NCBI RefSeq assembly: GCF_016862895.1
Contig: NZ_BONV01000001.1
Coordinates: 248,001-312,000 of the forward strand
Direction of reading: 5' to 3'
DNA: 64,000 nucleotides
Origin: Planotetraspora kaengkrachanensis
GTDB lineage: Bacteria; Actinomycetota; Actinomycetes; Streptosporangiales; Streptosporangiaceae
Shown here piece by piece: positions 1 through 64,000 of this stretch. Position numbers and translations under genes: made by a program. Position 1 is the first letter of the stretch. Each line of letters opens with the position of its first letter. The notes below the pieces were generated by a model that worked only from the letters and a program-made list of their open reading frames with translations, did not search any database and was not told the DNA's origin.

Positions 1-2821
<2,821 letters not shown>

Positions 2822-2829
<8 letters not shown>

Positions 2830-3949
2830 TGTGGGCCCCCATCTTGCTTCTCATCACGTCGCAGAACTCGTCGAACAGGTAGGCCGCGTCGTGCGGCCCG
2901 GCCGCGGCCTCGGGGTGGTACTGGACGCTGAACGCCGGCCGGTCGAGCAGCCGCAACCCCTCGACGCATCCGTCGTTGAGGTTGACGTGGCTCACCTCGG
3001 CCTGGCCGTACGGCGTGTCGAAGGGCCCGTCCAGCGGAGCCTGTACGGCGAAGCCGTGGTTGTGCGCCGAGATCTCGACCTTGCCGGTGCGCCGGTCCTG
3101 AACGGGCTGGTTGACCCCGCGGTGGCCGTAGCGCAGCTTGTAGGTGCCCAGGCCGAGCGCGCGGCCGAGGATCTGGTTGCCGAAGCAGATGCCGAAGAAG
3201 GGCACGCCCGCCCCGAGCACGCCGCGCAGTGCCTCGACGGCGTGGTCGGCCGTCGCGGGGTCGCCGGGGCCGTTGGAGAAGAAGACTCCGTCGGGCTCGA
3301 GGGCGAGGATGTCGGCCGCCGTCGAACTCGCGGGGAGCACGTGCACCTCGCAGCCGCGTTCGGCCATCCGCTCCGGCGTCATCGCCTTGATTCCGAGGTC
3401 GACCGCGGCCACGCGGAACCGGCGGGGCCCGCGCGCCTCGACGACGTACGGCTGCGCGGTGCTGACCTCCTCGGCCAGGTCGGCCCCCTCCATGCTCGGC
3501 GAGAGCCGTACCCGCTCGACCAGCTCCGCGACCGGCGCGAGGGCCGCCTCGCCGGAGAAGACGCCCGCGCGCATGGCGCCGCGTTCGCGCAGGTGGCGGG
3601 TGAGCGCACGGGTGCCCCGCATGGCGATGCCGACGACGCCCTGGTCGCGCAGGTAGTCGTCGAGCGTCCGGGTGGACCGCCAGTTCGACGGGATGCGGGA
3701 CGGCTCGCGCACGACGTATCCGGCGACCCACACCCTCCCGGACTCGGGGTCGTCCTCGTTGACGCCGGTGTTGCCGATGTGCGGTGCGGTCATCGCGACG
3801 ATCTGCCGGTGGTACGACGGGTCGGTCAGGGTCTCCTGGTAACCGGTCATGCCGGTGTTGAAGACCATCTCACCGAACGTCTCCCCCACGGCTCCGTAGG
3901 GCTTCCCCTCGAAGACGCGCCCGTCCTCGAGCACGAGCAGAGCGGTCAT
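2822..3949 (-). CDS. carA: Carbamoyl-phosphate synthase small (glutaminase) subunit
   Basis: Hydrolyses glutamine and channels ammonia to CarB. The protein has 375 residues, normal for the family: an N-terminal small-subunit domain to about residue 150, then a class I glutamine amidotransferase domain. The catalytic Cys is near residue 255 in GICFGNQ, and the His/Glu pair is in [12 protein letters not shown]. The ATG at 3949 overlaps the pyrC stop (ATGA), and its own stop overlaps the carB start, so pyrC-carA-carB form a coupled unit. Confidence 0.96.
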
Positions 3950-5247
3950 ACGAGCTTCCCTTCGAGAACGGTCGGACGGCCGCGCAGGAACGTGGCCACG
4001 ACCCGGCCCGGCAGCGTCATGCCCTCATAGGGCGTGTTGCGGCTGCGGGAGGCCATCGCCGACGGGTCCACGAGGGCCCGCGGCGAGGGGTCGTACAGGG
4101 TGATGTTGGCGGGGGCCCCGGCCTCGATGGGGAGGCCGTGGCCGGCGAGGCGGCCGATCCGCGCCGGACGCGCGGACATGCGGTCGGCGACGCCCGCCCA
4201 GTCGAGCAGGCCGGTGTCGACCATGGCTTCCTGGACGACCTGCAGGGCGGTCTCCAGGCCGATCATCCCCATGGCCGCCACGCCCCACTCGGTCTCCTTG
4301 TCCTCGACCGGGTGCGGGGCGTGGTCGGTGGCGACGCAGTCGATCGTGCCGTCGGCCAGCGCCTCGCGCAGCGCCCGCACGTCCTCCTCCGTCCGCAGCG
4401 GCGGGTTCACCTTGTAGATCGGGTTGTACGGCCCGACCGGCGAGGACTCCGCGCAGGAGTCGGTGAGCAGGAGGTGGTGCGGGGTGACCTCGGCGGTGAC
4501 GTCCCAGCCCTTCGACTTGGCCCAGCGGAGAATCTCCACGGACCCGGCGGTGGAGACGTGGCACACGTGCAGGCGGGAGCCGACGTGCGCGGCGAGGAGG
4601 CAGTCGCGGGCGATGATCGCCTCCTCGGCGACCGCCGGCCAGCCGTTCAGGCCCAGCCTGCCGGAGACCTCGCCCTCGTTGAGCTGGGCGCCCTCCGTCA
4701 GCCTGGGCTCTTGGGCGTGCTGGGCCACGACCCCGTCGAACGCCTTGACGTATTCGAGCGCGCGGCGCATCAGCACGGCGTCGGAGACGCACTTGCCGTC
4801 GTCGGAGAAGACGCGGACGCGGGCGGCCGAGTCGGCCATCGCGCCCAGCTCGGCGAGCCGCCTGCCCTCAAGGCCCGAGGTCACGGCGCCGACCGGCTGG
4901 ACGTCGCAGTGACCGTATTCCTGGCCGAGCCGCCAGACCTGTTCGACGACGCCTGCGGTGTCGGCGACCGGTGAGGTGTTGGCCATGGCGTGGACGGCGG
5001 TGTATCCGCCGCGGGCCGCCGCCTGGGTGCCGGTCTCGACGGTCTCGGCGTCCTCCCTGCCCGGCTCGCGCAGGTGGGTGTGCAGGTCGACGAGGCCCGG
5101 CAGCGCGACCAGGCCGGCGGCGTCGACGGTGAGTTCGGCGGCCGTTCCGGCGAGGTCGCCGATCTCCGCGATCACGCCGTCCCGCACGAGGATGTCGGCA
5201 GGGTCGCCGCCGAGGATCGCGGCGCCCTTGATGAGGATGGTGTTCAC
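3946..5247 (-). CDS. pyrC: Dihydroorotase
   Basis: Zinc amidohydrolase that cyclises N-carbamoyl-aspartate to dihydroorotate, step 3 of UMP synthesis. The protein has 433 residues, the length of the class I bacterial/actinobacterial type. Metal ligands are visible in [11 protein letters not shown] near residue 60, and the catalytic Asp in [10 protein letters not shown] near residue 305. It sits 37 nt downstream of pyrB and overlaps carA by 4 nt. Confidence 0.96.
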
Positions 5248-5284
5248 AGGTCTCCCTCGATGTCGCCCGGCGTGTTCGGGGTGC

Positions 5285-6807
<1,523 letters not shown>

Positions 6808-7174
6808 TCTTAAAAGGGTGTTCAGCCCGTTCAGGCTACCAGGGCGGCTTCAGACGCCCTCTCGCCAGGGACGATGTACGGAACCAACCGTCTCGTCGCC
6901 TACGGTGGAGTGGTCCGAAACTCCCTGGCTGCGGCACGTGTCGGGGATTTCGGCCAGAACACTGTTTCGCGCTCTTTTTTCCAATCGGCTTGACCTTTGA
7001 CAGTGGCGGCTTTACCGTCACTGTCCGTAACCACAACTCGCGACCTTCCTGGGTAAAACCCGACGCAATGGTCACCGATGGTGCCTGGCTCAGGCGCAAC
7101 CCCGGTGTTCGGCACGCTCGGGCCGAGGACGCAGAATCAAGTGAGAACAGACATAGAAAGCCGGGGGCCATCCA
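6808..7174. promoter_or_regulatory. Divergent intergenic region between the pyr operon and bldD
   Basis: About 370 bases without a credible gene. It must hold the divergent promoters for pyrR (-) and bldD (+). The only strong structure is the inverted repeat at 6999-7025. The bldD start at 7175 has a GGGGG ribosome site about 9 nt upstream. No clear -10/-35 pair could be assigned with confidence for either side. Confidence 0.6.
6999..7025. promoter_or_regulatory. Perfect-armed inverted repeat upstream of bldD
   Basis: GACAGTG and CACTGTC flank an inner GCGG/CCGT pairing and a CTTTA loop, giving a stem of about 11 bp with one G-T pair. No T-run follows on either strand, so a terminator is unlikely. 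Candidate operator or leader hairpin about 150 bp before bldD, which is autoregulated in Streptomyces; a link to BldD itself is not shown. Confidence 0.5.
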
Positions 7175-7669
7175 ATGCCGTCTGACTACGCCAAGTCCCT
7201 GGGCGCACGACTCCGCGCCATCCGCACCCAGCAGGGGTTGTCCCTGCACGGGGTCGAGGAGAAGTCGCGCGGCCGGTGGAAGGCCGTCGTCGTGGGCTCC
7301 TACGAGCGTGGCGACCGTGCTGTGACGGTTCAGAAGCTCGCCGAGCTCGCCGACTTCTACGGGGTGCCCGTTTCCGAGTTGCTCCCCGGAGGCGCCGCGC
7401 CCAGCCCGCTTGCGCCGGCGCCGAAGCTTGTCATCGACCTTGAGCGGCTCTCACAGCTGCCGAAGGAGAAGGCCGGGCCGCTCGCCCGTTACGCCGCGAC
7501 CATCCAGAGCCAGCGTGGCGACTACAACGGCAAGGTGCTGTCGATCCGCCAGGAGGATCTGCGCTCGCTCGCCGTCATCTATGACAAGTCGCCGGTCGAG
7601 CTGACCGAGGAGTTCATCAGCTGGGGCGTGCTCGACGCGGAGGCCCGCCGGGCCGTCGAGTCCTTCTGA
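7175..7669 (+). CDS. bldD: BldD, c-di-GMP-responsive developmental repressor
   Basis: Master regulator that holds sporulating actinomycetes in vegetative growth when bound to c-di-GMP. The protein has 164 residues. The N-terminal helix-turn-helix (about 8-70) begins YAKSLGARLRAIRTQQGLSL. The C-terminal half carries the signature RGD (residues 114-116), eight residues, then RQED (125-128), the same spacing and numbering as Streptomyces coelicolor BldD. It is transcribed divergently from the pyr operon, and the stop is followed by the repeat-bearing gap before arcA. Confidence 0.95.
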   Translation: MPSDYAKSLGARLRAIRTQQGLSLHGVEEKSRGRWKAVVVGSYERGDRAVTVQKLAELADFYGVPVSELLPGGAAPSPLAPAPKLVIDLERLSQLPKEKAGPLARYAATIQSQRGDYNGKVLSIRQEDLRSLAVIYDKSPVELTEEFISWGVLDAEARRAVESF

Positions 7670-7945
7670 CCCGGCCCCGTCCGCCTCTGCTCCGGAGAGG
7701 CGGGCGGCCGGTGTTCCGGAGACGGGCACTCGGGACCTGCCGCGAAGTCGATCGTCCGGGCCGTGGCGGCTCGGACGCATGCCGCCCTGCGCTTGGCGTA
7801 GTCGCAGGCCGGACGCGAACGCCGTCCCGCGCTTGGCATGGTCGCAGGTGAGCGGCCGCGCGGCGCATCGGTCCCCCCGGACGACCGGCGGACCGCCCCC
7901 GGTCCGTTGCGGAGATTGACCCGATAAACGAAGATATGACGGGAA
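7670..7945. repeat. bldD-arcA intergenic region with a 40-bp-spaced repeat pair
   Basis: Non-coding. Two 20-mers, 7789-7808 (GCGCTTGGCGTAGTCGCAGG) and 7829-7848, match at 18 of 20 positions with starts 40 bp apart, and similarity continues to their left. The reverse complement shares GACTACGCCAAG with the first codons of bldD (7180s). It weakly resembles the GTGATCATGCAC units elsewhere in the window but does not have their 53-bp spacing. Confidence 0.6.
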
Positions 7946-9190
7946 ATGGCCTTTCATGTCGGCTCTGAGGTCGGGCGGCTCCGCCAGGTCCTCGTGCACA
8001 TCCCCGAACTGGCGCTGAGGCGGCTCACCCCCTCCAACAAGGACGACCTGCTCTTCGACGACGTGCTCTGGGTGGAGCGCGCGCTGGAGGAGCACCAGGA
8101 GTGGCGCGAGGCCCTCGCGGCGCGCGGCGTCCAGGTCCGGCTGCTCGGCGACCTCATCGAGGAGACCATCGCCGTCCCCGAGGCCAGGAAGCACATCCTC
8201 GACGGCACTGTGGACGAGCGCTGGTTCGGCCCCCTCGCCGCCGACGCGATCAGGAACTCCCTCGACGCCCTCGACGCGGCGACGCTCGCGCCCTTCCTGA
8301 CCGGCGGGATCACCAAGCGCGAGATCATGGAACTCGGCTGCGATCCGAAGTCGATCGCGTTCCACACCATGAAGGCCGACGACTTCGTCCTCCCTCCGCT
8401 GCCCAACCACATGTTCACGCGCGACACCTCGTGCTGGGTGTACGACGGCGTGTCCATCAACGCCATGCGCAAGAAGGCGCGAAGGCGGGAGACGGTGAAC
8501 TACGAGGCCGTCTACCGCTGGCATCCCGCGTTCGCCCCGGGCTTCGACCGGCCGGAGCAGGGCGGCTTCCATGTCTGGTGCCACGGCACCCGGACCGCTC
8601 CGGCGACCATCGAGGGCGGCGACGTCCTGGTGCTCGGCCGCGGCGTCGTGCTGGTGGGGATGAGCGAGCGCACGCAGCCTCAGGCGGTCGAGATGCTGGC
8701 CACGAGCCTGTTCGCCGCCGGCTCGGCCACCAGGATCGTGGCGCTGGACATGCCGAAGGCCAGGGCCTTCATGCATCTCGACACGGTGATGACCAACGTC
8801 GACGTGGGGGTGTTCACCAAGTACGCCGGGCTCGGCATGCTCCCGTCGTACACGATCGAGCCGGGGGACAACGAGAAGGAGCTCAAGGTCACCGACCATG
8901 CCCCTGAGGAGATGCACCAGGCCATCGCGCGGGCACTCGACCTGGACGACATCAAGATCCTGACGCCGGCGCAGGATGTGCGCTCAGCCGAGCGGGAGCA
9001 GTGGGACGACGGGTGCAACGTGCTGGCGCTGGAGCCGGGTGTCGTCATGGCCTACGAGCGAAACACCACGACCAACGACTACCTGCGCGGGAACGGAATC
9101 GAGGTCATCACGATCCGGGGCAGCGAACTCGGCCGTGGAAGGGGCGGCCCGCGCTGCATGAGCTGTCCGCTCGAACGCGACGCCGTCTGA
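7946..9190 (+). CDS. arcA: Arginine deiminase
   Basis: Hydrolyses arginine to citrulline and ammonia. The protein has 414 residues, the normal length. Guanidino-modifying-enzyme motifs are in order: FTRDTSCW (about residue 155), TIEGGDVL (about 222), FMHLDTVMTNVD (about 275) and the nucleophilic Cys in RCMSCPL at the C-terminus. No arcB, arcC or arcD is adjacent, so it does not form a complete fermentative arginine deiminase operon here. The ribosome site is weak (GGGA close to the ATG). Confidence 0.95.
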   Translation: MAFHVGSEVGRLRQVLVHIPELALRRLTPSNKDDLLFDDVLWVERALEEHQEWREALAARGVQVRLLGDLIEETIAVPEARKHILDGTVDERWFGPLAADAIRNSLDALDAATLAPFLTGGITKREIMELGCDPKSIAFHTMKADDFVLPPLPNHMFTRDTSCWVYDGVSINAMRKKARRRETVNYEAVYRWHPAFAPGFDRPEQGGFHVWCHGTRTAPATIEGGDVLVLGRGVVLVGMSERTQPQAVEMLATSLFAAGSATRIVALDMPKARAFMHLDTVMTNVDVGVFTKYAGLGMLPSYTIEPGDNEKELKVTDHAPEEMHQAIARALDLDDIKILTPAQDVRSAEREQWDDGCNVLALEPGVVMAYERNTTTNDYLRGNGIEVITIRGSELGRGRGGPRCMSCPLERDAV

Positions 9191-9224
9191 GCCATCGCGC
9201 CCGGACGCCGCCGTGCGGGGGTCC

Positions 9225-9659
9225 CTACCCGGCCATCGGCAGGGCCGGCTGGCCGGGGACTCCCAGGATTGCCTCGACCTCGCCGACGAACCGGTCGGCC
9301 TCGGTGATGAGTTCCTCGGCGTCCCGGGGCGTCACTACCCGGATCATGCCGGCCTCGGCCGCCGCCCGCTTGGTCGCGCTGACCGCGAAGTAGGCCGCCC
9401 AGTCCGCGAGCTTGGGCTCCGCCTCCGGCAGCAGCTCCCAGGCACTGCGCAGGCGCCGCTTCCTGCCGTCCATCGGCCGGGGCCGCGCCGCGAGGATGGC
9501 CGCGGCCGCCCGGAGGGCCGCCAGGTGGGCCGAGACGTACCTGTCGGCGGGTGTGCGCCCCACGGTCGCGTCCGCCAGGCACGTCCTGGCATCGCCGAGA
9601 TGCGTCAGGACGGTCTGCGAGACCCTGGGCCCGCTCCGCTCTTCGATCTGTCCAGTCAT
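9225..9659 (-). CDS. SAV_6107-family HEPN-domain protein
   Basis: The product has 144 residues and is mostly alpha-helical. Features recognised are RVSQTVLTHLGDARTCLADA, DRYVSAHLAALRAAAAILAARPRP and a C-terminal helical segment, matching the actinobacterial SAV_6107 HEPN family of unknown function. HEPN domains are often nucleases or toxins, but I see no clear RxxxxH motif, so no activity is claimed. The start at 9659 is chosen for its GAGGAGG ribosome site. The frame stays open up to 10091, but that extension is low-complexity and has no better ribosome site. Confidence 0.75.
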   Translation of the reverse strand: MTGQIEERSGPRVSQTVLTHLGDARTCLADATVGRTPADRYVSAHLAALRAAAAILAARPRPMDGRKRRLRSAWELLPEAEPKLADWAAYFAVSATKRAAAEAGMIRVVTPRDAEELITEADRFVGEVEAILGVPGQPALPMAG

Positions 9660-9927
9660 GCCCGCCTCCTCGAGTCGTGGCAGCCGGCGGTGATCGCCGG
9701 TGAGATCACAGTTACAGATCCCACTGACAATTCCGCCGAGGTCAGCAATCTCCGATGACGACATGGAATTCCCGAGCACCGCGGGCACTCCCGAGGCCGG
9801 CCGGACGAGGAGCTTCCCCTCTCCCCGTCCGGCCCACGCCGCGGGCCGTGCCGCGTTCGTCTCCGCCGACGACGAAGGCACGGGTCCAACGGGGTGGGCG
9901 CGAGCCGCGAGTCTCACGCCCACTACA

Positions 9928-9943
9928 TCGAACATAGATTCGA
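9928..9943. promoter_or_regulatory. LexA (SOS) box-like palindrome
   Basis: TCGAACATAGATTCGA differs by one base from the actinobacterial/Gram-positive SOS consensus TCGAAC-N4-GTTCGA. It is AT-rich against its surroundings. It lies about 270 bp upstream of the HEPN gene on that gene's strand and downstream of the transpeptidase terminator, so only the HEPN gene could be its target here. Confidence 0.5.
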
Positions 9944-10020
9944 TAGCGGTGCATGTCAAGGATGAGAGCGAACACGCATTCGATTTCCCCCGCCGAACAC
10001 ACTGGTCCGGGGACGGCGAA

Positions 10021-10046
10021 GGCCCCGCGCGAGGTCGCGCGAGGCC
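10021..10046 (-). terminator. Terminator hairpin after the L,D-transpeptidase gene
   Basis: GGCC-C-CGCGCG, an AGGT loop, then CGCGCG-A-GGCC. This is a ten-pair stem with one C/A mismatch, 46 nt past the stop at 10092 on the minus strand. It has no strong U-tract, as is common for high-GC actinomycete terminators. Confidence 0.6.
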
Positions 10047-10091
10047 TCGGTTCCTGTCGGCGGTCGCCGACCCTAAGAGCCGGGACCGCAC

Positions 10092-10931
10092 TCAGCGGAC
10101 GAACTTGCCGCGGACGTGGACGGGCACGCCCTTGCCCAGCAGACCGGGCAGGATCTGCGCGACGGGCATGGGGAGCCGCACGCACCCGTGGGACGCGGGG
10201 TACAGCGGGACCGACGTCGCGCCGTGCAGCGCGATTCCGCCGTTGAAGAAGATCGGGTTGTACAGGGACCCCAGGTAGGACGTGTGCCAGCCCTTCACGC
10301 GCCACGTCGTCTTGTAGTTGCCCGTGGGCGTCCTGGCGCTCCCGGAGAACTTCTGCCGCTTCCCGTTCCACACGACCCACTCGGTGTACGGAATCCCGCT
10401 GCCGGAGGAGATGTGCGAGATCAGCGTCCGCTTGCCGCCGCGGTACAACACCATGATCTGCTTGGTGAGGTTGATCTCGACCCTGGTCGGCTTACCCTTG
10501 GGCACCAGGACCTTGGGCGTCTTCGGCTTCTCCAGCGCGTTCCACGTCTTCGACGCCACCGTGCTGGTGGGCTTGATGCCCTGGACCTTCTGGAAGGCCC
10601 AGACGGCGGCGCGGGTGCCCGAGCCGTAGACGCCGTCGACCTTCCCCGGCACGTAGCCGAGCTGCTTGAGCCTCTTCTGCAGCGTCTTGACCGCCGCGCC
10701 CTTGGCGCCGTACTTGAGCGTCTTCGACGGCGCCGTGAAGGCGGGCGCCGTCGTCAGCGCGCTCCCCTGGAGCGCGGTTCCCAGCTGCGAGGCGGTCGTC
10801 CCCGCCTGCACGGCGGTGATCCGCGTCGTGTCCGTCCGCGCCCGCGCGGCCCCGGACAGACCGCCCGCCATCAGCGTCACGGCCCCCACCGTGACCAGTG
10901 CGGCGGCGGCCAGCTTCCGTCGTCCCCTCAT
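10092..10931 (-). CDS. Secreted L,D-transpeptidase with peptidoglycan-binding domain
   Basis: Cross-links peptidoglycan through 3-3 bonds outside the membrane. The protein has 279 residues from the ATG at 10931, chosen for the AGAGG 9 nt upstream; a TTG three codons earlier is possible. Order: signal peptide (about 1-32, LAAAALVTVGAVTLMAGG), PG_binding_1 repeat (about 70-130, GAAVKTLQKRLKQLGYVPGKVDGVYGSG), then a YkuD domain (about 147-279) with the catalytic IALHG and SHGCVRL motif, including Cys near residue 258. Monocistronic, with its own terminator. Confidence 0.93.
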   Translation of the reverse strand: MRGRRKLAAAALVTVGAVTLMAGGLSGAARARTDTTRITAVQAGTTASQLGTALQGSALTTAPAFTAPSKTLKYGAKGAAVKTLQKRLKQLGYVPGKVDGVYGSGTRAAVWAFQKVQGIKPTSTVASKTWNALEKPKTPKVLVPKGKPTRVEINLTKQIMVLYRGGKRTLISHISSGSGIPYTEWVVWNGKRQKFSGSARTPTGNYKTTWRVKGWHTSYLGSLYNPIFFNGGIALHGATSVPLYPASHGCVRLPMPVAQILPGLLGKGVPVHVRGKFVR

Positions 10932-11060
10932 AGGGACCAACCTCTCGTTCGGACCAAATTGGATCGAGGGATCCTCTGGGTATGGTGGGTGCGTCCCATC
11001 GCGGGATCAAGTGACGACAACGGATCGCTTATGCCCACTCACCGTGTTTAGAGTGACCGC

Positions 11061-11537
11061 GTGCCAGAAAAGTTGCATCCCAACGTCGCCCGCGTGGCCG
11101 AAGCGCTCCGTTCGCACGGAATCGAGAGCGAGATCGTGGTTTTGGCGGACAGCGCGCCCACGGCCGCCACGGCGGCCGCCCAGCTCGGCTGCGAGATCGG
11201 GGCGATCGCGAACAGCCTGATCTTCAACGCGGACGACGCCCCCCTGCTCGTGCTCACCAGCGGTGCCCACCGCGTGAACACCGACCTGGTCGCGGGTCTC
11301 GTGGGGGCGCGGAAGGTGCGGCGGGCCACTCCTGAGTTCGTCAGGGAGCACACCGGCCAGCCGATCGGCGGCGTCGCGCCGATCGGGCATCCCGCTCCGG
11401 TCCGCACGCTGGTCGACACCTGGCTCGACGAGCACGAGACCGTCTGGGCGGCCGCGGGGCACCCGCACACGGTCTTCCCCACGACGTACGGCGAGCTCCT
11501 CAAGATCACCGGAGGCGCGGCGGCAGAGGTCGGGTGA
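11061..11537 (+). CDS. YbaK/EbsC-family aminoacyl-tRNA deacylase
   Basis: Trans-editing domain that deacylates mischarged tRNA(Pro) in characterised relatives. The protein has 158 residues. Family signatures are AAAQLGCEIGAIANSLIF (about 40-57), LVLTSGAHRVN and GQPIGGVAPIGHP (about 100-112). The GTG start at 11061 lies 6 nt after a TAGAGT -10-like hexamer with no ribosome site, suggesting a leaderless mRNA. It could be a YbaK paralogue with a different tRNA preference. Confidence 0.88.
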   Translation: MPEKLHPNVARVAEALRSHGIESEIVVLADSAPTAATAAAQLGCEIGAIANSLIFNADDAPLLVLTSGAHRVNTDLVAGLVGARKVRRATPEFVREHTGQPIGGVAPIGHPAPVRTLVDTWLDEHETVWAAAGHPHTVFPTTYGELLKITGGAAAEVG

Positions 11538-11647
11538 GCCGCGGGCGTCGTAGATGGACACGGCTGGCCCGGGGAGCCGCGGAAGAATCCGCCTGCCACT
11601 CCTCACCGGCGGGAGCCGGGCGCGTCGTCTTTGCTAGGGTCCGGAAA

Positions 11648-12199
11648 GTGATCCAACTCCGACGCGTAGGGCCCGACCGGTTCGTCGCGGCACTCGACAC
11701 GGTGCTGACGATCTACGCCGCGGCCATGCGTCCCCCGCCGGATCAGCTCCCCGGCCGCCTCGCCATCATGCGCAACCACGCGACGTATCCCGACTTCGTG
11801 TGCATGCTCGCGGAGGCGCCGGAGATCGTCGGGTTCGCCTACGGCTTTCACGGCACGCCCGGGCAGTGGTGGCACGACGTCGTCCGCCGCGCCCTGCGCG
11901 ACCGGGCGGGCGACCGGATCGCGGAGCAGTGGTTCGGGGACGCCCTGGAGATCGCGGAGGTCCACGTCCACCCCGATCATCAGGGCAAGGGCATCGGCCG
12001 ACGGATGATCCACGGGCTCTGTGAAGGCCGCGGCGAGCGCACGGCCGTGTTGTCCACCCACGACGCGCCGACGGCCGCCCGCCACCTCTACCGCGACGTC
12101 GGCTTCGCCGACCTCATGACGCAGTTCGTCTTCCCCGGCGGCTACGAGGACTACGCCATCGCCGGTGCCGCGCTGCCCCTGCCGCCGCCGGTCGGGTGA
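11648..12199 (+). CDS. GNAT-family N-acetyltransferase
   Basis: Acetyl-CoA-dependent acetyltransferase; substrate unknown. The product has 183 residues from GTG 11648, placed exactly 7 nt after TAGGGT (11635-11640), the leaderless pattern seen repeatedly in this window. A longer in-frame start at 11534 would overlap the upstream gene and adds only Arg-rich residues. The acetyl-CoA loop is EVHVHPDHQGKGIGRRMI (about residues 100-117), and the C-terminal motif is ARHLYRDVGFADL. Confidence 0.85.
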   Translation: MIQLRRVGPDRFVAALDTVLTIYAAAMRPPPDQLPGRLAIMRNHATYPDFVCMLAEAPEIVGFAYGFHGTPGQWWHDVVRRALRDRAGDRIAEQWFGDALEIAEVHVHPDHQGKGIGRRMIHGLCEGRGERTAVLSTHDAPTAARHLYRDVGFADLMTQFVFPGGYEDYAIAGAALPLPPPVG

Positions 12200-12209
12200 G
12201 ACCCGCCGG

Positions 12210-13139
12210 TCAGTGCCGTACGGCCGCGCCTGCCGGGGACAGCGCCTGGAACACCTCGCGCGTGGCGCTCGACCGGTTGAAGGTGATGAAGTGGATGCCC
12301 GGCGCCCCTTCGTCGAGGAGGGTCCGGCACAGCTCGGCGGCGTGCTCGATGCCCAGGCGGCGAACGGCGACGGGATCGTCGGCGACCGCCTCGAAGCGCG
12401 CGGCCACCTTGGCCGGGAACGGCGCGCCCGACAGCTGTTCCGACCGTGCGATGGTGCTCATCTGGGTGACCGGCATGATGCCGGGGATGATCGGCGTGTC
12501 ACAGCCCGCCGCCGCGACCCGGTCACGCAGGCGCAGGTAGTCCTCGGCCCTGAAGAACATCTGCGTGATCGCGTAGTCAGCGCCCGCCCGGCACTTCTGG
12601 ACGAAGTACTCGGTGTCGGACTCGATCGTCGCCGACCGCGGGTGCTTGTAGGGGAAGGCGGCCACACCGACGCAGAAGTCGCCCGCCTGGCGGATCAGCC
12701 GGACCAGTTCCTCGGCGTACAGCACGCCCTCAGGATGCTTGATCCAGTCGCTCAGGGGGTCCGCCCCGCGTGGGTCTCCACGTACGGCGAGGATGTTGCG
12801 GACGCCGGCGTCGGCGAACCTGCCGATCAGGTGGCGCAGCTCGCGGATGGAGTGGTCGACCGCCGTGAAGTGGGCGACCGGCGTGAGCGTCGTCTCGTGC
12901 GCGAGCCGCTCGACGATGTCCACCGTGCGGTCACGGGTGGAACCGCCGGCGCCGTAGGTCACCGACACGAACGTGGGGCGCAACGCCTCCAGCTCACGGA
13001 TCGCCCGCCACAGCTGACGCTCGCCCTCGTCGGTCTTCGGAGGGAAGAACTCGAACGAGAACGACCGCTCGCCCGCGGCCAGCAGCTCGCGGACCGTCGG
13101 AACTCGTTCGGGAAGCCTTGACGGAAGACCGAGAGCCAT
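12210..13139 (-). CDS. metF: Methylenetetrahydrofolate reductase
   Basis: FAD-dependent reduction of 5,10-methylene-THF to 5-methyl-THF for methionine synthesis. The protein has 309 residues, the bacterial length. Motifs are [13 protein letters not shown] (about 28-40, with the active-site Glu), [28 protein letters not shown] and a C-terminal [16 protein letters not shown]. The ATG at 13139 is 7 nt after TAACGT, again fitting a leaderless transcript. Divergent from the polyprenyl synthase gene. In M. tuberculosis metF (Rv2172c) has the same neighbour. Confidence 0.95.
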
Positions 13140-13286
13140 GGGCCCAACGTTACAGGTCGCGTCAACCCGGGCCGACGCTCAAGGCCCCGCCCCGAGGGCA
13201 CGCACGGTGCGGTATCCATCACACAACAGTGGCACCAGGAGCATCTCCAGATAGGACGTTGGATCAACCGCGGTTACCCTCGAAGC

Positions 13287-14354
13287 ATGACCGCTTCCGC
13301 CGCCCCTTTCGACCTCATTCGCCCGGAGGTGGACCGTTCTCTGCGCATGTTCGTCGAAAGGCAGCGCCCCCTGTTCGCCGACCCTCAGCTGGCCGTCCTG
13401 CTGAACACGGCGGAGGACTTCCTCGCGGGCGGGAAGCGGCTCCGGCCGGCCTTCTGTTACTGGGGCTGGCGGGCCGCCGGCGGCGGGGACGACCCCGCGC
13501 TGCACGCCGCCGCCGCCTCACTCGAGCTCCTGCAGGCGAGCGCGCTCATCCACGACGACGTGATGGACTCCAGCGACGTGCGCCGCGGCATGCCCGCCGT
13601 CCACCGCAAGTTCGAGCAGATTCACCGGCAGGCGGGGTGGCACGGATCCGCGGAGCAGTTCGGGGAGGGCGCCGCCGTCCTGCTGGGCAACCTGCTCCTC
13701 ATCTGGGCCGGGGAGATGTGGCGCAACAGCGGCATGGGGCCCGAGGCGCTCGCGGCGGCCCAGCCGGTACACGAGCAGATGCTGACCGAGCTCATGTCCG
13801 GGCAGTATCTCGATCTGCTGGAACAGGCCCAGGGAGAGAGCACCCTCGACGGCGCGCTCCGCGTCGCCCTCTACAAGAGCGGCAAATACTCCGTCGAACA
13901 GCCGCTCCGGCTGGGCCTCGTGCTCGCCGCCCAGGCCCAGCACCCGTGGATCGACAGGCTCTGCGTCCAGTACGGCCAGCAGGTGGGCATCGCGTTCCAG
14001 CTCCGCGACGACATCCTCGGCGTCTTCGGCGACCCCACGGAGACGGGCAAGCCCGCGGGGGACGACCTGCGTGAGGGCAAGCGGACCATCCTGATCGCCC
14101 GGGCCCTGTCGGTGGCCTCCCCCGCCCAGGCGGAGACCGTGCACGCCCTGCTCGGGGATCCGCTGCTCGACGCCGACGGGGTCGAGCGGCTCCGTTCGGT
14201 GATCGTGGACACCGGTGCCCTGTCGGCGTGCGAGGAGATGATCAAGCGGTTCCTCGACGACGCGCTCCACGCGCTCGACCAGGCCCCCATCGACGAGAGC
14301 GCCCGGACGGCTCTCGCGGCCCTCGCCGTGGCGGCCACGTCCCGGCGGACCTGA
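13287..14354 (+). CDS. Polyprenyl (geranylgeranyl-type) diphosphate synthase
   Basis: Trans-prenyltransferase extending allylic diphosphates with IPP. The protein has 355 residues. The first Asp-rich motif is DDVMD (90-94) in SALIHDDVMDSSDVRRG, and the second is QLRDDILGVFGD (near residue 237). GGKRLRPAF (48-56) carries the IPP-binding Arg/Lys. The position opposite metF matches idsA2 (Rv2173) in M. tuberculosis. Chain length cannot be set from sequence alone. The ATG is 6 nt after TACCCT. Confidence 0.92.
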   Translation: MTASAAPFDLIRPEVDRSLRMFVERQRPLFADPQLAVLLNTAEDFLAGGKRLRPAFCYWGWRAAGGGDDPALHAAAASLELLQASALIHDDVMDSSDVRRGMPAVHRKFEQIHRQAGWHGSAEQFGEGAAVLLGNLLLIWAGEMWRNSGMGPEALAAAQPVHEQMLTELMSGQYLDLLEQAQGESTLDGALRVALYKSGKYSVEQPLRLGLVLAAQAQHPWIDRLCVQYGQQVGIAFQLRDDILGVFGDPTETGKPAGDDLREGKRTILIARALSVASPAQAETVHALLGDPLLDADGVERLRSVIVDTGALSACEEMIKRFLDDALHALDQAPIDESARTALAALAVAATSRRT

Positions 14355-14462
14355 GAACACCGGCCGGGAGCCGGCGCCGGAACCGGTCGCGGCCACGGGG
14401 CCGGGCGCACGCATGCCCCGGGCGGCCGACCACGCCCGGGCTTCGGCGGAGGTCCCGCCTGG

Positions 14463-15116
14463 TCAGAGCGGAAACGCGGTGAGCCGTGCCCGCAGTTCGG
14501 CCGCCGCCGCCCGGGGGTCGTCGGCCTCGGTGATCGCCCTCACCACGACGGCGCGGCGCACGCCGTACGACATGACCTCGTCGATCGTGTCTGGTCCGAT
14601 CCCGCCGATGCCGAACCAGGGCCGGCTGACGCCGAGATCGGCGGCGTGCTTGAGCAGGGCGGGCCCGGGCGCGGGGCGGCCGGGCTTGGTCGGCGTGGGC
14701 CAGATGGGACCGCAGCAGAAGTAGTCGACGCCGGGCTGCACCGCCGCGGCGGCGGCCTCCTCCACTGAGTGCGTGGACCGGCCGATCATGATGTCGGGCC
14801 CGAGGATGTCCCGCGCGAGTTCGACGGGCAGGTCGTCCTGGCCCAGGTGAAGGATGTCCGGGCGGGCGGCGTGGGCGATGTCCGCCCGGTCGTTCACCGC
14901 CAGGAGCGCACCGTGCCTGTCGCAGGCCGCACGGAAGACACCGAGCAGTTCGAGCTCCTCACGCGCCTCCAGTCCCTTGTCTCGCAACTGGACGATGTCC
15001 ACTCCGCCTGCCAGGGCCGCGTCGAGGAAGTCCTCGAGATCGCCGCGGTCCTTCCTGGCATCGGTGCAGAGATAGAGCCTGGCATGCGCGAGTCGCTCTC
15101 GCCGGGTGTCGGTCAC
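14463..15116 (-). CDS. thiE: Thiamine-phosphate synthase
   Basis: Joins HMP-diphosphate and thiazole phosphate to form thiamine phosphate. The protein has 217 residues from GTG 15116; upstream in-frame codons are Arg/Ser-rich and overlap the next gene. TIM-barrel motifs are [46 protein letters not shown] and [15 protein letters not shown]. It sits near thiO-thiS-thiG but on the opposite strand and without a riboswitch of its own. Confidence 0.95.
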
Positions 15117-15144
15117 CCGACCACAATGCCACGGGCCGCCGGGA

Positions 15145-15519
15145 TCAGAATCCCAGCGCCTGCGCCCTCCGCTTGACCTCGGTGTGCCGTCCCGCGACGA
15201 CCGCGTCGATCGGCGAACCGGGGAGCGACGGGTCCGGCGTGAACAGCCACCGAATCGCCTCGACATCGGTGTAGCCCGCGTCGGACAGAACGGTCAGCGT
15301 GCCGGGAAGCCCCTTGAGGACGTCCCCGTCCGCCAGGAACACGGCCGGGATGTTCGGTTCGCCGCCGTTTCTGCGGGCGCCGACGAGCTTCTTGTCCTTC
15401 AGAAGCTGCTTGGCCCGCCCGATGGACAGCCCCAGCCTGTCCGCGACCTTGGAAAGGGGGAGCCACTCCCCCACCAGCCGGTCGGTCTCCACGTCGATCT
15501 GCGCAACAGTAAGCGTCAC
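15145..15519 (-). CDS. Rv2175c-family DNA-binding protein
   Basis: Small helix-turn-helix protein of 124 residues. The wHTH runs from about 19 to 60 ([27 protein letters not shown]), followed by an [13 protein letters not shown] segment typical of Rv2175c. In M. tuberculosis this protein is a phosphorylation target of the adjacent kinase PknL; here a PASTA kinase lies 4 kb away beyond the thi genes, so the pairing may persist. GTG start at 15519, 7 nt after TAATGG. Confidence 0.88.
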
Positions 15520-15562
15520 GAAACCACCATTACCACAGCCGACCTTCCAGGAAACACCTCGA

Positions 15563-16765
15563 TTACGCCATAATACAGTCGCGGAGGGTAACGGCGGGAT
15601 CCACGAGGCGGGCCACGTCGAGACGCTGCCCTCCCTCCACGACGCGACGGCCCTGCACGAGGTCGCGCGGCCGGTCGACGGTGAGGATCGCCGTGAGCCT
15701 GTCCTCCCCGGTGAGCCAGCACACCGCCCACTTCTCGTCCGCGCGCGGGTCTCCTCGCAGCACCATGTGCGTGGCGACCCCCCTGTGCCCGGCGAACTGC
15801 ACCATGTGGCCGAACTGCTCCGACCAGAAGTACGGAACCGGGTCGTAGACCGCGACCTCGCCGAGCAGCGTCGCGGCCGCGGTGTCGGGGGCGCCCAGAG
15901 CGGTGTCCCAGTGCTCGACCCGCATCCGGCGCCCGAACCTGCGCGACCACCAGTTGGCGCAGTCGCCGACGGCGACCACGTCGGCGAGCGACGTCCGCAG
16001 GTGCTCGTCGACGACCACGCCGTCCTCGACGGTCACGGCGGAGCCTTTCAACCAGTCGACTGCGGGACGCACGCCCACGCAGGTCAAGATCACGTCCGCG
16101 TCGATCCTGCCGCCCGACATCAGTGTCACGCCGCCCAGGTCCACGCTGCCGACCATCGTGTCCAGCCGCAGGTCGACGCCGGCCCGCTCGTACCAGGGGG
16201 CGGTGTGACCACCGGCGGCGGCGCCGAGGGCGGCCGCCAGCGGCGCCTCGGCCGCCTCGATCACGATGACCTCGCAGCCGGCCTTGGCGGCGGCGGTCGC
16301 GACCTCGGCGCCGATCCAGCCCGCGCCGATCACCACGATCCTGGCGCCGGGGACGAGCCGCGCGCGCAGGGCAAGTGCGTCGTCGATGGTGCGCAGCACG
16401 TGCTGGCTTCCCTCGCCCCGCAGTCGTATGGGCGAGGCGCCGGTCGCGATGACGAGGCCGTCGTAGTCGAGCTCGCCCTCGGTGGTCTCCACCACGCCGT
16501 CGCGCAGGCCCTTGGCGGCGACGCCCAGGCGCAGCCGCACGTCGAGGGCCTCGAGATCGGAGTCGACGACCGTGGAGTCGGTCTGGCCGAGCAGCACCGC
16601 CTTGGACAGCGGCGGCCGGTCGTAGGGGCGGTGCGGTTCCTCGCCGATCAGCGTGATCCGGCCCGCGAACCCGTGGGCGCGCAGCGCCTCGACACTTCGC
16701 ACGCCGGCCAGCCCGGCACCCACAACCACGACGTGATCCACGACCTGACCATAGATTGCCGACAC
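15563..16765 (-). CDS. FAD/NAD(P)-dependent ferredoxin-reductase-like oxidoreductase
   Basis: The product has 400 residues with two Rossmann folds. The FAD site is VVVVGAGLAGVRSVEALR (about 12-29) and the NAD(P) site IVVIGAGWIGAEVATAAAKAG (about 142-162). A C-terminal FAD motif VVAVGDCANWW precedes the reductase domain WSEQFGHMVQFAGH. This is the putidaredoxin/rubredoxin-reductase type; its redox partner is not in the window. It is divergent from the thiO operon with a short dyad between them (CGCAC-A-GTGCG, 16811-16821). Confidence 0.88.
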   Translation of the reverse strand: MSAIYGQVVDHVVVVGAGLAGVRSVEALRAHGFAGRITLIGEEPHRPYDRPPLSKAVLLGQTDSTVVDSDLEALDVRLRLGVAAKGLRDGVVETTEGELDYDGLVIATGASPIRLRGEGSQHVLRTIDDALALRARLVPGARIVVIGAGWIGAEVATAAAKAGCEVIVIEAAEAPLAAALGAAAGGHTAPWYERAGVDLRLDTMVGSVDLGGVTLMSGGRIDADVILTCVGVRPAVDWLKGSAVTVEDGVVVDEHLRTSLADVVAVGDCANWWSRRFGRRMRVEHWDTALGAPDTAAATLLGEVAVYDPVPYFWSEQFGHMVQFAGHRGVATHMVLRGDPRADEKWAVCWLTGEDRLTAILTVDRPRDLVQGRRVVEGGQRLDVARLVDPAVTLRDCIMA

Positions 16766-16876
16766 GGGGACCCGCCAATGGAGAGTGGATAACGAATTGA
16801 CTAACTACTGCGCACAGTGCGTAATGACTGCCTTGTGCGCATCCCTCCCGATCAGGGCTAGGCTAGGGACGTAAGA

Positions 16877-16969
16877 CGCGCGGGAGCCCGGCAGGCCGGG
16901 CTGAGAGGAGAGCGTGAGGCTCTCGACCGCAATGAACCTGATCCGGGTAATGCCGGCGAAGGGAGCGCA
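16877..16969 (+). ncRNA. TPP (THI-box) riboswitch controlling thiO-thiS-thiG
   Basis: All conserved elements are present in order: CGGGAGC, GGCTGAGA (16899-16906), GAACCTGATC (16934-16943), CGGGTAATGCCGGCGAAGGG. P1 is GCGC (16878-16881) with GCGC (16965-16968). The thiO GTG at 16970 begins one base after P1, and GAAGGGAG inside the aptamer is the only ribosome site, so ligand binding would bury it directly with no separate expression platform. TAGGCT at 16859-16864 is a plausible -10. Confidence 0.95.
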
Positions 16970-19289
<2,320 letters not shown>

Positions 19290-19290
19290 G

Positions 19291-19316
19291 CCGGGCGGCC
19301 GGCTCGCCCCGCCCGG
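19291..19316 (+). terminator. Terminator of the thiO-thiS-thiG operon
   Basis: CCGGGCGG, a 10-nt loop, then CCGCCCGG. Perfect 8-bp stem immediately after the thiG stop, followed by a second imperfect GC hairpin near 19322-19350. No U-tract. Confidence 0.6.
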
Positions 19317-19394
19317 ACGGCCTGAGCCGGGCGGGCGGGGGCCCGGCCCACTAACCGCGGGTCAATGCCGTGGTAAATGCCGGTTATCGCAGAG

Positions 19395-19408
19395 AGTGAC
19401 CCTTCACT
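19395..19408. promoter_or_regulatory. Dyad AGTGA-CCCT-TCACT upstream of the PASTA kinase
   Basis: A perfect 5-bp inverted repeat in the only gene-free stretch before the kinase, about 85 bp upstream of its start. It resembles a GTGA/TCAC operator, but the spacer is too short for a standard Crp site. The regulator is unknown. Confidence 0.4.
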
Positions 19409-19491
19409 TAGCGTCGAATTGACGGCGGAAAAGGTCTCAGTTTGGGATTCCCGAGCCCGGCGGGTTGCAAATCACCCTTAAACTCAGGCGC

Positions 19492-21435
19492 GTGGACACG
19501 ACGCTAACGGACCCGATCGTCGGGCATGTGCTCGACGGGCGCTACCGCGTCGAGTCCCGGATCGCCCGGGGCGGCATGGCCTCCGTTTACCTGGCTCTGG
19601 ACGTCCGGCTCGATCGCACGGTCGCCGTCAAGGTGATGCACCACACGCTCGCCGAGGACCCGCAGTTCGTGCGGAGGTTCATCGGAGAGGCCAGGTCCGT
19701 GGCCAGCCTCTCCCATCCCAACATCGTCCAGGTCTTCGACCAGGGCACCGACGGCAAGCACGTGTATCTCTCGATGGAGTACGTGCCCGGCCGCACGCTG
19801 CGCGACGTCCTGCGCAGCCGGGGCCGCCTGCCCGCCCGCGAGGCGCTGGAGATCGTCATCCCCGTGCTGGCCGCGCTCGGCGCCGCCCACCAGGCCGGGC
19901 TCATCCACAGGGACGTCAAGCCGGAGAACGTCCTGCTCACCGACGACGGCCGTGTGAAGGTCGTGGACTTCGGCCTCGCCCGCGCCGTCGAGGCGACCAA
20001 CCAGACCAAGACCGGCATGATGATCGGCACGATCGGCTACATGTCGCCGGAGCAGGTCACCTCCGGGGTCGCGGACTCCCGCAGCGACGTCTACTCCGTC
20101 GGCATCATGCTGTTCGAACTGCTGACCGGGCGTCAGCCGTACGAGGGCGACATTCCGATGTCGGTCGCCTACCGGCACGTCCACGACAGCGTCCCCGCGC
20201 CCTCCAGCGTCGTCGGCGACGTCCCGCCCTCGCTCGACACCCTGATCGCGGCGGCCACCGCGCGCGACCCCGCCAACCGCCCGACCGACGCCACGGCGAT
20301 GCTGGTCGCCGCCGTCGAGTTGCACCGCACGCTGCCCAAGACGCCCGCCAAGAACGGCCAGCACGCCGCTCCCGCCGCCGCCACCCCGCTGGGCTCCCCC
20401 GCCGAGCCGTACAGCACGGGGCAGATGCTGGCCGTCGGGGCCCACACCCCGAAGCCGGCCAACCGCACGATGGTCCAGCCGCGGGCCGACCTGCTGACCA
20501 CGCCGCAGGACGGCCGCCCCCGCGGCGTCATGAAGAGGCGGTCGACCTGGTTCGTCGCCGGGCTCGCCCTGCTGATGGTCGCGGGCGTCGCGCTGACCGG
20601 CTGGTGGTTCTCGCAGGGGCGCTACACGAAGGTGCCCGACCTGCTCAACCAGAACATCACGGTCGCCAAGCAGACGGCCGAGCAGCAGGGCTTCGTCGTG
20701 AAGATCGGCCAGGCGCGCTTCGACGAGCACGTGAGCAAGGACATGGTCCTCGACTCCGACCCCGAGGTCGGCACCGAGGTGGCCAAGGGCGCGCTGATCA
20801 CGCTCGTCCCCTCGGCCGGTCCTGAGACCGTGACGGTGCCCAAGGTCCAGGGTCTCAGTGAGGCGGACGCCCGCGATGCGATCGGAAAGGCCGGGCTCAG
20901 CGTCGGACGCGTGAGCAAGGCCGCGAGCGACACCGTGGCGCGTGGCCTCATCGTCAAGACGAGCCCCGAGGTGGGCAAGCGCGTACGGAAGAACTCGAGC
21001 GTCAACATCGTGATCAGCGCGGGGCTGCTCATGCCGGACGTCACGCAGATGATGCGTGACCAGGCCGAGCCGTTCCTCCGCGAGAAGGGCTTCAACGTCC
21101 AGATCGACGAGACCACCGACGACACCCCGCCGGGGACGGTCATCGCCCAGGACCCCGCGGGCGGCTCGGAGACCGTCGCAGGAGCGAACGTCCGCCTGAC
21201 CGTCTCACGCGGCCCCGACCAGGGCTGGCACTGGCCGTGGGAGAACCAGGGCGACCAGGCCAACCTGGTCCAGGTGCCCGACGTCCGGTTCAAGGCCGTG
21301 TCGGACGCGCAGGCCGAGCTGAAGGCGGCGGGTTTCAAGGTCAAGACCCGCAACCTCGTCGGCACCCAGCGCGTGGTGAGCCAGCAGCCTCTCGGCCAGC
21401 AACCGGCCGGCACCACGATCATGATCTGGCACTGA
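19492..21435 (+). CDS. Membrane Ser/Thr protein kinase with four PASTA repeats (PknL/PknB-like)
   Basis: The protein has 647 residues from GTG 19492, 7 nt after TAAACT (leaderless pattern). The cytoplasmic kinase domain spans about 18-275: AVKVMH Lys 47, HRDVKPEN (139-146) and DFG (159-161) are all intact, so it should be active. A Pro/Ala linker leads to one membrane helix near 350-370 (FVAGLALLMVAGVALTGWWF), then four extracellular PASTA domains starting VPDLLNQN, VPKVQGLS, MPDVTQMM and VPDVRFKA. The proximity of the Rv2175c-like protein mirrors pknL in mycobacteria. Likely role: sensing peptidoglycan fragments. Confidence 0.95.
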   Translation: MDTTLTDPIVGHVLDGRYRVESRIARGGMASVYLALDVRLDRTVAVKVMHHTLAEDPQFVRRFIGEARSVASLSHPNIVQVFDQGTDGKHVYLSMEYVPGRTLRDVLRSRGRLPAREALEIVIPVLAALGAAHQAGLIHRDVKPENVLLTDDGRVKVVDFGLARAVEATNQTKTGMMIGTIGYMSPEQVTSGVADSRSDVYSVGIMLFELLTGRQPYEGDIPMSVAYRHVHDSVPAPSSVVGDVPPSLDTLIAAATARDPANRPTDATAMLVAAVELHRTLPKTPAKNGQHAAPAAATPLGSPAEPYSTGQMLAVGAHTPKPANRTMVQPRADLLTTPQDGRPRGVMKRRSTWFVAGLALLMVAGVALTGWWFSQGRYTKVPDLLNQNITVAKQTAEQQGFVVKIGQARFDEHVSKDMVLDSDPEVGTEVAKGALITLVPSAGPETVTVPKVQGLSEADARDAIGKAGLSVGRVSKAASDTVARGLIVKTSPEVGKRVRKNSSVNIVISAGLLMPDVTQMMRDQAEPFLREKGFNVQIDETTDDTPPGTVIAQDPAGGSETVAGANVRLTVSRGPDQGWHWPWENQGDQANLVQVPDVRFKAVSDAQAELKAAGFKVKTRNLVGTQRVVSQQPLGQQPAGTTIMIWH

Positions 21436-21527
21436 CGACGACCGTCCGGCGATCCGGTTCCGGGTGAGCACCACCCGGCCGGATCGCGGCCAGGTCAGGG
21501 GACGAGCGAGCGCATCCGGGACGCGGG

Positions 21528-22502
21528 TCAGGGGATGAGCGAGCCGAGCAGGCGCAGCCGTCCGAGGCCGCCGTCAGGGTAGATGTCGAGCCGGGCGTGC
21601 GTCATCCTCCGCTCGCTGTCGAGGCGGAAGCGATGCCGGGTGTCCGGCTGGAGCGGCGTCCTGGCAAGCAGCGGAAACCACGCCTGTGCGTCGTCGAGCG
21701 CCGCCCGCTCCGCGTCGATCCCGCTGACCGAGGCCCACCCCGGCGCGTTGAACACGAGGTTCGCCGTGTCGAGTTCGGCCACCGCCACGGTGCCCGCGCC
21801 CGCGAGGGCCACGATCAGCCAGTCGTTGCCGCCGTCCCTGCGCCGGGCTGTCTCCCATCCCTCCGCCTGGTTCCTGGGCAACCCGGGCGCGATGACGTTG
21901 TTCGGCGAGGAGTAGAACTCGTCGGAGCAGGCGATCACCAGTCCCCCGTTCTCCAGGGCGGCGAGGTCGACGGTGAGCCCCGTGAGGAACGCGGGGTCGG
22001 GCGCGACCTCCCCGTGCACACGCAGTCTGGCCACGCCTCCGTCGGGGAAGATGTTCAACCGCACATGGGTGAATCGGCGCGGGTCTGCGACCTCGAACAG
22101 GTGGGCGGCGTCGCCCTTGAGCGCGCTCGCCGGCACGATCTCCACCCAGTCCGTCCGCTCGGCGAGTTCTCCCGGCGAGGGCCGGCCGTCGGCGGCGCAC
22201 GCTTCGACCGACGCGTGCGGCGGGTAGTTGCCCTTGAACCAGGCGGTGTCGATCACGATCCCCCTGATCACACCGGGGAGACCGAGCCGCACGATCGCCC
22301 AGTCGTGGCCCGGCTCCCTGCGCCGCCTGGTCTCCCAGCCGTCGTAGAGCTGGCCCTTCGGGCCGAACGTGTGCGGCTGGAACGCCGGCGGGCCCGGTCT
22401 GATGAGCGCCTCCCGCTCCGCGAACGACTCGTCGTTGGCGGCGACGACGGCCCCGCCGTACGTCCGGAGAGCAAGGTCTGGCAAACGGGTGAAGTCCGTC
22501 AT
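21528..22502 (-). CDS. alc: Allantoicase
   Basis: Hydrolyses allantoate to ureidoglycolate and urea. The protein has 324 residues with two similar allantoicase domains (about 15-160 and 180-322). Each holds a DGWETxRRR-type segment (LYDGWETRRRREPGHDWAIVR and EGWETARRRDGGNDWLIVA) and an xFPDGG/IYPDGG-LxRLRxxG ending. Last gene of the purine-degradation cluster, 1 nt after allantoinase. Confidence 0.93.
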   Translation of the reverse strand: MTDFTRLPDLALRTYGGAVVAANDESFAEREALIRPGPPAFQPHTFGPKGQLYDGWETRRRREPGHDWAIVRLGLPGVIRGIVIDTAWFKGNYPPHASVEACAADGRPSPGELAERTDWVEIVPASALKGDAAHLFEVADPRRFTHVRLNIFPDGGVARLRVHGEVAPDPAFLTGLTVDLAALENGGLVIACSDEFYSSPNNVIAPGLPRNQAEGWETARRRDGGNDWLIVALAGAGTVAVAELDTANLVFNAPGWASVSGIDAERAALDDAQAWFPLLARTPLQPDTRHRFRLDSERRMTHARLDIYPDGGLGRLRLLGSLIP

Positions 22503-22503
22503 C

Positions 22504-23835
22504 TCATTCTCCTGGGGTCAGGAACCGCCCGTTCGGCGTGACATGGTCGACCGGCACGCCGCGTGACCAGGTGGTCCGCACCACGCCCGTCAGCGTCCTG
22601 CCGTGATAGGGCGAGACCGGGTTGCGGTGGTGCAGCGCCGCCACGTCGACCGTGAACTCGGCCTCCGGGTCGAACGCCACCAGGTCGGCGTCCGCGCCGG
22701 GTCGCAGCCCCCCCTTGTGCGGCAGGCCGGCCAGCGCCGCCGTTCCCTGGGCCATCCACCTGACGACGTCGGGCAGGCCGTACCCGCGTGCGAGCGCGGC
22801 GGTCCACACGACGGGCAGGCCGAGCTGGAGCGAGGAGATCCCGCCCCACGCGGCGGAGAAATCGGGCACTTTGAGATCGGGTGTCGACGGGGAATGGTCG
22901 GAGACGATCCCCATCAGCACGCCGTCGGCGAGGGCCTGCCAGAGGGCGTCGCGGTTGGCGGCCTCCCTAACGGGCGGGCAGCACTTGAACGCCGGTCCGG
23001 TGACCTCCTCGGCGGTCAGGCAGAGGTAGTGGGGGCACGTCTCCGCGGTGATCCGGACGCCGGCGCGCTGTGCCCGGCGCAGCGGTTCGATGCAGGCGGC
23101 GGCCGAGACGTGCACGATGTGGGCCCGCGCTCCCGTCTCCGCGGCGAGCTCGATCACCTGCTCGACGGCCCTCCGCTCGGCGTCGGGAGTTCGCGATCGC
23201 AAGAAGTCCTGATATGTCGGGCCGGTGGGTTCGGTGAGCGAGGCGGGGTCCTCGGCATGCACGATGAGCAGCCCGTCGAACGTCGCGAGCTCGGCGAGGA
23301 CCTCACGCAGGCCGTCGCGGTCGAGCGCGGGGAACTCGTCGACGCCCGACGGCGACAGGAAACACTTGACGCCGAAGACCCCGGCCTCATGGAGCGGCTG
23401 AAGGTCCCCCACGTTGCCGGGCACGGCCCCGCCCCAGAAGCCGACGTCGACGTGGCACCGGCCCCTGGCGGCCTTCCGCTTGACCTCCAGCGCGGCCACG
23501 TCGACCGTGGGCGGCAGCGAGTTGAGCGGCATGTCGATGATCGTCGTCACGCCGCCGGCGGCGGCCGCCCGGGTGGCCGAGGCGAAGCCCTCCCAGTGTG
23601 TGCGCCCCGGCTCGTTCACGTGGACGTGCGTGTCCACCAGGCCCGGCAGCAACGCGAGGTCGCCGAGGTCGACGGTGTCCCGCGCGGGCGGCGGCTCATC
23701 GTGGGGGCACAGCGCCTCGATCCTGCCCGCTCGCACGGCGACGGACAGCGGGCGCTCACCTTCGGGGGTGACCGCCCGGCGCGACCGGACGACCAGGTCG
23801 TACGGCTCGACCACGTTCCTTGCGTCGGGGCTCAC
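22504..23835 (-). CDS. allB: Allantoinase
   Basis: Zinc amidohydrolase opening the hydantoin ring of allantoin. The protein has 443 residues. Motifs are GLVDTHVHVNEPGRT (metal His pair), GVKCFLSPSG (carboxylated Lys), LLIVHAEDP, ITAETCPHYL and GIVSDHSPS. The GTG at 23835 overlaps the upstream deaminase stop (GTGA). A longer open frame up to 24093 is shadow sequence inside the upstream gene. Confidence 0.95.
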   Translation of the reverse strand: MSPDARNVVEPYDLVVRSRRAVTPEGERPLSVAVRAGRIEALCPHDEPPPARDTVDLGDLALLPGLVDTHVHVNEPGRTHWEGFASATRAAAAGGVTTIIDMPLNSLPPTVDVAALEVKRKAARGRCHVDVGFWGGAVPGNVGDLQPLHEAGVFGVKCFLSPSGVDEFPALDRDGLREVLAELATFDGLLIVHAEDPASLTEPTGPTYQDFLRSRTPDAERRAVEQVIELAAETGARAHIVHVSAAACIEPLRRAQRAGVRITAETCPHYLCLTAEEVTGPAFKCCPPVREAANRDALWQALADGVLMGIVSDHSPSTPDLKVPDFSAAWGGISSLQLGLPVVWTAALARGYGLPDVVRWMAQGTAALAGLPHKGGLRPGADADLVAFDPEAEFTVDVAALHHRNPVSPYHGRTLTGVVRTTWSRGVPVDHVTPNGRFLTPGE

Positions 23836-25181
23836 TCGGCCGCCGCCAGCAGCCGGCGGTGGGCACGGGCTCCCGCCTCCGCGGCCTCGGCGTCGGAGAC
23901 CGTGCGCAGCTCGCCGTCCTCGACCACCGTCCGGCCGCCCACCAGGAGCCTGGCCAGGGGCGGCGTCCGGCCGAACGCGAACGCCACGACGGGGTCGTCG
24001 ATCGCCGCGTGGTAGCCGCCGAGCCTCCACAACGCGATGTCGGCCAGCTTGCCCACCTCCAGGGAGCCGATCTCCTTCTCGCGTCCGAGGCATCTGGCCC
24101 CGCCCATGGTCGCCAGCTCGAGCGCCTGACGGGCGGTCAGGGCACGCGGGCCGTACCGGGCGCGCTGCATGAGCATCGCCATCCGCACCTCCCCGGCGAG
24201 CGGGGTCATCTCGCTGGAGGCGGCGCCGTCGACGCCGAGGCCGACGGGGGCGCCCTCGCGGAGCAGATCGGAGATCCTGGCGATGCCCGCGCCCAGCCTC
24301 CCGTTGGACGAGGGGCAGTGGGCGGTGCCCGTGCCGGTCAGGGCGAAGCGGCGGATGTCGGCGTCGGTCAGATGGACGCAGTGGGCGAGCCAGACGTCGG
24401 GGCCGAGCCAGTTGAGCTGCTCGAGGTACTCGACCGGGAGCATGCCGAACTGCTCACGGCAGTGATCGTCCTCGTCCGAGGTCTCCGCGATATGGGTGTG
24501 CAGGCGCACGCCGTACGAACGGGCGAGCTCTGCGGACCTGAGCATCAGGTCGCCGGTCACCGAGAACGGCGAGCAGGGCGCGACGGCGACGCGGAGCATC
24601 GAGCCGAACGACGGATCATGGTATTTGCGGATGGCGTCCTCGGTGGCCTGGAGCACCTCGTCCGCCTGCTCGACCAGGTCGTCCGGCGGCAGCCCGCCCT
24701 GGGACTGCCCGCGGTCCATCGAGCCGCGGCATGGATGGAACCGCACGCCCACCTGCCGGGCGGCCTCGATCTCCGCGTCGAAGAGGTCGCCGCGGCCCTT
24801 GGGGAAGACGTAATGGTGGTCGGTCGACGTCGTGCAGCCCGACCTGGCCAGCCAGGCCAGCCCCGCCGTCGCCGCCCCCGACACCACCTCGGCGTCCATC
24901 CGGCCCCACAGCCGGTAGCTGGCGACCAGCCATTCGAACAGCGTCCCGTCGGGCGTGACGCCCTGTGAGGCCCACTGGTAGAGGTGGTGATGGGTGTTGA
25001 CGAACCCGGGGGTCGCCAGGCAGCCGGATCCGTCGACGCGCCGCGCGCCGTCGGGTACGGCCGGCGCCTCGCCCGGGCCGACGGCGGTGATCCGGTCGCC
25101 CTCGACCACGATGTGACCGGAGGGGATCTCCGGGCCGACGATCGGGACGATGTGGGCGTTCTCGATGACGACGTGCCTCAT
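23832..25181 (-). CDS. 8-oxoguanine deaminase (amidohydrolase)
   Basis: Amidohydrolase of 449 residues. Metal ligands are in GFVNTHHHLYQW (about 60-71), HTHIAETSDED (near 230), WLAHCVHL and GLGVDGAASSE. The sequence FHPCRGSMDRGQSQGGLPPD matches the 8-oxoguanine deaminase branch rather than guanine deaminase. The ATG at 25181 is chosen because the alternative GTG at 25196 lies inside a copy of the 53-bp repeat. No strong ribosome site is visible, so the repeat forms the 5' leader of this gene. Confidence 0.85.
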   Translation of the reverse strand: MRHVVIENAHIVPIVGPEIPSGHIVVEGDRITAVGPGEAPAVPDGARRVDGSGCLATPGFVNTHHHLYQWASQGVTPDGTLFEWLVASYRLWGRMDAEVVSGAATAGLAWLARSGCTTSTDHHYVFPKGRGDLFDAEIEAARQVGVRFHPCRGSMDRGQSQGGLPPDDLVEQADEVLQATEDAIRKYHDPSFGSMLRVAVAPCSPFSVTGDLMLRSAELARSYGVRLHTHIAETSDEDDHCREQFGMLPVEYLEQLNWLGPDVWLAHCVHLTDADIRRFALTGTGTAHCPSSNGRLGAGIARISDLLREGAPVGLGVDGAASSEMTPLAGEVRMAMLMQRARYGPRALTARQALELATMGGARCLGREKEIGSLEVGKLADIALWRLGGYHAAIDDPVVAFAFGRTPPLARLLVGGRTVVEDGELRTVSDAEAAEAGARAHRRLLAAAE

Positions 25182-25345
25182 TGCATGATCACGCACAGGA
25201 AACTCGCAGGTCAGAGTGGGCGGCAGCGAAAGAGCGCATGATCACGCCCGGAGGACGGGCAGGCGGGAGGGGTGATCGCCGAGGCTGTGCATGATCACAC
25301 ACAAGGGGCTCGCGAGCGCGCATGATCACGCTTGGAGTGATCACG
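25181..25345 (-). repeat. Array A of the 53-bp GTGATCATGC repeat
   Basis: Cores (read on the minus strand as GTGATCATGC) align from 25181, 25234 and 25287, spaced exactly 53 and 53 bp. Shortened units follow at 25318 (31 bp) and 25333 (15 bp). The last TGATCA provides the TGA stop (25343-25341) of the 2Fe-2S subunit gene, and the first core touches the deaminase ATG. The stretch holds nothing else between the two genes. Confidence 0.9.
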
Positions 25346-25814
25346 GCTGGTGTTTGCGGGTGGCGGCCAGACGGACGGCGTCGAGGATCTTCTCGTATCC
25401 CGTGCACCGGCAGAGATTGCCCGCCAGGGCTTCGCGGATATCGGCGTCCTCGGGGACCCCGGGCGTGCTCTCGATCAGCGAATGCGCCTGAACGATCAGC
25501 CCGGGAGTGCAGAACCCGCACTGTACGGCTCCCGCCTCAACGAACGACCGCTGGACCTCGTCCAGCTCGCCGCCCGAGGCAAGCCCCTCCACCGTGATCA
25601 CGTCCCTGCCCTCGGCCTGGCCGGCCGCGACCAGGCAGGCGCAGACCGGGGTCCCGTCCAGGTAGACCGTGCACGAACCGCACTCACCCTGCTCGCAGGC
25701 GTTCTTGGCCCCCGGGAGGCCGAGCCGCTCCCTGAGGACGTAGAGCAGGCTCTCGCCTTCCCAGACGTCGTCGGCGGCCATCGTCTCGCCGTTGACACTG
25801 ATGTTCACCCTCAT
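25341..25814 (-). CDS. Xanthine dehydrogenase 2Fe-2S subunit
   Basis: Electron-transfer subunit of a CoxS/XdhC-type molybdenum hydroxylase. The protein has 157 residues. The plant-type 2Fe-2S cluster is CEQGECGSCTVYLDG with a partner Cys in VCACLVA (about 40-65), and the second cluster is CGFCTPG and CRCTGY (about 103-142). The ATG overlaps the FAD-subunit stop. The stop codon lies inside the array A repeat. No molybdopterin (large) subunit gene follows, which is abnormal for this operon type. Confidence 0.93.
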   Translation of the reverse strand: MRVNISVNGETMAADDVWEGESLLYVLRERLGLPGAKNACEQGECGSCTVYLDGTPVCACLVAAGQAEGRDVITVEGLASGGELDEVQRSFVEAGAVQCGFCTPGLIVQAHSLIESTPGVPEDADIREALAGNLCRCTGYEKILDAVRLAATRKHQP

Positions 25815-26674
25815 GCAGTCCCCCTCCCCGCGTAGTCGTTCCATGCCCACCCCAGCGTGCGGCGAGCCATCACGGCGAGCGAATGCAGCCGGTAGTCCGC
25901 CCGCCCGCGCACGTCGTCGATGGGCGCGGCCGCTCCGGCGACGAGCTCGCCGAACCTCCTGGCGACGCCGGGGTCCAGCGGCGAGCGCCCCTCCCAGTCG
26001 AGTTCGGCGGCGACGAACTCCTCCGCCTCGGCGGCGTGCCTGGGGGTGGGGGCCGCGGATCCGATGCCGGTCCCCACGCGCCGCTCCCCGGGGTGCAGGG
26101 CGACGGCGAAGGAGCAGACCGCGATCACCATGGCGTTCCTGGTGCCGATCTTGGAGAAGTACTGCGGGCCGGTCGCCGCGGGGATCCGCACCGCGCGGAT
26201 CAACTCGTCCGGCTCCAGCGCGTGGCGTTTCACGCCGGTGTAGAACTCGGCGATCGGGATCATCCGCGTGCCGCGCACCGACTCCGCCTCCACGATCGCG
26301 CCGGACGCCAGGAGCGGCGGGTGCGCGTCCCCCGCCGGCGAGGCGGCGCCGAGGTTGCCCGCGACGGTGCCCCTGTTGCGGATCTGCGGCGAGCCGACGG
26401 TCCGCGACGCCTGGGCGAGCCCGGGCAGGAGCGCGCCCAGCTCGGCGATCAGCCGGGTGTAGGTCACCCCGGACCCCACGCGGATCTCCGGCCCCGCCGT
26501 CGACCACAGGGTCAGCTCGGCCACGGGGTTCAGGTCGATGAGGGCGGCGGGCCGGCCCTTGTCGAGGTTGATCTCCACCATCACGTCGGTGCCGCCCTGA
26601 ATCGGCGTCGCCTCCGGCCGCTCGGCCTTGTAGGCCAGGGCCTGTTCCCAGGTGAGAGGGCGCAGGAAGTCCAT
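25811..26674 (-). CDS. Xanthine dehydrogenase FAD-binding subunit
   Basis: CoxM/XdhB-type FAD subunit of 287 residues. FAD-binding segments are TPIQGGTDVMVEINLDKGRPAALIDLN (about 24-50) and TVGSPQIRNRGTVAGNLGAASPAGDAHPPLLA (about 92-123). The start MDFLRPLTW at 26674 follows a GGGAG site and lies 4 nt past the uricase stop. The order uricase, FAD subunit, 2Fe-2S subunit fits a purine-degradation operon. Confidence 0.92.
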   Translation of the reverse strand: MDFLRPLTWEQALAYKAERPEATPIQGGTDVMVEINLDKGRPAALIDLNPVAELTLWSTAGPEIRVGSGVTYTRLIAELGALLPGLAQASRTVGSPQIRNRGTVAGNLGAASPAGDAHPPLLASGAIVEAESVRGTRMIPIAEFYTGVKRHALEPDELIRAVRIPAATGPQYFSKIGTRNAMVIAVCSFAVALHPGERRVGTGIGSAAPTPRHAAEAEEFVAAELDWEGRSPLDPGVARRFGELVAGAAAPIDDVRGRADYRLHSLAVMARRTLGWAWNDYAGRGTA

Positions 26675-26678
26675 GGTG

Positions 26679-27542
26679 CTACTCCCAGGCCGGTCCGGCG
26701 CCGGGGGCGTCGTCACGCACGACCGCGCCCTCGATCAGTCCGTACGGCCGGTCGGCGGCGAAGTACACCTCGTCGTCGTTGTCCAGGCCGAACGGCGACA
26801 GGTCGACGAGGAAGTGGTGCCTGTTGGGCAGCGAGAGCCGTACCTCGCAGATCTCGGGGCAGTCGTTCAGCACGCGTGACCCCATGGCGTACAGGGTCTG
26901 CTGCAGGGACAGGCTGTAGGTGCCGCCGAAGGCCGACAGCAGCGCCTGGCGGGCGTTCTCATACGACTTGTCGAAGGCCGCGCCGTCCGTGGCGGCATGC
27001 CGCCACGAGGCGTTCACGGCCGTGGCGAGGATGCGGTCGCGGGTCTCCGGCAGGGTCGTGTACTCGTCCTTGATGTAACCCCAGAACTCCGAGTTCGTCG
27101 TGTTGAGCACGACCAGGCCGGTGAGCCCCGAGACGACCCACGCCTGGAAGCCGTCGTAGTGGGCCACGCAGGTGCGGGTCTCCCTCCCCGACCGGGCGAA
27201 GGAGTGCCCGAAGTCGCCGTTGCGCTCCCAGGCGTACTCCTCCACCGCGACCCGCGCGTGGTGCACGGTCGGCTGGGAGTCGACGAAATGCCGGGCCAGG
27301 AGCAGGGCGAAGTCCTCGATCGCGCCCACGCCGTGCTTCTTGGCGAACGCGTGGACCGTGTTCTTCTGCGTGTCGGTGGCCAGCACCGCCGAGTTGTCCC
27401 CGCTGAGATGCACCTCGGCCATGTCTCCAGACAGCGAGGTGCTGACGTTGAGGTCCTTGATGTGGTGGGCGTCGCCGTGCCTGGTGACCCGCACCACCCT
27501 CGTCTCGGCCTTGCCGTACCTGTTGGGCCCCAAGATGATCAC
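26679..27542 (-). CDS. Urate oxidase (uricase)
   Basis: Cofactor-free oxidation of urate to 5-hydroxyisourate. The protein has 287 residues with the duplicated T-fold layout. Motifs are LGPNRYGKAETRVVRV (N-terminus), ATDTQKNTVHAFAKKHG (near 60-76) with the catalytic Thr/Lys, and LPNRHHFLVDLSPFGLDN near the C-terminus. The GTG at 27542 starts 1 nt after the HIU hydrolase stop, so the two consecutive enzymes are coupled. Confidence 0.95.
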   Translation of the reverse strand: MIILGPNRYGKAETRVVRVTRHGDAHHIKDLNVSTSLSGDMAEVHLSGDNSAVLATDTQKNTVHAFAKKHGVGAIEDFALLLARHFVDSQPTVHHARVAVEEYAWERNGDFGHSFARSGRETRTCVAHYDGFQAWVVSGLTGLVVLNTTNSEFWGYIKDEYTTLPETRDRILATAVNASWRHAATDGAAFDKSYENARQALLSAFGGTYSLSLQQTLYAMGSRVLNDCPEICEVRLSLPNRHHFLVDLSPFGLDNDDEVYFAADRPYGLIEGAVVRDDAPGAGPAWE

Positions 27543-27543
27543 G

Positions 27544-27891
27544 CTAGCTCCCCCGGTAGGTCGAGTAGGCGAACGGGCTGAGCAGCAGCGGAACATGATG
27601 GTGTTCACCGGCGTCGCGGATGGTGAAGACGATGCTGACCTCGGGGAAGAAGGCGTCCTGCCCGAGGTAGGCGGCGGTGTCGAACACGAGCCGGTAGGTC
27701 CCGGGACGGGGATCGCCGTCGGCGGCCCACTCGCGGCCCAGGGGGGACCACTCGCGGATCCGGCCGTCGCCGTCGGTCCGTCCCTCCGCGACTGGCACGA
27801 ACCCGTGCGGCGCGCGGCGCGACAGCCGTACGAACAGGCCGGGGGCGGGCCGTCCCGTGACGGTGTCGAGCACGTGGGTGGACAGGCTCAT
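27544..27891 (-). CDS. 5-hydroxyisourate hydrolase (transthyretin-like)
   Basis: Opens 5-hydroxyisourate to OHCU. The protein has 115 residues. The N-terminal LSTHVLDTVTGRPAPG carries the catalytic His, and the C-terminus ends YSTYRGS, the diagnostic TRP tetrapeptide. The ATG at 27891 overlaps the OHCU decarboxylase stop (ATGA). Confidence 0.96.
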   Translation of the reverse strand: MSLSTHVLDTVTGRPAPGLFVRLSRRAPHGFVPVAEGRTDGDGRIREWSPLGREWAADGDPRPGTYRLVFDTAAYLGQDAFFPEVSIVFTIRDAGEHHHVPLLLSPFAYSTYRGS

Positions 27892-28361
27892 CGGCCCTCC
27901 CACAGCTTCGCCAGCCTCAGCTTCACGATCGCGTTCAGCTCCTCACGGACGATCTTCCGTTCGGACTCCTCGTCGCCCGCCAGCCGTTCGCGCAGGAAGA
28001 CCAGCATCTCGCCGGCGCTGCGGCCGGTCGCGCAGACCAGGTAGACGTGCCCGAACCGCTCCTCGTAGGCGGCGTTGCCCTCCCGGATGGCGTCGAGAAC
28101 CTCCCGGTCGGCCGCCGTGGTCCCCGACTGCTCGCTGCGCGACCACGCGGCCTCCCTGCCGTCCCCTGACGGCCGCTCGCCGATCCGGGGGTGCGCCGCG
28201 AGCGCCTCCTCGACGTCGGGCCAGGTGAGGTCGGCGATCGCCGCCTCCCCCGCGTCGACGAGGCCGGCGAGGTCCCGGTACGGCCCCCGCCGCGCGACCG
28301 CCGACACCCAGGCCGTGGACGCGCAGCAGGAACGCAGGTCCTGCCGGCTGATTTCACGCAT
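27888..28361 (-). CDS. OHCU decarboxylase
   Basis: Converts OHCU to S-allantoin. The protein has 157 residues. Motifs are AAHPRIGERP with the catalytic His (near residue 64) and an AAYEERFGHVYLVCATGRSAGEML segment typical of the family. First gene of the purine-degradation cluster; the start at 28361 gives the standard N-terminus MREISRQDLRSCC. Divergent from nfo, and no purine-responsive regulator gene is adjacent. Confidence 0.94.
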   Translation of the reverse strand: MREISRQDLRSCCASTAWVSAVARRGPYRDLAGLVDAGEAAIADLTWPDVEEALAAHPRIGERPSGDGREAAWSRSEQSGTTAADREVLDAIREGNAAYEERFGHVYLVCATGRSAGEMLVFLRERLAGDEESERKIVREELNAIVKLRLAKLWEGR

Positions 28362-28498
28362 GGCAGCAAGTAGACAACCCTGTGCGTACCAGGTCCAGCA
28401 GCGGGAACTCCCAAGTGCCCGTCCCCGCACCCTCGCCGGTTTGTACGTTGACACAAAGGGAGCGGCCACAAAGGGGCCGACATTACGCTGGACGCATC

Positions 28499-29338
28499 AT
28501 GACTTCAACGAATCTCATCGGCGGGCACGTGTTCGTCACGGGGGGCCTGGCGACCGGTGGGCTGAAATACGCCGCCGAGATCGGTGCGGAGATGATCCAG
28601 GTCTTCGTCACCAACCCGCGGGGCTGGGCGCTCAGCGTGGGCAATCCGGCCGAGGACGAGAAGCTGGCCGCCTCGGGCGTGCAGACCTTCGTCCACGCCA
28701 ACTACCTGATCAACTTCGGCTCGCCCACTCCGGCGACCCTGGAGAACTCGGTCGCGGTGACTCGCCACACGCTGCGCCGCGCGGCGCAGGTCGGGGCACG
28801 CGGCGTGGTCGTCCACACGGGCTCGGCCGTCAGCCAGTCACGCGAGGACGCCCTGCGCCAGGTGCGCGAGCACCTGCTGCCCCTGCTCGACGAGATCGAC
28901 GAGGACGGCCCCGACCTGCTGCTCGAGCCCATGGCCGGGCAGGGCCAGATGCTCTGCGCCACCGTGCAGGATCTCGGCCCCTACCTGGAGGCCCTCGATC
29001 ATCACCCCAAGGTGGGCGTCTGCCTGGACACCTGCCACGCGTTCGCGGCCGGTCACGACCTCGCCGCCCCCGACGGGGTGGGGGCCACCCTCGACGCGCT
29101 GAACGAGATCGCCCCGGGCCGCCTCCGGCTGATCCACGCCAACGACTCCAAGGACGTGTGCGGCTCGAAGAAGGACCGGCACGAGAACATTGGCGCCGGG
29201 CACATCGGCGCGCAGGCCTTCGCCGATCTCATGCGTCATCCGGTCGCCGCCGGGATCTCGCTCTGCATCGAGACGCCGGGCAAGGGCGAGAAGCACCGGG
29301 AGGACATCGAGGTGCTCAAGAAGCTCCGGAGCGTCTGA
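28499..29338 (+). CDS. nfo: Endonuclease IV (AP endonuclease)
   Basis: Zinc-dependent AP endonuclease of base-excision repair with a TIM-barrel fold. The protein has 279 residues. Metal-binding motifs are FVHANYLINFGSP, LLLEPMAGQG, VGVCLDTCHAFAAGHD, LIHANDSK, RHENIGAGHIG and LCIETPGKGE. The ATG at 28499 gives the standard start; upstream in-frame codons are non-coding. The stop region (GCGTCTGACCG) is repeated in degenerate form downstream. Confidence 0.95.
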   Translation: MTSTNLIGGHVFVTGGLATGGLKYAAEIGAEMIQVFVTNPRGWALSVGNPAEDEKLAASGVQTFVHANYLINFGSPTPATLENSVAVTRHTLRRAAQVGARGVVVHTGSAVSQSREDALRQVREHLLPLLDEIDEDGPDLLLEPMAGQGQMLCATVQDLGPYLEALDHHPKVGVCLDTCHAFAAGHDLAAPDGVGATLDALNEIAPGRLRLIHANDSKDVCGSKKDRHENIGAGHIGAQAFADLMRHPVAAGISLCIETPGKGEKHREDIEVLKKLRSV

Positions 29339-29480
29339 CCGTCCCTGGCTCCGGAACTTCCAGCCGGGCTCTGGGCGTGTGACCGTAGCGGGCTCCGGAG
29401 CGTCGGCCCTGGGGTTTGCAGCGTCTGACCGCCTTGGGCTTCGGCGCCTGGTTCGACCGTTCGGCGCCTGTCCGACCGCT
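29331..29480 (+). repeat. Degenerate downstream copies of the nfo stop-codon region
   Basis: GCGTCTGACCG at 29331 (spanning the nfo TGA) recurs as GCGTGTGACCG at 29375 and GCGTCTGACCG at 29421, then as shorter GACCG copies near 29455 and 29473. GCTCCGGAGCGTC at 29323 recurs at 29392. No open frame is supported here. It looks like decayed tandem duplication that starts at the gene end. Confidence 0.6.
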
Positions 29481-29490
29481 CTGTGCGTTT

Positions 29491-29831
29491 CGGGACGGCG
29501 CCCCCAGACGCCGTCCCGCCGCCCTTCTTCTCGCGGTGTCCCCCCGGACCACCGCCCCCGCGATGGCGGCGCCCCCCGAAAGCCGCCTTCGCCTGATGGC
29601 GTCCCCCCGGACCGCCACCTCCGGTGACGGCGCCCCAGGACCGCCACCCAGTGATCGCGGTGCCCCCGGACGCCGCGTTTCCTCTGGTACGGCGCCCCTG
29701 AGCGCCGTTTCCCCCGTGATCACGACGCCCCCGGACGCCGTGTCCCGCTGCGATCCGGCGCCCCCGTATGGCCGGACCGCTCCCGCGGGCCCCCGTCACG
29801 CGGAGCCGGGCCCTCCCCCCCGGTAGGGCCC
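29491..29831. repeat. Array of about ten GC-rich mini-hairpins with C5-6GGA-type loops
   Basis: Successive short inverted repeats share a C-rich loop, often CCCCCGGA. Stems: CGGGACGGCG (29491-29500, 10 bp perfect), GCGGTG (29533), GGCGGC (29565), TGGCG (29597), GGTG (29623), GCGGTG (29657), ACGGCGC (29689), CACGACG (29722), TCCGGC (29754) and GGGCCC (29808). Loops are spaced about 29-39 bp apart apart from the last. No convincing gene on either strand. The first hairpin may serve as the nfo terminator. Confidence 0.75.
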
Positions 29832-30065
29832 GCCCGGTAGCCCCAAGGTGACAACCTGCTCACTTCGATGACTACCCCGCGTGTCTTGCGACGCGGGAAA
29901 GACTACGAGCCGTAATCACACAGGCGGATGGGCCTTCGGACGAGCGGTCTCTAGTTCGCGCCATGCGGTGAGCCGAATCGCGATGAGCGGGGTCCCTGAA
30001 GCGACGAACGGTCGCTCCTGATGCACATCGCCTCCCCGACGCCTTCGGGGCGGCCGTCGCACGGC
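29832..30065. other. Gene-free stretch before the LytTR regulator
   Basis: Continues the 727-base gap after nfo. It contains a hairpin CCCGCGT-N8-ACGCGGG (29876-29897) and a short CCCCG/CGGGG hairpin near 30033-30050 that could end the LytTR transcript. No supported gene. Confidence 0.5.
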
Positions 30066-30821
30066 TCATCGGATGTCGCCGGCGGGCACCGGCCCGGTCC
30101 TGTACTGACGGACCAACTGCTCGCGGACCTGCCGCGTGTGCCGCCTGCTCACCGGGAGCACCTTGGAACCGACCTGGAGGACCACACGGCCGGCGTCGAA
30201 GCGCAACTCGCTGACGTGCCTGGCGTTCACCAGCGTGCTGCGATGGGCCCGGATGAAACCGGAACCGCCCCAGCGGCGTTCGAGCGCCGCCAGGGACATC
30301 CGGACCAGGTAGGTCGAGTCGGCCGTGTGCAGGCGCACGTAGTCGCCGTGCGCCTCGGCGTGGGACACGTCCTGCTGCGCCAGGAACTTCGTCCGCCCGC
30401 CCAGCTCGACCGGGATGACGTCGGTGGCCTCCTCGCCCGTCGAGGGGGCCACGGCGGCCCACAGGCGCCGTACGGCCTCCGCCAGCCGCTCGGGGCGTAC
30501 CGGCTTCAGCAGGTAGTCGACGGCCTCCAGCTCGAACGCCTGGACGGCGCAGTCATGGGCGCTGACGAAGATGAGGCGCGGCGGGGAGGGGAAGCCGCCG
30601 ATCAGCCGGGCGAGGTCCAGCCCGTCGAGGCCGGGCATGCGCACGTCGAGGAAGACCCCGTCGAGACGCTCCCCCGCGGCGATCATCTGGACCATGTCCT
30701 GGAGCGCGGCGCCCCCGTCGGACGCCATGGCGACATGCTCCACGCGGGCATCCTGCCGCAGGAGATAGGCGAGCTCGGAAAGGGCGGGGACCTCGTCGTC
30801 GACAGCGAGAACGCGCAGCAT
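30066..30821 (-). CDS. LytTR-type response regulator
   Basis: The protein has 251 residues. The receiver domain (about 1-118) has VDDE, the phospho-acceptor Asp in GVFLDVRMPGLDG and Lys in DYLLKPV. A C-terminal LytTR DNA-binding domain (about 145-245) holds AEAHGDYVRLHT and GFIRAHRSTLVNARHV. It lies 66 nt downstream of the LytS-like kinase on the same strand, the expected partner. Targets are unknown; no DNA site is evident nearby. Confidence 0.93.
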   Translation of the reverse strand: MLRVLAVDDEVPALSELAYLLRQDARVEHVAMASDGGAALQDMVQMIAAGERLDGVFLDVRMPGLDGLDLARLIGGFPSPPRLIFVSAHDCAVQAFELEAVDYLLKPVRPERLAEAVRRLWAAVAPSTGEEATDVIPVELGGRTKFLAQQDVSHAEAHGDYVRLHTADSTYLVRMSLAALERRWGGSGFIRAHRSTLVNARHVSELRFDAGRVVLQVGSKVLPVSRRHTRQVREQLVRQYRTGPVPAGDIR

Positions 30822-30887
30822 GGCCACACCGTGCCCCGTGGCCCGCCCTCCGCGCAAGCCGTCCGTCGACAATCCGTGATATCGCGA

Positions 30888-32015
30888 CTACGACAAGTTG
30901 TGGGCGGAGTGGCATTTGGGCACTCTCAGGCGGATTCGTGTGCCCTCGCCGGGAGCCGAGTCGACCACCAGGCCGTAATCGTGGCCGTAGATGTGCCGCA
31001 TGCGCAGGTCGACGTTGCTCAGCCCGATCCCCGCCGTAGCGTCCTCCCCGAGGACGGCTCTGACGTGCTCGGGTTCCATCCCGATCCCGTCGTCCTCGAC
31101 CAGGATGTGCGCCTCGGGCCCCGCGTCCTTGATCACCACGCGGACCTCGCCGGGCATGCCGTGCTTGATGGCGTTCTCGACCAGAGGCTGCAGGCAGAGG
31201 AACGGCACGGGCACCCGCAGTACCTCAGGGGCCACCTGGACGGTGAAGCGCATGCGGTCGCCGAACCTCGCGCGCTCCAGTAGGAGGTAGCGGTCCACGC
31301 AGCTCAGCTCGTCGGCCAGCGTCGTGAAGTCGCGCACCCTGCGCAGGGCGTATCGGGTGAAGTCGGCGAAGTCCAGCAGCAGTTCGCGGGCCCGTTCCGG
31401 ATCGGTGCGGACGAACGAGGCGATCGTCGTCAGCGAGTTGTAGACGAAGTGGGGCGAGATCTGCGCCCGCAGCGCGCGCATCTCGGCCTCCAGCATGCGC
31501 CTGCGCGAGGTGTCCAGCTCGGCCAGCTCCAGCTGCCCGGAGACCCATCGGCCGACCTCCGTCGCCGTGCGCACCAGGACGGCGCTGACCTCGGCGTCGT
31601 AGACCGCAAGCGTGCCGATCATCCGTCCCTCGACCGTCAGCGGCACGAGCACGGCGCTGGGCTCGCCCGCGACCACGTGCGGACGGCCGCCCATCATGAC
31701 GACCCGGACCTCGGTGAGCACCCGCTCGTCGTCCGGCACGCCGTCCCCGTCACGCGCGAGCACCTGCTCCGCCGACGTGATGGCCAGCGCGGAGGTCCCC
31801 AGCAACGTGCGCAGGTGCCGTACGGCCTTGCGGGCGGAGTTCCCGTTCAGGCCGCCGCGGAGCGAGGGCGCGGCCAGGCCGGCGATGTGGAGGGCGAGGT
31901 AGGTCGGCTCCCCCGCGAGCTCGCCGCGGCACGGTCTCCCGCGCGCGAGGGCGAACCCGAGCGCTCCGGTGACGGCGCACAGCCCGAGCCAGGCGACAAC
32001 AGACACGCCGGTCAC
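30888..32015 (-). CDS. LytS-like sensor histidine kinase
   Basis: The product has 375 residues. An N-terminal membrane segment (VVAWLGLCAVTGALGFALA) is followed by a GAF-like sensor region, then His_kinase motif LRAQISPHFVYNSLTTIASF with the phospho-His near residue 190, and an HATPase domain (ENAIKHG, VEDDGIGM, GIGLSNVDLRM). It has one membrane helix rather than the multi-helix 5TM-LYT sensor. Paired with the LytTR regulator downstream. Confidence 0.92.
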   Translation of the reverse strand: MTGVSVVAWLGLCAVTGALGFALARGRPCRGELAGEPTYLALHIAGLAAPSLRGGLNGNSARKAVRHLRTLLGTSALAITSAEQVLARDGDGVPDDERVLTEVRVVMMGGRPHVVAGEPSAVLVPLTVEGRMIGTLAVYDAEVSAVLVRTATEVGRWVSGQLELAELDTSRRRMLEAEMRALRAQISPHFVYNSLTTIASFVRTDPERARELLLDFADFTRYALRRVRDFTTLADELSCVDRYLLLERARFGDRMRFTVQVAPEVLRVPVPFLCLQPLVENAIKHGMPGEVRVVIKDAGPEAHILVEDDGIGMEPEHVRAVLGEDATAGIGLSNVDLRMRHIYGHDYGLVVDSAPGEGTRIRLRVPKCHSAHNLS

Positions 32016-32033
32016 CGTAACGGCTCGAGGGCC

Positions 32034-32645
32034 TCAGAGAGGGCCGTCGCCCGGCTCCTCCTGATATGAGTAGCGCTGCTCCGTCCAGGGGTCGCCGAGG
32101 TTGTGATAGCCGCGTTCCTCCCAGAAACCGCGCCTGTCCTCGGTCAGGTACTCGATCCCGCGCGCCCATTTCACGCTTTTCCACGCATAGAGGTGGGGAA
32201 CCACGGCTCGGAGGGGGAATCCCCGTTCCGGCGGAAGCTGCTTGCCCTCGAGCTCGATGGCGAACAGCGTCGTGTCCCGTGCGAAGTCGTCCATGCGGAC
32301 GTTGGCGCTGTAGCCGTACTCGGCCCAGATCATCACGTGGCGGACGTCCGGCGCGGGAGGGGCCTGCTCGAGAAGCTCGGCGGCGGAGACGCCCTCCCAC
32401 TCGTAACCCATGATCGAGAACTTGGTCACGCAGTGGAAGTCGGCGATCACCGAGGTCCTGGGCAGAGCCGAGAACTGGTCCCAGGTGAACTCGTGGACCC
32501 GGCCGGTCTCCGTCGCCCCGAACACCTGGAAACGCCACGTCTGCGGGCGGAACGTCGGCACTCTGCCGTAGTGGATGACGGGACGTCCTCGTGCGATGTG
32601 CTGCCCAGGGGGCAGGCGGTTCTCCTCCTCAGACATCTCCGGCAC
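32034..32645 (-). CDS. Molybdopterin-dependent oxidoreductase (sulfite oxidase-like domain)
   Basis: The product has 203 residues, a single oxidoreductase-molybdopterin-binding domain. FHCVTKFS (near residue 71) carries the Cys that ligates Mo, with WEGVSAAELL and VVPHLYAWKSVKWARGIEYL matching the YedY/SorA-like fold. No signal peptide, so cytoplasmic, and the dimerisation domain of true sulfite oxidase is missing. Substrate unknown. GTG 32645 lies 6 nt after CAGTAT; an ATG three codons later is possible. Confidence 0.85.
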   Translation of the reverse strand: MPEMSEEENRLPPGQHIARGRPVIHYGRVPTFRPQTWRFQVFGATETGRVHEFTWDQFSALPRTSVIADFHCVTKFSIMGYEWEGVSAAELLEQAPPAPDVRHVMIWAEYGYSANVRMDDFARDTTLFAIELEGKQLPPERGFPLRAVVPHLYAWKSVKWARGIEYLTEDRRGFWEERGYHNLGDPWTEQRYSYQEEPGDGPL

Positions 32646-32735
32646 GCACCAATACTGTCACCTAGGGGTAGATCACTCGCCACGGCCCCATGGCCTGGGG
32701 ACACGGGCTTCCATCTATGGGATATATTGCGGGAC

Positions 32736-32804
32736 ATGCGCAGTTTCTCGTTTTGGTATGGCGACGGACCCGTGAGGACCGATCGCCTCCACGTGCTGCG
32801 CTGA
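32736..32804 (+). CDS. Aromatic leader peptide of the DAHP synthase attenuator
   Basis: A 22-codon frame beginning MRSFSFWYG, with Phe-Ser-Phe-Trp-Tyr in a row: all three aromatic amino acids, the end products of the pathway encoded next. The ATG lies 7 nt after a TATATT -10 hexamer (32723-32728). A terminator hairpin begins 16 nt after the TGA. The arrangement is that of a ribosome-mediated attenuator. Too short for standard gene calling. Confidence 0.85.
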   Translation: MRSFSFWYGDGPVRTDRLHVLR

Positions 32805-32819
32805 CAGCCAAGGCGAACG

Positions 32820-32860
32820 AAGGCCCCGGGTCCGAAAGGATCCGGGGCCTTCTGCGTTTT
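32820..32860 (+). terminator. Attenuator-type intrinsic terminator upstream of DAHP synthase
   Basis: AAGGCCCCGG-G-TCC, a GAAA tetraloop, GGA-T-CCGGGGCCTT, then CTGCGTTTT. A 13-pair stem with one G/T opposition and a U-tract, unusually canonical for this GC-rich genome. It lies between the aromatic leader peptide and the aroF start at 32942, so it should stop transcription when aromatic tRNAs are charged. Confidence 0.88.
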
Positions 32861-32941
32861 CACGGGTTCCACCGGGGCCCACCGGGTCTCCGTCGCACGT
32901 AGTCAGCCAAGTCGCATGTAGTCAGCCGATAGGAGCGTCAC

Positions 32942-33982
32942 ATGGTCATCGTCATGGCCCCCGGGGCCACACAGGACGACATCGAGTCGGTCGTCGCCGT
33001 CGTCGCCTCCGCCGGGGGCGAGGCCTTCGTCAGCCGCGGGGTGAGCCGCACGATCATCGGGTTGATCGGCGACGTGGAACAGTTCGCCGCGCTGAACCTC
33101 CGGGGGCTGGCCGGCGTGGCCGACGTGGTGCGCGTCTCCACGCCGTACAAACTCGTCAGCAGGGAGAACCATCCCGACCGGTCCACGGTGACCGTGCGCG
33201 GGGTCCCGATCGGCCCGGACACCGTCACCCTCATCGCCGGCCCGTGCGCGGTGGAGACCCCGGAACAGACCCTCGAGGCCGCCGAGATGGCGAAGGCCGC
33301 GGGCGCGACCCTGCTGCGCGGCGGGGCGTTCAAGCCGCGGACCTCGCCGTACGCCTTCCAGGGGCTCGGGGAGAAGGGCCTGCGCATCCTCGCCGACGTG
33401 CGCGAGCAGACCGGCCTGCCGATCGTCACCGAGGTGGTCGACGCCCACGACGTGGCGCTGGTCGCCTCATACGCGGACATGCTGCAGGTGGGGACCAGGA
33501 ACGCCCAGAACTTCGCGCTGCTCCAGGCCGTGGGCGCCGCCGGAAAGCCGGTGATGCTCAAGCGCGGCATGACGGCCACGATCGAGGAATGGCTGATGGC
33601 GGCCGAGTACATCGCGCAGCGCGGCAATCTCGACATCGTTCTGTGCGAGCGGGGCATCCGGACCTACGAGACGGCGACCCGCAACACGCTGGACATCTCG
33701 GCGGTGCCGGTGGTGCAGCGGATGTCGCACCTGCCGGTCATCATCGACCCGTCTCACTCGGGCGGCCGGCGGGACCTCGTGCTGCCCCTCACCCGGGCGG
33801 CCATCGCCGTAGGGGCGGACGGAGTGATCATCGACGTCCACCCGCATCCCGAGCAGGCTCTGTGCGACGGGCCGCAGGCTCTGGTGAACGGCGACCTGGA
33901 CGAGCTCGCCATGATCATGCAGGAGTTCCCCAAGCTCATGTCCCGAACCCTCACCCAACCCGCCCCCCACCCCTCGGCGTGA
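32942..33982 (+). CDS. aroF: 3-deoxy-7-phosphoheptulonate (DAHP) synthase, type I-beta
   Basis: First enzyme of the shikimate pathway. The protein has 346 residues. An N-terminal ferredoxin-like regulatory domain (about 1-68, MVIVMAPGATQDDIESVV) is fused to the KDPG-aldolase-type barrel: IAGPCAVET, LRGGAFKPRTSPYAFQG, MLQVGTRNAQNF, VMLKRGM and DPSHSGGRRDLV. This differs from the class II AroG at the same position in mycobacteria. The TGA stop is the first TGA of array B. Confidence 0.95.
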   Translation: MVIVMAPGATQDDIESVVAVVASAGGEAFVSRGVSRTIIGLIGDVEQFAALNLRGLAGVADVVRVSTPYKLVSRENHPDRSTVTVRGVPIGPDTVTLIAGPCAVETPEQTLEAAEMAKAAGATLLRGGAFKPRTSPYAFQGLGEKGLRILADVREQTGLPIVTEVVDAHDVALVASYADMLQVGTRNAQNFALLQAVGAAGKPVMLKRGMTATIEEWLMAAEYIAQRGNLDIVLCERGIRTYETATRNTLDISAVPVVQRMSHLPVIIDPSHSGGRRDLVLPLTRAAIAVGADGVIIDVHPHPEQALCDGPQALVNGDLDELAMIMQEFPKLMSRTLTQPAPHPSA

Positions 33983-34137
33983 TCATGCACAGATTCGGTG
34001 GGAGGCGGGCTGAGCAGCGCACATGCGTCGCGTGATCATGCACAGATTCGCGATCAAGCCATCCGACCTGCGTCGATACGTTTCGTGATCATGCACCACA
34101 GTGCCCGTACGGCATGCGCGGCCTGGGGCGCGCATGC
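33979..34137 (+). repeat. Array B, left half: three 53-bp units running out of the aroF stop codon
   Basis: GTGATCATGCAC at 33979, 34032 and 34085, spaced 53 and 53 bp. The first two continue identically as AGATTCG. The aroF TGA is bases 2-4 of the first unit. The third unit runs into the central hairpin. Confidence 0.93.
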
Positions 34138-34140
34138 CGT
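34109..34140. terminator. Perfect 12-bp hairpin between the two halves of array B
   Basis: ACGGCATGCGCG, an 8-nt loop, CGCGCATGCCGT. It lies between the convergent genes aroF and thiI and can act in both directions; no U-tract on either side. Confidence 0.6.
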
Positions 34141-34193
34141 CGGCGGGGCCAGCCGTACGGACCCGCGATGACACCCGGCCGACCGCGGCGCTC

Positions 34194-34530
34194 CGCCTTC
34201 ACGGCGGCCTGCCGACAGGGAAGCCTGCGCGTACGCGCATGATCACGTACGGACGATCCCCAGGCCAGGCATGCCGCGAGAGAATCCGTGCATGATCACG
34301 CGACGCGTACGCGCTGGTCGGCTCGCCTCTCGCCGAATCCGTGCATGATCACGGCGAGAGGCGGGGGCGGTCAGGGCGCCTTTCGCCGAACCTGTGCATG
34401 ATCACCACCTGCATGTGCGCAGCTCAGCCGGCGCATCCCCGAGCCTGTGCATGATCACGGCGAGGGGGGTGAGCGTGTGCATGATCACGGCGAGGGGGGT
34501 GAGCGTGGGCTTGATCACCGCAAGGGGCCC
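34194..34530 (-). repeat. Array B, right half: 53-bp units running out of the thiI end on the minus strand
   Basis: The 12-mer GTGCATGATCAC (minus-strand GTGATCATGCAC) aligns from 34235 (one mismatch), 34288, 34341, 34394 and 34447, each exactly 53 bp apart. Then come two 30-bp steps to 34477 and 34507 (34441-34470, 34471-34500 and 34501-34530 are tandem 30-mers; the first two match at 29 of 30). At 34325-34362 a unit boundary forms a perfect 11-bp hairpin (GCCTCTCGCCG). Confidence 0.93.
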
Positions 34531-34545
34531 ACAGGGGTGGGGCGA

Positions 34546-35748
34546 TCAGGTGTCGGCGTCCAGGCGGTAGGGGCGGATGGAGTCGGCCAGCTGGGATGCC
34601 AGGTCCTCGGCGTCCAGCCGCTTCTCGATCAGCTTCAGGTCCTCGATCTTGGCCCGGGTCTCGGCGGAACGGGGAGCCAGCAGCGTGCAGCAGTCCTCGT
34701 CGGGAAGCTCGGAGATCTCCAGGGTGCCGATCCGCCGGGCCTCCGCGATGATCTCGGTCTTGTCCAGCCCGATCAGCGGCCGGAGGATCGGCAGGTCGAC
34801 GGCGTTGTCCTGGGCGGTGATGTTCGTCAGCGTCTGGGAGGAGACCTGGCCGAGCGAGTCGCCGGTGACGAGCGCCTCGGCGTGGATGCGGTGGGCGACC
34901 TCCTCGGCCGTCTTCAGCATCAGCCGCCGCTGGGCGATCATGGCGAGCCTGTCCTGGCCCGACGCCCTGATCGACTGCTGGGCCTTGCCGAACGGCACGA
35001 CCCACAGGCGGGACTTGCCCTGGAACTTGTCGAGGTTCCTGACCAGCGCGTACGCCTTGTAGATCGACTCCGACGTCGTGAACGGAATGCCGGAGAAGTG
35101 CAGGAAGTCCACCCGGAGCCCGCGGCGCATCATGCGGTACGCGGCGACCGGGGAGTCGATGCCGCCCGACATGAGCACCAGGCCGCGGCCGCTGGAGCCG
35201 ACCGGCAGGCCGCCCTGGCCGGGGATGCCGCCGGTGAACAGGAACACCTCGTCCCTGTCGACCTCGATGTGCACGGTCAGCTCGGGCTTCTTCAGGCTCA
35301 CCGGCAGGCCGTAGGTGTCGTTGATCGCGCCCCCGACGAGGCGGTCCAGTTCGTTGGAGCGCAACGGGAACCGCTTGTCCCGCCGCCGCGAACGTACGGC
35401 GAAGTGCGCCTTGCGTGCCACCTCGTCGGTGTCCTTGACGAGTTCGATGGCCGCCTTCGTGACGACCTCGGGGTCCTTGGCGACCCGCCACGCGAGGTGG
35501 ATCAGCACCAGCCCGGGCACCTCGGAGACCCGCTTGGCGACCGCCTCGGCCACCTCCACGCCGGTCCCTTCGGGAAGGAAGAGCGCGATGACGCCGTGCC
35601 GCTGACGGATCTCCACCGGGAAGTCCTTGAGCGCGGCCTTGATGTTCGCCCGCAGCCGCATCTCGAACAGCTCGCGGTTCCTGCCCTTGAGGACGACTTC
35701 GCCTAACTTGAGCAGGACGCAGGGCTCTCCGAGTGTGGTCATCGACAT
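34546..35748 (-). CDS. thiI: tRNA uracil 4-sulfurtransferase ThiI (no rhodanese domain)
   Basis: Sulfur insertion for 4-thiouridine in tRNA and/or thiazole. The protein has 400 residues from ATG 35748 (GGAGG upstream). Order: NFLD and THUMP domains (to about 165), then the PP-loop ATPase with LMSGGIDSPVAAYRMM (near 180) and LVTGDSLGQVSSQTL. It ends after this domain and lacks the C-terminal rhodanese Cys of E. coli ThiI, so another sulfur donor is needed. Convergent with aroF across array B. Confidence 0.92.
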   Translation of the reverse strand: MSMTTLGEPCVLLKLGEVVLKGRNRELFEMRLRANIKAALKDFPVEIRQRHGVIALFLPEGTGVEVAEAVAKRVSEVPGLVLIHLAWRVAKDPEVVTKAAIELVKDTDEVARKAHFAVRSRRRDKRFPLRSNELDRLVGGAINDTYGLPVSLKKPELTVHIEVDRDEVFLFTGGIPGQGGLPVGSSGRGLVLMSGGIDSPVAAYRMMRRGLRVDFLHFSGIPFTTSESIYKAYALVRNLDKFQGKSRLWVVPFGKAQQSIRASGQDRLAMIAQRRLMLKTAEEVAHRIHAEALVTGDSLGQVSSQTLTNITAQDNAVDLPILRPLIGLDKTEIIAEARRIGTLEISELPDEDCCTLLAPRSAETRAKIEDLKLIEKRLDAEDLASQLADSIRPYRLDADT

Positions 35749-35860
35749 AGGTGGAAACCTCCGGACGGACATTTCATGCCACGGGCGACAACGCGCCGGC
35801 CCAGCGGGAACTTCCCCACTGTAGTGCCGTACAGCAGGGGCTCGTCCGCGCCCGCGGGTG

Positions 35861-36538
35861 TCAGTCCCGTTCCGTCAGGCCCTTCTCGATGGCGTACCGC
35901 ACCAACTCGACCCGGTTGTGGAGCTGGAGTTTGCTGAGCGTGTTCTGCACATGATTCTGCACCGTACGGTGGGACAGCACGAGCCTGGCCGCGATCTGCC
36001 TGTACGACAGGCCCTTGGCCACCAGCCGCAGAACCTCGGTCTCCCGTTCGGTCAGCACCGGACCCGCCGGGGCCGCGGGCCGCGCGGCGAGCCGCCGGTA
36101 CTCCCCCAGCACCAGGCCGGCCAGTCCCGGCGTGAAGACCGCGTCGCCCTCCGCGGTCCGCCGGACCGCGTCCAGGAAGTCCTCCTTGCTCGCCGATTTC
36201 ACGAGATATCCGGATGCGCCGGCCTTTACCGCTTCGAGTACGCCCTCCGGCTCGGCGCTCGCCGACAGCACAAGGACGCGGGGCGGGTTCTCGGAGGCGC
36301 CGAGCCCCCTGGCGACCTCAACTCCGGGCAGATCCGGCAGCTGAAGGTCCAGCACCACCACGTCGGGCCGTACGGCCGCCGCGACGCGGAGCGCCTGCTT
36401 CCCCTCCCCCGTGCTGGCCACCACCTCGTAGCCGGCCTCGGTCAGGTCCCGGGAGACGGCGTCCCGCCACATCGGATGATCGTCCACCACCATGACCCGC
36501 ATGGCCGTCCGCACCTCCTCGGGATCTCGGACATTCAT
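35861..36538 (-). CDS. macR: MacR-like NarL/FixJ response regulator
   Basis: The product has 225 residues. The receiver domain has VVDDHPMWRDAV, phospho-Asp in VVVLDLQLPD and Lys in GYLVKSAS. A C-terminal LuxR-type HTH (about 160-222) reads LTERETEVLRLVAKGLSYRQIA. The ATG overlaps the kinase stop (ATGA). The kinase resembles the MacS family, and MacRS affects morphology and antibiotics in Streptomyces; the symbol is assigned on that basis. Confidence 0.85.
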   Translation of the reverse strand: MNVRDPEEVRTAMRVMVVDDHPMWRDAVSRDLTEAGYEVVASTGEGKQALRVAAAVRPDVVVLDLQLPDLPGVEVARGLGASENPPRVLVLSASAEPEGVLEAVKAGASGYLVKSASKEDFLDAVRRTAEGDAVFTPGLAGLVLGEYRRLAARPAAPAGPVLTERETEVLRLVAKGLSYRQIAARLVLSHRTVQNHVQNTLSKLQLHNRVELVRYAIEKGLTERD

Positions 36539-37776
36539 ACACGCCTCCGGCGGCCGGCGTCTGCGGGGACCGACAGCTCGATCTCGGTGCCCGTGCGCGA
36601 GGAGGTGATCGCCACCGTTCCGCCGAGGTCCGCGATACGGCCCCGGATGGACCTGGCGACGCCCATCCGGCCGTCGGCCGCGGCCTGCTCCAGACGCCCG
36701 TCGGGAATGCCGGGCCCCTCGTCACGTACGGACACCGTCACCGTCTCTCCGTCCTGCTCCGCGAGCACCCACGCCCGTGTGCCCTCGGCGCAGTGCCGCG
36801 AGACGTTGTCGAGCGCCGCGCCGACGGCCGCGCCGACCTCGTGCGCCGCCCCCGCGGGCAGGAACAGCGCGGTCGCGGGGGCGGAGACGGTCACCCGCGC
36901 GCTGCCGTACGGCCGGAGGAGGTCGCGCAGGTCGACCCGGTCGGCGGGACCCTCCTCGTCCGGAACCCGCAGAGGCCGCCGCCGGGGTCCGCCCTGATCC
37001 GGCGCCCGGAGAGACCGCCGCCGAGGTCCGCCCTGATCCGGAAGGCCGTCTTCGGCGGGATCGCCGGCTGGCGCCGGAGCCTGGACGAGAGCCCGCAGGG
37101 CGGACTCCTGTTCCCCGGCCAGCCTGCCGAGTTCCGCCGCTTCTCCGCCGATCTCGGCTCCCCTCCTCTGCACGAGTGCGAGGACCTGGAGCACGGAGTC
37201 GTGGATCCCGCGGGCCAGCCGCTCGCGCTCCCGGCCCGCGGCCTCGAGCTGGACGGCGCGCCGCATGAGCTCCTCCGCCTCTCTCGCGAGCTGGGCGACA
37301 TGGCCGACGACGACCCCGGCGAGGAAGAGCAGCACCGCGCCGTTCACCGGGATGGAGACGAAGTTGATGCCCTGCGACCCGCGCAACCACAGGTCGCCGG
37401 CCGACAGGATCGCGGCGGAGACCGCGCCGGCCCGGCGGCCCCTGGCGACGCCCCAGGCCAGCGCGGGACCGGCGACCCACGTCGCGGTGATCGGCATCGC
37501 CACGTCGGACGCGTCGGCCGGGTCCTGCACGAGCGGAGTGGACAACAGGCACCCTGCGGTGACGGCCAGGTCGGCGAGGAGCAGCGGCCACGCCGCCCGG
37601 GCGGAGGGATAGGCAGCGGCCGTGAAGACGGTCCAGGCGGCCATGACCCCGATCACGAGCCATCCGGCGACGGGATGGCCGTAACCGCCGGCCTGGATCA
37701 ACAGGACGGCCGCGTACACGAGGGAGGCCACCCGGAAGACCGCGATCGCCCGCCAGAACGGCCCTTCGATCCCCAA
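36535..37776 (-). CDS. macS: MacS-family sensor histidine kinase
   Basis: About 413 residues from TTG 37776, chosen because GGGGAGG lies 5 nt upstream; a GTG eight codons earlier (37800) is the alternative. Several membrane helices occur within about 1-160, the HisKA_3-type box is ARGIHDSVLQVLALVQRRG, and the HATPase includes RDEGPGIPDG and MGVARSIRGR. Between the dimerisation and ATPase parts is a tandem repeat of a PDQGGPRRRxLR unit (36955-37045), absent from the core family and probably a flexible linker. Confidence 0.85.
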   Translation of the reverse strand: MGIEGPFWRAIAVFRVASLVYAAVLLIQAGGYGHPVAGWLVIGVMAAWTVFTAAAYPSARAAWPLLLADLAVTAGCLLSTPLVQDPADASDVAMPITATWVAGPALAWGVARGRRAGAVSAAILSAGDLWLRGSQGINFVSIPVNGAVLLFLAGVVVGHVAQLAREAEELMRRAVQLEAAGRERERLARGIHDSVLQVLALVQRRGAEIGGEAAELGRLAGEQESALRALVQAPAPAGDPAEDGLPDQGGPRRRSLRAPDQGGPRRRPLRVPDEEGPADRVDLRDLLRPYGSARVTVSAPATALFLPAGAAHEVGAAVGAALDNVSRHCAEGTRAWVLAEQDGETVTVSVRDEGPGIPDGRLEQAAADGRMGVARSIRGRIADLGGTVAITSSRTGTEIELSVPADAGRRRRV

Positions 37777-37892
37777 ATGTTCCTCCCCGCCACGTCGCAC
37801 GGCATTTCAGTACGGCCCGGCGGTCGTCGCCGATTTCCGTTTCTCCCAGCGATATATCCCGGACGCGCCGCGCGCGCCACACGACATATCCA

Positions 37893-37911
37893 ATTCGCCC
37901 ATAAGGCGAAT
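37893..37911. promoter_or_regulatory. Inverted repeat ATTCGCC-N5-GGCGAAT upstream of macS
   Basis: Perfect 7-bp arms around CATAA, about 115 bp upstream of the macS start. Candidate operator. It does not match the TGAGTAC-type MacR site I recall from Streptomyces. Confidence 0.45.
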
Positions 37912-38075
37912 AGGCGGTCACTCCGGCCGAAACGGAGAAGCACGATGACGCCTGAACGTTATCGCCCGGCCACCGCTCCGGACCTCGCGGAGGATGAATG
38001 CCCTAATCACGCACACGAAAGTGCGCGGCGAGCCGTCACAAGCCCGCCGCCGTGCAGCCGCGCCGTACGACGGAA

Positions 38076-38108
38076 GGGCCCGCGCGGACGTCGTGTCCGG
38101 GCGGGCCC
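38076..38108 (-). terminator. Terminator hairpin after pfkA
   Basis: GGGCCCGCGCGGAC, a 5-nt loop, GTCCGGGCGGGCCC. Fourteen positions with one mismatch, starting about 20 nt past the pfkA stop on the minus strand. Confidence 0.75.
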
Positions 38109-38129
38109 GTGCGGAGAGGATCGGCTCGG

Positions 38130-39155
38130 TCAGCCGAAGAAGACCTCGGCCTCCTCGTAACGGGAGGCGGGCACGGTCTTCAGCTCGGCCGTGGCCTCGT
38201 CGAGGCGCACCCGGACGATGTCCGTGCCCTGGAGGCCGACCATCTTGCCGAAGTCGCCCTCGTGGACGGCGTCGATCGCGCCGAGGCCGAACCGGGTGGC
38301 CAGCACGCGGTCGTAGGCCGTCGGGGTGCCGCCCCGCTGGATGTGGCCGAGCACGGTCGTGCGGGCCTCCTTGCCCGTGCGCTTCTCGATCTCCTGGGCG
38401 AGCAGCTCGCCGATCCCGCCGAGCCGTACGTGGCCGAAGGCGTCGAGCTCGCCGGCCTGCAGGGCCATCTGGCCCTCGATCGGGTGGGCGCCCTCGGCGA
38501 CGACGATGATCGGCGCGTAGCGGGTCTTGAACCGCGACTCGACGTAGGCGCAGACCTTGTCGATGTCGAACGGCTTCTCCGGGATCAGGATGACGTTGGC
38601 CCCGGCCGCCATGCCGGCGTGCAGCGCGATCCAGCCCGCGTGTCGGCCCATGACCTCGCAGATGAGCGCGCGGTGGTGGGACTCCGCCGTGGTGTGAAGC
38701 CGGTCGATGGCCTCCATGGCGATGTTGACCGCGGTGTCGAAGCCGAACGTGTAGTCGGTCGCGTTGAGGTCGTTGTCGATCGTCTTGGGCACGCCGACGA
38801 CCTTCACGTCCCGGTCGTAGAGCTGCTTGGCCACACCCAGGGTGTCCTCGCCGCCGATGGCGATCAACGCGTCGACGCCGTATGTGACCAGGTTCTCCTT
38901 GATCCGCGCCACGCCACCCTCGATCTTGATGGGGTTGGTGCGGGAGGAGCCGAGGATGGTGCCGCCGCGCGGGAGGATGCCCCGTACGGCCTGGATGTCC
39001 AGCGGCATGGTCTCGCCCTCGAGCGGGCCGCGCCAGCCGTCCCTGAAGCCGACGAACTCGTGCCCGTAAACGCCCACGCCCTTGCGGACGACGGCTCGGA
39101 TCACGGCGTTGAGCCCGGGGCAGTCGCCGCCTCCGGTGAGCACTCCGATACGCAT
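38130..39155 (-). CDS. pfkA: 6-phosphofructokinase, group III, with the PPi-dependent signature
   Basis: The protein has 341 residues. Motifs are IGVLTGGGDCPGLNAVIR, GGEDT (101-105), PKTIDNDL (123-130) and MGRHAGWIAL. Asp104 and Lys124 are the two residues known to favour pyrophosphate over ATP in this family (as in Amycolatopsis methanolica PPi-PFK); ATP enzymes have Gly104. A reversible PPi-dependent enzyme is therefore predicted. ATG 39155 is chosen at the conserved N-terminus; the upstream extension to 39185 is unneeded. Confidence 0.9.
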   Translation of the reverse strand: MRIGVLTGGGDCPGLNAVIRAVVRKGVGVYGHEFVGFRDGWRGPLEGETMPLDIQAVRGILPRGGTILGSSRTNPIKIEGGVARIKENLVTYGVDALIAIGGEDTLGVAKQLYDRDVKVVGVPKTIDNDLNATDYTFGFDTAVNIAMEAIDRLHTTAESHHRALICEVMGRHAGWIALHAGMAAGANVILIPEKPFDIDKVCAYVESRFKTRYAPIIVVAEGAHPIEGQMALQAGELDAFGHVRLGGIGELLAQEIEKRTGKEARTTVLGHIQRGGTPTAYDRVLATRFGLGAIDAVHEGDFGKMVGLQGTDIVRVRLDEATAELKTVPASRYEEAEVFFG

Positions 39156-39414
39156 GACGGGATCCTCCACATGAGTTACGCGCATATGTGATGGGCGGCC
39201 AGACTGGTGTGAACGTCACCGCGTCGCCGGAACGCATTCTGCCCCAGTGGCCAACAATGGTCTAGACCATCAGTGAGGCTACGCGACGGAACCGGCCGCG
39301 ACGGCGCAGGGCACGCCCAGGTGAACGCCATTGGCCGACCGGGATCGGCGGCTTTCGGATTCACAGTCTCCCACTCCCCTGCGCACTTCACCTACGTCTT
39401 GAGTTCAGTTATGT

Positions 39415-39427
39415 TTGACTGAGTCAA
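39415..39427. promoter_or_regulatory. TTGAC-TGA-GTCAA palindrome before the MarR-GNAT gene
   Basis: A perfect 5-bp dyad, AT-rich against its surroundings, 20 bp upstream of the ATG at 39448. Its size and place fit an autoregulatory MarR operator in the shared region with pfkA. Confidence 0.5.
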
Positions 39428-39447
39428 TTAGTTCGTTGAGGTGAGCA

Positions 39448-40356
39448 ATGGACATGGTGTCCGAGGTCAGGGCCTTCAACCGCTTCTACACGGAGGTCAT
39501 CGGGGTGCTCCAGGCGGGCCTCCTGGACACCGACTACTCCCTGACCGAGGCCAGAGTGCTCTTCGAACTGGGCACCAGGGAGGCGGCCGAGGTCGCCGCC
39601 CTTCGCAACCTGCTCGATCTCGACCCCGGCTATCTCAGCAGGATCCTCACGAGATTCGAGGCCGACGGGCTGATCGCCCGAGAGCGGTCGGCCGAGGACG
39701 GCCGCCGCCAGATCGCGCGGCTCACGGACGCAGGCGCCCGGGCATACGGCCTGCTCGACGACCGTTCGTCGGCCGAGGTGCGGACCATGCTCGCCGCGCT
39801 CACCCCGGAGGAGCGCCGCAAACTCGTCTCGCACATGACGGCGATCCGCGGCCTGCTCGACCGGCAGGAGCCGCGGGGGCATTACGTCATCAGGCCTCTG
39901 CGGCCGGGAGACCTCGGCTGGGTGGTGCACCGGCACGGCGTCCTCTACGCCCAGGAGTACGCGTGGGGCATGGGCTTCGAGGCCCTCGTCGCCCGGATCC
40001 TCGCCGACTATGTGGACGGCCACGACCCGCGGCGCGAGGCCGGTTGGATCGCGGAGGTGGAGGGCGGGCCCGCCGGCTGCGTGTTCTGCATGCGCAAGGA
40101 CGACGAGACCGCCCAGCTCCGCCTGCTGCTGGTGGAGCCGTCCGCGCGCGGGATGGGGATCGGCGGCCGGCTCGTCGAGGAGTGCGTCACGTTCGCCCGC
40201 CACACCGGCTACCGGCGGATCATGCTCTGGACCAGGGAGAACCTGACGAGTGCGCGCCGCATCTACGCGGGCGCGGGATTCGAGCTCACCGAGCGGCACG
40301 AGGGCGAGGAGTCCGGTCAGGCGGTCGTCGACGAGATCTGGTCCCGCACCCTTTAG
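39448..40356 (+). CDS. MarR-type regulator fused to a GNAT acetyltransferase
   Basis: The product has 302 residues. The N-terminal MarR winged helix is about 1-140 (DLDPGYLSRILTRFEADGLIARERSAEDGRRQIARLTDAG), and the C-terminal GNAT domain about 148-302 with RLLLVEPSARGMGIGGRLVEECVTFA (acetyl-CoA loop) and ARRIYAGAGFELT. Such fusions are a known class with unknown substrates; one polypeptide may sense and modify the same compound. Divergent from pfkA. Confidence 0.92.
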   Translation: MDMVSEVRAFNRFYTEVIGVLQAGLLDTDYSLTEARVLFELGTREAAEVAALRNLLDLDPGYLSRILTRFEADGLIARERSAEDGRRQIARLTDAGARAYGLLDDRSSAEVRTMLAALTPEERRKLVSHMTAIRGLLDRQEPRGHYVIRPLRPGDLGWVVHRHGVLYAQEYAWGMGFEALVARILADYVDGHDPRREAGWIAEVEGGPAGCVFCMRKDDETAQLRLLLVEPSARGMGIGGRLVEECVTFARHTGYRRIMLWTRENLTSARRIYAGAGFELTERHEGEESGQAVVDEIWSRTL

Positions 40357-40407
40357 GGCCCTCCGCCCGACGTCTCCGTCCGCCCGGCGGGCGCCGGCGT
40401 CCCGCCG

Positions 40408-41607
40408 TCAGCCGCGGAAGGGGCCGGCCACCTCGTAGGTGACCCCGCCCGCCGCCGGGCCCGTGCCGCCCCACCGGGACGAGAAGTAGAGCCTGCGCCC
40501 GTCAGGTGAGAACGCCGGCCCGGTGATCCATGAACTCTCGTGACCGGCCACACGGACGAAAGGCTCGGCCACGCCCCCGGGGCTGATGACCGTGATCTGC
40601 GCGACGCCCTCGTCCTCGGCGATGTAGGCGTCACCCGGCCTCACGACCGTGTCGCGCCCGGTGTCCCCCGAAGGGCCGCCGGCGCGGCCCGCCACCCCGT
40701 ACGGCTCCGCGCGCCCGTCGTAGAGGACGGTGACCCGGTCGCCGGCGGCGTCGTAGGCCCACATGCGATCGTCGCCTCTGGTCGTGAAGTAACAGAAGCC
40801 CGCCGAATAGTGACAGCCCTCGCCGCCGTTGAAGCGTCTCGCTCCGGCGACCTGCTCGCGGACGGGCTCGAACATCGCCACAGGGTTGGGCACCCGCTTC
40901 CAGGTCACCGACTCGCAATCCGGCGACCCGGCCATCACTTCGAGCGTGCCGGTGGTGAGATCCCCCCAGACATCGGGGCGGAAGCGGTAGAAGCAGCCGT
41001 CGGGCTCGTCCTCGGTGAGGTAGACGACTGCCTGGTCGGGGTCGCAGGCGAGCCCGGCATGCCGGAACTGCCCCATGGCCAGGCGCGGCATCGCGGCGCG
41101 CTGGCCATAGGGATCGCACTCGAAGACCCGCCCGTGGGAGGTCTTCTCGCCCGACAGCCACGTCTGCCACGGCGTCGCCGCGCCCGCGCCGTTCAGATCG
41201 GTTCCCGACAGGATCCGGCAGACGCCGCCGATCGTCCCGTCCGGTTCGAACCGTACGGCCGAGACCCCGCCGAGCAGCGGCACGGCGGAGTTGGACACGT
41301 AGATCCATCCTTCGCCGTCGGGGAAGCAGGCGCCGCCGTCGGGGGCGGCGTGCCACGCGACCCCGCCGACGCGTTGGCCGGACCGGCCGATGACCCTGCT
41401 GGTGAAACCCTCGGCGAGCGCGAGGCCGTTGCCGTCCGGCGCCCGGAGGCCGCCGTAAGGCGCCGCCGACTGGTCGGGAACGGCTTCGGACGCCGCGCTG
41501 TCCGCTCCCGGGCGGGCCGCCCGGGGGGCCGTCGCGGTGAACGCCGAGCGCCACAGCGAACCCGACAGGACGGCCAGCGCCCTGGACCGGACGAACGTAC
41601 GGCTCAC
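40408..41607 (-). CDS. PhoX-like (DUF839) secreted phosphatase-family protein
   Basis: The product has 399 residues. The N-terminus MSRTFVRSRALAVLSGSLWRSAF has Arg residues and a weak hydrophobic stretch, possibly a Tat or Sec signal. The rest is a DUF839 beta-propeller: NGLALAEGFTSRVIGRSG, WQTWLSGEKTSHGRVFECDPYG, GHAGL-type repeats, YLTEDEPDGCFYRF and FSPDGRRLYFSSRWGG. It is much shorter than classical PhoX (about 650), so activity is uncertain; phosphodiesterase or phosphatase function is family inference only. Confidence 0.8.
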   Translation of the reverse strand: MSRTFVRSRALAVLSGSLWRSAFTATAPRAARPGADSAASEAVPDQSAAPYGGLRAPDGNGLALAEGFTSRVIGRSGQRVGGVAWHAAPDGGACFPDGEGWIYVSNSAVPLLGGVSAVRFEPDGTIGGVCRILSGTDLNGAGAATPWQTWLSGEKTSHGRVFECDPYGQRAAMPRLAMGQFRHAGLACDPDQAVVYLTEDEPDGCFYRFRPDVWGDLTTGTLEVMAGSPDCESVTWKRVPNPVAMFEPVREQVAGARRFNGGEGCHYSAGFCYFTTRGDDRMWAYDAAGDRVTVLYDGRAEPYGVAGRAGGPSGDTGRDTVVRPGDAYIAEDEGVAQITVISPGGVAEPFVRVAGHESSWITGPAFSPDGRRLYFSSRWGGTGPAAGGVTYEVAGPFRG

Positions 41608-42087
41608 CGTGATCCCTCCTCCATCTGCGCGTTTCCACTTCGTATGCGTCTGTGATCAGCGGGCTCCAGGGTCCGCGGTGCCGCGTGCGCGCTCGCGACG
41701 CGTTCCGCGAGGCCGCGCCGTCCGCGGTGGGAGGGCCCGGCACGGCGCGTGGTCCGACGTCGTGGTGTGACGTCCTGGCGCGACGTTGTGCGTCCGGCCT
41801 GCCGATGCGCCGATGTGGGCGCGCCCTCTTCGTGCGACGCCGTGATGTGACGTCGTGGTGTGAGCCGACGCCTGCGGCCGCGGGCGTGGAGTCCGCAGGC
41901 GCGAAGCCCCGTCCCGAGTGTCGGCGCTCCGTGCGCCGGCCCTTCGTCCACTATCGCGCCTTCCAGCAGGTCAAGCCGCCACTGCCACGGTCCAGTGGAC
42001 CGGAGCGCGGTGAACACGGCGGGAAGCCACGTCCTTCCAGTGGCCGAACTTTGCGCTAACCATGGCGGTGGGAACAGTGAACGACGT
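41608..42087. other. Gene-free stretch with TGTGACGTC repeats before the MerR gene
   Basis: About 480 bases with no credible frame. It holds repeated GTGGTGTGACGTC-type words (41763-41775 and 41843-41865, about 80 bp apart) plus related GCGACGTTG and GCGACGCC copies. Function unknown; possibly a decayed tandem repeat. Confidence 0.5.
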
Positions 42088-42112
42088 TGACAGTGTCATT
42101 GTGACAGTGTCA
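42088..42112. promoter_or_regulatory. Two perfect TGACAGTGTCA palindromes in the MerR promoter
   Basis: TGACAGTGTCA at 42088-42098 and 42102-42112, centres 14 bp apart. The first overlaps TTGACA (-35, 42087-42092). CATCAT (42111-42116) is the likely -10, 6 nt before the ATG at 42123, so the sites fill the promoter spacer as expected for MerR-type self-control of a leaderless operon. Confidence 0.75.
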
Positions 42113-42122
42113 TCATGAGGAC

Positions 42123-43034
42123 ATGCGAGAACCCTGGACCATCAGCGAGCTGGCGGAGCGGGCGGCGAGCCTGCTCGACTCGGCCGGCCCTGTCAACGGC
42201 CGGGTCCGCGAGGTGCCCAACGAGCGCCTCATCCGGTGGTACACGACGATCGGCCTGCTCGACCCGCCCCTCGCCCGCCGGGGCAGGATCGCCCTGTACG
42301 GACGGCGGCACCTGCTCCAGCTCGTCGCCGTCAAACGCCGCCAGGCGGACGGCCTGTCCATCGCCGCCATCCAGGCCGAACTGGCCGGCGCGACCGACGC
42401 CATGCTCCTGCGGGCGGCCCGCCTCCCCTCCCCGCCGGAGGTTCCGGACCTGCCCGGCGCCTCAGACCTGCCTGACGTCCCGGATCTGCCTGACGCCCCG
42501 GGCCTTCCCATCGGCCGGGCGTCGGGGAACGGTTCCACGGACCACTCCGCAGCCGGGGGCGCGGGCGGAGCCGATCGGGCCGAGGCCGTGCGCGGGCGGT
42601 TCTGGACTCGGCAGGCGCCCGATCCCCCGTCGCCCGCCGTCCGGACTCCACCTCCTGCTCCAGCGGCCGCGGCGGCCACACCCCCCGCCGCCGGGTCTCC
42701 CGTCATGCCGCCTCCCGCGCCTTTCCCGGCGGCGTCGCGGCGGGGCGTCGCGGCCGACCGGGGTGCGGCCGTCGCCGCCGAACCACTGATGACCGGACCG
42801 GACGTGATCCGTCATGCGCCGGGCCGCTCGATCTCGACCGGACCGGCGTCCGCCGACGTCGTCTACGGCGTACGGCTCGCCCCCGGCGTGACCGTGACGC
42901 TCGACGCCGCGGGCAGGCCGGTCACCTCCGACGAGGCGCTGGCTCTGCGCCAGGCCGCAGAACCGCTGCTGTCCATGCTGGCCCGGCTCGGGCTCACGGA
43001 CCGGTCCGACCACCCTGAAGGGACGACGCCATGA
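42123..43034 (+). CDS. MerR-family transcriptional regulator with long disordered linker
   Basis: The product has 303 residues. The N-terminal MerR helix-turn-helix is about 5-95 (WTISELAERAASLL, RLIRWYTTIGLLDPP, YGRRHLLQLVAVKRRQADGLSI). A low-complexity middle has imperfect repeats (PDLPGASDLPDVPDLPDAPGLP region near 117-140) and Pro/Ala runs, followed by a conserved C-terminal segment VYGVRLAPGVTVTLDAAGRPV. It overlaps the VIT/VWA gene by 4 nt, so it almost certainly controls it. Confidence 0.88.
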   Translation: MREPWTISELAERAASLLDSAGPVNGRVREVPNERLIRWYTTIGLLDPPLARRGRIALYGRRHLLQLVAVKRRQADGLSIAAIQAELAGATDAMLLRAARLPSPPEVPDLPGASDLPDVPDLPDAPGLPIGRASGNGSTDHSAAGGAGGADRAEAVRGRFWTRQAPDPPSPAVRTPPPAPAAAAATPPAAGSPVMPPPAPFPAASRRGVAADRGAAVAAEPLMTGPDVIRHAPGRSISTGPASADVVYGVRLAPGVTVTLDAAGRPVTSDEALALRQAAEPLLSMLARLGLTDRSDHPEGTTP

Positions 43035-45622
43035 CCGTTCCCATCACGCCGCTGAGGCCAGAGGAATGCCATCCCGCCCCTGACGCCGGGTTGGGAGCCC
43101 TCGAGACCGGAAGGGGCAACCTGCCTCTCGAGAGCCTCGACGTCACCGCGCACATCACCGGGCTCGTGGCCGGGGTGGACGTGGTCCAGGGCTTCCGCAA
43201 CCCGTTCGACGTCTCACTCGAGGCGACGTACGTCTTCCCGCTGCCGCCCAGAGCCGCCGTCACCTCCTTCCGGATGGAGGCCGACGACCGGGTGATCGAG
43301 GGCGTGCTCAAGGAGCGCGGCCAGGCGCGCGCGGACTACGACCGCGCCCTGGCGGAAGGGCGTCGTGCCGCCATCGCGGAGGAGGACCGTCCCGACGTGT
43401 TCACCATCCGGGTGGGCAACATCGTGCCCGGAGAGCACGTCAAGGTACGGCTGGGCCTCAGCCAGCCGCTCCCCTACGAGGACGGCGCGGCCGAATTCCG
43501 GTTCCCGCTGGTGGTGGCCCCCCGTTACATCCCCGGTGCGCCCTTGGAAGAGCCGCCGGCGGGCGCCGGAGTCGTCCCGGACACCGACGCCGTTCCCGAC
43601 GCCTCGCGGATCACCCCTCCCGTGCTCCTCCCCGGCTTCCCCGATCCCGTACGGCTGTCGCTGACGGCGACCATCGACGCGGCGGGTCTCGACCTGCGGG
43701 AGATCCGGTCCAGCCTCCACGAGGTCGCCATGGAGGGCGACACGATCAGCCTCCGGCCCGGCGAACGGCTCGACCGGGACTTCATCCTGCGACTGCCGTT
43801 CGAGGCCTCGGCGTCACTCGCCCTGGCGCCGGACGAGCACCCCGCCGTCCCCGGCGGAGAGGGGACCTTCACACTCACCGTCATCCCGCCGGCGGACACG
43901 GTGTCCGCGGCGACGGCGCGCGACGTGGTGCTCCTTCTCGACCGGTCGGGCAGCATGAGCGGGTGGAAGATGGTCGCCGCCCGGCGGGCCGCCGCCCGGA
44001 TCGTCGACACGCTCACCACCCATGACCGATTCGCCGTGCTGGCATTCGACTCGGTGATCGAGCGCCCCTTCCCGGACGGGCTCGTCGAGGCCACCGACCG
44101 CAACCGTTACCGGGCGGTGGAGCATCTCGCGAGACTGGACGCCCGCGGCGGCACCGAGATCCTCGCCCCCATGGAGGAGGCGCTGCGGCTGCTCTCCGGA
44201 GAGTTCGCCGAGGACGACGCCGCGCGGGCAGGAGGCGCACGCCGGGACCGCGTGCTCGTGCTCGTCACCGACGGGCAGGTGGGCAACGAGGACCAGATCC
44301 TCGAACGGACCGCGACGCGGCTCGGCGGCATCCGGGTCCACACGGTCGGCATCGACCGGGCCGTCAACGCCGGATTCCTCGGCAGGCTGGCCCTGCTCGG
44401 GTCCGGCCGGTGCGAGCTGGTCGAGTCCGAGGACCGCCTCGACGAGGCGATGGAGCACATCCACCGCAGGATCGGGTCGCCGCTGGTGACCGACATCGTG
44501 GTGAAGCCGGAAGGGCTCGACATCGTCGCGGAGACCGTCACCCACGTGGGAAGCCTCTACTCCGGGGTGCCGCTGTCGGTGTCCGGGCGTTATCGGGGAG
44601 CGCCGTCCGGAGCCGTGACCGTGCGCGGTCTCGCGTCCGGCGGCAAGCCCTGGGAGACCGGTCTCAGCGGCCGGGCCGTGCACGACTCCGCCGCCCGCCC
44701 GCTGTGGGCCCGGGCCCATGTGAGGCGCCTGGAGGACCGGTATCTGGCCGGCGACCGTTCGCTGGAGCAGCAGATCATCGAGGCGTCCCTCACATACGGC
44801 GTGCTGTGCAGGTTCACGGCCTTCGTCGCCGTCGACACGCGGGTGGTCGCCGACGGCGGGCCGGAACACCGCGTGATCCAGCCCGTCGAGATGCCGAGCG
44901 GCTGGGAGGAGCCCGTCGCTGCGCCGCTGATGGCGACCGGAGCGCCGATGGTGAAGATGGCCTCCTTCGCCAGGGCCGAGTCCATCGCCTGGACGGCCGA
45001 CGAGGCCCTTAACCTGCCCGAGAGCGGCGCGGTACCGCCGGCTCCCGGCGCGTACTCCGGCCCGGCCGTGGCCGGCGCGCTGGGCGGAGCCGTTCCGCCC
45101 GCCGTTCCTGGGAGCCCGTCACCGGGCGGACGTGGATTCTCCGTGGGCGCGCGTCTGCCGCATCCGCCGGGGAGAGTCCCGGAGACCGACCTCGACGGGG
45201 TCCGCCCGCTGTTGTCGGAGGAGCTCCTCCGGCTTCGTTCGGCACAGAGTCTCCCGGAGCAGGACAGACGGCGCTACCTGGCGGATCTGGCCAGCCGGCT
45301 CAAGGTGATCGACCTGATGATCGGCGGTCACTCCGGCCTGGCCGCCCTGGCGGCCGAGCTCGAAAGCGCCGAGAGGGCGTCGGCGGAGCTCGATGTGCTC
45401 TGGCGGCGGGCCGTCGACGCCCTGACCGCGATCACGATGGGCAGCGGCTCGGCGTCCTCCCCCGCGCTCGGTTCACCCGAGCCGGGCCGGGCGGAGCCTG
45501 GGGGGTCCTACGATCCGGGCTCGCCCGAGCCCGGAGGGCCGCCCTCTGAGCCGGGCGCCGACAAGCCGCCGGGTTCCCAATCACAGGGGACGCGCCGCGG
45601 AGCCTTCTGGAAGCGCGGCTGA
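43031..45622 (+). CDS. VIT and von Willebrand factor A domain protein
   Basis: The product has 863 residues. The VIT domain is about 25-155 (NPFDVSLEATYVFPLPPRAAVTSF, FTIRVGNIVPGEHVKV), and the VWA domain about 295-470 with a complete MIDAS (LLLDRSGSMSGWK, then TDGQVGNE). The C-terminal half contains VWRARAHVRRLEDRYL-like helices and ends in a Gly/Pro/Ser tail. No signal peptide or membrane helix. Paired MerR and VIT/VWA genes recur in actinomycetes; the function is unknown, perhaps metal-dependent adhesion or assembly. Confidence 0.9.
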   Translation: MTVPITPLRPEECHPAPDAGLGALETGRGNLPLESLDVTAHITGLVAGVDVVQGFRNPFDVSLEATYVFPLPPRAAVTSFRMEADDRVIEGVLKERGQARADYDRALAEGRRAAIAEEDRPDVFTIRVGNIVPGEHVKVRLGLSQPLPYEDGAAEFRFPLVVAPRYIPGAPLEEPPAGAGVVPDTDAVPDASRITPPVLLPGFPDPVRLSLTATIDAAGLDLREIRSSLHEVAMEGDTISLRPGERLDRDFILRLPFEASASLALAPDEHPAVPGGEGTFTLTVIPPADTVSAATARDVVLLLDRSGSMSGWKMVAARRAAARIVDTLTTHDRFAVLAFDSVIERPFPDGLVEATDRNRYRAVEHLARLDARGGTEILAPMEEALRLLSGEFAEDDAARAGGARRDRVLVLVTDGQVGNEDQILERTATRLGGIRVHTVGIDRAVNAGFLGRLALLGSGRCELVESEDRLDEAMEHIHRRIGSPLVTDIVVKPEGLDIVAETVTHVGSLYSGVPLSVSGRYRGAPSGAVTVRGLASGGKPWETGLSGRAVHDSAARPLWARAHVRRLEDRYLAGDRSLEQQIIEASLTYGVLCRFTAFVAVDTRVVADGGPEHRVIQPVEMPSGWEEPVAAPLMATGAPMVKMASFARAESIAWTADEALNLPESGAVPPAPGAYSGPAVAGALGGAVPPAVPGSPSPGGRGFSVGARLPHPPGRVPETDLDGVRPLLSEELLRLRSAQSLPEQDRRRYLADLASRLKVIDLMIGGHSGLAALAAELESAERASAELDVLWRRAVDALTAITMGSGSASSPALGSPEPGRAEPGGSYDPGSPEPGGPPSEPGADKPPGSQSQGTRRGAFWKRG

Positions 45623-45633
45623 TCACTGCCTGA

Positions 45634-45660
45634 CCGGGCGCCGGACTGACCGGCGCCCGG
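45634..45660 (+). terminator. Terminator after the VIT/VWA gene
   Basis: CCGGGCGCCGG, ACTGA loop, CCGGCGCCCGG: perfect 11-bp stem, 11 nt past the stop. No U-tract. Confidence 0.75.
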
Positions 45661-46002
45661 TGCTGCCCGGTGCTCGGTGCTGCCCGGTGCTCGGTGCCCG
45701 GCTCCGTCGGCCGGACCGGACCCGCCGGGGATCGCTGGAGATCAATGGCGATCACCGGGGATCCGGCAGGCCGGTCGCTTCGACTCGGGCGGACCGATCA
45801 CTGGAGAGGCAGAGGGATCAGTTCGGTTCTGGTAGGCGGATGACATCGGATGGCGGGGTGGGAACGGGTCGCCGAGGCTCCCGCACCCCTCCCGTGTCGG
45901 GTCGATCGTCACGCCCACCAGCGGGGACGCGAGAACGACAGCGCAGCACACGATCGATGAGCCCTTTAAGCCCCATGTGCGAGCAACGCATAGTGTTGTC
46001 GG
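45661..46002. repeat. 17-bp tandem duplication and GATC-rich spacer before mmuM
   Basis: TGCTGCCCGGTGCTCGG occurs twice in tandem (45661-45677, 45678-45694) plus a partial third. The rest, to 46002, has several GGGATC/GATCAC words but no gene. TAGTGT at 45991-45996 is the likely -10 for the next gene. Confidence 0.6.
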
Positions 46003-46857
46003 GTGAGTTCCCTGGTTCTCGACGGCGGCCTCGCCACCCACCTGGAAGCGCTCGGCCGCGATCTCAGTGACGCGTTGTGGTCGGCGAAGTTGCTGATGGA
46101 GGATCCCGGCGTGATCCGCCGGGCTCATCTCGACTACTTCCTGGCGGGCGCCGACGTGGCGACGACCGCGAGCTATCAGGCCAGCATCCCGGGGTTCGTC
46201 CGCCGGGGGCTGACGGCCGGCCAGGCGCGTGACCTGATCAGGCTGTCGGTGACGCTCGCCGTGCAGGCCCGGGACGCCGTGGGGCATGGCCTGGTCGCCG
46301 CCAGCGTGGGCCCGTACGGCGCGTATCTGGCCAACGGCGCCGAATACACCGGCGACTACGACCTGGACGAAGACGGCCTGCTCGACTGGCATCGGGACCG
46401 GTTCGAGATCCTCGCCGAGTCGGGCGCCGACCTGCTGGCCTGCGAGACGATCCCGTCGTTCGACGAGGCGCGGGCCCTCGCGAGGCTGCTGCGGGAGACG
46501 CCCTCCGTGCAGGCATGGGTGAGCTTCTCCTGCCGCGACGGCGAACACATCAGCGACGGAACGCCCTTCAAGGAGTCCGCCGCGCTGTTCGGCGATCTCT
46601 CCAATGTGGTCGCCGTCGGCGCGAACTGCACCGCCCCGCGGTTCATCTCCAGCCTCATCGAGCAGGGGGCGACGGTCGTCTACCCCAACTCCGGCGAGAC
46701 GTGGGACGCCGCGGCGCAACACTGGACGGGTCTCACCGACCCGGTCGAGTACGGCGAAGCCGCCGCCGAATGGCGTGCGCTGGGTGCCACGCACATCGGC
46801 GGCTGCTGCCGCACCACCCCGGCGCATATCAGCGAGATCAGGTCACACCTCGCCTGA
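46003..46857 (+). CDS. mmuM: Homocysteine S-methyltransferase
   Basis: Transfers a methyl group (typically from S-methylmethionine) to homocysteine. The protein has 284 residues. Zn ligands are in VGANCTAPRF (about residue 208) and IGGCCRTTPAHI (about 266-267); the N-terminus LVLDGGLATHLEALG is typical. The GTG at 46003 is 6 nt after TAGTGT, the leaderless pattern. Confidence 0.93.
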   Translation: MSSLVLDGGLATHLEALGRDLSDALWSAKLLMEDPGVIRRAHLDYFLAGADVATTASYQASIPGFVRRGLTAGQARDLIRLSVTLAVQARDAVGHGLVAASVGPYGAYLANGAEYTGDYDLDEDGLLDWHRDRFEILAESGADLLACETIPSFDEARALARLLRETPSVQAWVSFSCRDGEHISDGTPFKESAALFGDLSNVVAVGANCTAPRFISSLIEQGATVVYPNSGETWDAAAQHWTGLTDPVEYGEAAAEWRALGATHIGGCCRTTPAHISEIRSHLA

Positions 46858-46880
46858 GGAACGGCCCGGGGAGGGCTCCG

Positions 46881-48419
46881 TCAGCCGCCCATCGCGGCGG
46901 GCTGGTCCCCGCGGCTCGCCAGCGGGATCTCCTTGAGGAAGAAGCCGACGACCAGCGCCAAGACCACGAACGGAATGCTGACCAGGAAGACGTCGTCGAT
47001 CGCGTTCGTGAACGCCACCAGCACATGCTCCTTGACGGGGGGCGGCAGTTGCTGGATGGCCTGGACGTTGTTGGAGTCGACCCCGCCCGCGGGAACCCGC
47101 CCGCCGAACTCCGCGGCGAGGTGGTGCGTGAGCCGGTTCGTGAGGACCGCACCCATGATCGCGGTGCCGATGGCCGCGCCCATCATGCGGAAGAACGTGG
47201 TCGAACTGGTGGCGGTGCCCATGTCCGCGCGGTCCACCGCGTTCTGGACCGCGGTCACGATCGTCTGCATGGTGAAGCCGAGGCCCGCGCCGAAGAGATA
47301 GGCGTAGATCGCGACCTGCCAGTACGGACTGTCCACGCGGATGGTCGCGAGCAGTGCCAGCGCCACTATGAGCACGATCGCGCCGATGATCGGGAAGATC
47401 TTGTAACGTCCCGTCCGCGACATCAGCTGCCCCGAGGTCATCGCCGTGGAGAAGATGCCGAAGACGGCAGGCAGCAGGGCAAGGCCGGACCTGGTGGGCG
47501 ACATGCCCTGGACGGCCTGCAGGTAGACCGGCAGGAAGATCAGCCCGCCGAACATCGCGAGACCGGCGAGGAAGGTGTAGGCGTTGCCCACGCTGTAGAT
47601 CGCGTTGCGGAACAGGCGCATGGGGATGATCGGCTCGGCCGCCCGCAGCTCGACGAGCACGAACAGCGCCGCGAGCGCCACGAAGCCCGCGATGAGCGCG
47701 AGGGATCCCGGCGCCGTCCAGCCGAACTCGCTGCCCGCCCAGTCGAGGTAGAGGAGCAGGCAGGAGACCCCGGCGACGATGATCGCGGCTCCCAGGTAGT
47801 CGATCTTGTGAGGGCGGCGCACCAGCGGGATCTTCAGGGCGAGCGAGGTCACGATCAGCGAGATCACCCCGACCGGCAGGTTGATCCAGAAGATCCACCG
47901 CCAGCCGGGACCGTCGGTGAAGAAGCCGCCGAGCAACGGCCCCGCGACGCTCGAGGTGCCGAAGACCGCGCCGAAGTATCCCTGGTAGCGGCCGCGCTCC
48001 CGGGGCGGGATGACGTCACCGATGATGCTGAACGCCAGGGCCATCAGGCCGCCGCCGCCCAGCCCCTGGATCGCGCGGAACGTGATGAGCTGGCCGATGT
48101 TCTGGCTCAGCCCGGCCAGCGCCGAGCCGACGAGGAAGATGCCGATGGCCGCCTGGAAGATGATGCGCCTGCCGTACAGGTCGGAGATCTTGCCCCAGAG
48201 CGGAGTCGCGGCGGTCGAGGTGAGGAGGTAGGCCGTGACCACCCAGGAGAGCTTGTCCAGCCCTCCGAGCTCGGAGACGATGCGCGGCAGTGCCGTGCCG
48301 ACGATGCTCTGGTCGAGCGCGGCGAGCAGCATTCCGGCCGCCACGCCCGTGAGCACGATCATGATCTGCCGATGGGGAAGGTATTCGGAGACCGTTTCCT
48401 GTTCCTCGCGAACGCTCAT
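46881..48419 (-). CDS. MFS multidrug transporter, DHA2 (EmrB/QacA, 14-TM) family
   Basis: Proton-driven efflux pump of 512 residues with 14 predicted helices. Motif C-like GPLLGGFFTDGPGWRWIFWINLPVG near 145-170, motif A WGKISDLYGRRIIFQAA near 72-90, and acidic DQSIVGTALPRI in helix 1. No TetR or MarR regulator is adjacent. Substrate cannot be inferred. The 641-residue frame on the other strand is a shadow. Confidence 0.93.
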   Translation of the reverse strand: MSVREEQETVSEYLPHRQIMIVLTGVAAGMLLAALDQSIVGTALPRIVSELGGLDKLSWVVTAYLLTSTAATPLWGKISDLYGRRIIFQAAIGIFLVGSALAGLSQNIGQLITFRAIQGLGGGGLMALAFSIIGDVIPPRERGRYQGYFGAVFGTSSVAGPLLGGFFTDGPGWRWIFWINLPVGVISLIVTSLALKIPLVRRPHKIDYLGAAIIVAGVSCLLLYLDWAGSEFGWTAPGSLALIAGFVALAALFVLVELRAAEPIIPMRLFRNAIYSVGNAYTFLAGLAMFGGLIFLPVYLQAVQGMSPTRSGLALLPAVFGIFSTAMTSGQLMSRTGRYKIFPIIGAIVLIVALALLATIRVDSPYWQVAIYAYLFGAGLGFTMQTIVTAVQNAVDRADMGTATSSTTFFRMMGAAIGTAIMGAVLTNRLTHHLAAEFGGRVPAGGVDSNNVQAIQQLPPPVKEHVLVAFTNAIDDVFLVSIPFVVLALVVGFFLKEIPLASRGDQPAAMGG

Positions 48420-48485
48420 GCGGCTTTCCGTTCTGGATGACGGGGGGCGACGTGGCCACGCTACTCCCCGACCCCGACGGTTCCG

Positions 48486-49184
48486 CTAGGAATTCTCCCG
48501 TGCCGCACGCGCCAACTCGACCTTCGCGCTCGCGGCGTACTTGTCGACGTATTCCTGGCCCGCCAGCTCCATCAGGGCGTACATGATCTCGTCGGTGACC
48601 GCCCGGAGGACGAGACGGTCGTTCTCCATGCCGTAGTAGCGGGAGAAGTCGAGGGGCTTGCCGTACCGGACGCCGGGGCGGATGCCGAGCTTGGGCAGGG
48701 GGTGGCCCGGCGGCATCATCTCGAACGTGTTGACCATCGCCCAGGGGATCACCGGTGCGCGGGACTCCAGCGCGAGCCGGGCCACGCCGGTCTTGCCCTT
48801 GTACAGCCGGCCGTCGGGGGAACGCGTGCCCTCGGGGTAGATGCCGAGGACGTGCTCCTCCTTCAGGATCCGCAGCCCCGTGCGGAGCGCGGCCTCGCTG
48901 GCCTTGCCGCCAGAGCGGTCGATGGGGACCGTGCCGACGCCGGAGAAGAACAGCCGGCTGAACATGCCCTTGAGGCCGCGGCCCGTGAAGTACTCGGCCT
49001 TGCCGAGGGAGATGACCTTGCGCGGCAGCGGCAGCGCGCCGAAGAAGTGGTCGGCGAAGGACAGATGGTTGCCCGCCAGGATCACCGGGCCCTCTTTGGG
49101 CACGTTCTCCACGCCCTCCGCCCAGGGGCGGAACACGAAATGGAGGATCGGCCACAGGATGGCCTTCAACACCCAATAGAACAC
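48486..49184 (-). CDS. 1-acyl-sn-glycerol-3-phosphate acyltransferase (PlsC family)
   Basis: Membrane-associated phosphatidic-acid synthesis enzyme of 232 residues from GTG 49184 (GGAGG 7 nt upstream). Motif I is NHLSFADHF (about 40-48), motif III YPEGTRSPDG (about 115-124), and an N-terminal hydrophobic anchor reads FYWVLKAILWPILHFVF. It corresponds in position to Rv2182c of the mycobacterial cluster. Divergent from the lipase gene. Confidence 0.92.
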   Translation of the reverse strand: MFYWVLKAILWPILHFVFRPWAEGVENVPKEGPVILAGNHLSFADHFFGALPLPRKVISLGKAEYFTGRGLKGMFSRLFFSGVGTVPIDRSGGKASEAALRTGLRILKEEHVLGIYPEGTRSPDGRLYKGKTGVARLALESRAPVIPWAMVNTFEMMPPGHPLPKLGIRPGVRYGKPLDFSRYYGMENDRLVLRAVTDEIMYALMELAGQEYVDKYAASAKVELARAARENS

Positions 49185-49311
49185 CCAGGCACCTCCACGG
49201 TCGGACGTGAAGTCATCTTCGCACGGCTCACCCCCTCGCACTAACGACGACTTACATGCGACTATCGGGCGAAACAGCCGGGGATTTCGGCCCTGCTACG
49301 CGGAGGTATCC

Positions 49312-50076
49312 ATGCCAGTGCTGCCGGGCGCGGAGCCGTACCACAACGACGGCGGGCCGGTGGGCGTCCTGCTGTGCCACGGATTCACCGGTTCACCTCA
49401 GGCGTTGCGCCCGTGGGCCGAGCACCTCGCGGGGGCGGGACTCACCGTTTCGCTCCCCCGCCTGCCCGGTCACGGCACCACGTGGCAGGAGATGAGCAGG
49501 ACCCGGTGGGAGGACTGGTACGCCGCACTGGACAAGGCCTTCGCCGACCTGCGCGGCAGCTGCTCGGAGACCTTCGTCATGGGCCTGTCGCTCGGCGGCT
49601 GCATGGCGCTCCGCCTGGCCGAGATCCACGGCGCCGCCGTCCAGGGGGTGGTGGCGGTGAACCCGTCGATCGTGAACGACACGCCGATCCTGCGGCTCGC
49701 TCCCGCGCTGAAGTGGGTGCTGCCCTCGGTCCCCGGCGTCGCGGGGGACATCAAGATGGAGGGCGTGAGCGAGCTCGGCTACGCCAGGACCCCCGTGCGG
49801 GCGGCCGCCACGCTTCCACGCCTGTGGAAGCTGGTGCAGAACGACCTCGAAAAGATCACTCAGCCGGTGCTGGTCTTCCACAGCAAGGATGACCATGTGG
49901 TCAAACCCGCGAGTACGGCGTTCCTCAGAGCCAAGATGGGGGACAACCTTGAAATCAGGGAACTTTCGGACAGCTATCACGTAGCCACCCTCGACAACGA
50001 CGCAACCGCGATCTTCGAGGGTAGCCTCGACTTCATCCGCTCTCACGCCTCTGTACCCTTGACGAAGGACTTGTGA
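49312..50076 (+). CDS. Alpha/beta hydrolase (carboxylesterase/monoacylglycerol lipase-like)
   Basis: The product has 254 residues from ATG 49312 (CGGAGG upstream). The nucleophile elbow is VMGLSLGGCMALRLAE (Ser near 95), the oxyanion loop VLLCHGFTGSPQALRPWAEHLA, the catalytic Asp in VFHSKDDHVV and His in DSYHVATLDNDA. It resembles thermostable monoacylglycerol lipase and carboxylesterase Est30. Together with the divergent acyltransferase, a lipid role is likely. Confidence 0.9.
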   Translation: MPVLPGAEPYHNDGGPVGVLLCHGFTGSPQALRPWAEHLAGAGLTVSLPRLPGHGTTWQEMSRTRWEDWYAALDKAFADLRGSCSETFVMGLSLGGCMALRLAEIHGAAVQGVVAVNPSIVNDTPILRLAPALKWVLPSVPGVAGDIKMEGVSELGYARTPVRAAATLPRLWKLVQNDLEKITQPVLVFHSKDDHVVKPASTAFLRAKMGDNLEIRELSDSYHVATLDNDATAIFEGSLDFIRSHASVPLTKDL

Positions 50077-50088
50077 CCCGGGATCGAA

Positions 50089-50556
50089 GTGACGCCGCAA
50101 AGTGACGAGGACGAGGTCTGGCGTCAGATCGTCGCCTCATTCAATGAGAAGGCCGAGGACGCCTCGGCCGATCAGCCATGGCCTGACCGCGAGAACGTCG
50201 CCGTCGAGACCGTCCACGAGGACGGCGAGGCGCCCGAGCACGAAGACGAGCCGCGGGACGAGGCCGACGACGAGCCGGACGGCTCCGCGGAGCAGGCGGC
50301 CGACGACGAGGGTCACTACGTTCCCCCGCCTCCGCCGCCTCTTCCCCGCGGCGACGCCCTCAGCAGGCTCTCCTGGGTGGCGCTGTTCGGCGGCCCCGCC
50401 TACCTGTTACTCGCCGCGCTGCTGGAGTGGCCCATGGAGGGCTGGATCGTCTTCACCGCCGTCGCCGCGTTCATCGCCGGGTTCGTGACGCTGGTGGTCC
50501 GCATGGGCGACGGCCCGCCTTCCGACTCCGGCTGGGACGACGGCGCCGTCATCTGA
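50089..50556 (+). CDS. Small acidic membrane protein of unknown function
   Basis: The product has 155 residues starting at GTG 50089, 12 nt after the lipase. The first half is very acidic (EDGEAPEHEDEPRDEADDEP) with a PPPPPP run. Two membrane helices follow (WVALFGGPAYLLLAALLEW, GWIVFTAVAAFIAGFVTLVV). A DUF-type family in actinobacteria is likely, but I cannot name it. The 3' end (GGCGCCGTCATCTGA) is echoed downstream. Confidence 0.75.
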   Translation: MTPQSDEDEVWRQIVASFNEKAEDASADQPWPDRENVAVETVHEDGEAPEHEDEPRDEADDEPDGSAEQAADDEGHYVPPPPPPLPRGDALSRLSWVALFGGPAYLLLAALLEWPMEGWIVFTAVAAFIAGFVTLVVRMGDGPPSDSGWDDGAVI

Positions 50557-50623
50557 CGCAGGCCTTCACCATGAGCGGTGCCGTCATTCTGAGGGCCCGC
50601 GAACACGGCGCCGTCGTCCGTAG
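50542..50623 (+). repeat. Degenerate copies of the stop-codon region of the acidic membrane protein
   Basis: GGCGCCGTCATCTGA (50542-50556, gene end) recurs as GGTGCCGTCATTCTGA (50577-50592) and GGCGCCGTCGTCCGTAG (50607-50623), with starts 35 and 30 bp apart. Non-coding downstream. Confidence 0.55.
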
Positions 50624-50681
50624 GGGCGTTTTCGCCGCGACGGGACGCCTCGGCTGAGCACGGCGGCGCCCGACGGCCGGG

Positions 50682-51860
50682 TCATCCGGCGGCGGACCCT
50701 CGCTCACCGCCCGGCGGACCGAAACGCTCGACGAGGTCGGTGTAGTGGTCGTCGTCGCCGAGCGCGTGACCGACCGCCAAGGTGAGACCCGCGACGTGGG
50801 TGACGGCCTGGAGCCGCACCGTCCGGTCCGACGACGCCGCGTTGCCGCGGATCGTCGTCCACTTGGCTCCGTCGTACCGGAGCAGGAAACCCTCGGCCGC
50901 GTGGTCCGCGTCGTATCCCGACACCCAGTAGGTGCCGTCGCCGTCGCCGGTCACGCCGTACAGCTCGGCCTGCTTCGCCGGGGGGTCGGTCCGGATCCAG
51001 CGCTTGCCGTCCCATCGCAGGACCAGCGGGGAGATCTTGCCGCTGCTCCGGTAGACGCCGCCGACGGCGATCGCGTGCTTGCGGTCCCCGACGTAGACGT
51101 CGCGGAGGTAGCCGCCCTCGATGGAGGGCAGGTGCACGCTCTTCCACCCGGTGCCGGACAACCGCATGATCAGCGGCTGATCGCCGGTGTCGCCCACCGC
51201 CCATCCGTCGGACTTGCCGGTGACCGCCACGCCGTACAGGACGCCTTCCGGGCCCAGCGCCGTCGCCCACGTGCCGCCCTTGGCCGGGCCGCTGGTCGCG
51301 GCCATGAGCACCCGGTCGTCCCTGCTGCCCACCGCGACGACCCTGCCGGCCGAGGCCGCCACGCCGCCCAGCCAGTCTCCCGTGCGGAACTGCGGCACGG
51401 CGACGCGGTCGAACCCGTCACGCGACCCTTTGGCGACGTACGGCAGGCCGTCGTGGCCTTCGCCGACCGCCCAGACCTCGCCGGGGGACGAGACGGCCAC
51501 AGAACGCAGGTGGCCCGCTCCCGTGGTGTCCCCCCGGATCCCCACCTCGGTCCACGAGGTGCCGTTCCAGTGTGTGATCACGCCGCGGTTCATCCAGATG
51601 TCCCAGACGCTCTGCTGACCGACGGCCCAGATGTCGTCGGCGGACGCTCCGGCCACGTCGGACAACGACCCGTCGGGCTGCAACCTGGCCGACGAGGCGC
51701 CCTGGGCGACCTCCTGCTGAGCCGTCTTCCGGTCCGCCTTCTGGCGGCCCGGGTCTGCATGCGCGTGGGCCACCGATGTGGCGCGCAGGAGGGAGCCGGC
51801 CATGAGTCCGACGAACAGCACACACATCGGCACCGCACGACGTACCGGGCGGCGGGTCAT
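50682..51860 (-). CDS. Secreted beta-propeller-like protein of unknown function
   Basis: The product has 392 residues. A signal peptide (VLFVGLMAGSLLRATSVAHAHA) is followed by repeated blades such as ADDIWAVGQQ, PGEVWAVGEGHDG and KSDGWAVGDTG, about 45-55 residues apart, typical of actinobacterial propellers with a WAVG motif. Extracellular. No catalytic motif seen. Confidence 0.8.
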   Translation of the reverse strand: MTRRPVRRAVPMCVLFVGLMAGSLLRATSVAHAHADPGRQKADRKTAQQEVAQGASSARLQPDGSLSDVAGASADDIWAVGQQSVWDIWMNRGVITHWNGTSWTEVGIRGDTTGAGHLRSVAVSSPGEVWAVGEGHDGLPYVAKGSRDGFDRVAVPQFRTGDWLGGVAASAGRVVAVGSRDDRVLMAATSGPAKGGTWATALGPEGVLYGVAVTGKSDGWAVGDTGDQPLIMRLSGTGWKSVHLPSIEGGYLRDVYVGDRKHAIAVGGVYRSSGKISPLVLRWDGKRWIRTDPPAKQAELYGVTGDGDGTYWVSGYDADHAAEGFLLRYDGAKWTTIRGNAASSDRTVRLQAVTHVAGLTLAVGHALGDDDHYTDLVERFGPPGGERGSAAG

Positions 51861-51964
51861 GAATTGATCGTACGGGGATCGGAGAGCACGTCGGTCAACA
51901 GGTCACGATTCCGCACCCGAAGCGATGCCTGGCCGCGACCCGCGCGGAGTATCCCCACACGCCC

Positions 51965-52666
51965 CTAAACAGGCGCGACGTCGGCGACCACGGGCAGGTG
52001 GTCGCTGGCGTGGCGGAGGTCCTGACGTGCGGCGGCCTCCGCACCGCCGCACGCGAGGACGGCCAGCCCGTGATCCACGAAGATCGCGTCGATGCGCATG
52101 GCGGGGTCGCGCGCCGGGAAGGTCCGGCCCTCCCCGCGCGGCGCCCGGGCGTGGCCGTCGGTGAAACGGTCCGCGAGGTACGTCCACACCGGTTCGCCCG
52201 GCCGCTCGTTCACGTCCACGGCCAGTACGGCTTTCGCGCCCGACGTCCGCGCCGCGTCGTCCAGGATCTGGACGATCTGCGCGGCGTGCCGGAGCCTGGC
52301 CCGCGGCACGAGGTCGAGGTGGGCCGAGCCGACGGCGAACCGGGCACCTTCCTTCTCGACGATCGCGAGGGCCAGTGCCCGCCACTCAAGGCCGGGGATC
52401 CAGCGCAGCCTCTCCCCCTGCCCGCGGACGACCCGCACGCCGGGACCGGCGAGGACGCAGACCCCTCCGACCCTGCCGCCCGCGGCGACGCTCATTCCGG
52501 CGTCGTGGGCCAGCGCCTCCCGCCTGCGCCTCCAGGAGGGGCCGCGTGGCGCCTCCTGCAGGCACAACACGTCGGGCCGAGCCGCCCGGATGACGCGGAC
52601 CAGCGCGTCGCGGTCGTCACGCAACGACCGGACGTTGTAGGAGACGACGGTCAGCACGTCGGACAT
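51965..52666 (-). CDS. Endonuclease/exonuclease/phosphatase (EEP) family protein
   Basis: The protein has 233 residues. Mg2+-dependent EEP motifs in order: VVSYNVRSLRDD, VLCLQEAP (Glu), GSAHLDLVPR, AVDVNERPG, and SDHLPVVADV at the C-terminus. No signal peptide. Substrate (DNA, sugar phosphate or lipid) unknown. Shares its strand with glkA 19 nt upstream. Confidence 0.9.
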   Translation of the reverse strand: MSDVLTVVSYNVRSLRDDRDALVRVIRAARPDVLCLQEAPRGPSWRRRREALAHDAGMSVAAGGRVGGVCVLAGPGVRVVRGQGERLRWIPGLEWRALALAIVEKEGARFAVGSAHLDLVPRARLRHAAQIVQILDDAARTSGAKAVLAVDVNERPGEPVWTYLADRFTDGHARAPRGEGRTFPARDPAMRIDAIFVDHGLAVLACGGAEAAARQDLRHASDHLPVVADVAPV

Positions 52667-52684
52667 GAGGGGGCCGGCGGCGCG

Positions 52685-53626
52685 TCAGCGCTGCCGGGCG
52701 AGGTCGGCGGCACCGACGAGACCCGCGGAGGGGCCGAGCTCGGCGACCCGGATCTCGGCGAGGGGACGGTGTCCCCGGCCGGTGAGCCGTTCCGCGTAGG
52801 CCACGCGGACCTTGTCCATGAACAGGTCGGCGGCCGCGGAGACGCCCCCGCCGATGATGTACCGCCCGGGGTCGAGGATCGCCGCCAGGTCGGCCAGCCC
52901 CTGCGCGAGCCACTGCGCGAGGGAGTCGAACGCGTCGAGGGCGGCCCGGTCGCCGTTCCTCGCCGCCTCCGTCACGTGCTCGCCCCGCAGGACGTCGACG
53001 GAGCCGGCCAGTTCGAGCAGATGGACGGCCGACGAGGGGTCGGCCTCGGCGCTCGCCCGTGCGTCGATCAGCAGGGAGCTCCCGCTGGCGTACTTCTCCC
53101 AGCAGCCGCGGTGGCCGCAGCCGCAGGGCCGCCCGTCGGGGATCACCTGCATGTGCCCCCACTCGGCGCCCATCCCCCAACGCCCCCGGTAGAGCTCGCC
53201 GCCGAACACGGCGCCGCCGCCGATGCCGGTGCCGACCGTCACGCAGACCACGTGGGTCTCGCCGCGGCCGGCGCCGAAGCGGTACTCGCCCCAGGCCATG
53301 GCGTTGGCGTCGTTCTCGACCACCACGGGCAGGCCGACGAGCTCGCTGACCTTCTCCTGCAGGGGCTCCTCGCGCCAGGCGAGGTTGGGCGCGAACCTGA
53401 CGTGCGAGCGCGCCTCGTCCACGAACCCGGCGGCGCCCACGCCGACGGCCTCGATCTCATGCCGTCCGGCCAGCTCAGACACCACGTCGGCGATCGTCAC
53501 GGCGACCTTCTCCGGGTTGTCCGCCGGAGTCTGCCTGAGGCACCGCTCGAGAATCCGCCCGTCGTCGTCCACGACCCCAGATGCGATCTTGGTGCCGCCT
53601 ACGTCCACGCCGATGGTCAGCGCCAT
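52685..53626 (-). CDS. glkA: ROK-family glucokinase
   Basis: ATP-dependent glucose phosphorylation; in Streptomyces GlkA also mediates carbon-catabolite repression. The protein has 313 residues. The ATP motif is GVDVGGTKIASGVVDDDG, followed by ENDANAMAWGEYRFGAG, GTGIGGG and the ROK zinc motif CGCGHRGCWEKYASGSSL (near 165-182). Near the 5' end a 14-bp palindrome CGTACGGCCGTACG lies upstream. Confidence 0.95.
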   Translation of the reverse strand: MALTIGVDVGGTKIASGVVDDDGRILERCLRQTPADNPEKVAVTIADVVSELAGRHEIEAVGVGAAGFVDEARSHVRFAPNLAWREEPLQEKVSELVGLPVVVENDANAMAWGEYRFGAGRGETHVVCVTVGTGIGGGAVFGGELYRGRWGMGAEWGHMQVIPDGRPCGCGHRGCWEKYASGSSLLIDARASAEADPSSAVHLLELAGSVDVLRGEHVTEAARNGDRAALDAFDSLAQWLAQGLADLAAILDPGRYIIGGGVSAAADLFMDKVRVAYAERLTGRGHRPLAEIRVAELGPSAGLVGAADLARQR

Positions 53627-53690
53627 GGTGTCTTCCTCTCGCCCTCAGGCGTCCGGCCACGGCCCGGACCGGCACACGTCTTCGAGACAC

Positions 53691-53704
53691 CGTACGGCCG
53701 TACG
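53691..53704. promoter_or_regulatory. 14-bp perfect palindrome upstream of glkA
   Basis: CGTACGGCCGTACG, about 65 bp before the glkA start. It may be an operator, but CGTACGG words are common in this genome, so the call is weak. Confidence 0.35.
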
Positions 53705-53783
53705 AGGGGTGCCCTCGCCACAAAACCGCGTCGCCGGAACCGACCGAAGCCTGGCCCGGTCAAATCTGATCGAGCCGATCCAA

Positions 53784-54275
53784 TCAGCCGAGATCGATGT
53801 GTTCCACTCGGGGTTCCCCCTGCCGTGAGGCGGGCGGCCCGGAAGGCGCTCCCGGAGCCGAGCCGGAGGACGACCCGGACGACGGCCGCTGCAGGGCGTC
53901 GAACACCTGCCGCGCCGCGGCGAACAGCTCTCCTCCCGCCGCGATCAGGTGCTCGGCGACGTCTCCGCCCGACTCCTTGCGTGCGGCGATGACCCGGCAC
54001 ACCGGGCACGCGCGGCAGATGTACTCGTCGCCGTGGGACTCCGACACCGCCTCGCCCCACACGTCGTCGTCTCGGTCCCGACGGTCGCCGCCGCCGAAGT
54101 TGATCCCGAACCCGGTGGCGCCGCCCTTCACGACGCCCTTGCCGAACTCGCGGCCCATGCGCTGCTGAAGCGCGTCGAGCAGCTTCATCGCCTCTTCGGC
54201 GGCCGAGCCGAGCGGGTCCTGCCGCCGGCCCGCGCCGCTCGCGCCTGCTCCGCTGGTGTCCTTGCCGTCTGTCAT
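53784..54275 (-). CDS. DUF5304-like protein of unknown function
   Basis: The product has 163 residues: helical EEAMKLLDALQQRMGREFGKG segment, a Gly-rich stretch, then a CxxC-type motif ICRACPVCRVIAARKESGGDVAEHLI that could bind metal, and a Ser/Pro-rich tail. The start overlaps the ArsA-like ATPase stop (ATGA). The conserved order SRPBCC-ArsA-this gene suggests a shared process. Confidence 0.8.
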   Translation of the reverse strand: MTDGKDTSGAGASGAGRRQDPLGSAAEEAMKLLDALQQRMGREFGKGVVKGGATGFGINFGGGDRRDRDDDVWGEAVSESHGDEYICRACPVCRVIAARKESGGDVAEHLIAAGGELFAAARQVFDALQRPSSGSSSGSAPGAPSGPPASRQGEPRVEHIDLG

Positions 54276-55432
54276 TTCGCCCCTCCTGCCTCGAACCGTA
54301 CCCGGAGGCGGCCGTCGGAGAGCGTCGCGGAGGAGATACCCCGGCGAGCGAGGGCCAAAGGCAGGGCGATCACCCGCCGGTAGGGGCCGGCCGTGACGAT
54401 CAGCTCGTCGCCCTTGCGGGCCAGGTCGACGTCGGCCTTGTCGGCGAGCGGCAGGTCCAGCACCAGCTCGTCGGCGGTCATGCGCAGCGGCGGTTCGGCC
54501 TGGGGCCGGGCGAACGCGTCGGCGGAGCCGTACAGCTCCTCCGCGACGCCGGCGAGGGCGGCGGGGCCGACCGGTTCCGCGGCGAGGTACGGCACGGTCA
54601 TGACCGGCAGCGGCGCGAACGACTCGTCGACCTCGGCGAGCCGCCTGGCCTGCGCCTCGACCCAGCCCCTGCGCCACTCGTCGGCGCCGTCGGCGGGGAA
54701 GACCCGGTTGGCGATCACCGCGTCGACGCGGTAGCCGTACAGGCTGAGCGAGGTCAGCGTGCGGCGGGCCTCGGCGACCACGACCGCCTCCGGCGTGAGC
54801 ACCAGCCGGACGGAGGCGTCCGCGCCGGTCAGCAGCTCGCGGATGTCCAGCAGGGCGCGGTGCAGCCGCTCGCCCGCCGAGATGACCTCTCCCTGCGGGA
54901 CGCTCACCTTCGCGACGTGCCGCAACACCGGGGACACCGCTCTGAGCACGCGCCTGCCGACCGGGACGAGCCGGTTGACGTGCCAGTCGAACGCCTCGGG
55001 CAGGGCCAGCAGCCGCAGGGTCTCCGCGGTCGGCGCGCAGTCGACCACGATGACGTCCCACGTGCCCGTGCGGGCCTGCTCACGCAGCTCGAGCAGCGCG
55101 ATGATCTCCTCCGCCCCGGGGAGGACCGTGATCTCCTCGGAGGTGATCTCGTCGAGGCCCAGCTCGCCGAACAGGTTGGTGATGTAGTCGCGCAGCTCGC
55201 CCCAGTGCCGTTCGAGCGACTTCTGGGTGTCGACCTGCTGGAGGAAGAGGCCGGGAGCGGCCTCGACGGGCTCCTCCGACGCGGGGACGGCGAGGGCGTC
55301 GGCCAGGGAATGGGCCGTGTCGGTCGACACGACCAGCGTCTTCAGGCCGCGCGCCGCCGCGAGGGTCGCGGTCGCGGCGGCGACGGTGGTCTTGCCGACG
55401 CCCCCCTTCCCCGTGAAGAGGAGGATCCTCAT
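54272..55432 (-). CDS. ArsA/GET3-like ATPase
   Basis: The protein has 386 residues from ATG 55432, overlapping the SRPBCC stop. The deviant Walker A is LLFTGKGGVGKTTVAAATATLAA (residues 4-26), the switch region STDTAHSLADAL, and A-loop VDCAPTAETLRLL. One ATPase domain only, like Rv2184c in mycobacteria rather than two-domain arsenite pumps; no arsenic genes nearby. A role in membrane-protein or lipid handling is possible. Confidence 0.9.
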   Translation of the reverse strand: MRILLFTGKGGVGKTTVAAATATLAAARGLKTLVVSTDTAHSLADALAVPASEEPVEAAPGLFLQQVDTQKSLERHWGELRDYITNLFGELGLDEITSEEITVLPGAEEIIALLELREQARTGTWDVIVVDCAPTAETLRLLALPEAFDWHVNRLVPVGRRVLRAVSPVLRHVAKVSVPQGEVISAGERLHRALLDIRELLTGADASVRLVLTPEAVVVAEARRTLTSLSLYGYRVDAVIANRVFPADGADEWRRGWVEAQARRLAEVDESFAPLPVMTVPYLAAEPVGPAALAGVAEELYGSADAFARPQAEPPLRMTADELVLDLPLADKADVDLARKGDELIVTAGPYRRVIALPLALARRGISSATLSDGRLRVRFEAGGAK

Positions 55433-55866
55433 AGGCTCTCGACGCGCTTCTTCAGCCCGTTCAGCGCGGTGTCGACGAGGACCTTCTCCGCCTTGCGCTT
55501 GATCATCCCGATCATGGGGACCTTGAGCTCGACGGCGAGCTCGTAGGTCACGTCGGTTCCGGCGTCCCCGTCGGTGAGGCGGTAGCTGCCGCTCAGGCGG
55601 GACAACATCCGGCCCGCCTCGGCGATCTCCCAGCTGACGACCTCGTCGCCGGCCCAGTCGTAGGCGAGGACGTACTGGTCGCTGATCACGCCGGCGTCGA
55701 TGACGAACCGGACCTTGGCGGGCCTGGCGTCCTCCCCGACCTCCAGGACGTCCGCGCTCTTCACCTGGCCCGCCCATTCGGGATAGGCGGCGAAGTCCGC
55801 GATCACCGTCATGATCGCCGGTCGGCCGGCGCGGATGGTGACACTCGAGGTGGTGCGATCAGCCAT
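55429..55866 (-). CDS. SRPBCC (START-like) family protein
   Basis: The product has 145 residues with a helix-grip hydrophobic-ligand fold: VIADFAAYPEWAGQVKSADVLE at the N-terminus, SRLSGSYRLTDGDAGTDVTYELAVEL in the middle and a long C-terminal helix MIKRKAEKVLVDTALNGLKKRVESL. Corresponds to Rv2185c. Likely binds a lipid or polyketide-like molecule; coupled to the ArsA-like ATPase. Confidence 0.88.
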   Translation of the reverse strand: MADRTTSSVTIRAGRPAIMTVIADFAAYPEWAGQVKSADVLEVGEDARPAKVRFVIDAGVISDQYVLAYDWAGDEVVSWEIAEAGRMLSRLSGSYRLTDGDAGTDVTYELAVELKVPMIGMIKRKAEKVLVDTALNGLKKRVESL

Positions 55867-55880
55867 GGGCTAACCGTACT

Positions 55881-56648
55881 TCACCATTCCAGGGCGAAAG
55901 GCGTGCCGCGGCCGCGGAAATGGCCGACGTTGACGCACTCGGTCCGGCCGATCCGCGTCCTGCTCACCAGAGGCTGGTGTACGTGGCCGAACAGGGCGTA
56001 CCTGGGCTGGGTCGCCTTGATCGCCTCCAGTGTCGCCTCGCTGCCCCGCTCGAAGCGGCGGGCCACGACGTCGTACAGCAACTCCGGCACGGCCGGCGGG
56101 ATGTGGCAGCACAGCACGTCGACCTGGCCGACGGCCTCGACCTTCCGCGCGTAGTCCTCGTCGTCGATCTCGTACGGCGTGCGGTAGCGGGTGCGCAGGC
56201 CGCCGCCCACGAAGCCGAAGGTCAGCCCGCCGATCTCGACCTTCGTTCCGTCGAGCACCTGGTGGCCGGCCCGCAGGTAGTCCTTCCAGAGCAGCGGCAG
56301 GTCGACGTTGCCGTAGGTGAGGTACGCGGGCTCGGGCATGGCGGCGAAGATCTGCTCGTACTGTCTCCGTACGGCCGACTCGATGTGCCCGCGCGGGTCG
56401 CCGCCGAGGCCGGACCACAACACGGCCGACATCGCCCTGGCGTCGTCGAACCTGCCGGCCGTGCGCAGGCCGATGAACTCGGAGGCCTTCTCCGGGCCGA
56501 AGAGGTCGGCGAAGATCCCCTGGGAGTGATCCTGGTAGTCGACGAAGAGGATCAAATCGCCCAGGCACACGAGCGCGTCCGCGCCGTCTCCCGCGCGGGC
56601 CAGAGCGTCGACCCGGCCGTGGACGTCGCTGACGACATGAACCCGCAT
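55881..56648 (-). CDS. Metallophosphoesterase
   Basis: Calcineurin-like phosphatase of 255 residues. The five metal motifs are intact: VSDVHG (7-12), CLGDLI, TYGNVDLP, CCHIPPAVPE and FGHVHQPLVS. Cytoplasmic; the substrate could be a nucleotide or phosphoprotein. Start ATG 56648; 14 nt upstream of the SRPBCC gene, same strand. Confidence 0.88.
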   Translation of the reverse strand: MRVHVVSDVHGRVDALARAGDGADALVCLGDLILFVDYQDHSQGIFADLFGPEKASEFIGLRTAGRFDDARAMSAVLWSGLGGDPRGHIESAVRRQYEQIFAAMPEPAYLTYGNVDLPLLWKDYLRAGHQVLDGTKVEIGGLTFGFVGGGLRTRYRTPYEIDDEDYARKVEAVGQVDVLCCHIPPAVPELLYDVVARRFERGSEATLEAIKATQPRYALFGHVHQPLVSRTRIGRTECVNVGHFRGRGTPFALEW

Positions 56649-56887
56649 GGCGACATCGTAGTACCGCTCCGATTCGACCGACCAAGCGCTTGACCACAGG
56701 TCAGGCGATTGTCCCCTCCCGGCCCGAGCGGCACTGATAGCGTGCGCTTGACCCGGGATAACGCCTATATGACGGATCTACCGGTCCGTAACTTTGCGCG
56801 GTAACGTCCGGGGAGATCTCAGGGAATGACGTCCGCGACCGCCGTTCCGGCCTCGCGGAACCGGCGGAGCGTGACAGAGGAGTGACC

Positions 56888-58672
56888 GTGCGCGAGTTCA
56901 GTGTTCCCGTGCTGGTGGATGTGCCCCCGTCTGCCAACTGCACCGACGTGGTGTTCCAGCGCGCGGTGGACGAACCGGACACCGTCGTGATCCGCCGCAA
57001 GGACGGCGCCGCCGCCGACGCCCCCTGGAACCCCGTCACCGCCGCGGGCTTCCGCGCCGACGTCGCCGCCGTGGCCAAGGGACTGATCGCCGCCGGCGTC
57101 GAGGCCGGCGACCGGGTGGGCCTGATGTCCCGTACGCGCTACGAGTGGACGGTCACCGACTACGCCATCTGGGCGGCCGGCGCCGTGAGCGTGCCGATCT
57201 ACGAGACCTCCTCCGCCGACCAGGTGAAGTGGATCCTGTCCGACAGCGGCGCCAAGGCCGTCGTCGTCGAGCTGGCGTCCCACGAGGAGACGGTGCGGGA
57301 GGCCCTGCCGGACTTCCCCCTGATCTGGCGGATCGACGACGGCGGGCTCGACGAGCTCAAGACCGGCGGATCCGGCGTCGCCGACGACGCACTCGCCGAA
57401 CGCCGCGCGAGCAGGGGCGGCCACGACCTCGCCACGATCATCTACACGTCCGGGACCACGGGCATGCCGAAGGGCTGCCGGATCACCCACGACAACCTGC
57501 TCTTCACGGCGCGCAACGTCTCGCACGGCCCGCTCGAGGCGATGTTCGACGTGGACCACCGGGCGGCGCTGCTGTTCCTGCCCCTCGCCCACAGCTTCGC
57601 CCGGATCATCGAGGTGGTGCTGATCGAGACGGGCACGGTACTCGCGCACACCCCCAACATGAAGAACGTCGCCCCCGACCTGCAGGGGTTCAAGCCCACG
57701 TTCCTCCTCGGCGTGCCCCGCGTGTTCGAGAAGGTCTACAACGCCGCCGAGCAGAAGGCCGTGTCCGAGGGCAAGGGCAAGATCTTCCACGCCGCCGTAC
57801 GGACCGCGATCGACTGGAGCCGCGCGGAGAGCACCGGCGGCGCGGGGCTCGGCGTCCGGATCAAGCACGCGCTGTTCGACAAGCTCGTCTACGGCAAGCT
57901 GCGCGCCGCGACCGGCGGCGCCCTGAACACGGCGGTGTCCGGCGGCTCGGCCCTCGGCGAGCGGCTCGGGCACTTCTTCCGCGGCGTCGGCATCGAGGTG
58001 CTCGAGGGCTGGGGCCTCACCGAGACGAGCGCGCCGTCGACGGTCAACATCCCGGGCGCCAACAAGATCGGGACGGTCGGCAAGCCGTTCCCCGGCGTGA
58101 CCATCGGGATCGCGGACGACGGCGAGATCCTGGTCAAGGGACGCCACGTCTTCGACGGCTACTGGAACAACGAGCGCGCCACCAAGGAGGCCATCGACTC
58201 CGAGGGCTGGTTCCACACGGGCGACGTGGGCGAGCTCGACGAGGACGGCTACCTGAAGATCACCGGCCGCAAGAAGGAGATCCTCGTGACCGCGGGCGGC
58301 AAGAACGTGGCGCCCGCCCCGCTCGAGGACGCCATCCGGGCGCACCGCCTGATCAGCCAGGTCATGGTGGTCGGCGACGACCGGCCGTTCGTCGCCGCGC
58401 TCGTCACGCTCGATCCCGAGGCGATGGAGCAGTGGAAGCAGGCCAACGGCAAGACCGAGTACTCCACGACCGACCCGGCCCTGCAGGCCGAGGTGCAGGG
58501 CGCCGTCGACGTCGCCAACCGCATGGTCTCCAAGCCCGAGCAGATCAAGAAGTTCGTCATCCTGGAGAACGACCTGACCGAGGAGACCGGCCACCTCACG
58601 CCGTCGCTGAAGGTCAAGCGGGCGGTCGTGATGCGCGACTTCGCCAAGCAGGTCGACGAGCTCTACGGCTGA
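56888..58672 (+). CDS. Long-chain acyl-CoA ligase (FadD15-like)
   Basis: AMP-forming fatty-acid activation. The product has 594 residues. P-loop IIYTSGTTGMPKGC (near 182-195), then WGLTETSAPSTVN, GWFHTGDVGELDEDGYLKITGRKKE and the catalytic Lys near the C-terminus in LTPSLKVKR. GTG 56888 fits AGGAG 5 nt upstream better than the in-frame GTG two codons earlier (56882). Next to a PimB-like gene, as in M. tuberculosis Rv2187-Rv2188c. Confidence 0.92.
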   Translation: MREFSVPVLVDVPPSANCTDVVFQRAVDEPDTVVIRRKDGAAADAPWNPVTAAGFRADVAAVAKGLIAAGVEAGDRVGLMSRTRYEWTVTDYAIWAAGAVSVPIYETSSADQVKWILSDSGAKAVVVELASHEETVREALPDFPLIWRIDDGGLDELKTGGSGVADDALAERRASRGGHDLATIIYTSGTTGMPKGCRITHDNLLFTARNVSHGPLEAMFDVDHRAALLFLPLAHSFARIIEVVLIETGTVLAHTPNMKNVAPDLQGFKPTFLLGVPRVFEKVYNAAEQKAVSEGKGKIFHAAVRTAIDWSRAESTGGAGLGVRIKHALFDKLVYGKLRAATGGALNTAVSGGSALGERLGHFFRGVGIEVLEGWGLTETSAPSTVNIPGANKIGTVGKPFPGVTIGIADDGEILVKGRHVFDGYWNNERATKEAIDSEGWFHTGDVGELDEDGYLKITGRKKEILVTAGGKNVAPAPLEDAIRAHRLISQVMVVGDDRPFVAALVTLDPEAMEQWKQANGKTEYSTTDPALQAEVQGAVDVANRMVSKPEQIKKFVILENDLTEETGHLTPSLKVKRAVVMRDFAKQVDELYG

Positions 58673-58729
58673 CCCGCCGCGCAACGGGCCCGTCTCTACG
58701 GCTGACCCCGGCGCGTAACGGGGGCCCGT

Positions 58730-59959
58730 TCATCGGCGTTCCGCGGCGGGCTCGCTCCCTGTCGCGGTCCCCGTCGCCGTCCCCGTCTCGCTCGCCGTTG
58801 TGGCGGCCGTCGCGGTCGCCTTCGTGGCCGCCGTCGTCGCCCCCGTCTCGTCGGGCGCGAGGATGCCGGTGAAGCGGGCGGCGACCCGGTCCCAGCCCCA
58901 CTCCTCCTCGACCCAGGCCCGGCCCCGCTCCCCCATGGCGCGGGCGCGGGCCGGGTCGGCCAGCAGGCCGGTCAGGGCCTCGGCGATCTCCGCCTCCGAG
59001 GTGCCGTCGACGACCAGGCCGGTCTCGCCGTGCCGTACGGCGTCGGGGGCGCCGCCCGACGCGCCGGCGACCACGGGAAGCCGGGTGGCCGACGCCTCCA
59101 GGTAGACGATGCCGAGCCCCTCGAGGTCCAGCCCGGCCAGGCGGGTGCGGCACGGCATGGCGAACACGTCTCCCGCGTCGTAGTGCGCAGGAAGCCGCGC
59201 CCACGGCACAGACCCCGTGAACACGATCGAGCCCTTCGCGACACGGGCCGCCGACCGTTCGAGCGCCTTGCGGGACGGGCCGCCGCCGACGAGCAGCAGC
59301 ACTGCGTCGGGGATCGCCCGCAACACCCGCGGCCAGGCTTTGATCAGCATGTCCTGGCCCTTGCGCGGCACCAGCCGGGAGACGCACACGGCCACCGGCC
59401 GGTCCCCCAGGCCGAGCGACCTGCGGACGCCGGCGCCGCCGGCGCCCGGGTGGAAGGCCGCCGTGTCCACTCCGGGAGCCAGCCTCACCAGCTTGGACTC
59501 CGGGATCACCGTCGCGAGCCTGCGCCGCGTGTAGTCGCCGAGATAGGTCACCACGTCGGCGCCCCCGCCGATGCGGCGGAGCACGTCCCGGGCGACGGGC
59601 AGCCGGGCCCACGACGCCTCGTGCCCGTGGGTGAGCATCACGACCCTGCCCGCACCGGCCGCGCGCAGGCCGGGGGCGAGCATGCCCAGGGGGGCCGCCG
59701 CGCCGAAGACCACGGTGTCGCAACCCCCGGCCAGCTCGGCCGCTCTGCGGGCCACGCCGCGCGTGGGGAGCATGAGGGTCCCCGGATGCCTGACCACCTC
59801 GTACGGCTGCCGCCGGTCGAAGGCGTCCGATCCCCTCCACCGGGGCGCGTAGACGATCACGGAATCCGCCGGGCGCCGCGCGGCCAGGCCGTGGACGAAC
59901 GCCTGGATCCCCCCGGCCCGCGGCGGGAAGTCATTGGTGACGATCAGCGTCCTCCCCAT
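58730..59959 (-). CDS. GT4 glycosyltransferase, PimB'-like mannosyltransferase
   Basis: Probable GDP-mannose-dependent second mannosylation of phosphatidylinositol. The protein has 409 residues: N-terminal VTNDFPPRAGGIQAFVHGLA, C-terminal GT-B motif SRLVPRKGQDMLIKAW, VFTGSVPWARLPAHYDAGDVFAMPC and EGLGIVYLEASATRLPVVAG (EX7E). The last 35 residues are a Thr/Ala/Gly low-complexity tail from hexamer-like repeats (58755-58850), foreign to the family. Start ATG 59959; the array C repeat is directly upstream. Confidence 0.88.
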   Translation of the reverse strand: MGRTLIVTNDFPPRAGGIQAFVHGLAARRPADSVIVYAPRWRGSDAFDRRQPYEVVRHPGTLMLPTRGVARRAAELAGGCDTVVFGAAAPLGMLAPGLRAAGAGRVVMLTHGHEASWARLPVARDVLRRIGGGADVVTYLGDYTRRRLATVIPESKLVRLAPGVDTAAFHPGAGGAGVRRSLGLGDRPVAVCVSRLVPRKGQDMLIKAWPRVLRAIPDAVLLLVGGGPSRKALERSAARVAKGSIVFTGSVPWARLPAHYDAGDVFAMPCRTRLAGLDLEGLGIVYLEASATRLPVVAGASGGAPDAVRHGETGLVVDGTSEAEIAEALTGLLADPARARAMGERGRAWVEEEWGWDRVAARFTGILAPDETGATTAATKATATAATTASETGTATGTATGSEPAAERR

Positions 59960-59977
59960 CGCCACCCCCTCTTCCCC

Positions 59978-60095
59978 GTGATCATGCACACATTCGGGAT
60001 TACCACCTCTGACCGGCCCCCTCATCTCGCGTGATCATGCACACCTTCGGCATCTCCCCCGCCCACCTGCGCGAACGCATCGCGTGATCATGCAC
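59978..60095 (+). repeat. Array C of the 53-bp GTGATCATGC repeat
   Basis: GTGATCATGCAC at 59978, 60031 and 60084, exactly 53 and 53 bp apart; two units end in TCGC. The third core contains the TGA stop (60090-60088) of the HExxH gene, and the first lies 19 nt upstream of the PimB-like start. It fills the whole gap between the two minus-strand genes. Confidence 0.93.
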
Positions 60096-60978
60096 GCATC
60101 CGTGCCGGTCGTGCCGCGGCGCCCGCCCACGAGGCGGCCACGGGACCGAGCTGACGCACCACGTAACCCCGCCACGCCTCGGTCAGGGCGGGAAGCGTCA
60201 TCCCCAGCGTCTCCTCGAGCGCGGCCGTGACACCTGACCGCAGGGCGGCACGATACAAGTGCACGAGCGCGGGCTCACCGAACCGCTCGGCGATGTAGCG
60301 GCACGCCAGCCACGCCTCCTCGTACGCCTGCGGGAGCCGTGCCGAGCCGGCCTGGAACATCGAGCGCCCGGGCAGCTCACGCGGCGGCGACCCCGCGCGC
60401 ACCTCCTCTGCGAGCTCGGCCGCGACGGCGCGCACGGTGAGCGGGGCGTCCAGATATCCGACATAGTCCGCGAATCCCTCCACCAGCCAGGCCGGCATGT
60501 CCCCGCCGAGCGCGGCGCCGGTGGCGACGTGGGTCAGCTCGTGGGTGAGCACCACCTGACGACCTATCGCGCTGAGCCGCCCGAAGCCGGACGGGTCGAC
60601 GATGACGCGGCCCACTCCCGCGAAGGCCGCGAAGCCCTCGACGTGCGCGGGCGCCGCCAGCTCGGCGGCCTGCGCCTCCGTGCCGGGCACCAGCACGACC
60701 GCGTCGACCGGTCCCCAGACCCGGGCGACCGTACGGCCGGCCCTGTCGGCGACGGAGGCGACCTCGGCGGCCTGCCGGACGGAGCCGGCGAGGACGATGG
60801 TCCGCCCGCCCCTGGCCACGGCCGCCTGCGTCCACATGCCGGGATGCTCCCGCGCGATCGCGCGCGCCATCGGCAGCAGGGTGTCGGGCGCCGCGGCGGA
60901 GGACGGCCCGGCCACCGCGAACACCACCAGGACGGCCGCCAGCACGGGCGCCGCCCTCGGCCGTGCGAGAGCACGCAT
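60088..60978 (-). CDS. Secreted HExxH metallopeptidase-like protein
   Basis: The product has 296 residues, starting at ATG 60978, 7 nt after TACGAT. Signal peptide (AAPVLAAVLVVFAVAGPSSAAAP), then a domain ending in a gluzincin motif VVLTHELTHVATG (HExxH near 150-154) and WLVEGFADYVGY with the third Glu ligand 25-30 residues later. Resembles peptidase MA-like proteins. Extracellular; substrate unknown. The C-terminal Arg-Ala and stop come from the array C repeat. Confidence 0.85.
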   Translation of the reverse strand: MRALARPRAAPVLAAVLVVFAVAGPSSAAAPDTLLPMARAIAREHPGMWTQAAVARGGRTIVLAGSVRQAAEVASVADRAGRTVARVWGPVDAVVLVPGTEAQAAELAAPAHVEGFAAFAGVGRVIVDPSGFGRLSAIGRQVVLTHELTHVATGAALGGDMPAWLVEGFADYVGYLDAPLTVRAVAAELAEEVRAGSPPRELPGRSMFQAGSARLPQAYEEAWLACRYIAERFGEPALVHLYRAALRSGVTAALEETLGMTLPALTEAWRGYVVRQLGPVAASWAGAAARPARMRA

Positions 60979-61162
60979 GCCGAGCATCGTATTGCCCGCG
61001 CCTGAGAGTCCCGGTGGGTACGGAACACCGGCACGGGCCGTTACCCTTGATCCGCAAGGTGCGGCGAGCCACGTACGCGTGTTCTCGTGCCGGGACTTCC
61101 GGCCGGCACGACGTCACCGCGACAGGTGACGTCAGGTCTCTCTCAACAGAGAGTTCTCCGCC

Positions 61163-62563
61163 ATGCCAGAAACCGGCACCTTCGTCCGCGCCCACCTCCG
61201 ATGGTGGATCTTCACCGTCGTCCTGGTCGCCGACGTCCTCGATCTGCTCAGCACGACGGTCACCAACATCGCCGCGCCCTCCATCCTGCGCGACCTGCAT
61301 GCTCCCCCGTCTCTCGCTCCCTGGCTGGGGTCGGCATACGCCCTGACGCTCGGCTCCGTCCTGGTGATCGGAGGCAGGATCGGGGACAGGTACGGCCACC
61401 ACCGGTCGTTCCTCGCCGGCGGAGCGGGGTTCGCCGCCGCCGCGCTGCTGTGCTCGCTCGCCGTGCACCCGGCGTTCCTCATCGCGGCGCGCCTGCTGCA
61501 GGGCGTGTTCGGCGCGCTGCTGATCCCGCAGGGCTTCAGCATCCTGCTCCGCGTCTTCCCCCGCGCCGAAGTCGGCCGGGCCTTCGGCCTCTTCGGCCCG
61601 CTCATGGCCCTGTGCTCGATCAGCGGCCCGGTCGTGGCCGGGCTGGTGATTCAGGCGGATCCGTTCGGGCTGGGCTGGCGGGGCGTCTTCGCCGCCAACG
61701 CCGGGATGGGCCTTGCGGTGTTCCTCGCCGGCGCCCGGGTCCTGCCCCGGGACCCGGGACGGCGAGCGGTGGTGATCGATCCGCTGGCGTCGGTCCTGCT
61801 GACGCTCGGGGTCCTCGGCGTGCTCGGCGGCCTCGTCCGGAGCGTGGACCACGGCTGGGACGTTCCGTCGGTTCTCGCGTCGGGTCCGGGGCTCGCGGGT
61901 CTGGCCCTGTTCACCCGGCACCAGCTCCGCAGCGAGACCCCGCTGCTGGCCCCGGCCCTGTTCCGCAACCGGGGCTTCGTCGTCGGCGTCCTGCTCGGCG
62001 CGCTGTTCTCCTCGGTCGTCTCGGGGCTGCTCTACGTCACCTCGCTGTATCTGCAGGACGGCCGGGGGCTCGTGCCGTCCCGGACGGCGGAGACGATGGC
62101 GCCGCTGTCCGTCGGGATCATCGCCGCCTCGTTCACGGCACGAGGCCTCATCGCACGGCACGGACGCCGGCTGGTGGCGGCGGGCCTGGCCCTGACGGCC
62201 GCGGGTGTGCTCTGCTACCTGGTCGTCATCGGCGCCGACGGCCGATCGATCTGGCCGCTGGCCGCGCCGCTGTTCCTGTGCGGGCTGGGAATGGGCTGCT
62301 GCTTCGGCTCCATCTTCGCCGTCGCGCTGGGCGACGTCGGGGAGGAGGAATCTGGCAGCGCCGGCGGGACTCTCAACGCGGCTGAGCAACTCTTCAACTC
62401 CGTCGGCGCGGCGGGCATCTCGGCGGTCTTCCTGACCGTCGGCGCCGCCCATGGCCTGCGTGCCGGCATGTTCACCGTCCTGCCTGCCGTACTCGGCGTG
62501 ATCGTGCCCTGCGGGTTGTGCCTGCCGTGGCTGCCCCGCACCGCGGCGGCGGACCGGCACTGA
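61163..62563 (+). CDS. MFS transporter (DHA2-like, drug efflux)
   Basis: The product has 466 residues, about 14 hydrophobic segments. Motif A GGRIGDRYGHHRSFLAGG near 70-87; helix 1 has DLLSTTVTNIAAPSI; motif C-like LMALCSISGPVVAGLV near 150. Same strand as the LysR and formate dehydrogenase genes downstream but 50 nt apart from LysR, so not certainly co-transcribed. Substrate unknown. Confidence 0.9.
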   Translation: MPETGTFVRAHLRWWIFTVVLVADVLDLLSTTVTNIAAPSILRDLHAPPSLAPWLGSAYALTLGSVLVIGGRIGDRYGHHRSFLAGGAGFAAAALLCSLAVHPAFLIAARLLQGVFGALLIPQGFSILLRVFPRAEVGRAFGLFGPLMALCSISGPVVAGLVIQADPFGLGWRGVFAANAGMGLAVFLAGARVLPRDPGRRAVVIDPLASVLLTLGVLGVLGGLVRSVDHGWDVPSVLASGPGLAGLALFTRHQLRSETPLLAPALFRNRGFVVGVLLGALFSSVVSGLLYVTSLYLQDGRGLVPSRTAETMAPLSVGIIAASFTARGLIARHGRRLVAAGLALTAAGVLCYLVVIGADGRSIWPLAAPLFLCGLGMGCCFGSIFAVALGDVGEEESGSAGGTLNAAEQLFNSVGAAGISAVFLTVGAAHGLRAGMFTVLPAVLGVIVPCGLCLPWLPRTAAADRH

Positions 62564-62613
62564 GACGGTGACGATCTAGACGTGGCGGCGGCGGACGCAC
62601 CATCCTGTGGGGG

Positions 62614-63582
62614 GTGCTGTTACGCCAGTTGGAATATCTGGTCGCCCTGGCGAGGGAACGACACTTCGCCCGTGCCGCCGCCGCCTGCCACGTCTCGCAG
62701 CCGTCGTTGTCGGCGGCCATCCGCAAGCTCGAGCGCGAGCTCGGCGTGCCTCTCGTACGGCGAGGCCGGCGTTTCGCCGGGCTCACCCCCGAGGGCGACC
62801 GCGTGCTGCTGTGGGCCTACCGCATCCTCGCCGAGTGCGACGGGCTGCGCGACGACCTGTCCGTGATGCGCGAGAGCCTGTCGGGCACGCTGCGCATGGG
62901 CGCGATACCGACCGCGCTGACGGCCGCGTCGCTGCTGACGACGCCGTTCTGCGAGCGTCACCCACACGCCAGGGTCTCGTTGTCGTCGTTGTCGTCCAGG
63001 GAGATCAACCGGCAACTGGCGGAATTCGAGATCGACGTGGCGATGACGTACCTCGACGACGAGGAGCTCGGCAGCGTGCGCGCGAGCCCGCTGTACGAGG
63101 AGCGCTATCTCCTGCTCACCCCGGACGACGGCGCGCTGGCCGGGCGGGACGTCGTCCGCTGGGCGGAGGTGGCCGCGCTGCCCTTGTGCCTGCTGGCTCC
63201 AGAGATGCGCAACCGACGCATCCTGGACAGCATCTTCCGCGCCGCGGGCGCCGTCGCGGTGCCCGCCATCGAGACCGACACCGTCTCGGCCCTGTACGCC
63301 CATGTGGCCACGCACCGCTGGTCGAGCGTCATCGCGCACGCCTGGCTGTACATGTTCGGCGTGCCCGACGGCATGCGGGTCGTCCGGATGGAACAGCCCG
63401 CGCAGGTGCCGCGGGTCGGCCTGGTCGTCGCGGACCGGAGCCCCGAGCCGGTCCTCGCCACCGCGCTGCTGGAGACCACCCGGGGGCTGGACCTGCGCGA
63501 CACCCTGGACCGGCTGCTGCGCGACCACCTCGCGCCGCTGCCGACCGCAGTGCCGCCGCAGGCGCGCACGGAGAACTCATAA
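62614..63582 (+). CDS. LysR-family transcriptional regulator
   Basis: The product has 322 residues. N-terminal wHTH LLRQLEYLVALARERHFARAAAACHVSQPSLSAAIRKLE (about 1-40) and periplasmic-binding-like effector domain from about 90 (TLRMGAIPTALTAASLLT). It lies directly upstream of NAD-dependent formate dehydrogenase, with inverted repeats in the gap, so control of formate oxidation is the likely job. GTG start. Confidence 0.9.
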   Translation: MLLRQLEYLVALARERHFARAAAACHVSQPSLSAAIRKLERELGVPLVRRGRRFAGLTPEGDRVLLWAYRILAECDGLRDDLSVMRESLSGTLRMGAIPTALTAASLLTTPFCERHPHARVSLSSLSSREINRQLAEFEIDVAMTYLDDEELGSVRASPLYEERYLLLTPDDGALAGRDVVRWAEVAALPLCLLAPEMRNRRILDSIFRAAGAVAVPAIETDTVSALYAHVATHRWSSVIAHAWLYMFGVPDGMRVVRMEQPAQVPRVGLVVADRSPEPVLATALLETTRGLDLRDTLDRLLRDHLAPLPTAVPPQARTENS

Positions 63583-63603
63583 ACGGAGAACTCATAGAAG
63601 CGC

Positions 63604-63662
63604 CCTATCCCGCGATAGGAACTTTCGCTTTGACGTGCGGATACGTCCACGCGGAACGTGGA
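63604..63662. promoter_or_regulatory. Two inverted repeats between lysR and formate dehydrogenase
   Basis: CCTATC-CCGC-GATAGG (63604-63619) and TCCACG-CGGAA-CGTGGA (63646-63662), 37-95 bp upstream of the formate dehydrogenase ATG. The AT-richer first dyad fits a LysR operator, the second an activator or -35 region site. Assigned by position only. Confidence 0.5.
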
Positions 63663-63698
63663 GACATCTGCCCCCGGCCTCGATGAGGAGCCGACATC

Positions 63699-64000
63699 AT
63701 GGCGAAAGTGCTCTGCGTCCTGTACGACGACCCGACCAGCGGATACCCCACCACGTACGCGAGGGACGACCTGCCGGTCGTCGACGCATATCCCGGCGGC
63801 CAGACCCTGCCCACACCCAAGGCCGTCGACTTCACCCCCGGCCACCTGCTCGGCAGCGTCTCAGGCGAACTCGGCCTCCGCCGCTTCCTCGAAGAACGCG
63901 GCCACACCCTGGTCGTCACCTCCGACAAAGAAGGCACCGACTCGGTCTTCGACCGCGAACTGCCCGACGCCGACGTCGTCATCTCCCAGCCGTTCTGGCC
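63699..64000 (+). CDS. fdh: NAD-dependent formate dehydrogenase (partial, runs off the right edge)
   Basis: Oxidises formate to CO2 with NAD+. The first 100 residues are visible, [20 protein letters not shown] onward, including [35 protein letters not shown] and [12 protein letters not shown], the same as the N-terminus of Pseudomonas sp. 101 FDH in family memory. GAGGAG ribosome site upstream. The NAD-binding and catalytic domains lie outside the window. Confidence 0.93.

Follow-up and report, generated by a model that had tools for sequence, protein, structure and literature searches.

Phased, inward-facing extragenic repeats in Planotetraspora and an AbiEi-like/Vsr-like nuclease as their candidate partner

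The window, a 64-kb stretch of the genome of the soil actinobacterium Planotetraspora kaengkrachanensis, carries a family of 53-bp repeats in three gene gaps. A search with GTGATCATGCAC allowing up to two mismatches yielded 30 matches, while shuffled sequences yielded 3.96 on average and at most 9 in 100 shuffles. Seventeen of these matches are array units at places already given by a reading made from the sequence only, 12 lie elsewhere, and one (25185-25196) is a palindrome seen from the opposite strand. The arms listed below are based on the unit search, the sequence and gene calls, and the centre of the second array on direct inspection of the sequence.

25181..25345, minus strand: one-armed array of four units (25181, 25234, 25287, 25318)
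33979..34096, plus strand: left arm of a two-armed array, three units (33979, 34032, 34085)
34107..34159, no strand: centre of the two-armed array, with a perfect 10-bp inverted repeat (34110-34119/34130-34139)
34235..34518, minus strand: right arm of the two-armed array, seven units (34235, 34288, 34341, 34394, 34447, 34477, 34507)
59978..60095, plus strand: one-armed array of three units (59978, 60031, 60084)

The first array, oriented minus, separates the minus-strand genes 23832-25181 and 25341-25814, and is extended by a degenerate GTGATCAC at 25338-25345 that falls outside the two-mismatch set. In the second, three plus units 3' of the plus-strand gene 32942-33982 are followed by seven minus units 3' of the minus-strand gene 34546-35748, which we take to be ThiI; the 10-bp hairpin between them lacks a T run. 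Similar array centres were noticed by eye in sequences of P. silvatica and P. thailandica. The third array is oriented plus, yet the genes called on both sides (58730-59959 and 60088-60945) are on the minus strand, and its last core holds the stop codon of the latter. Within arms, ten of the 13 steps are exactly 53 bp, the remaining ones being 31, 30 and 30 bp; an additional 15-bp step claimed earlier depends on the degenerate GTGATCAC. The sequence-only reading had also proposed that the outermost TGATCA of each array provides the stop of the neighbouring gene. This holds for the plus-strand gene ending at 33982 (aroF in the earlier naming) and the minus-strand gene ending at 60088, while the gene ending at 25341 has its stop in a degenerate TGATCA.

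The family extends well outside the window. The host genome (G000, Planotetraspora-like, 8.77 Mb) contains 652 exact 12-mers (320 and 332 on the two strands), compared to none on either strand for the reversed control. In an 846-kb sample of this genome, none of the 143 exact 10-mer cores fell within genes called by our own simple gene caller, 88 of the 103 same-strand steps were 53 bp, and neighbouring units on opposite strands pointed inward (ten plus-minus pairs, no minus-plus pairs). Both the extragenic location and the 53-bp spacing suggested by the window hold in this sample. The sample contains 28 multi-unit arrays, whereas CRISPRs form one or few repeat-spacer loci beside cas genes. 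Distance measurements showed an overlap with the neighbouring stop codon in six of these 28 arrays, so the earlier description of the family as anchored on stop codons is not supported as worded: stop codons are neighbours of the arrays rather than anchors.

Arrays occur more often in convergent than in divergent gaps, in 11/79 vs. 2/128 in the G000 sample and 15/47 vs. 2/66 in a sample of P. sp. A-T 1434 (G105). Strict sense orientation toward the upstream gene fails in tandem gaps of G000, where units occur in both senses. For 80 units from five other lineages an upstream gene could be assigned, and 63 of them are in the sense direction relative to it (10 more have no upstream gene, and three lie inside genes). 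Hairpins form at the centres of inverted arrays. Both observations would fit an RNA-level element of the 3'-UTR or a terminator read in the sense direction. We consider this unlikely, given the two senses in G000 and the lack of covariation in the candidate RNA hairpin between the tail of box A and box B (CAGGT/ACCTG), rejected on 49 units; the top covariation in these units (z of 3.8 among ∼1,200 pairs) falls at unrelated positions. Moreover, RNA would presumably have no need of rigid 53-bp helical steps.

The units vary by 4% in the core, 20% in box B, and 36–37% in the spacers. Spacers of neighbouring units agree at 12.2 of 29 positions, and those of different arrays at 10.2, equal to the null expectation of 10.2. 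As the latter differ on average as much as column-shuffled spacers do, we rejected the copying of units between loci, although alike pairs (at least 20/29) are in slight excess between arrays (0.23% vs. 0.016%). Passive, functionless tandem repeats of the VNTR or MIRU type, fixed early in the genus, would account for the differences in unit number between species. Mycobacterial MIRUs resemble the family in being short tandem units between genes, in some cases of ∼53 bp, that touch stop codons; they are arranged as direct repeats and are not known to have inward arms, dialects or a partner nuclease. Passive repeats are already disfavoured, and we regard them as highly improbable, since spacers of adjacent units resemble each other little more than spacers from separate arrays do while the cores are almost invariant, and unrelated families have the same core and the same partner gene (see below).

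Array loci persist between Planotetraspora species, in up to six genomes, with conserved boxes and diverged spacers. Orthologous arrays were found in all five other genomes compared for both 25181..25345 and the plus arm at 59978..60095, the latter with two extra minus units in G105; thus, the arrays recur at the gene ends of relatives. Insertion sequences and MITEs with terminal inverted repeats would be expected to leave target-site duplications and to show recent insertions at new sites; G003 shares all 12 comparable arrays with G000, and at the place of one additional G003 array G000 has other genes. The number of units is less stable: the locus at 33979 has ten in G000 and three in P. phitsanulokensis (G002), where the aroF frame, as judged by eye, stops before the core, and seven shared loci contain 14 cores in G002 and 31, 34, and 35 in G000, G003, and G004, respectively. 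G105 carries 141 exact 53-bp pairs; its sampled stretches scarcely overlap those of G000, and the comparison of flanking genes is limited to five orthologue-like pairs. Among 80 ThiI loci scanned with a generic repeat detector, the 53-bp step was reported only at those labelled Planotetraspora. Being old and conserved, the array positions argue against frequent movement at present.

Outside the genus, the core CGTGATCATGCA is amplified in seven of the 394 sampled Actinomycetes, belonging to scattered, unrelated genera and families, and the suffixes vary by genome. The copy numbers are 612 in G000, 288 in G422, 287 in G794, 100 in G905, 35 in G760, 29 in G825, and 20 in G111; the other sampled genomes have 0–8 copies, with none in G770, from the same genus as G794. 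A further dialect, of G940, has 48 copies in its own genome and 0–2 in 24 other genomes, 22 of them from the same genus; the reversed control is high in these other genomes (3–19). Two array patterns searched in viral contigs gave zero stretches, and a phage origin of the repeats was rejected on this basis.

The candidate partner of the repeats is a protein of ∼320 residues that starts with a winged helix, resembles AbiEi in its middle part, and ends in a Vsr-like (MTES_1575) nuclease. In the host genome, arms of these repeats enclose its gene and face inward.

G000:C58:39897-40862, on another contig than the window: candidate partner gene

Pfam PF18741 (MTES_1575) matches all ten aligned members (best E-value 3.5e-12), and AbiEi_1 matches eight; seven acidic or basic residues, E192, D224, E235, D237, H242, D251, and R254, are invariant in the alignment (A2). 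A sequence search for a relative with a solved structure found none. Homologues at 1e-30 are present in 188 of the 394 sampled genomes. Of 30 chosen proteins, 23 entered a tree (seven had no usable frame by the rule applied). In it, the five members with 53-bp steps group together (99/97), and four with 21–22-bp steps fall within a group of six (92/90); the base is open.

The link between the gene and the repeats comes from a profile (A1) of two array-bracketed proteins, from G905 and G825, selected for this bracketing, and searched in 15 chosen genomes. In nine of them (G905, G825, G422, G794, G760, G004, G000, G003, and G001), the best match is surrounded by TGATCATG cores, with exact 8-mer cores on both sides in eight; seven of these genes, all but those of G905 and G825, were obtained by homology alone. 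By comparison, the 1,922 genes called in samples of five genomes include four with at least two inward cores on either side. In G001, G422, and G825, the gene-side units are a close match to those elsewhere in the genome, and in G000, G003, G004, G794, and G905 a broad one. Several observations count against the pairing or the phasing: in G760 the gene-side units agree only partly with the five others seen, in G422 the steps of 35–38 bp are not whole turns, and G105 has abundant arrays, yet the homologue found there is divergent (108 bits) and lacks cores. P. phitsanulokensis has no A1 match and fewer units. The flank core at the G111 homologue is CGTGATCTTG.

At 19 further homologues, compared with 60 shuffles each at a threshold of 0.035, flank repeats both tandem and inward were found in nine, mostly of other sequence, and at least one of the two signals in 15; the steps are 21–22, 41, and 44 bp. 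No flank repeat was detected at the remaining four (G352, G255, G823, G208). Low-scoring paralogues show at least one signal in 12/19 cases and both in 1/19, meaning that the boundary is not sharp. Each paralogue within one genome may own a separate repeat. Palindromic elements flank several paralogues.

The neighbours of the nuclease gene are kept while the repeat differs: DUF349 and RelA/ACT genes in G794, G760, G957, G946, and G787, and P450 and GDP-mannose dehydratase genes in G000 and G111. The AbiEi regulator binds inverted repeats within its operon (PMC7319586), and the N-terminal and middle parts of the protein resemble it. Unlike in AbiE type IV toxin-antitoxin systems, the AbiEi-like part is fused to a nuclease, and there are hundreds of sites rather than one operator. 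In AbiE systems, AbiEi is partnered with an adjacent AbiEii nucleotidyltransferase; here, both neighbours at five loci (L336, L337, L338, L340, L344) match tRNA synthetase, ClpX, DUF349, RelA, P450, and GDP-mannose dehydratase. The immediate neighbours examined are housekeeping-type genes. This bears on a role in defence, in which hundreds of self sites would hold or license a nuclease attacking DNA without them, or would titrate a toxic one. In the three proteins tried, the AbiEi-like region has matches among defence-system models, and the lack of the array patterns in viral contigs would agree with self-marking. Still, any lineage-specific repeat is expected to be absent from viruses, and with such neighbours defence seems improbable. 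The nuclease domain itself resembles MTES_1575, described as a novel Vsr-fold restriction endonuclease (PMC3710099); that one is a single domain of a large HEPN protein, and passages describing it there mention no association with repeats.

A stronger alternative is a domesticated host system, in which a protein on phased arrays would give the chromosome its shape, insulate it (at 3' ends or domain borders), or block read-through, the nuclease being dormant or rarely used and the repeats kept by host need. The conserved array loci and boxes, the preference for convergent gaps, and the stable position of the nuclease gene all fit. On the other hand, few convergent gaps of the G000 sample carry arrays, unit numbers change rapidly, as at the locus at 33979, and the nuclease residues are still invariant; we consider this explanation possible, but less probable than the one below. 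The sequence-only reading had favoured phased protein binding, and this part is upheld by the conserved boxes, free spacers, rigid 53-bp step, and the RNA hairpin without covariation. Its purely host-side role is not supported as the leading idea, since the core is common to unrelated genera, the suffixes differ by genome, and the repeats surround a particular nuclease gene.

The closest parallel is provided by REP/BIME elements with their RAYT transposases. RAYT genes are described as always having two inverted REPs as flanks (PMC2817692), and a comparable layout, with inverted copies of a genome's own repeat around an enzyme gene, was found here in nine genomes, with a different enzyme. Also shared are high-copy extragenic repeats, lineage-specific sequence, and inverted arrays. 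The differences concern both parts: the enzyme is an AbiEi-like/Vsr-like nuclease rather than a Y1 transposase, and the unit is a 10–12-bp core with a suffix in phased direct arrays rather than a GTAG-headed palindrome. Indeed, the consensus units are not palindromes with a GTAG-type head and lack pair covariation. Matches to Y1_Tnp (PF01797) were absent from G000, G002, G003, G004, and G105, and RAYT was rejected as the partner in Planotetraspora; G001 had four, and the control was positive in five of 14 known genomes. Searches of an open-access library yielded nothing on the repeat itself or on DUF559/MTES_1575 genes with repeats, in agreement with the earlier statement that no named repeat has these properties.

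We therefore consider the arrays likely to be cis-sites of the AbiEi-like/Vsr-like protein, forming a two-part system that would work like REP/RAYT with an unrelated enzyme. At the sequence level, support comes from the pairing of gene and repeats, phasing in most lineages, inward polarity, box conservation, and the stable gene position. Binding, cutting, and copying, like any benefit to the host, are inferred. The protein would bind the core GTGATCATGC and a suffix specific to the lineage, with several molecules lined up on the same helix face, which could explain steps near whole turns. The nuclease would nick or cut at bound repeats; repair would then copy, add, and remove units, and seed them at tolerated sites beside gene ends. 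Joint change of the enzyme and the repeat would produce dialects.

Together with the similar pairings in distant actinobacteria, this appears to be a type of repeat-and-enzyme system that is as yet undescribed. On balance, we lean toward an undescribed class of long-kept AbiEi-like winged-helix/Vsr-like nucleases in Actinomycetes, each of which would recognise, spread, and maintain extragenic repeats of its own dialect, helically phased and facing inward. Such nucleases would be a second, independent answer to the task that RAYT performs for REPs. How short extragenic repeats come by a cognate enzyme is so far modelled on REP/RAYT. If the proposed class is real, this logic would have arisen more than once, in this case with an unrelated nuclease, dialects that change along with it, helical phasing, and a home locus that stays fixed. 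The class would also point to a function for a large, uncharacterised family of nucleases, account for the hundreds of intergenic repeats found per genome, and make the question of what maintains extragenic repeats testable by dialect swaps.

In the genome of P. kaengkrachanensis (G000; 8.77 Mb in 96 contigs), the layout of the 53-bp unit, derived from 64 exact units, is GTGATCATGCAC-ARRTTCG, a 12-nt spacer, a CYGACCTGC-like box at positions 32–40, and a 13-nt spacer. The window occupies contig C1 from 248001 to 312000. By a ThiI search the genome falls within or next to Planotetraspora, with best segments at 99% to P. phitsanulokensis and 97% to P. silvatica. The repeat family that the sequence-only reading had claimed for the window is real, as 30 matches with at most two mismatches were found there, compared to the mean of 3.96 in shuffled sequence. 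Genome-wide, the exact 12-mer has 652 copies and its reversed control none. The placement outside genes and the 53-bp spacing also hold beyond the window: in 846 kb of G000, none of 143 exact 10-mer cores lay inside called genes (all gene calls come from our own simple codon-based caller), and 88 of 103 same-strand steps equaled 53 bp. Neighboring cores at most 400 bp apart were oriented ++ in 48 cases, -- in 55, +- in 10, and -+ in none; two -+ cases were seen across the other five genomes sampled. A plain one-armed or an inward two-armed form, the arms facing each other, was found in 26 of 28 multi-unit arrays; the remaining two have an odd unit. Arrays avoid divergent gaps: among G000 gaps of at least 50 bp, two or more cores were found in 11/79 convergent, 13/253 tandem, and 2/128 divergent ones.

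All 12 arrays of contig C1 in the stretch alignable to the related genome G003 have an array at the same place there, with the same arm pattern except for single odd units. Five further G000 arrays had no aligned counterpart in this comparison, and at the place corresponding to one G003 array G000 has other genes. The divergence between the two genomes is 4% at unit positions 1–12, 19% in the tail, 20% in box B, and 36–37% in the spacers, the contrast between boxes and spacers being an upper bound because the cores guided the alignment; in the 150-bp array flanks it is 14%. Adjacent units have 12.2 of 29 spacer letters in common, versus 10.2 both between different arrays and after column shuffling, and therefore most arrays did not arise by recent duplication. 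Each of the other five genomes in the comparison has counterparts of both window arrays that start at 25181 and 59978. The array at 33979 is present in G003 and P. silvatica (G004), though the comparison of orthologous places gave none there; at this locus P. sp. A-T 1434 (G105) has another gene in between, and the nearby units are on the minus strand only. The number of units turns over fast.

A search for exact 53-bp pairs in 341 genomes of the family turned them up in six, namely G105 and five members of the genus. With one mismatch allowed, such pairs were found only in G000 and G422 among 396 sampled phylum genomes, the G422 match being, on reading, a short array with the same core. The 12-mer CGTGATCATGCA is amplified in 7 of 394 sampled class genomes (612 copies in G000, 288 in G422, 287 in G794, 100 in G905, 35 in G760, 29 in G825, and 20 in G111), the rest having 0–8 copies; G770, of the same genus as G794, has none. 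In the stretches read from five other lineages, the core tends to come after gene ends, 63 of 80 assignable units being sense to the upstream gene. The core suffix varies by genome, and the steps in the stretches read are 22, 32–35, 37–38, or 44 bp. Near ThiI in relatives lie tandem repeats of unrelated sequence, whose steps are 24, 29, and 16 bp (loci L086 ~1774, L110 ~8684, and L112 ~2764). As far as we found in the open-access literature, the core repeat is undescribed.

In G905 and G825, the same protein is encoded between two inward arms. This candidate nuclease has ~320 residues and combines an AbiEi-like winged helix with a Vsr-like (MTES_1575) part. A profile built from the array-bracketed G905 and G825 protein (A1) had matches in 13 of 15 chosen genomes, and none in G110 or P. 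phitsanulokensis (G002). In nine repeat-rich genomes, the best match is surrounded by TGATCATG cores, which flank the gene on both sides in eight; in G760, an exact 8-mer core lies on one side and GATCATGCA on both. The top match has one core nearby in G779, a palindromic pair and CGTGATCTTG units in G111, and no cores around it in G105 or G770. As a background, at least two inward cores on each side were found at 4 of the 1,922 genes called in five genomes. The units adjoining the nuclease gene resemble those elsewhere in the same genome closely in G001 (P. thailandica), G422, and G825, broadly in G000, G003, G004, G794, and G905, and only partially in G760. The P. thailandica dialect, GTGATCATGCAGAAGTTCG, is seen both at the nuclease gene and in other stretches read (L083, L342).

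Ordinary genes are also bracketed by inward arms in a cassette-like manner, by eye an acetyltransferase-like and an M20-peptidase-like one in G000 (C3, 162594–163914 and 231106–232910; L213–L215). Others among the four are at G001:C12 ~96233–96715 and one gene in G105. At G000:C4 79134–80050, arms enclose a frame that looks DUF309-like by eye.

In an alignment of ten members of the protein family, E192, D224, E235, D237, H242, D251, and R254 are invariant. All ten match MTES_1575 in Pfam, eight AbiEi_1, four DUF559, and three AbiEi_4; in the three members tried, PADLOC AbiEi models match the N-terminal half. A PDB sequence search gave no match at E 0.1. The profile of this alignment (A2) matched 188 of 394 class genomes at the cut-off of 1e-30. 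The seven repeat-rich genomes top the ranking, but all are members of the model; next come G045 (358 bits) and G787 (339), where the gene is flanked by TGATCAAGCA and GCTGATCATGCA units.

Twenty further A2 matches were chosen from the list, though not by strict ranking, and G770 was dropped, as its gene was already counted among the A1 matches. Both tandem and inward flank repeats were found at 9 of the remaining 19, and at least one at 15; among low-scoring homologues from the A1 search, the respective numbers were 1 and 12 of 19. The top step with a clear signal at the further loci was 22 bp at six, and 21, 41, and 44 bp at one each. The sole foreign dialect counted, GCAGTTGTTGCG of G940, has 48 copies there and 0–2 in 24 other genomes, its reversed control having 4 and 3–19, respectively.

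A second palindromic element (CAGAATGCTGGGTT...CAGCATTCTGTG) occupies the center of two G422 arrays (L274, L278) and brackets, inverted, a low-scoring nuclease homologue (L350); the two are possibly a second repeat–nuclease pair in one genome. Inverted CAGAGAAGTGGGGCACCTG-type hairpins bracket the low-scoring homologues L348 (G825) and L357 (G905), and a transposon-like inverted repeat of 169 bp with 85% identity flanks the G033 homologue L379.

In G794 and G760, the nuclease gene has a DUF349 gene on one side and a RelA gene on the other; in G957, G946, and G787 it is enclosed by DUF349 and RelA-like ACT-domain ends. Across these loci, the repeat core takes two clearly distinct forms, TGATCATGCA and CTCGCGAGAGAC. 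In G000 and G111 it lies between P450 and GDP-mannose dehydratase genes, the setting being alike, by eye, in G003 and G001. In G422 it adjoins a tRNA synthetase of class I and ClpX; G045 has a class I synthetase and an end resembling ClpX, arranged otherwise. The same neighbors with different repeat cores speak for long residence with changing repeats, as opposed to recent hopping.

The repeat-and-nuclease pair described here would work like REP/RAYT (PMC2817692), but in the genomes tested it lacks the enzyme that defines that system, and the 53-bp units do not have its repeat structure. Among six Planotetraspora-clade genomes, Y1 transposase matches occur only in P. thailandica (C12, C42, and C55), one with internal stops. 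The open-access literature searched yielded no account of repeats accompanying DUF559 or MTES_1575 genes.

Natural losses of the nuclease gene cut both ways. P. phitsanulokensis, with no nuclease match, has 14 cores at 7 loci, versus 31–35 cores in its relatives, while P. sp. A-T 1434 has abundant arrays despite no array-flanked nuclease copy. Copies may be hidden by draft assemblies. We infer that a protein of this family would bind DNA cooperatively and in a phase-dependent manner, and that the nuclease would maintain and spread its own repeat sites.
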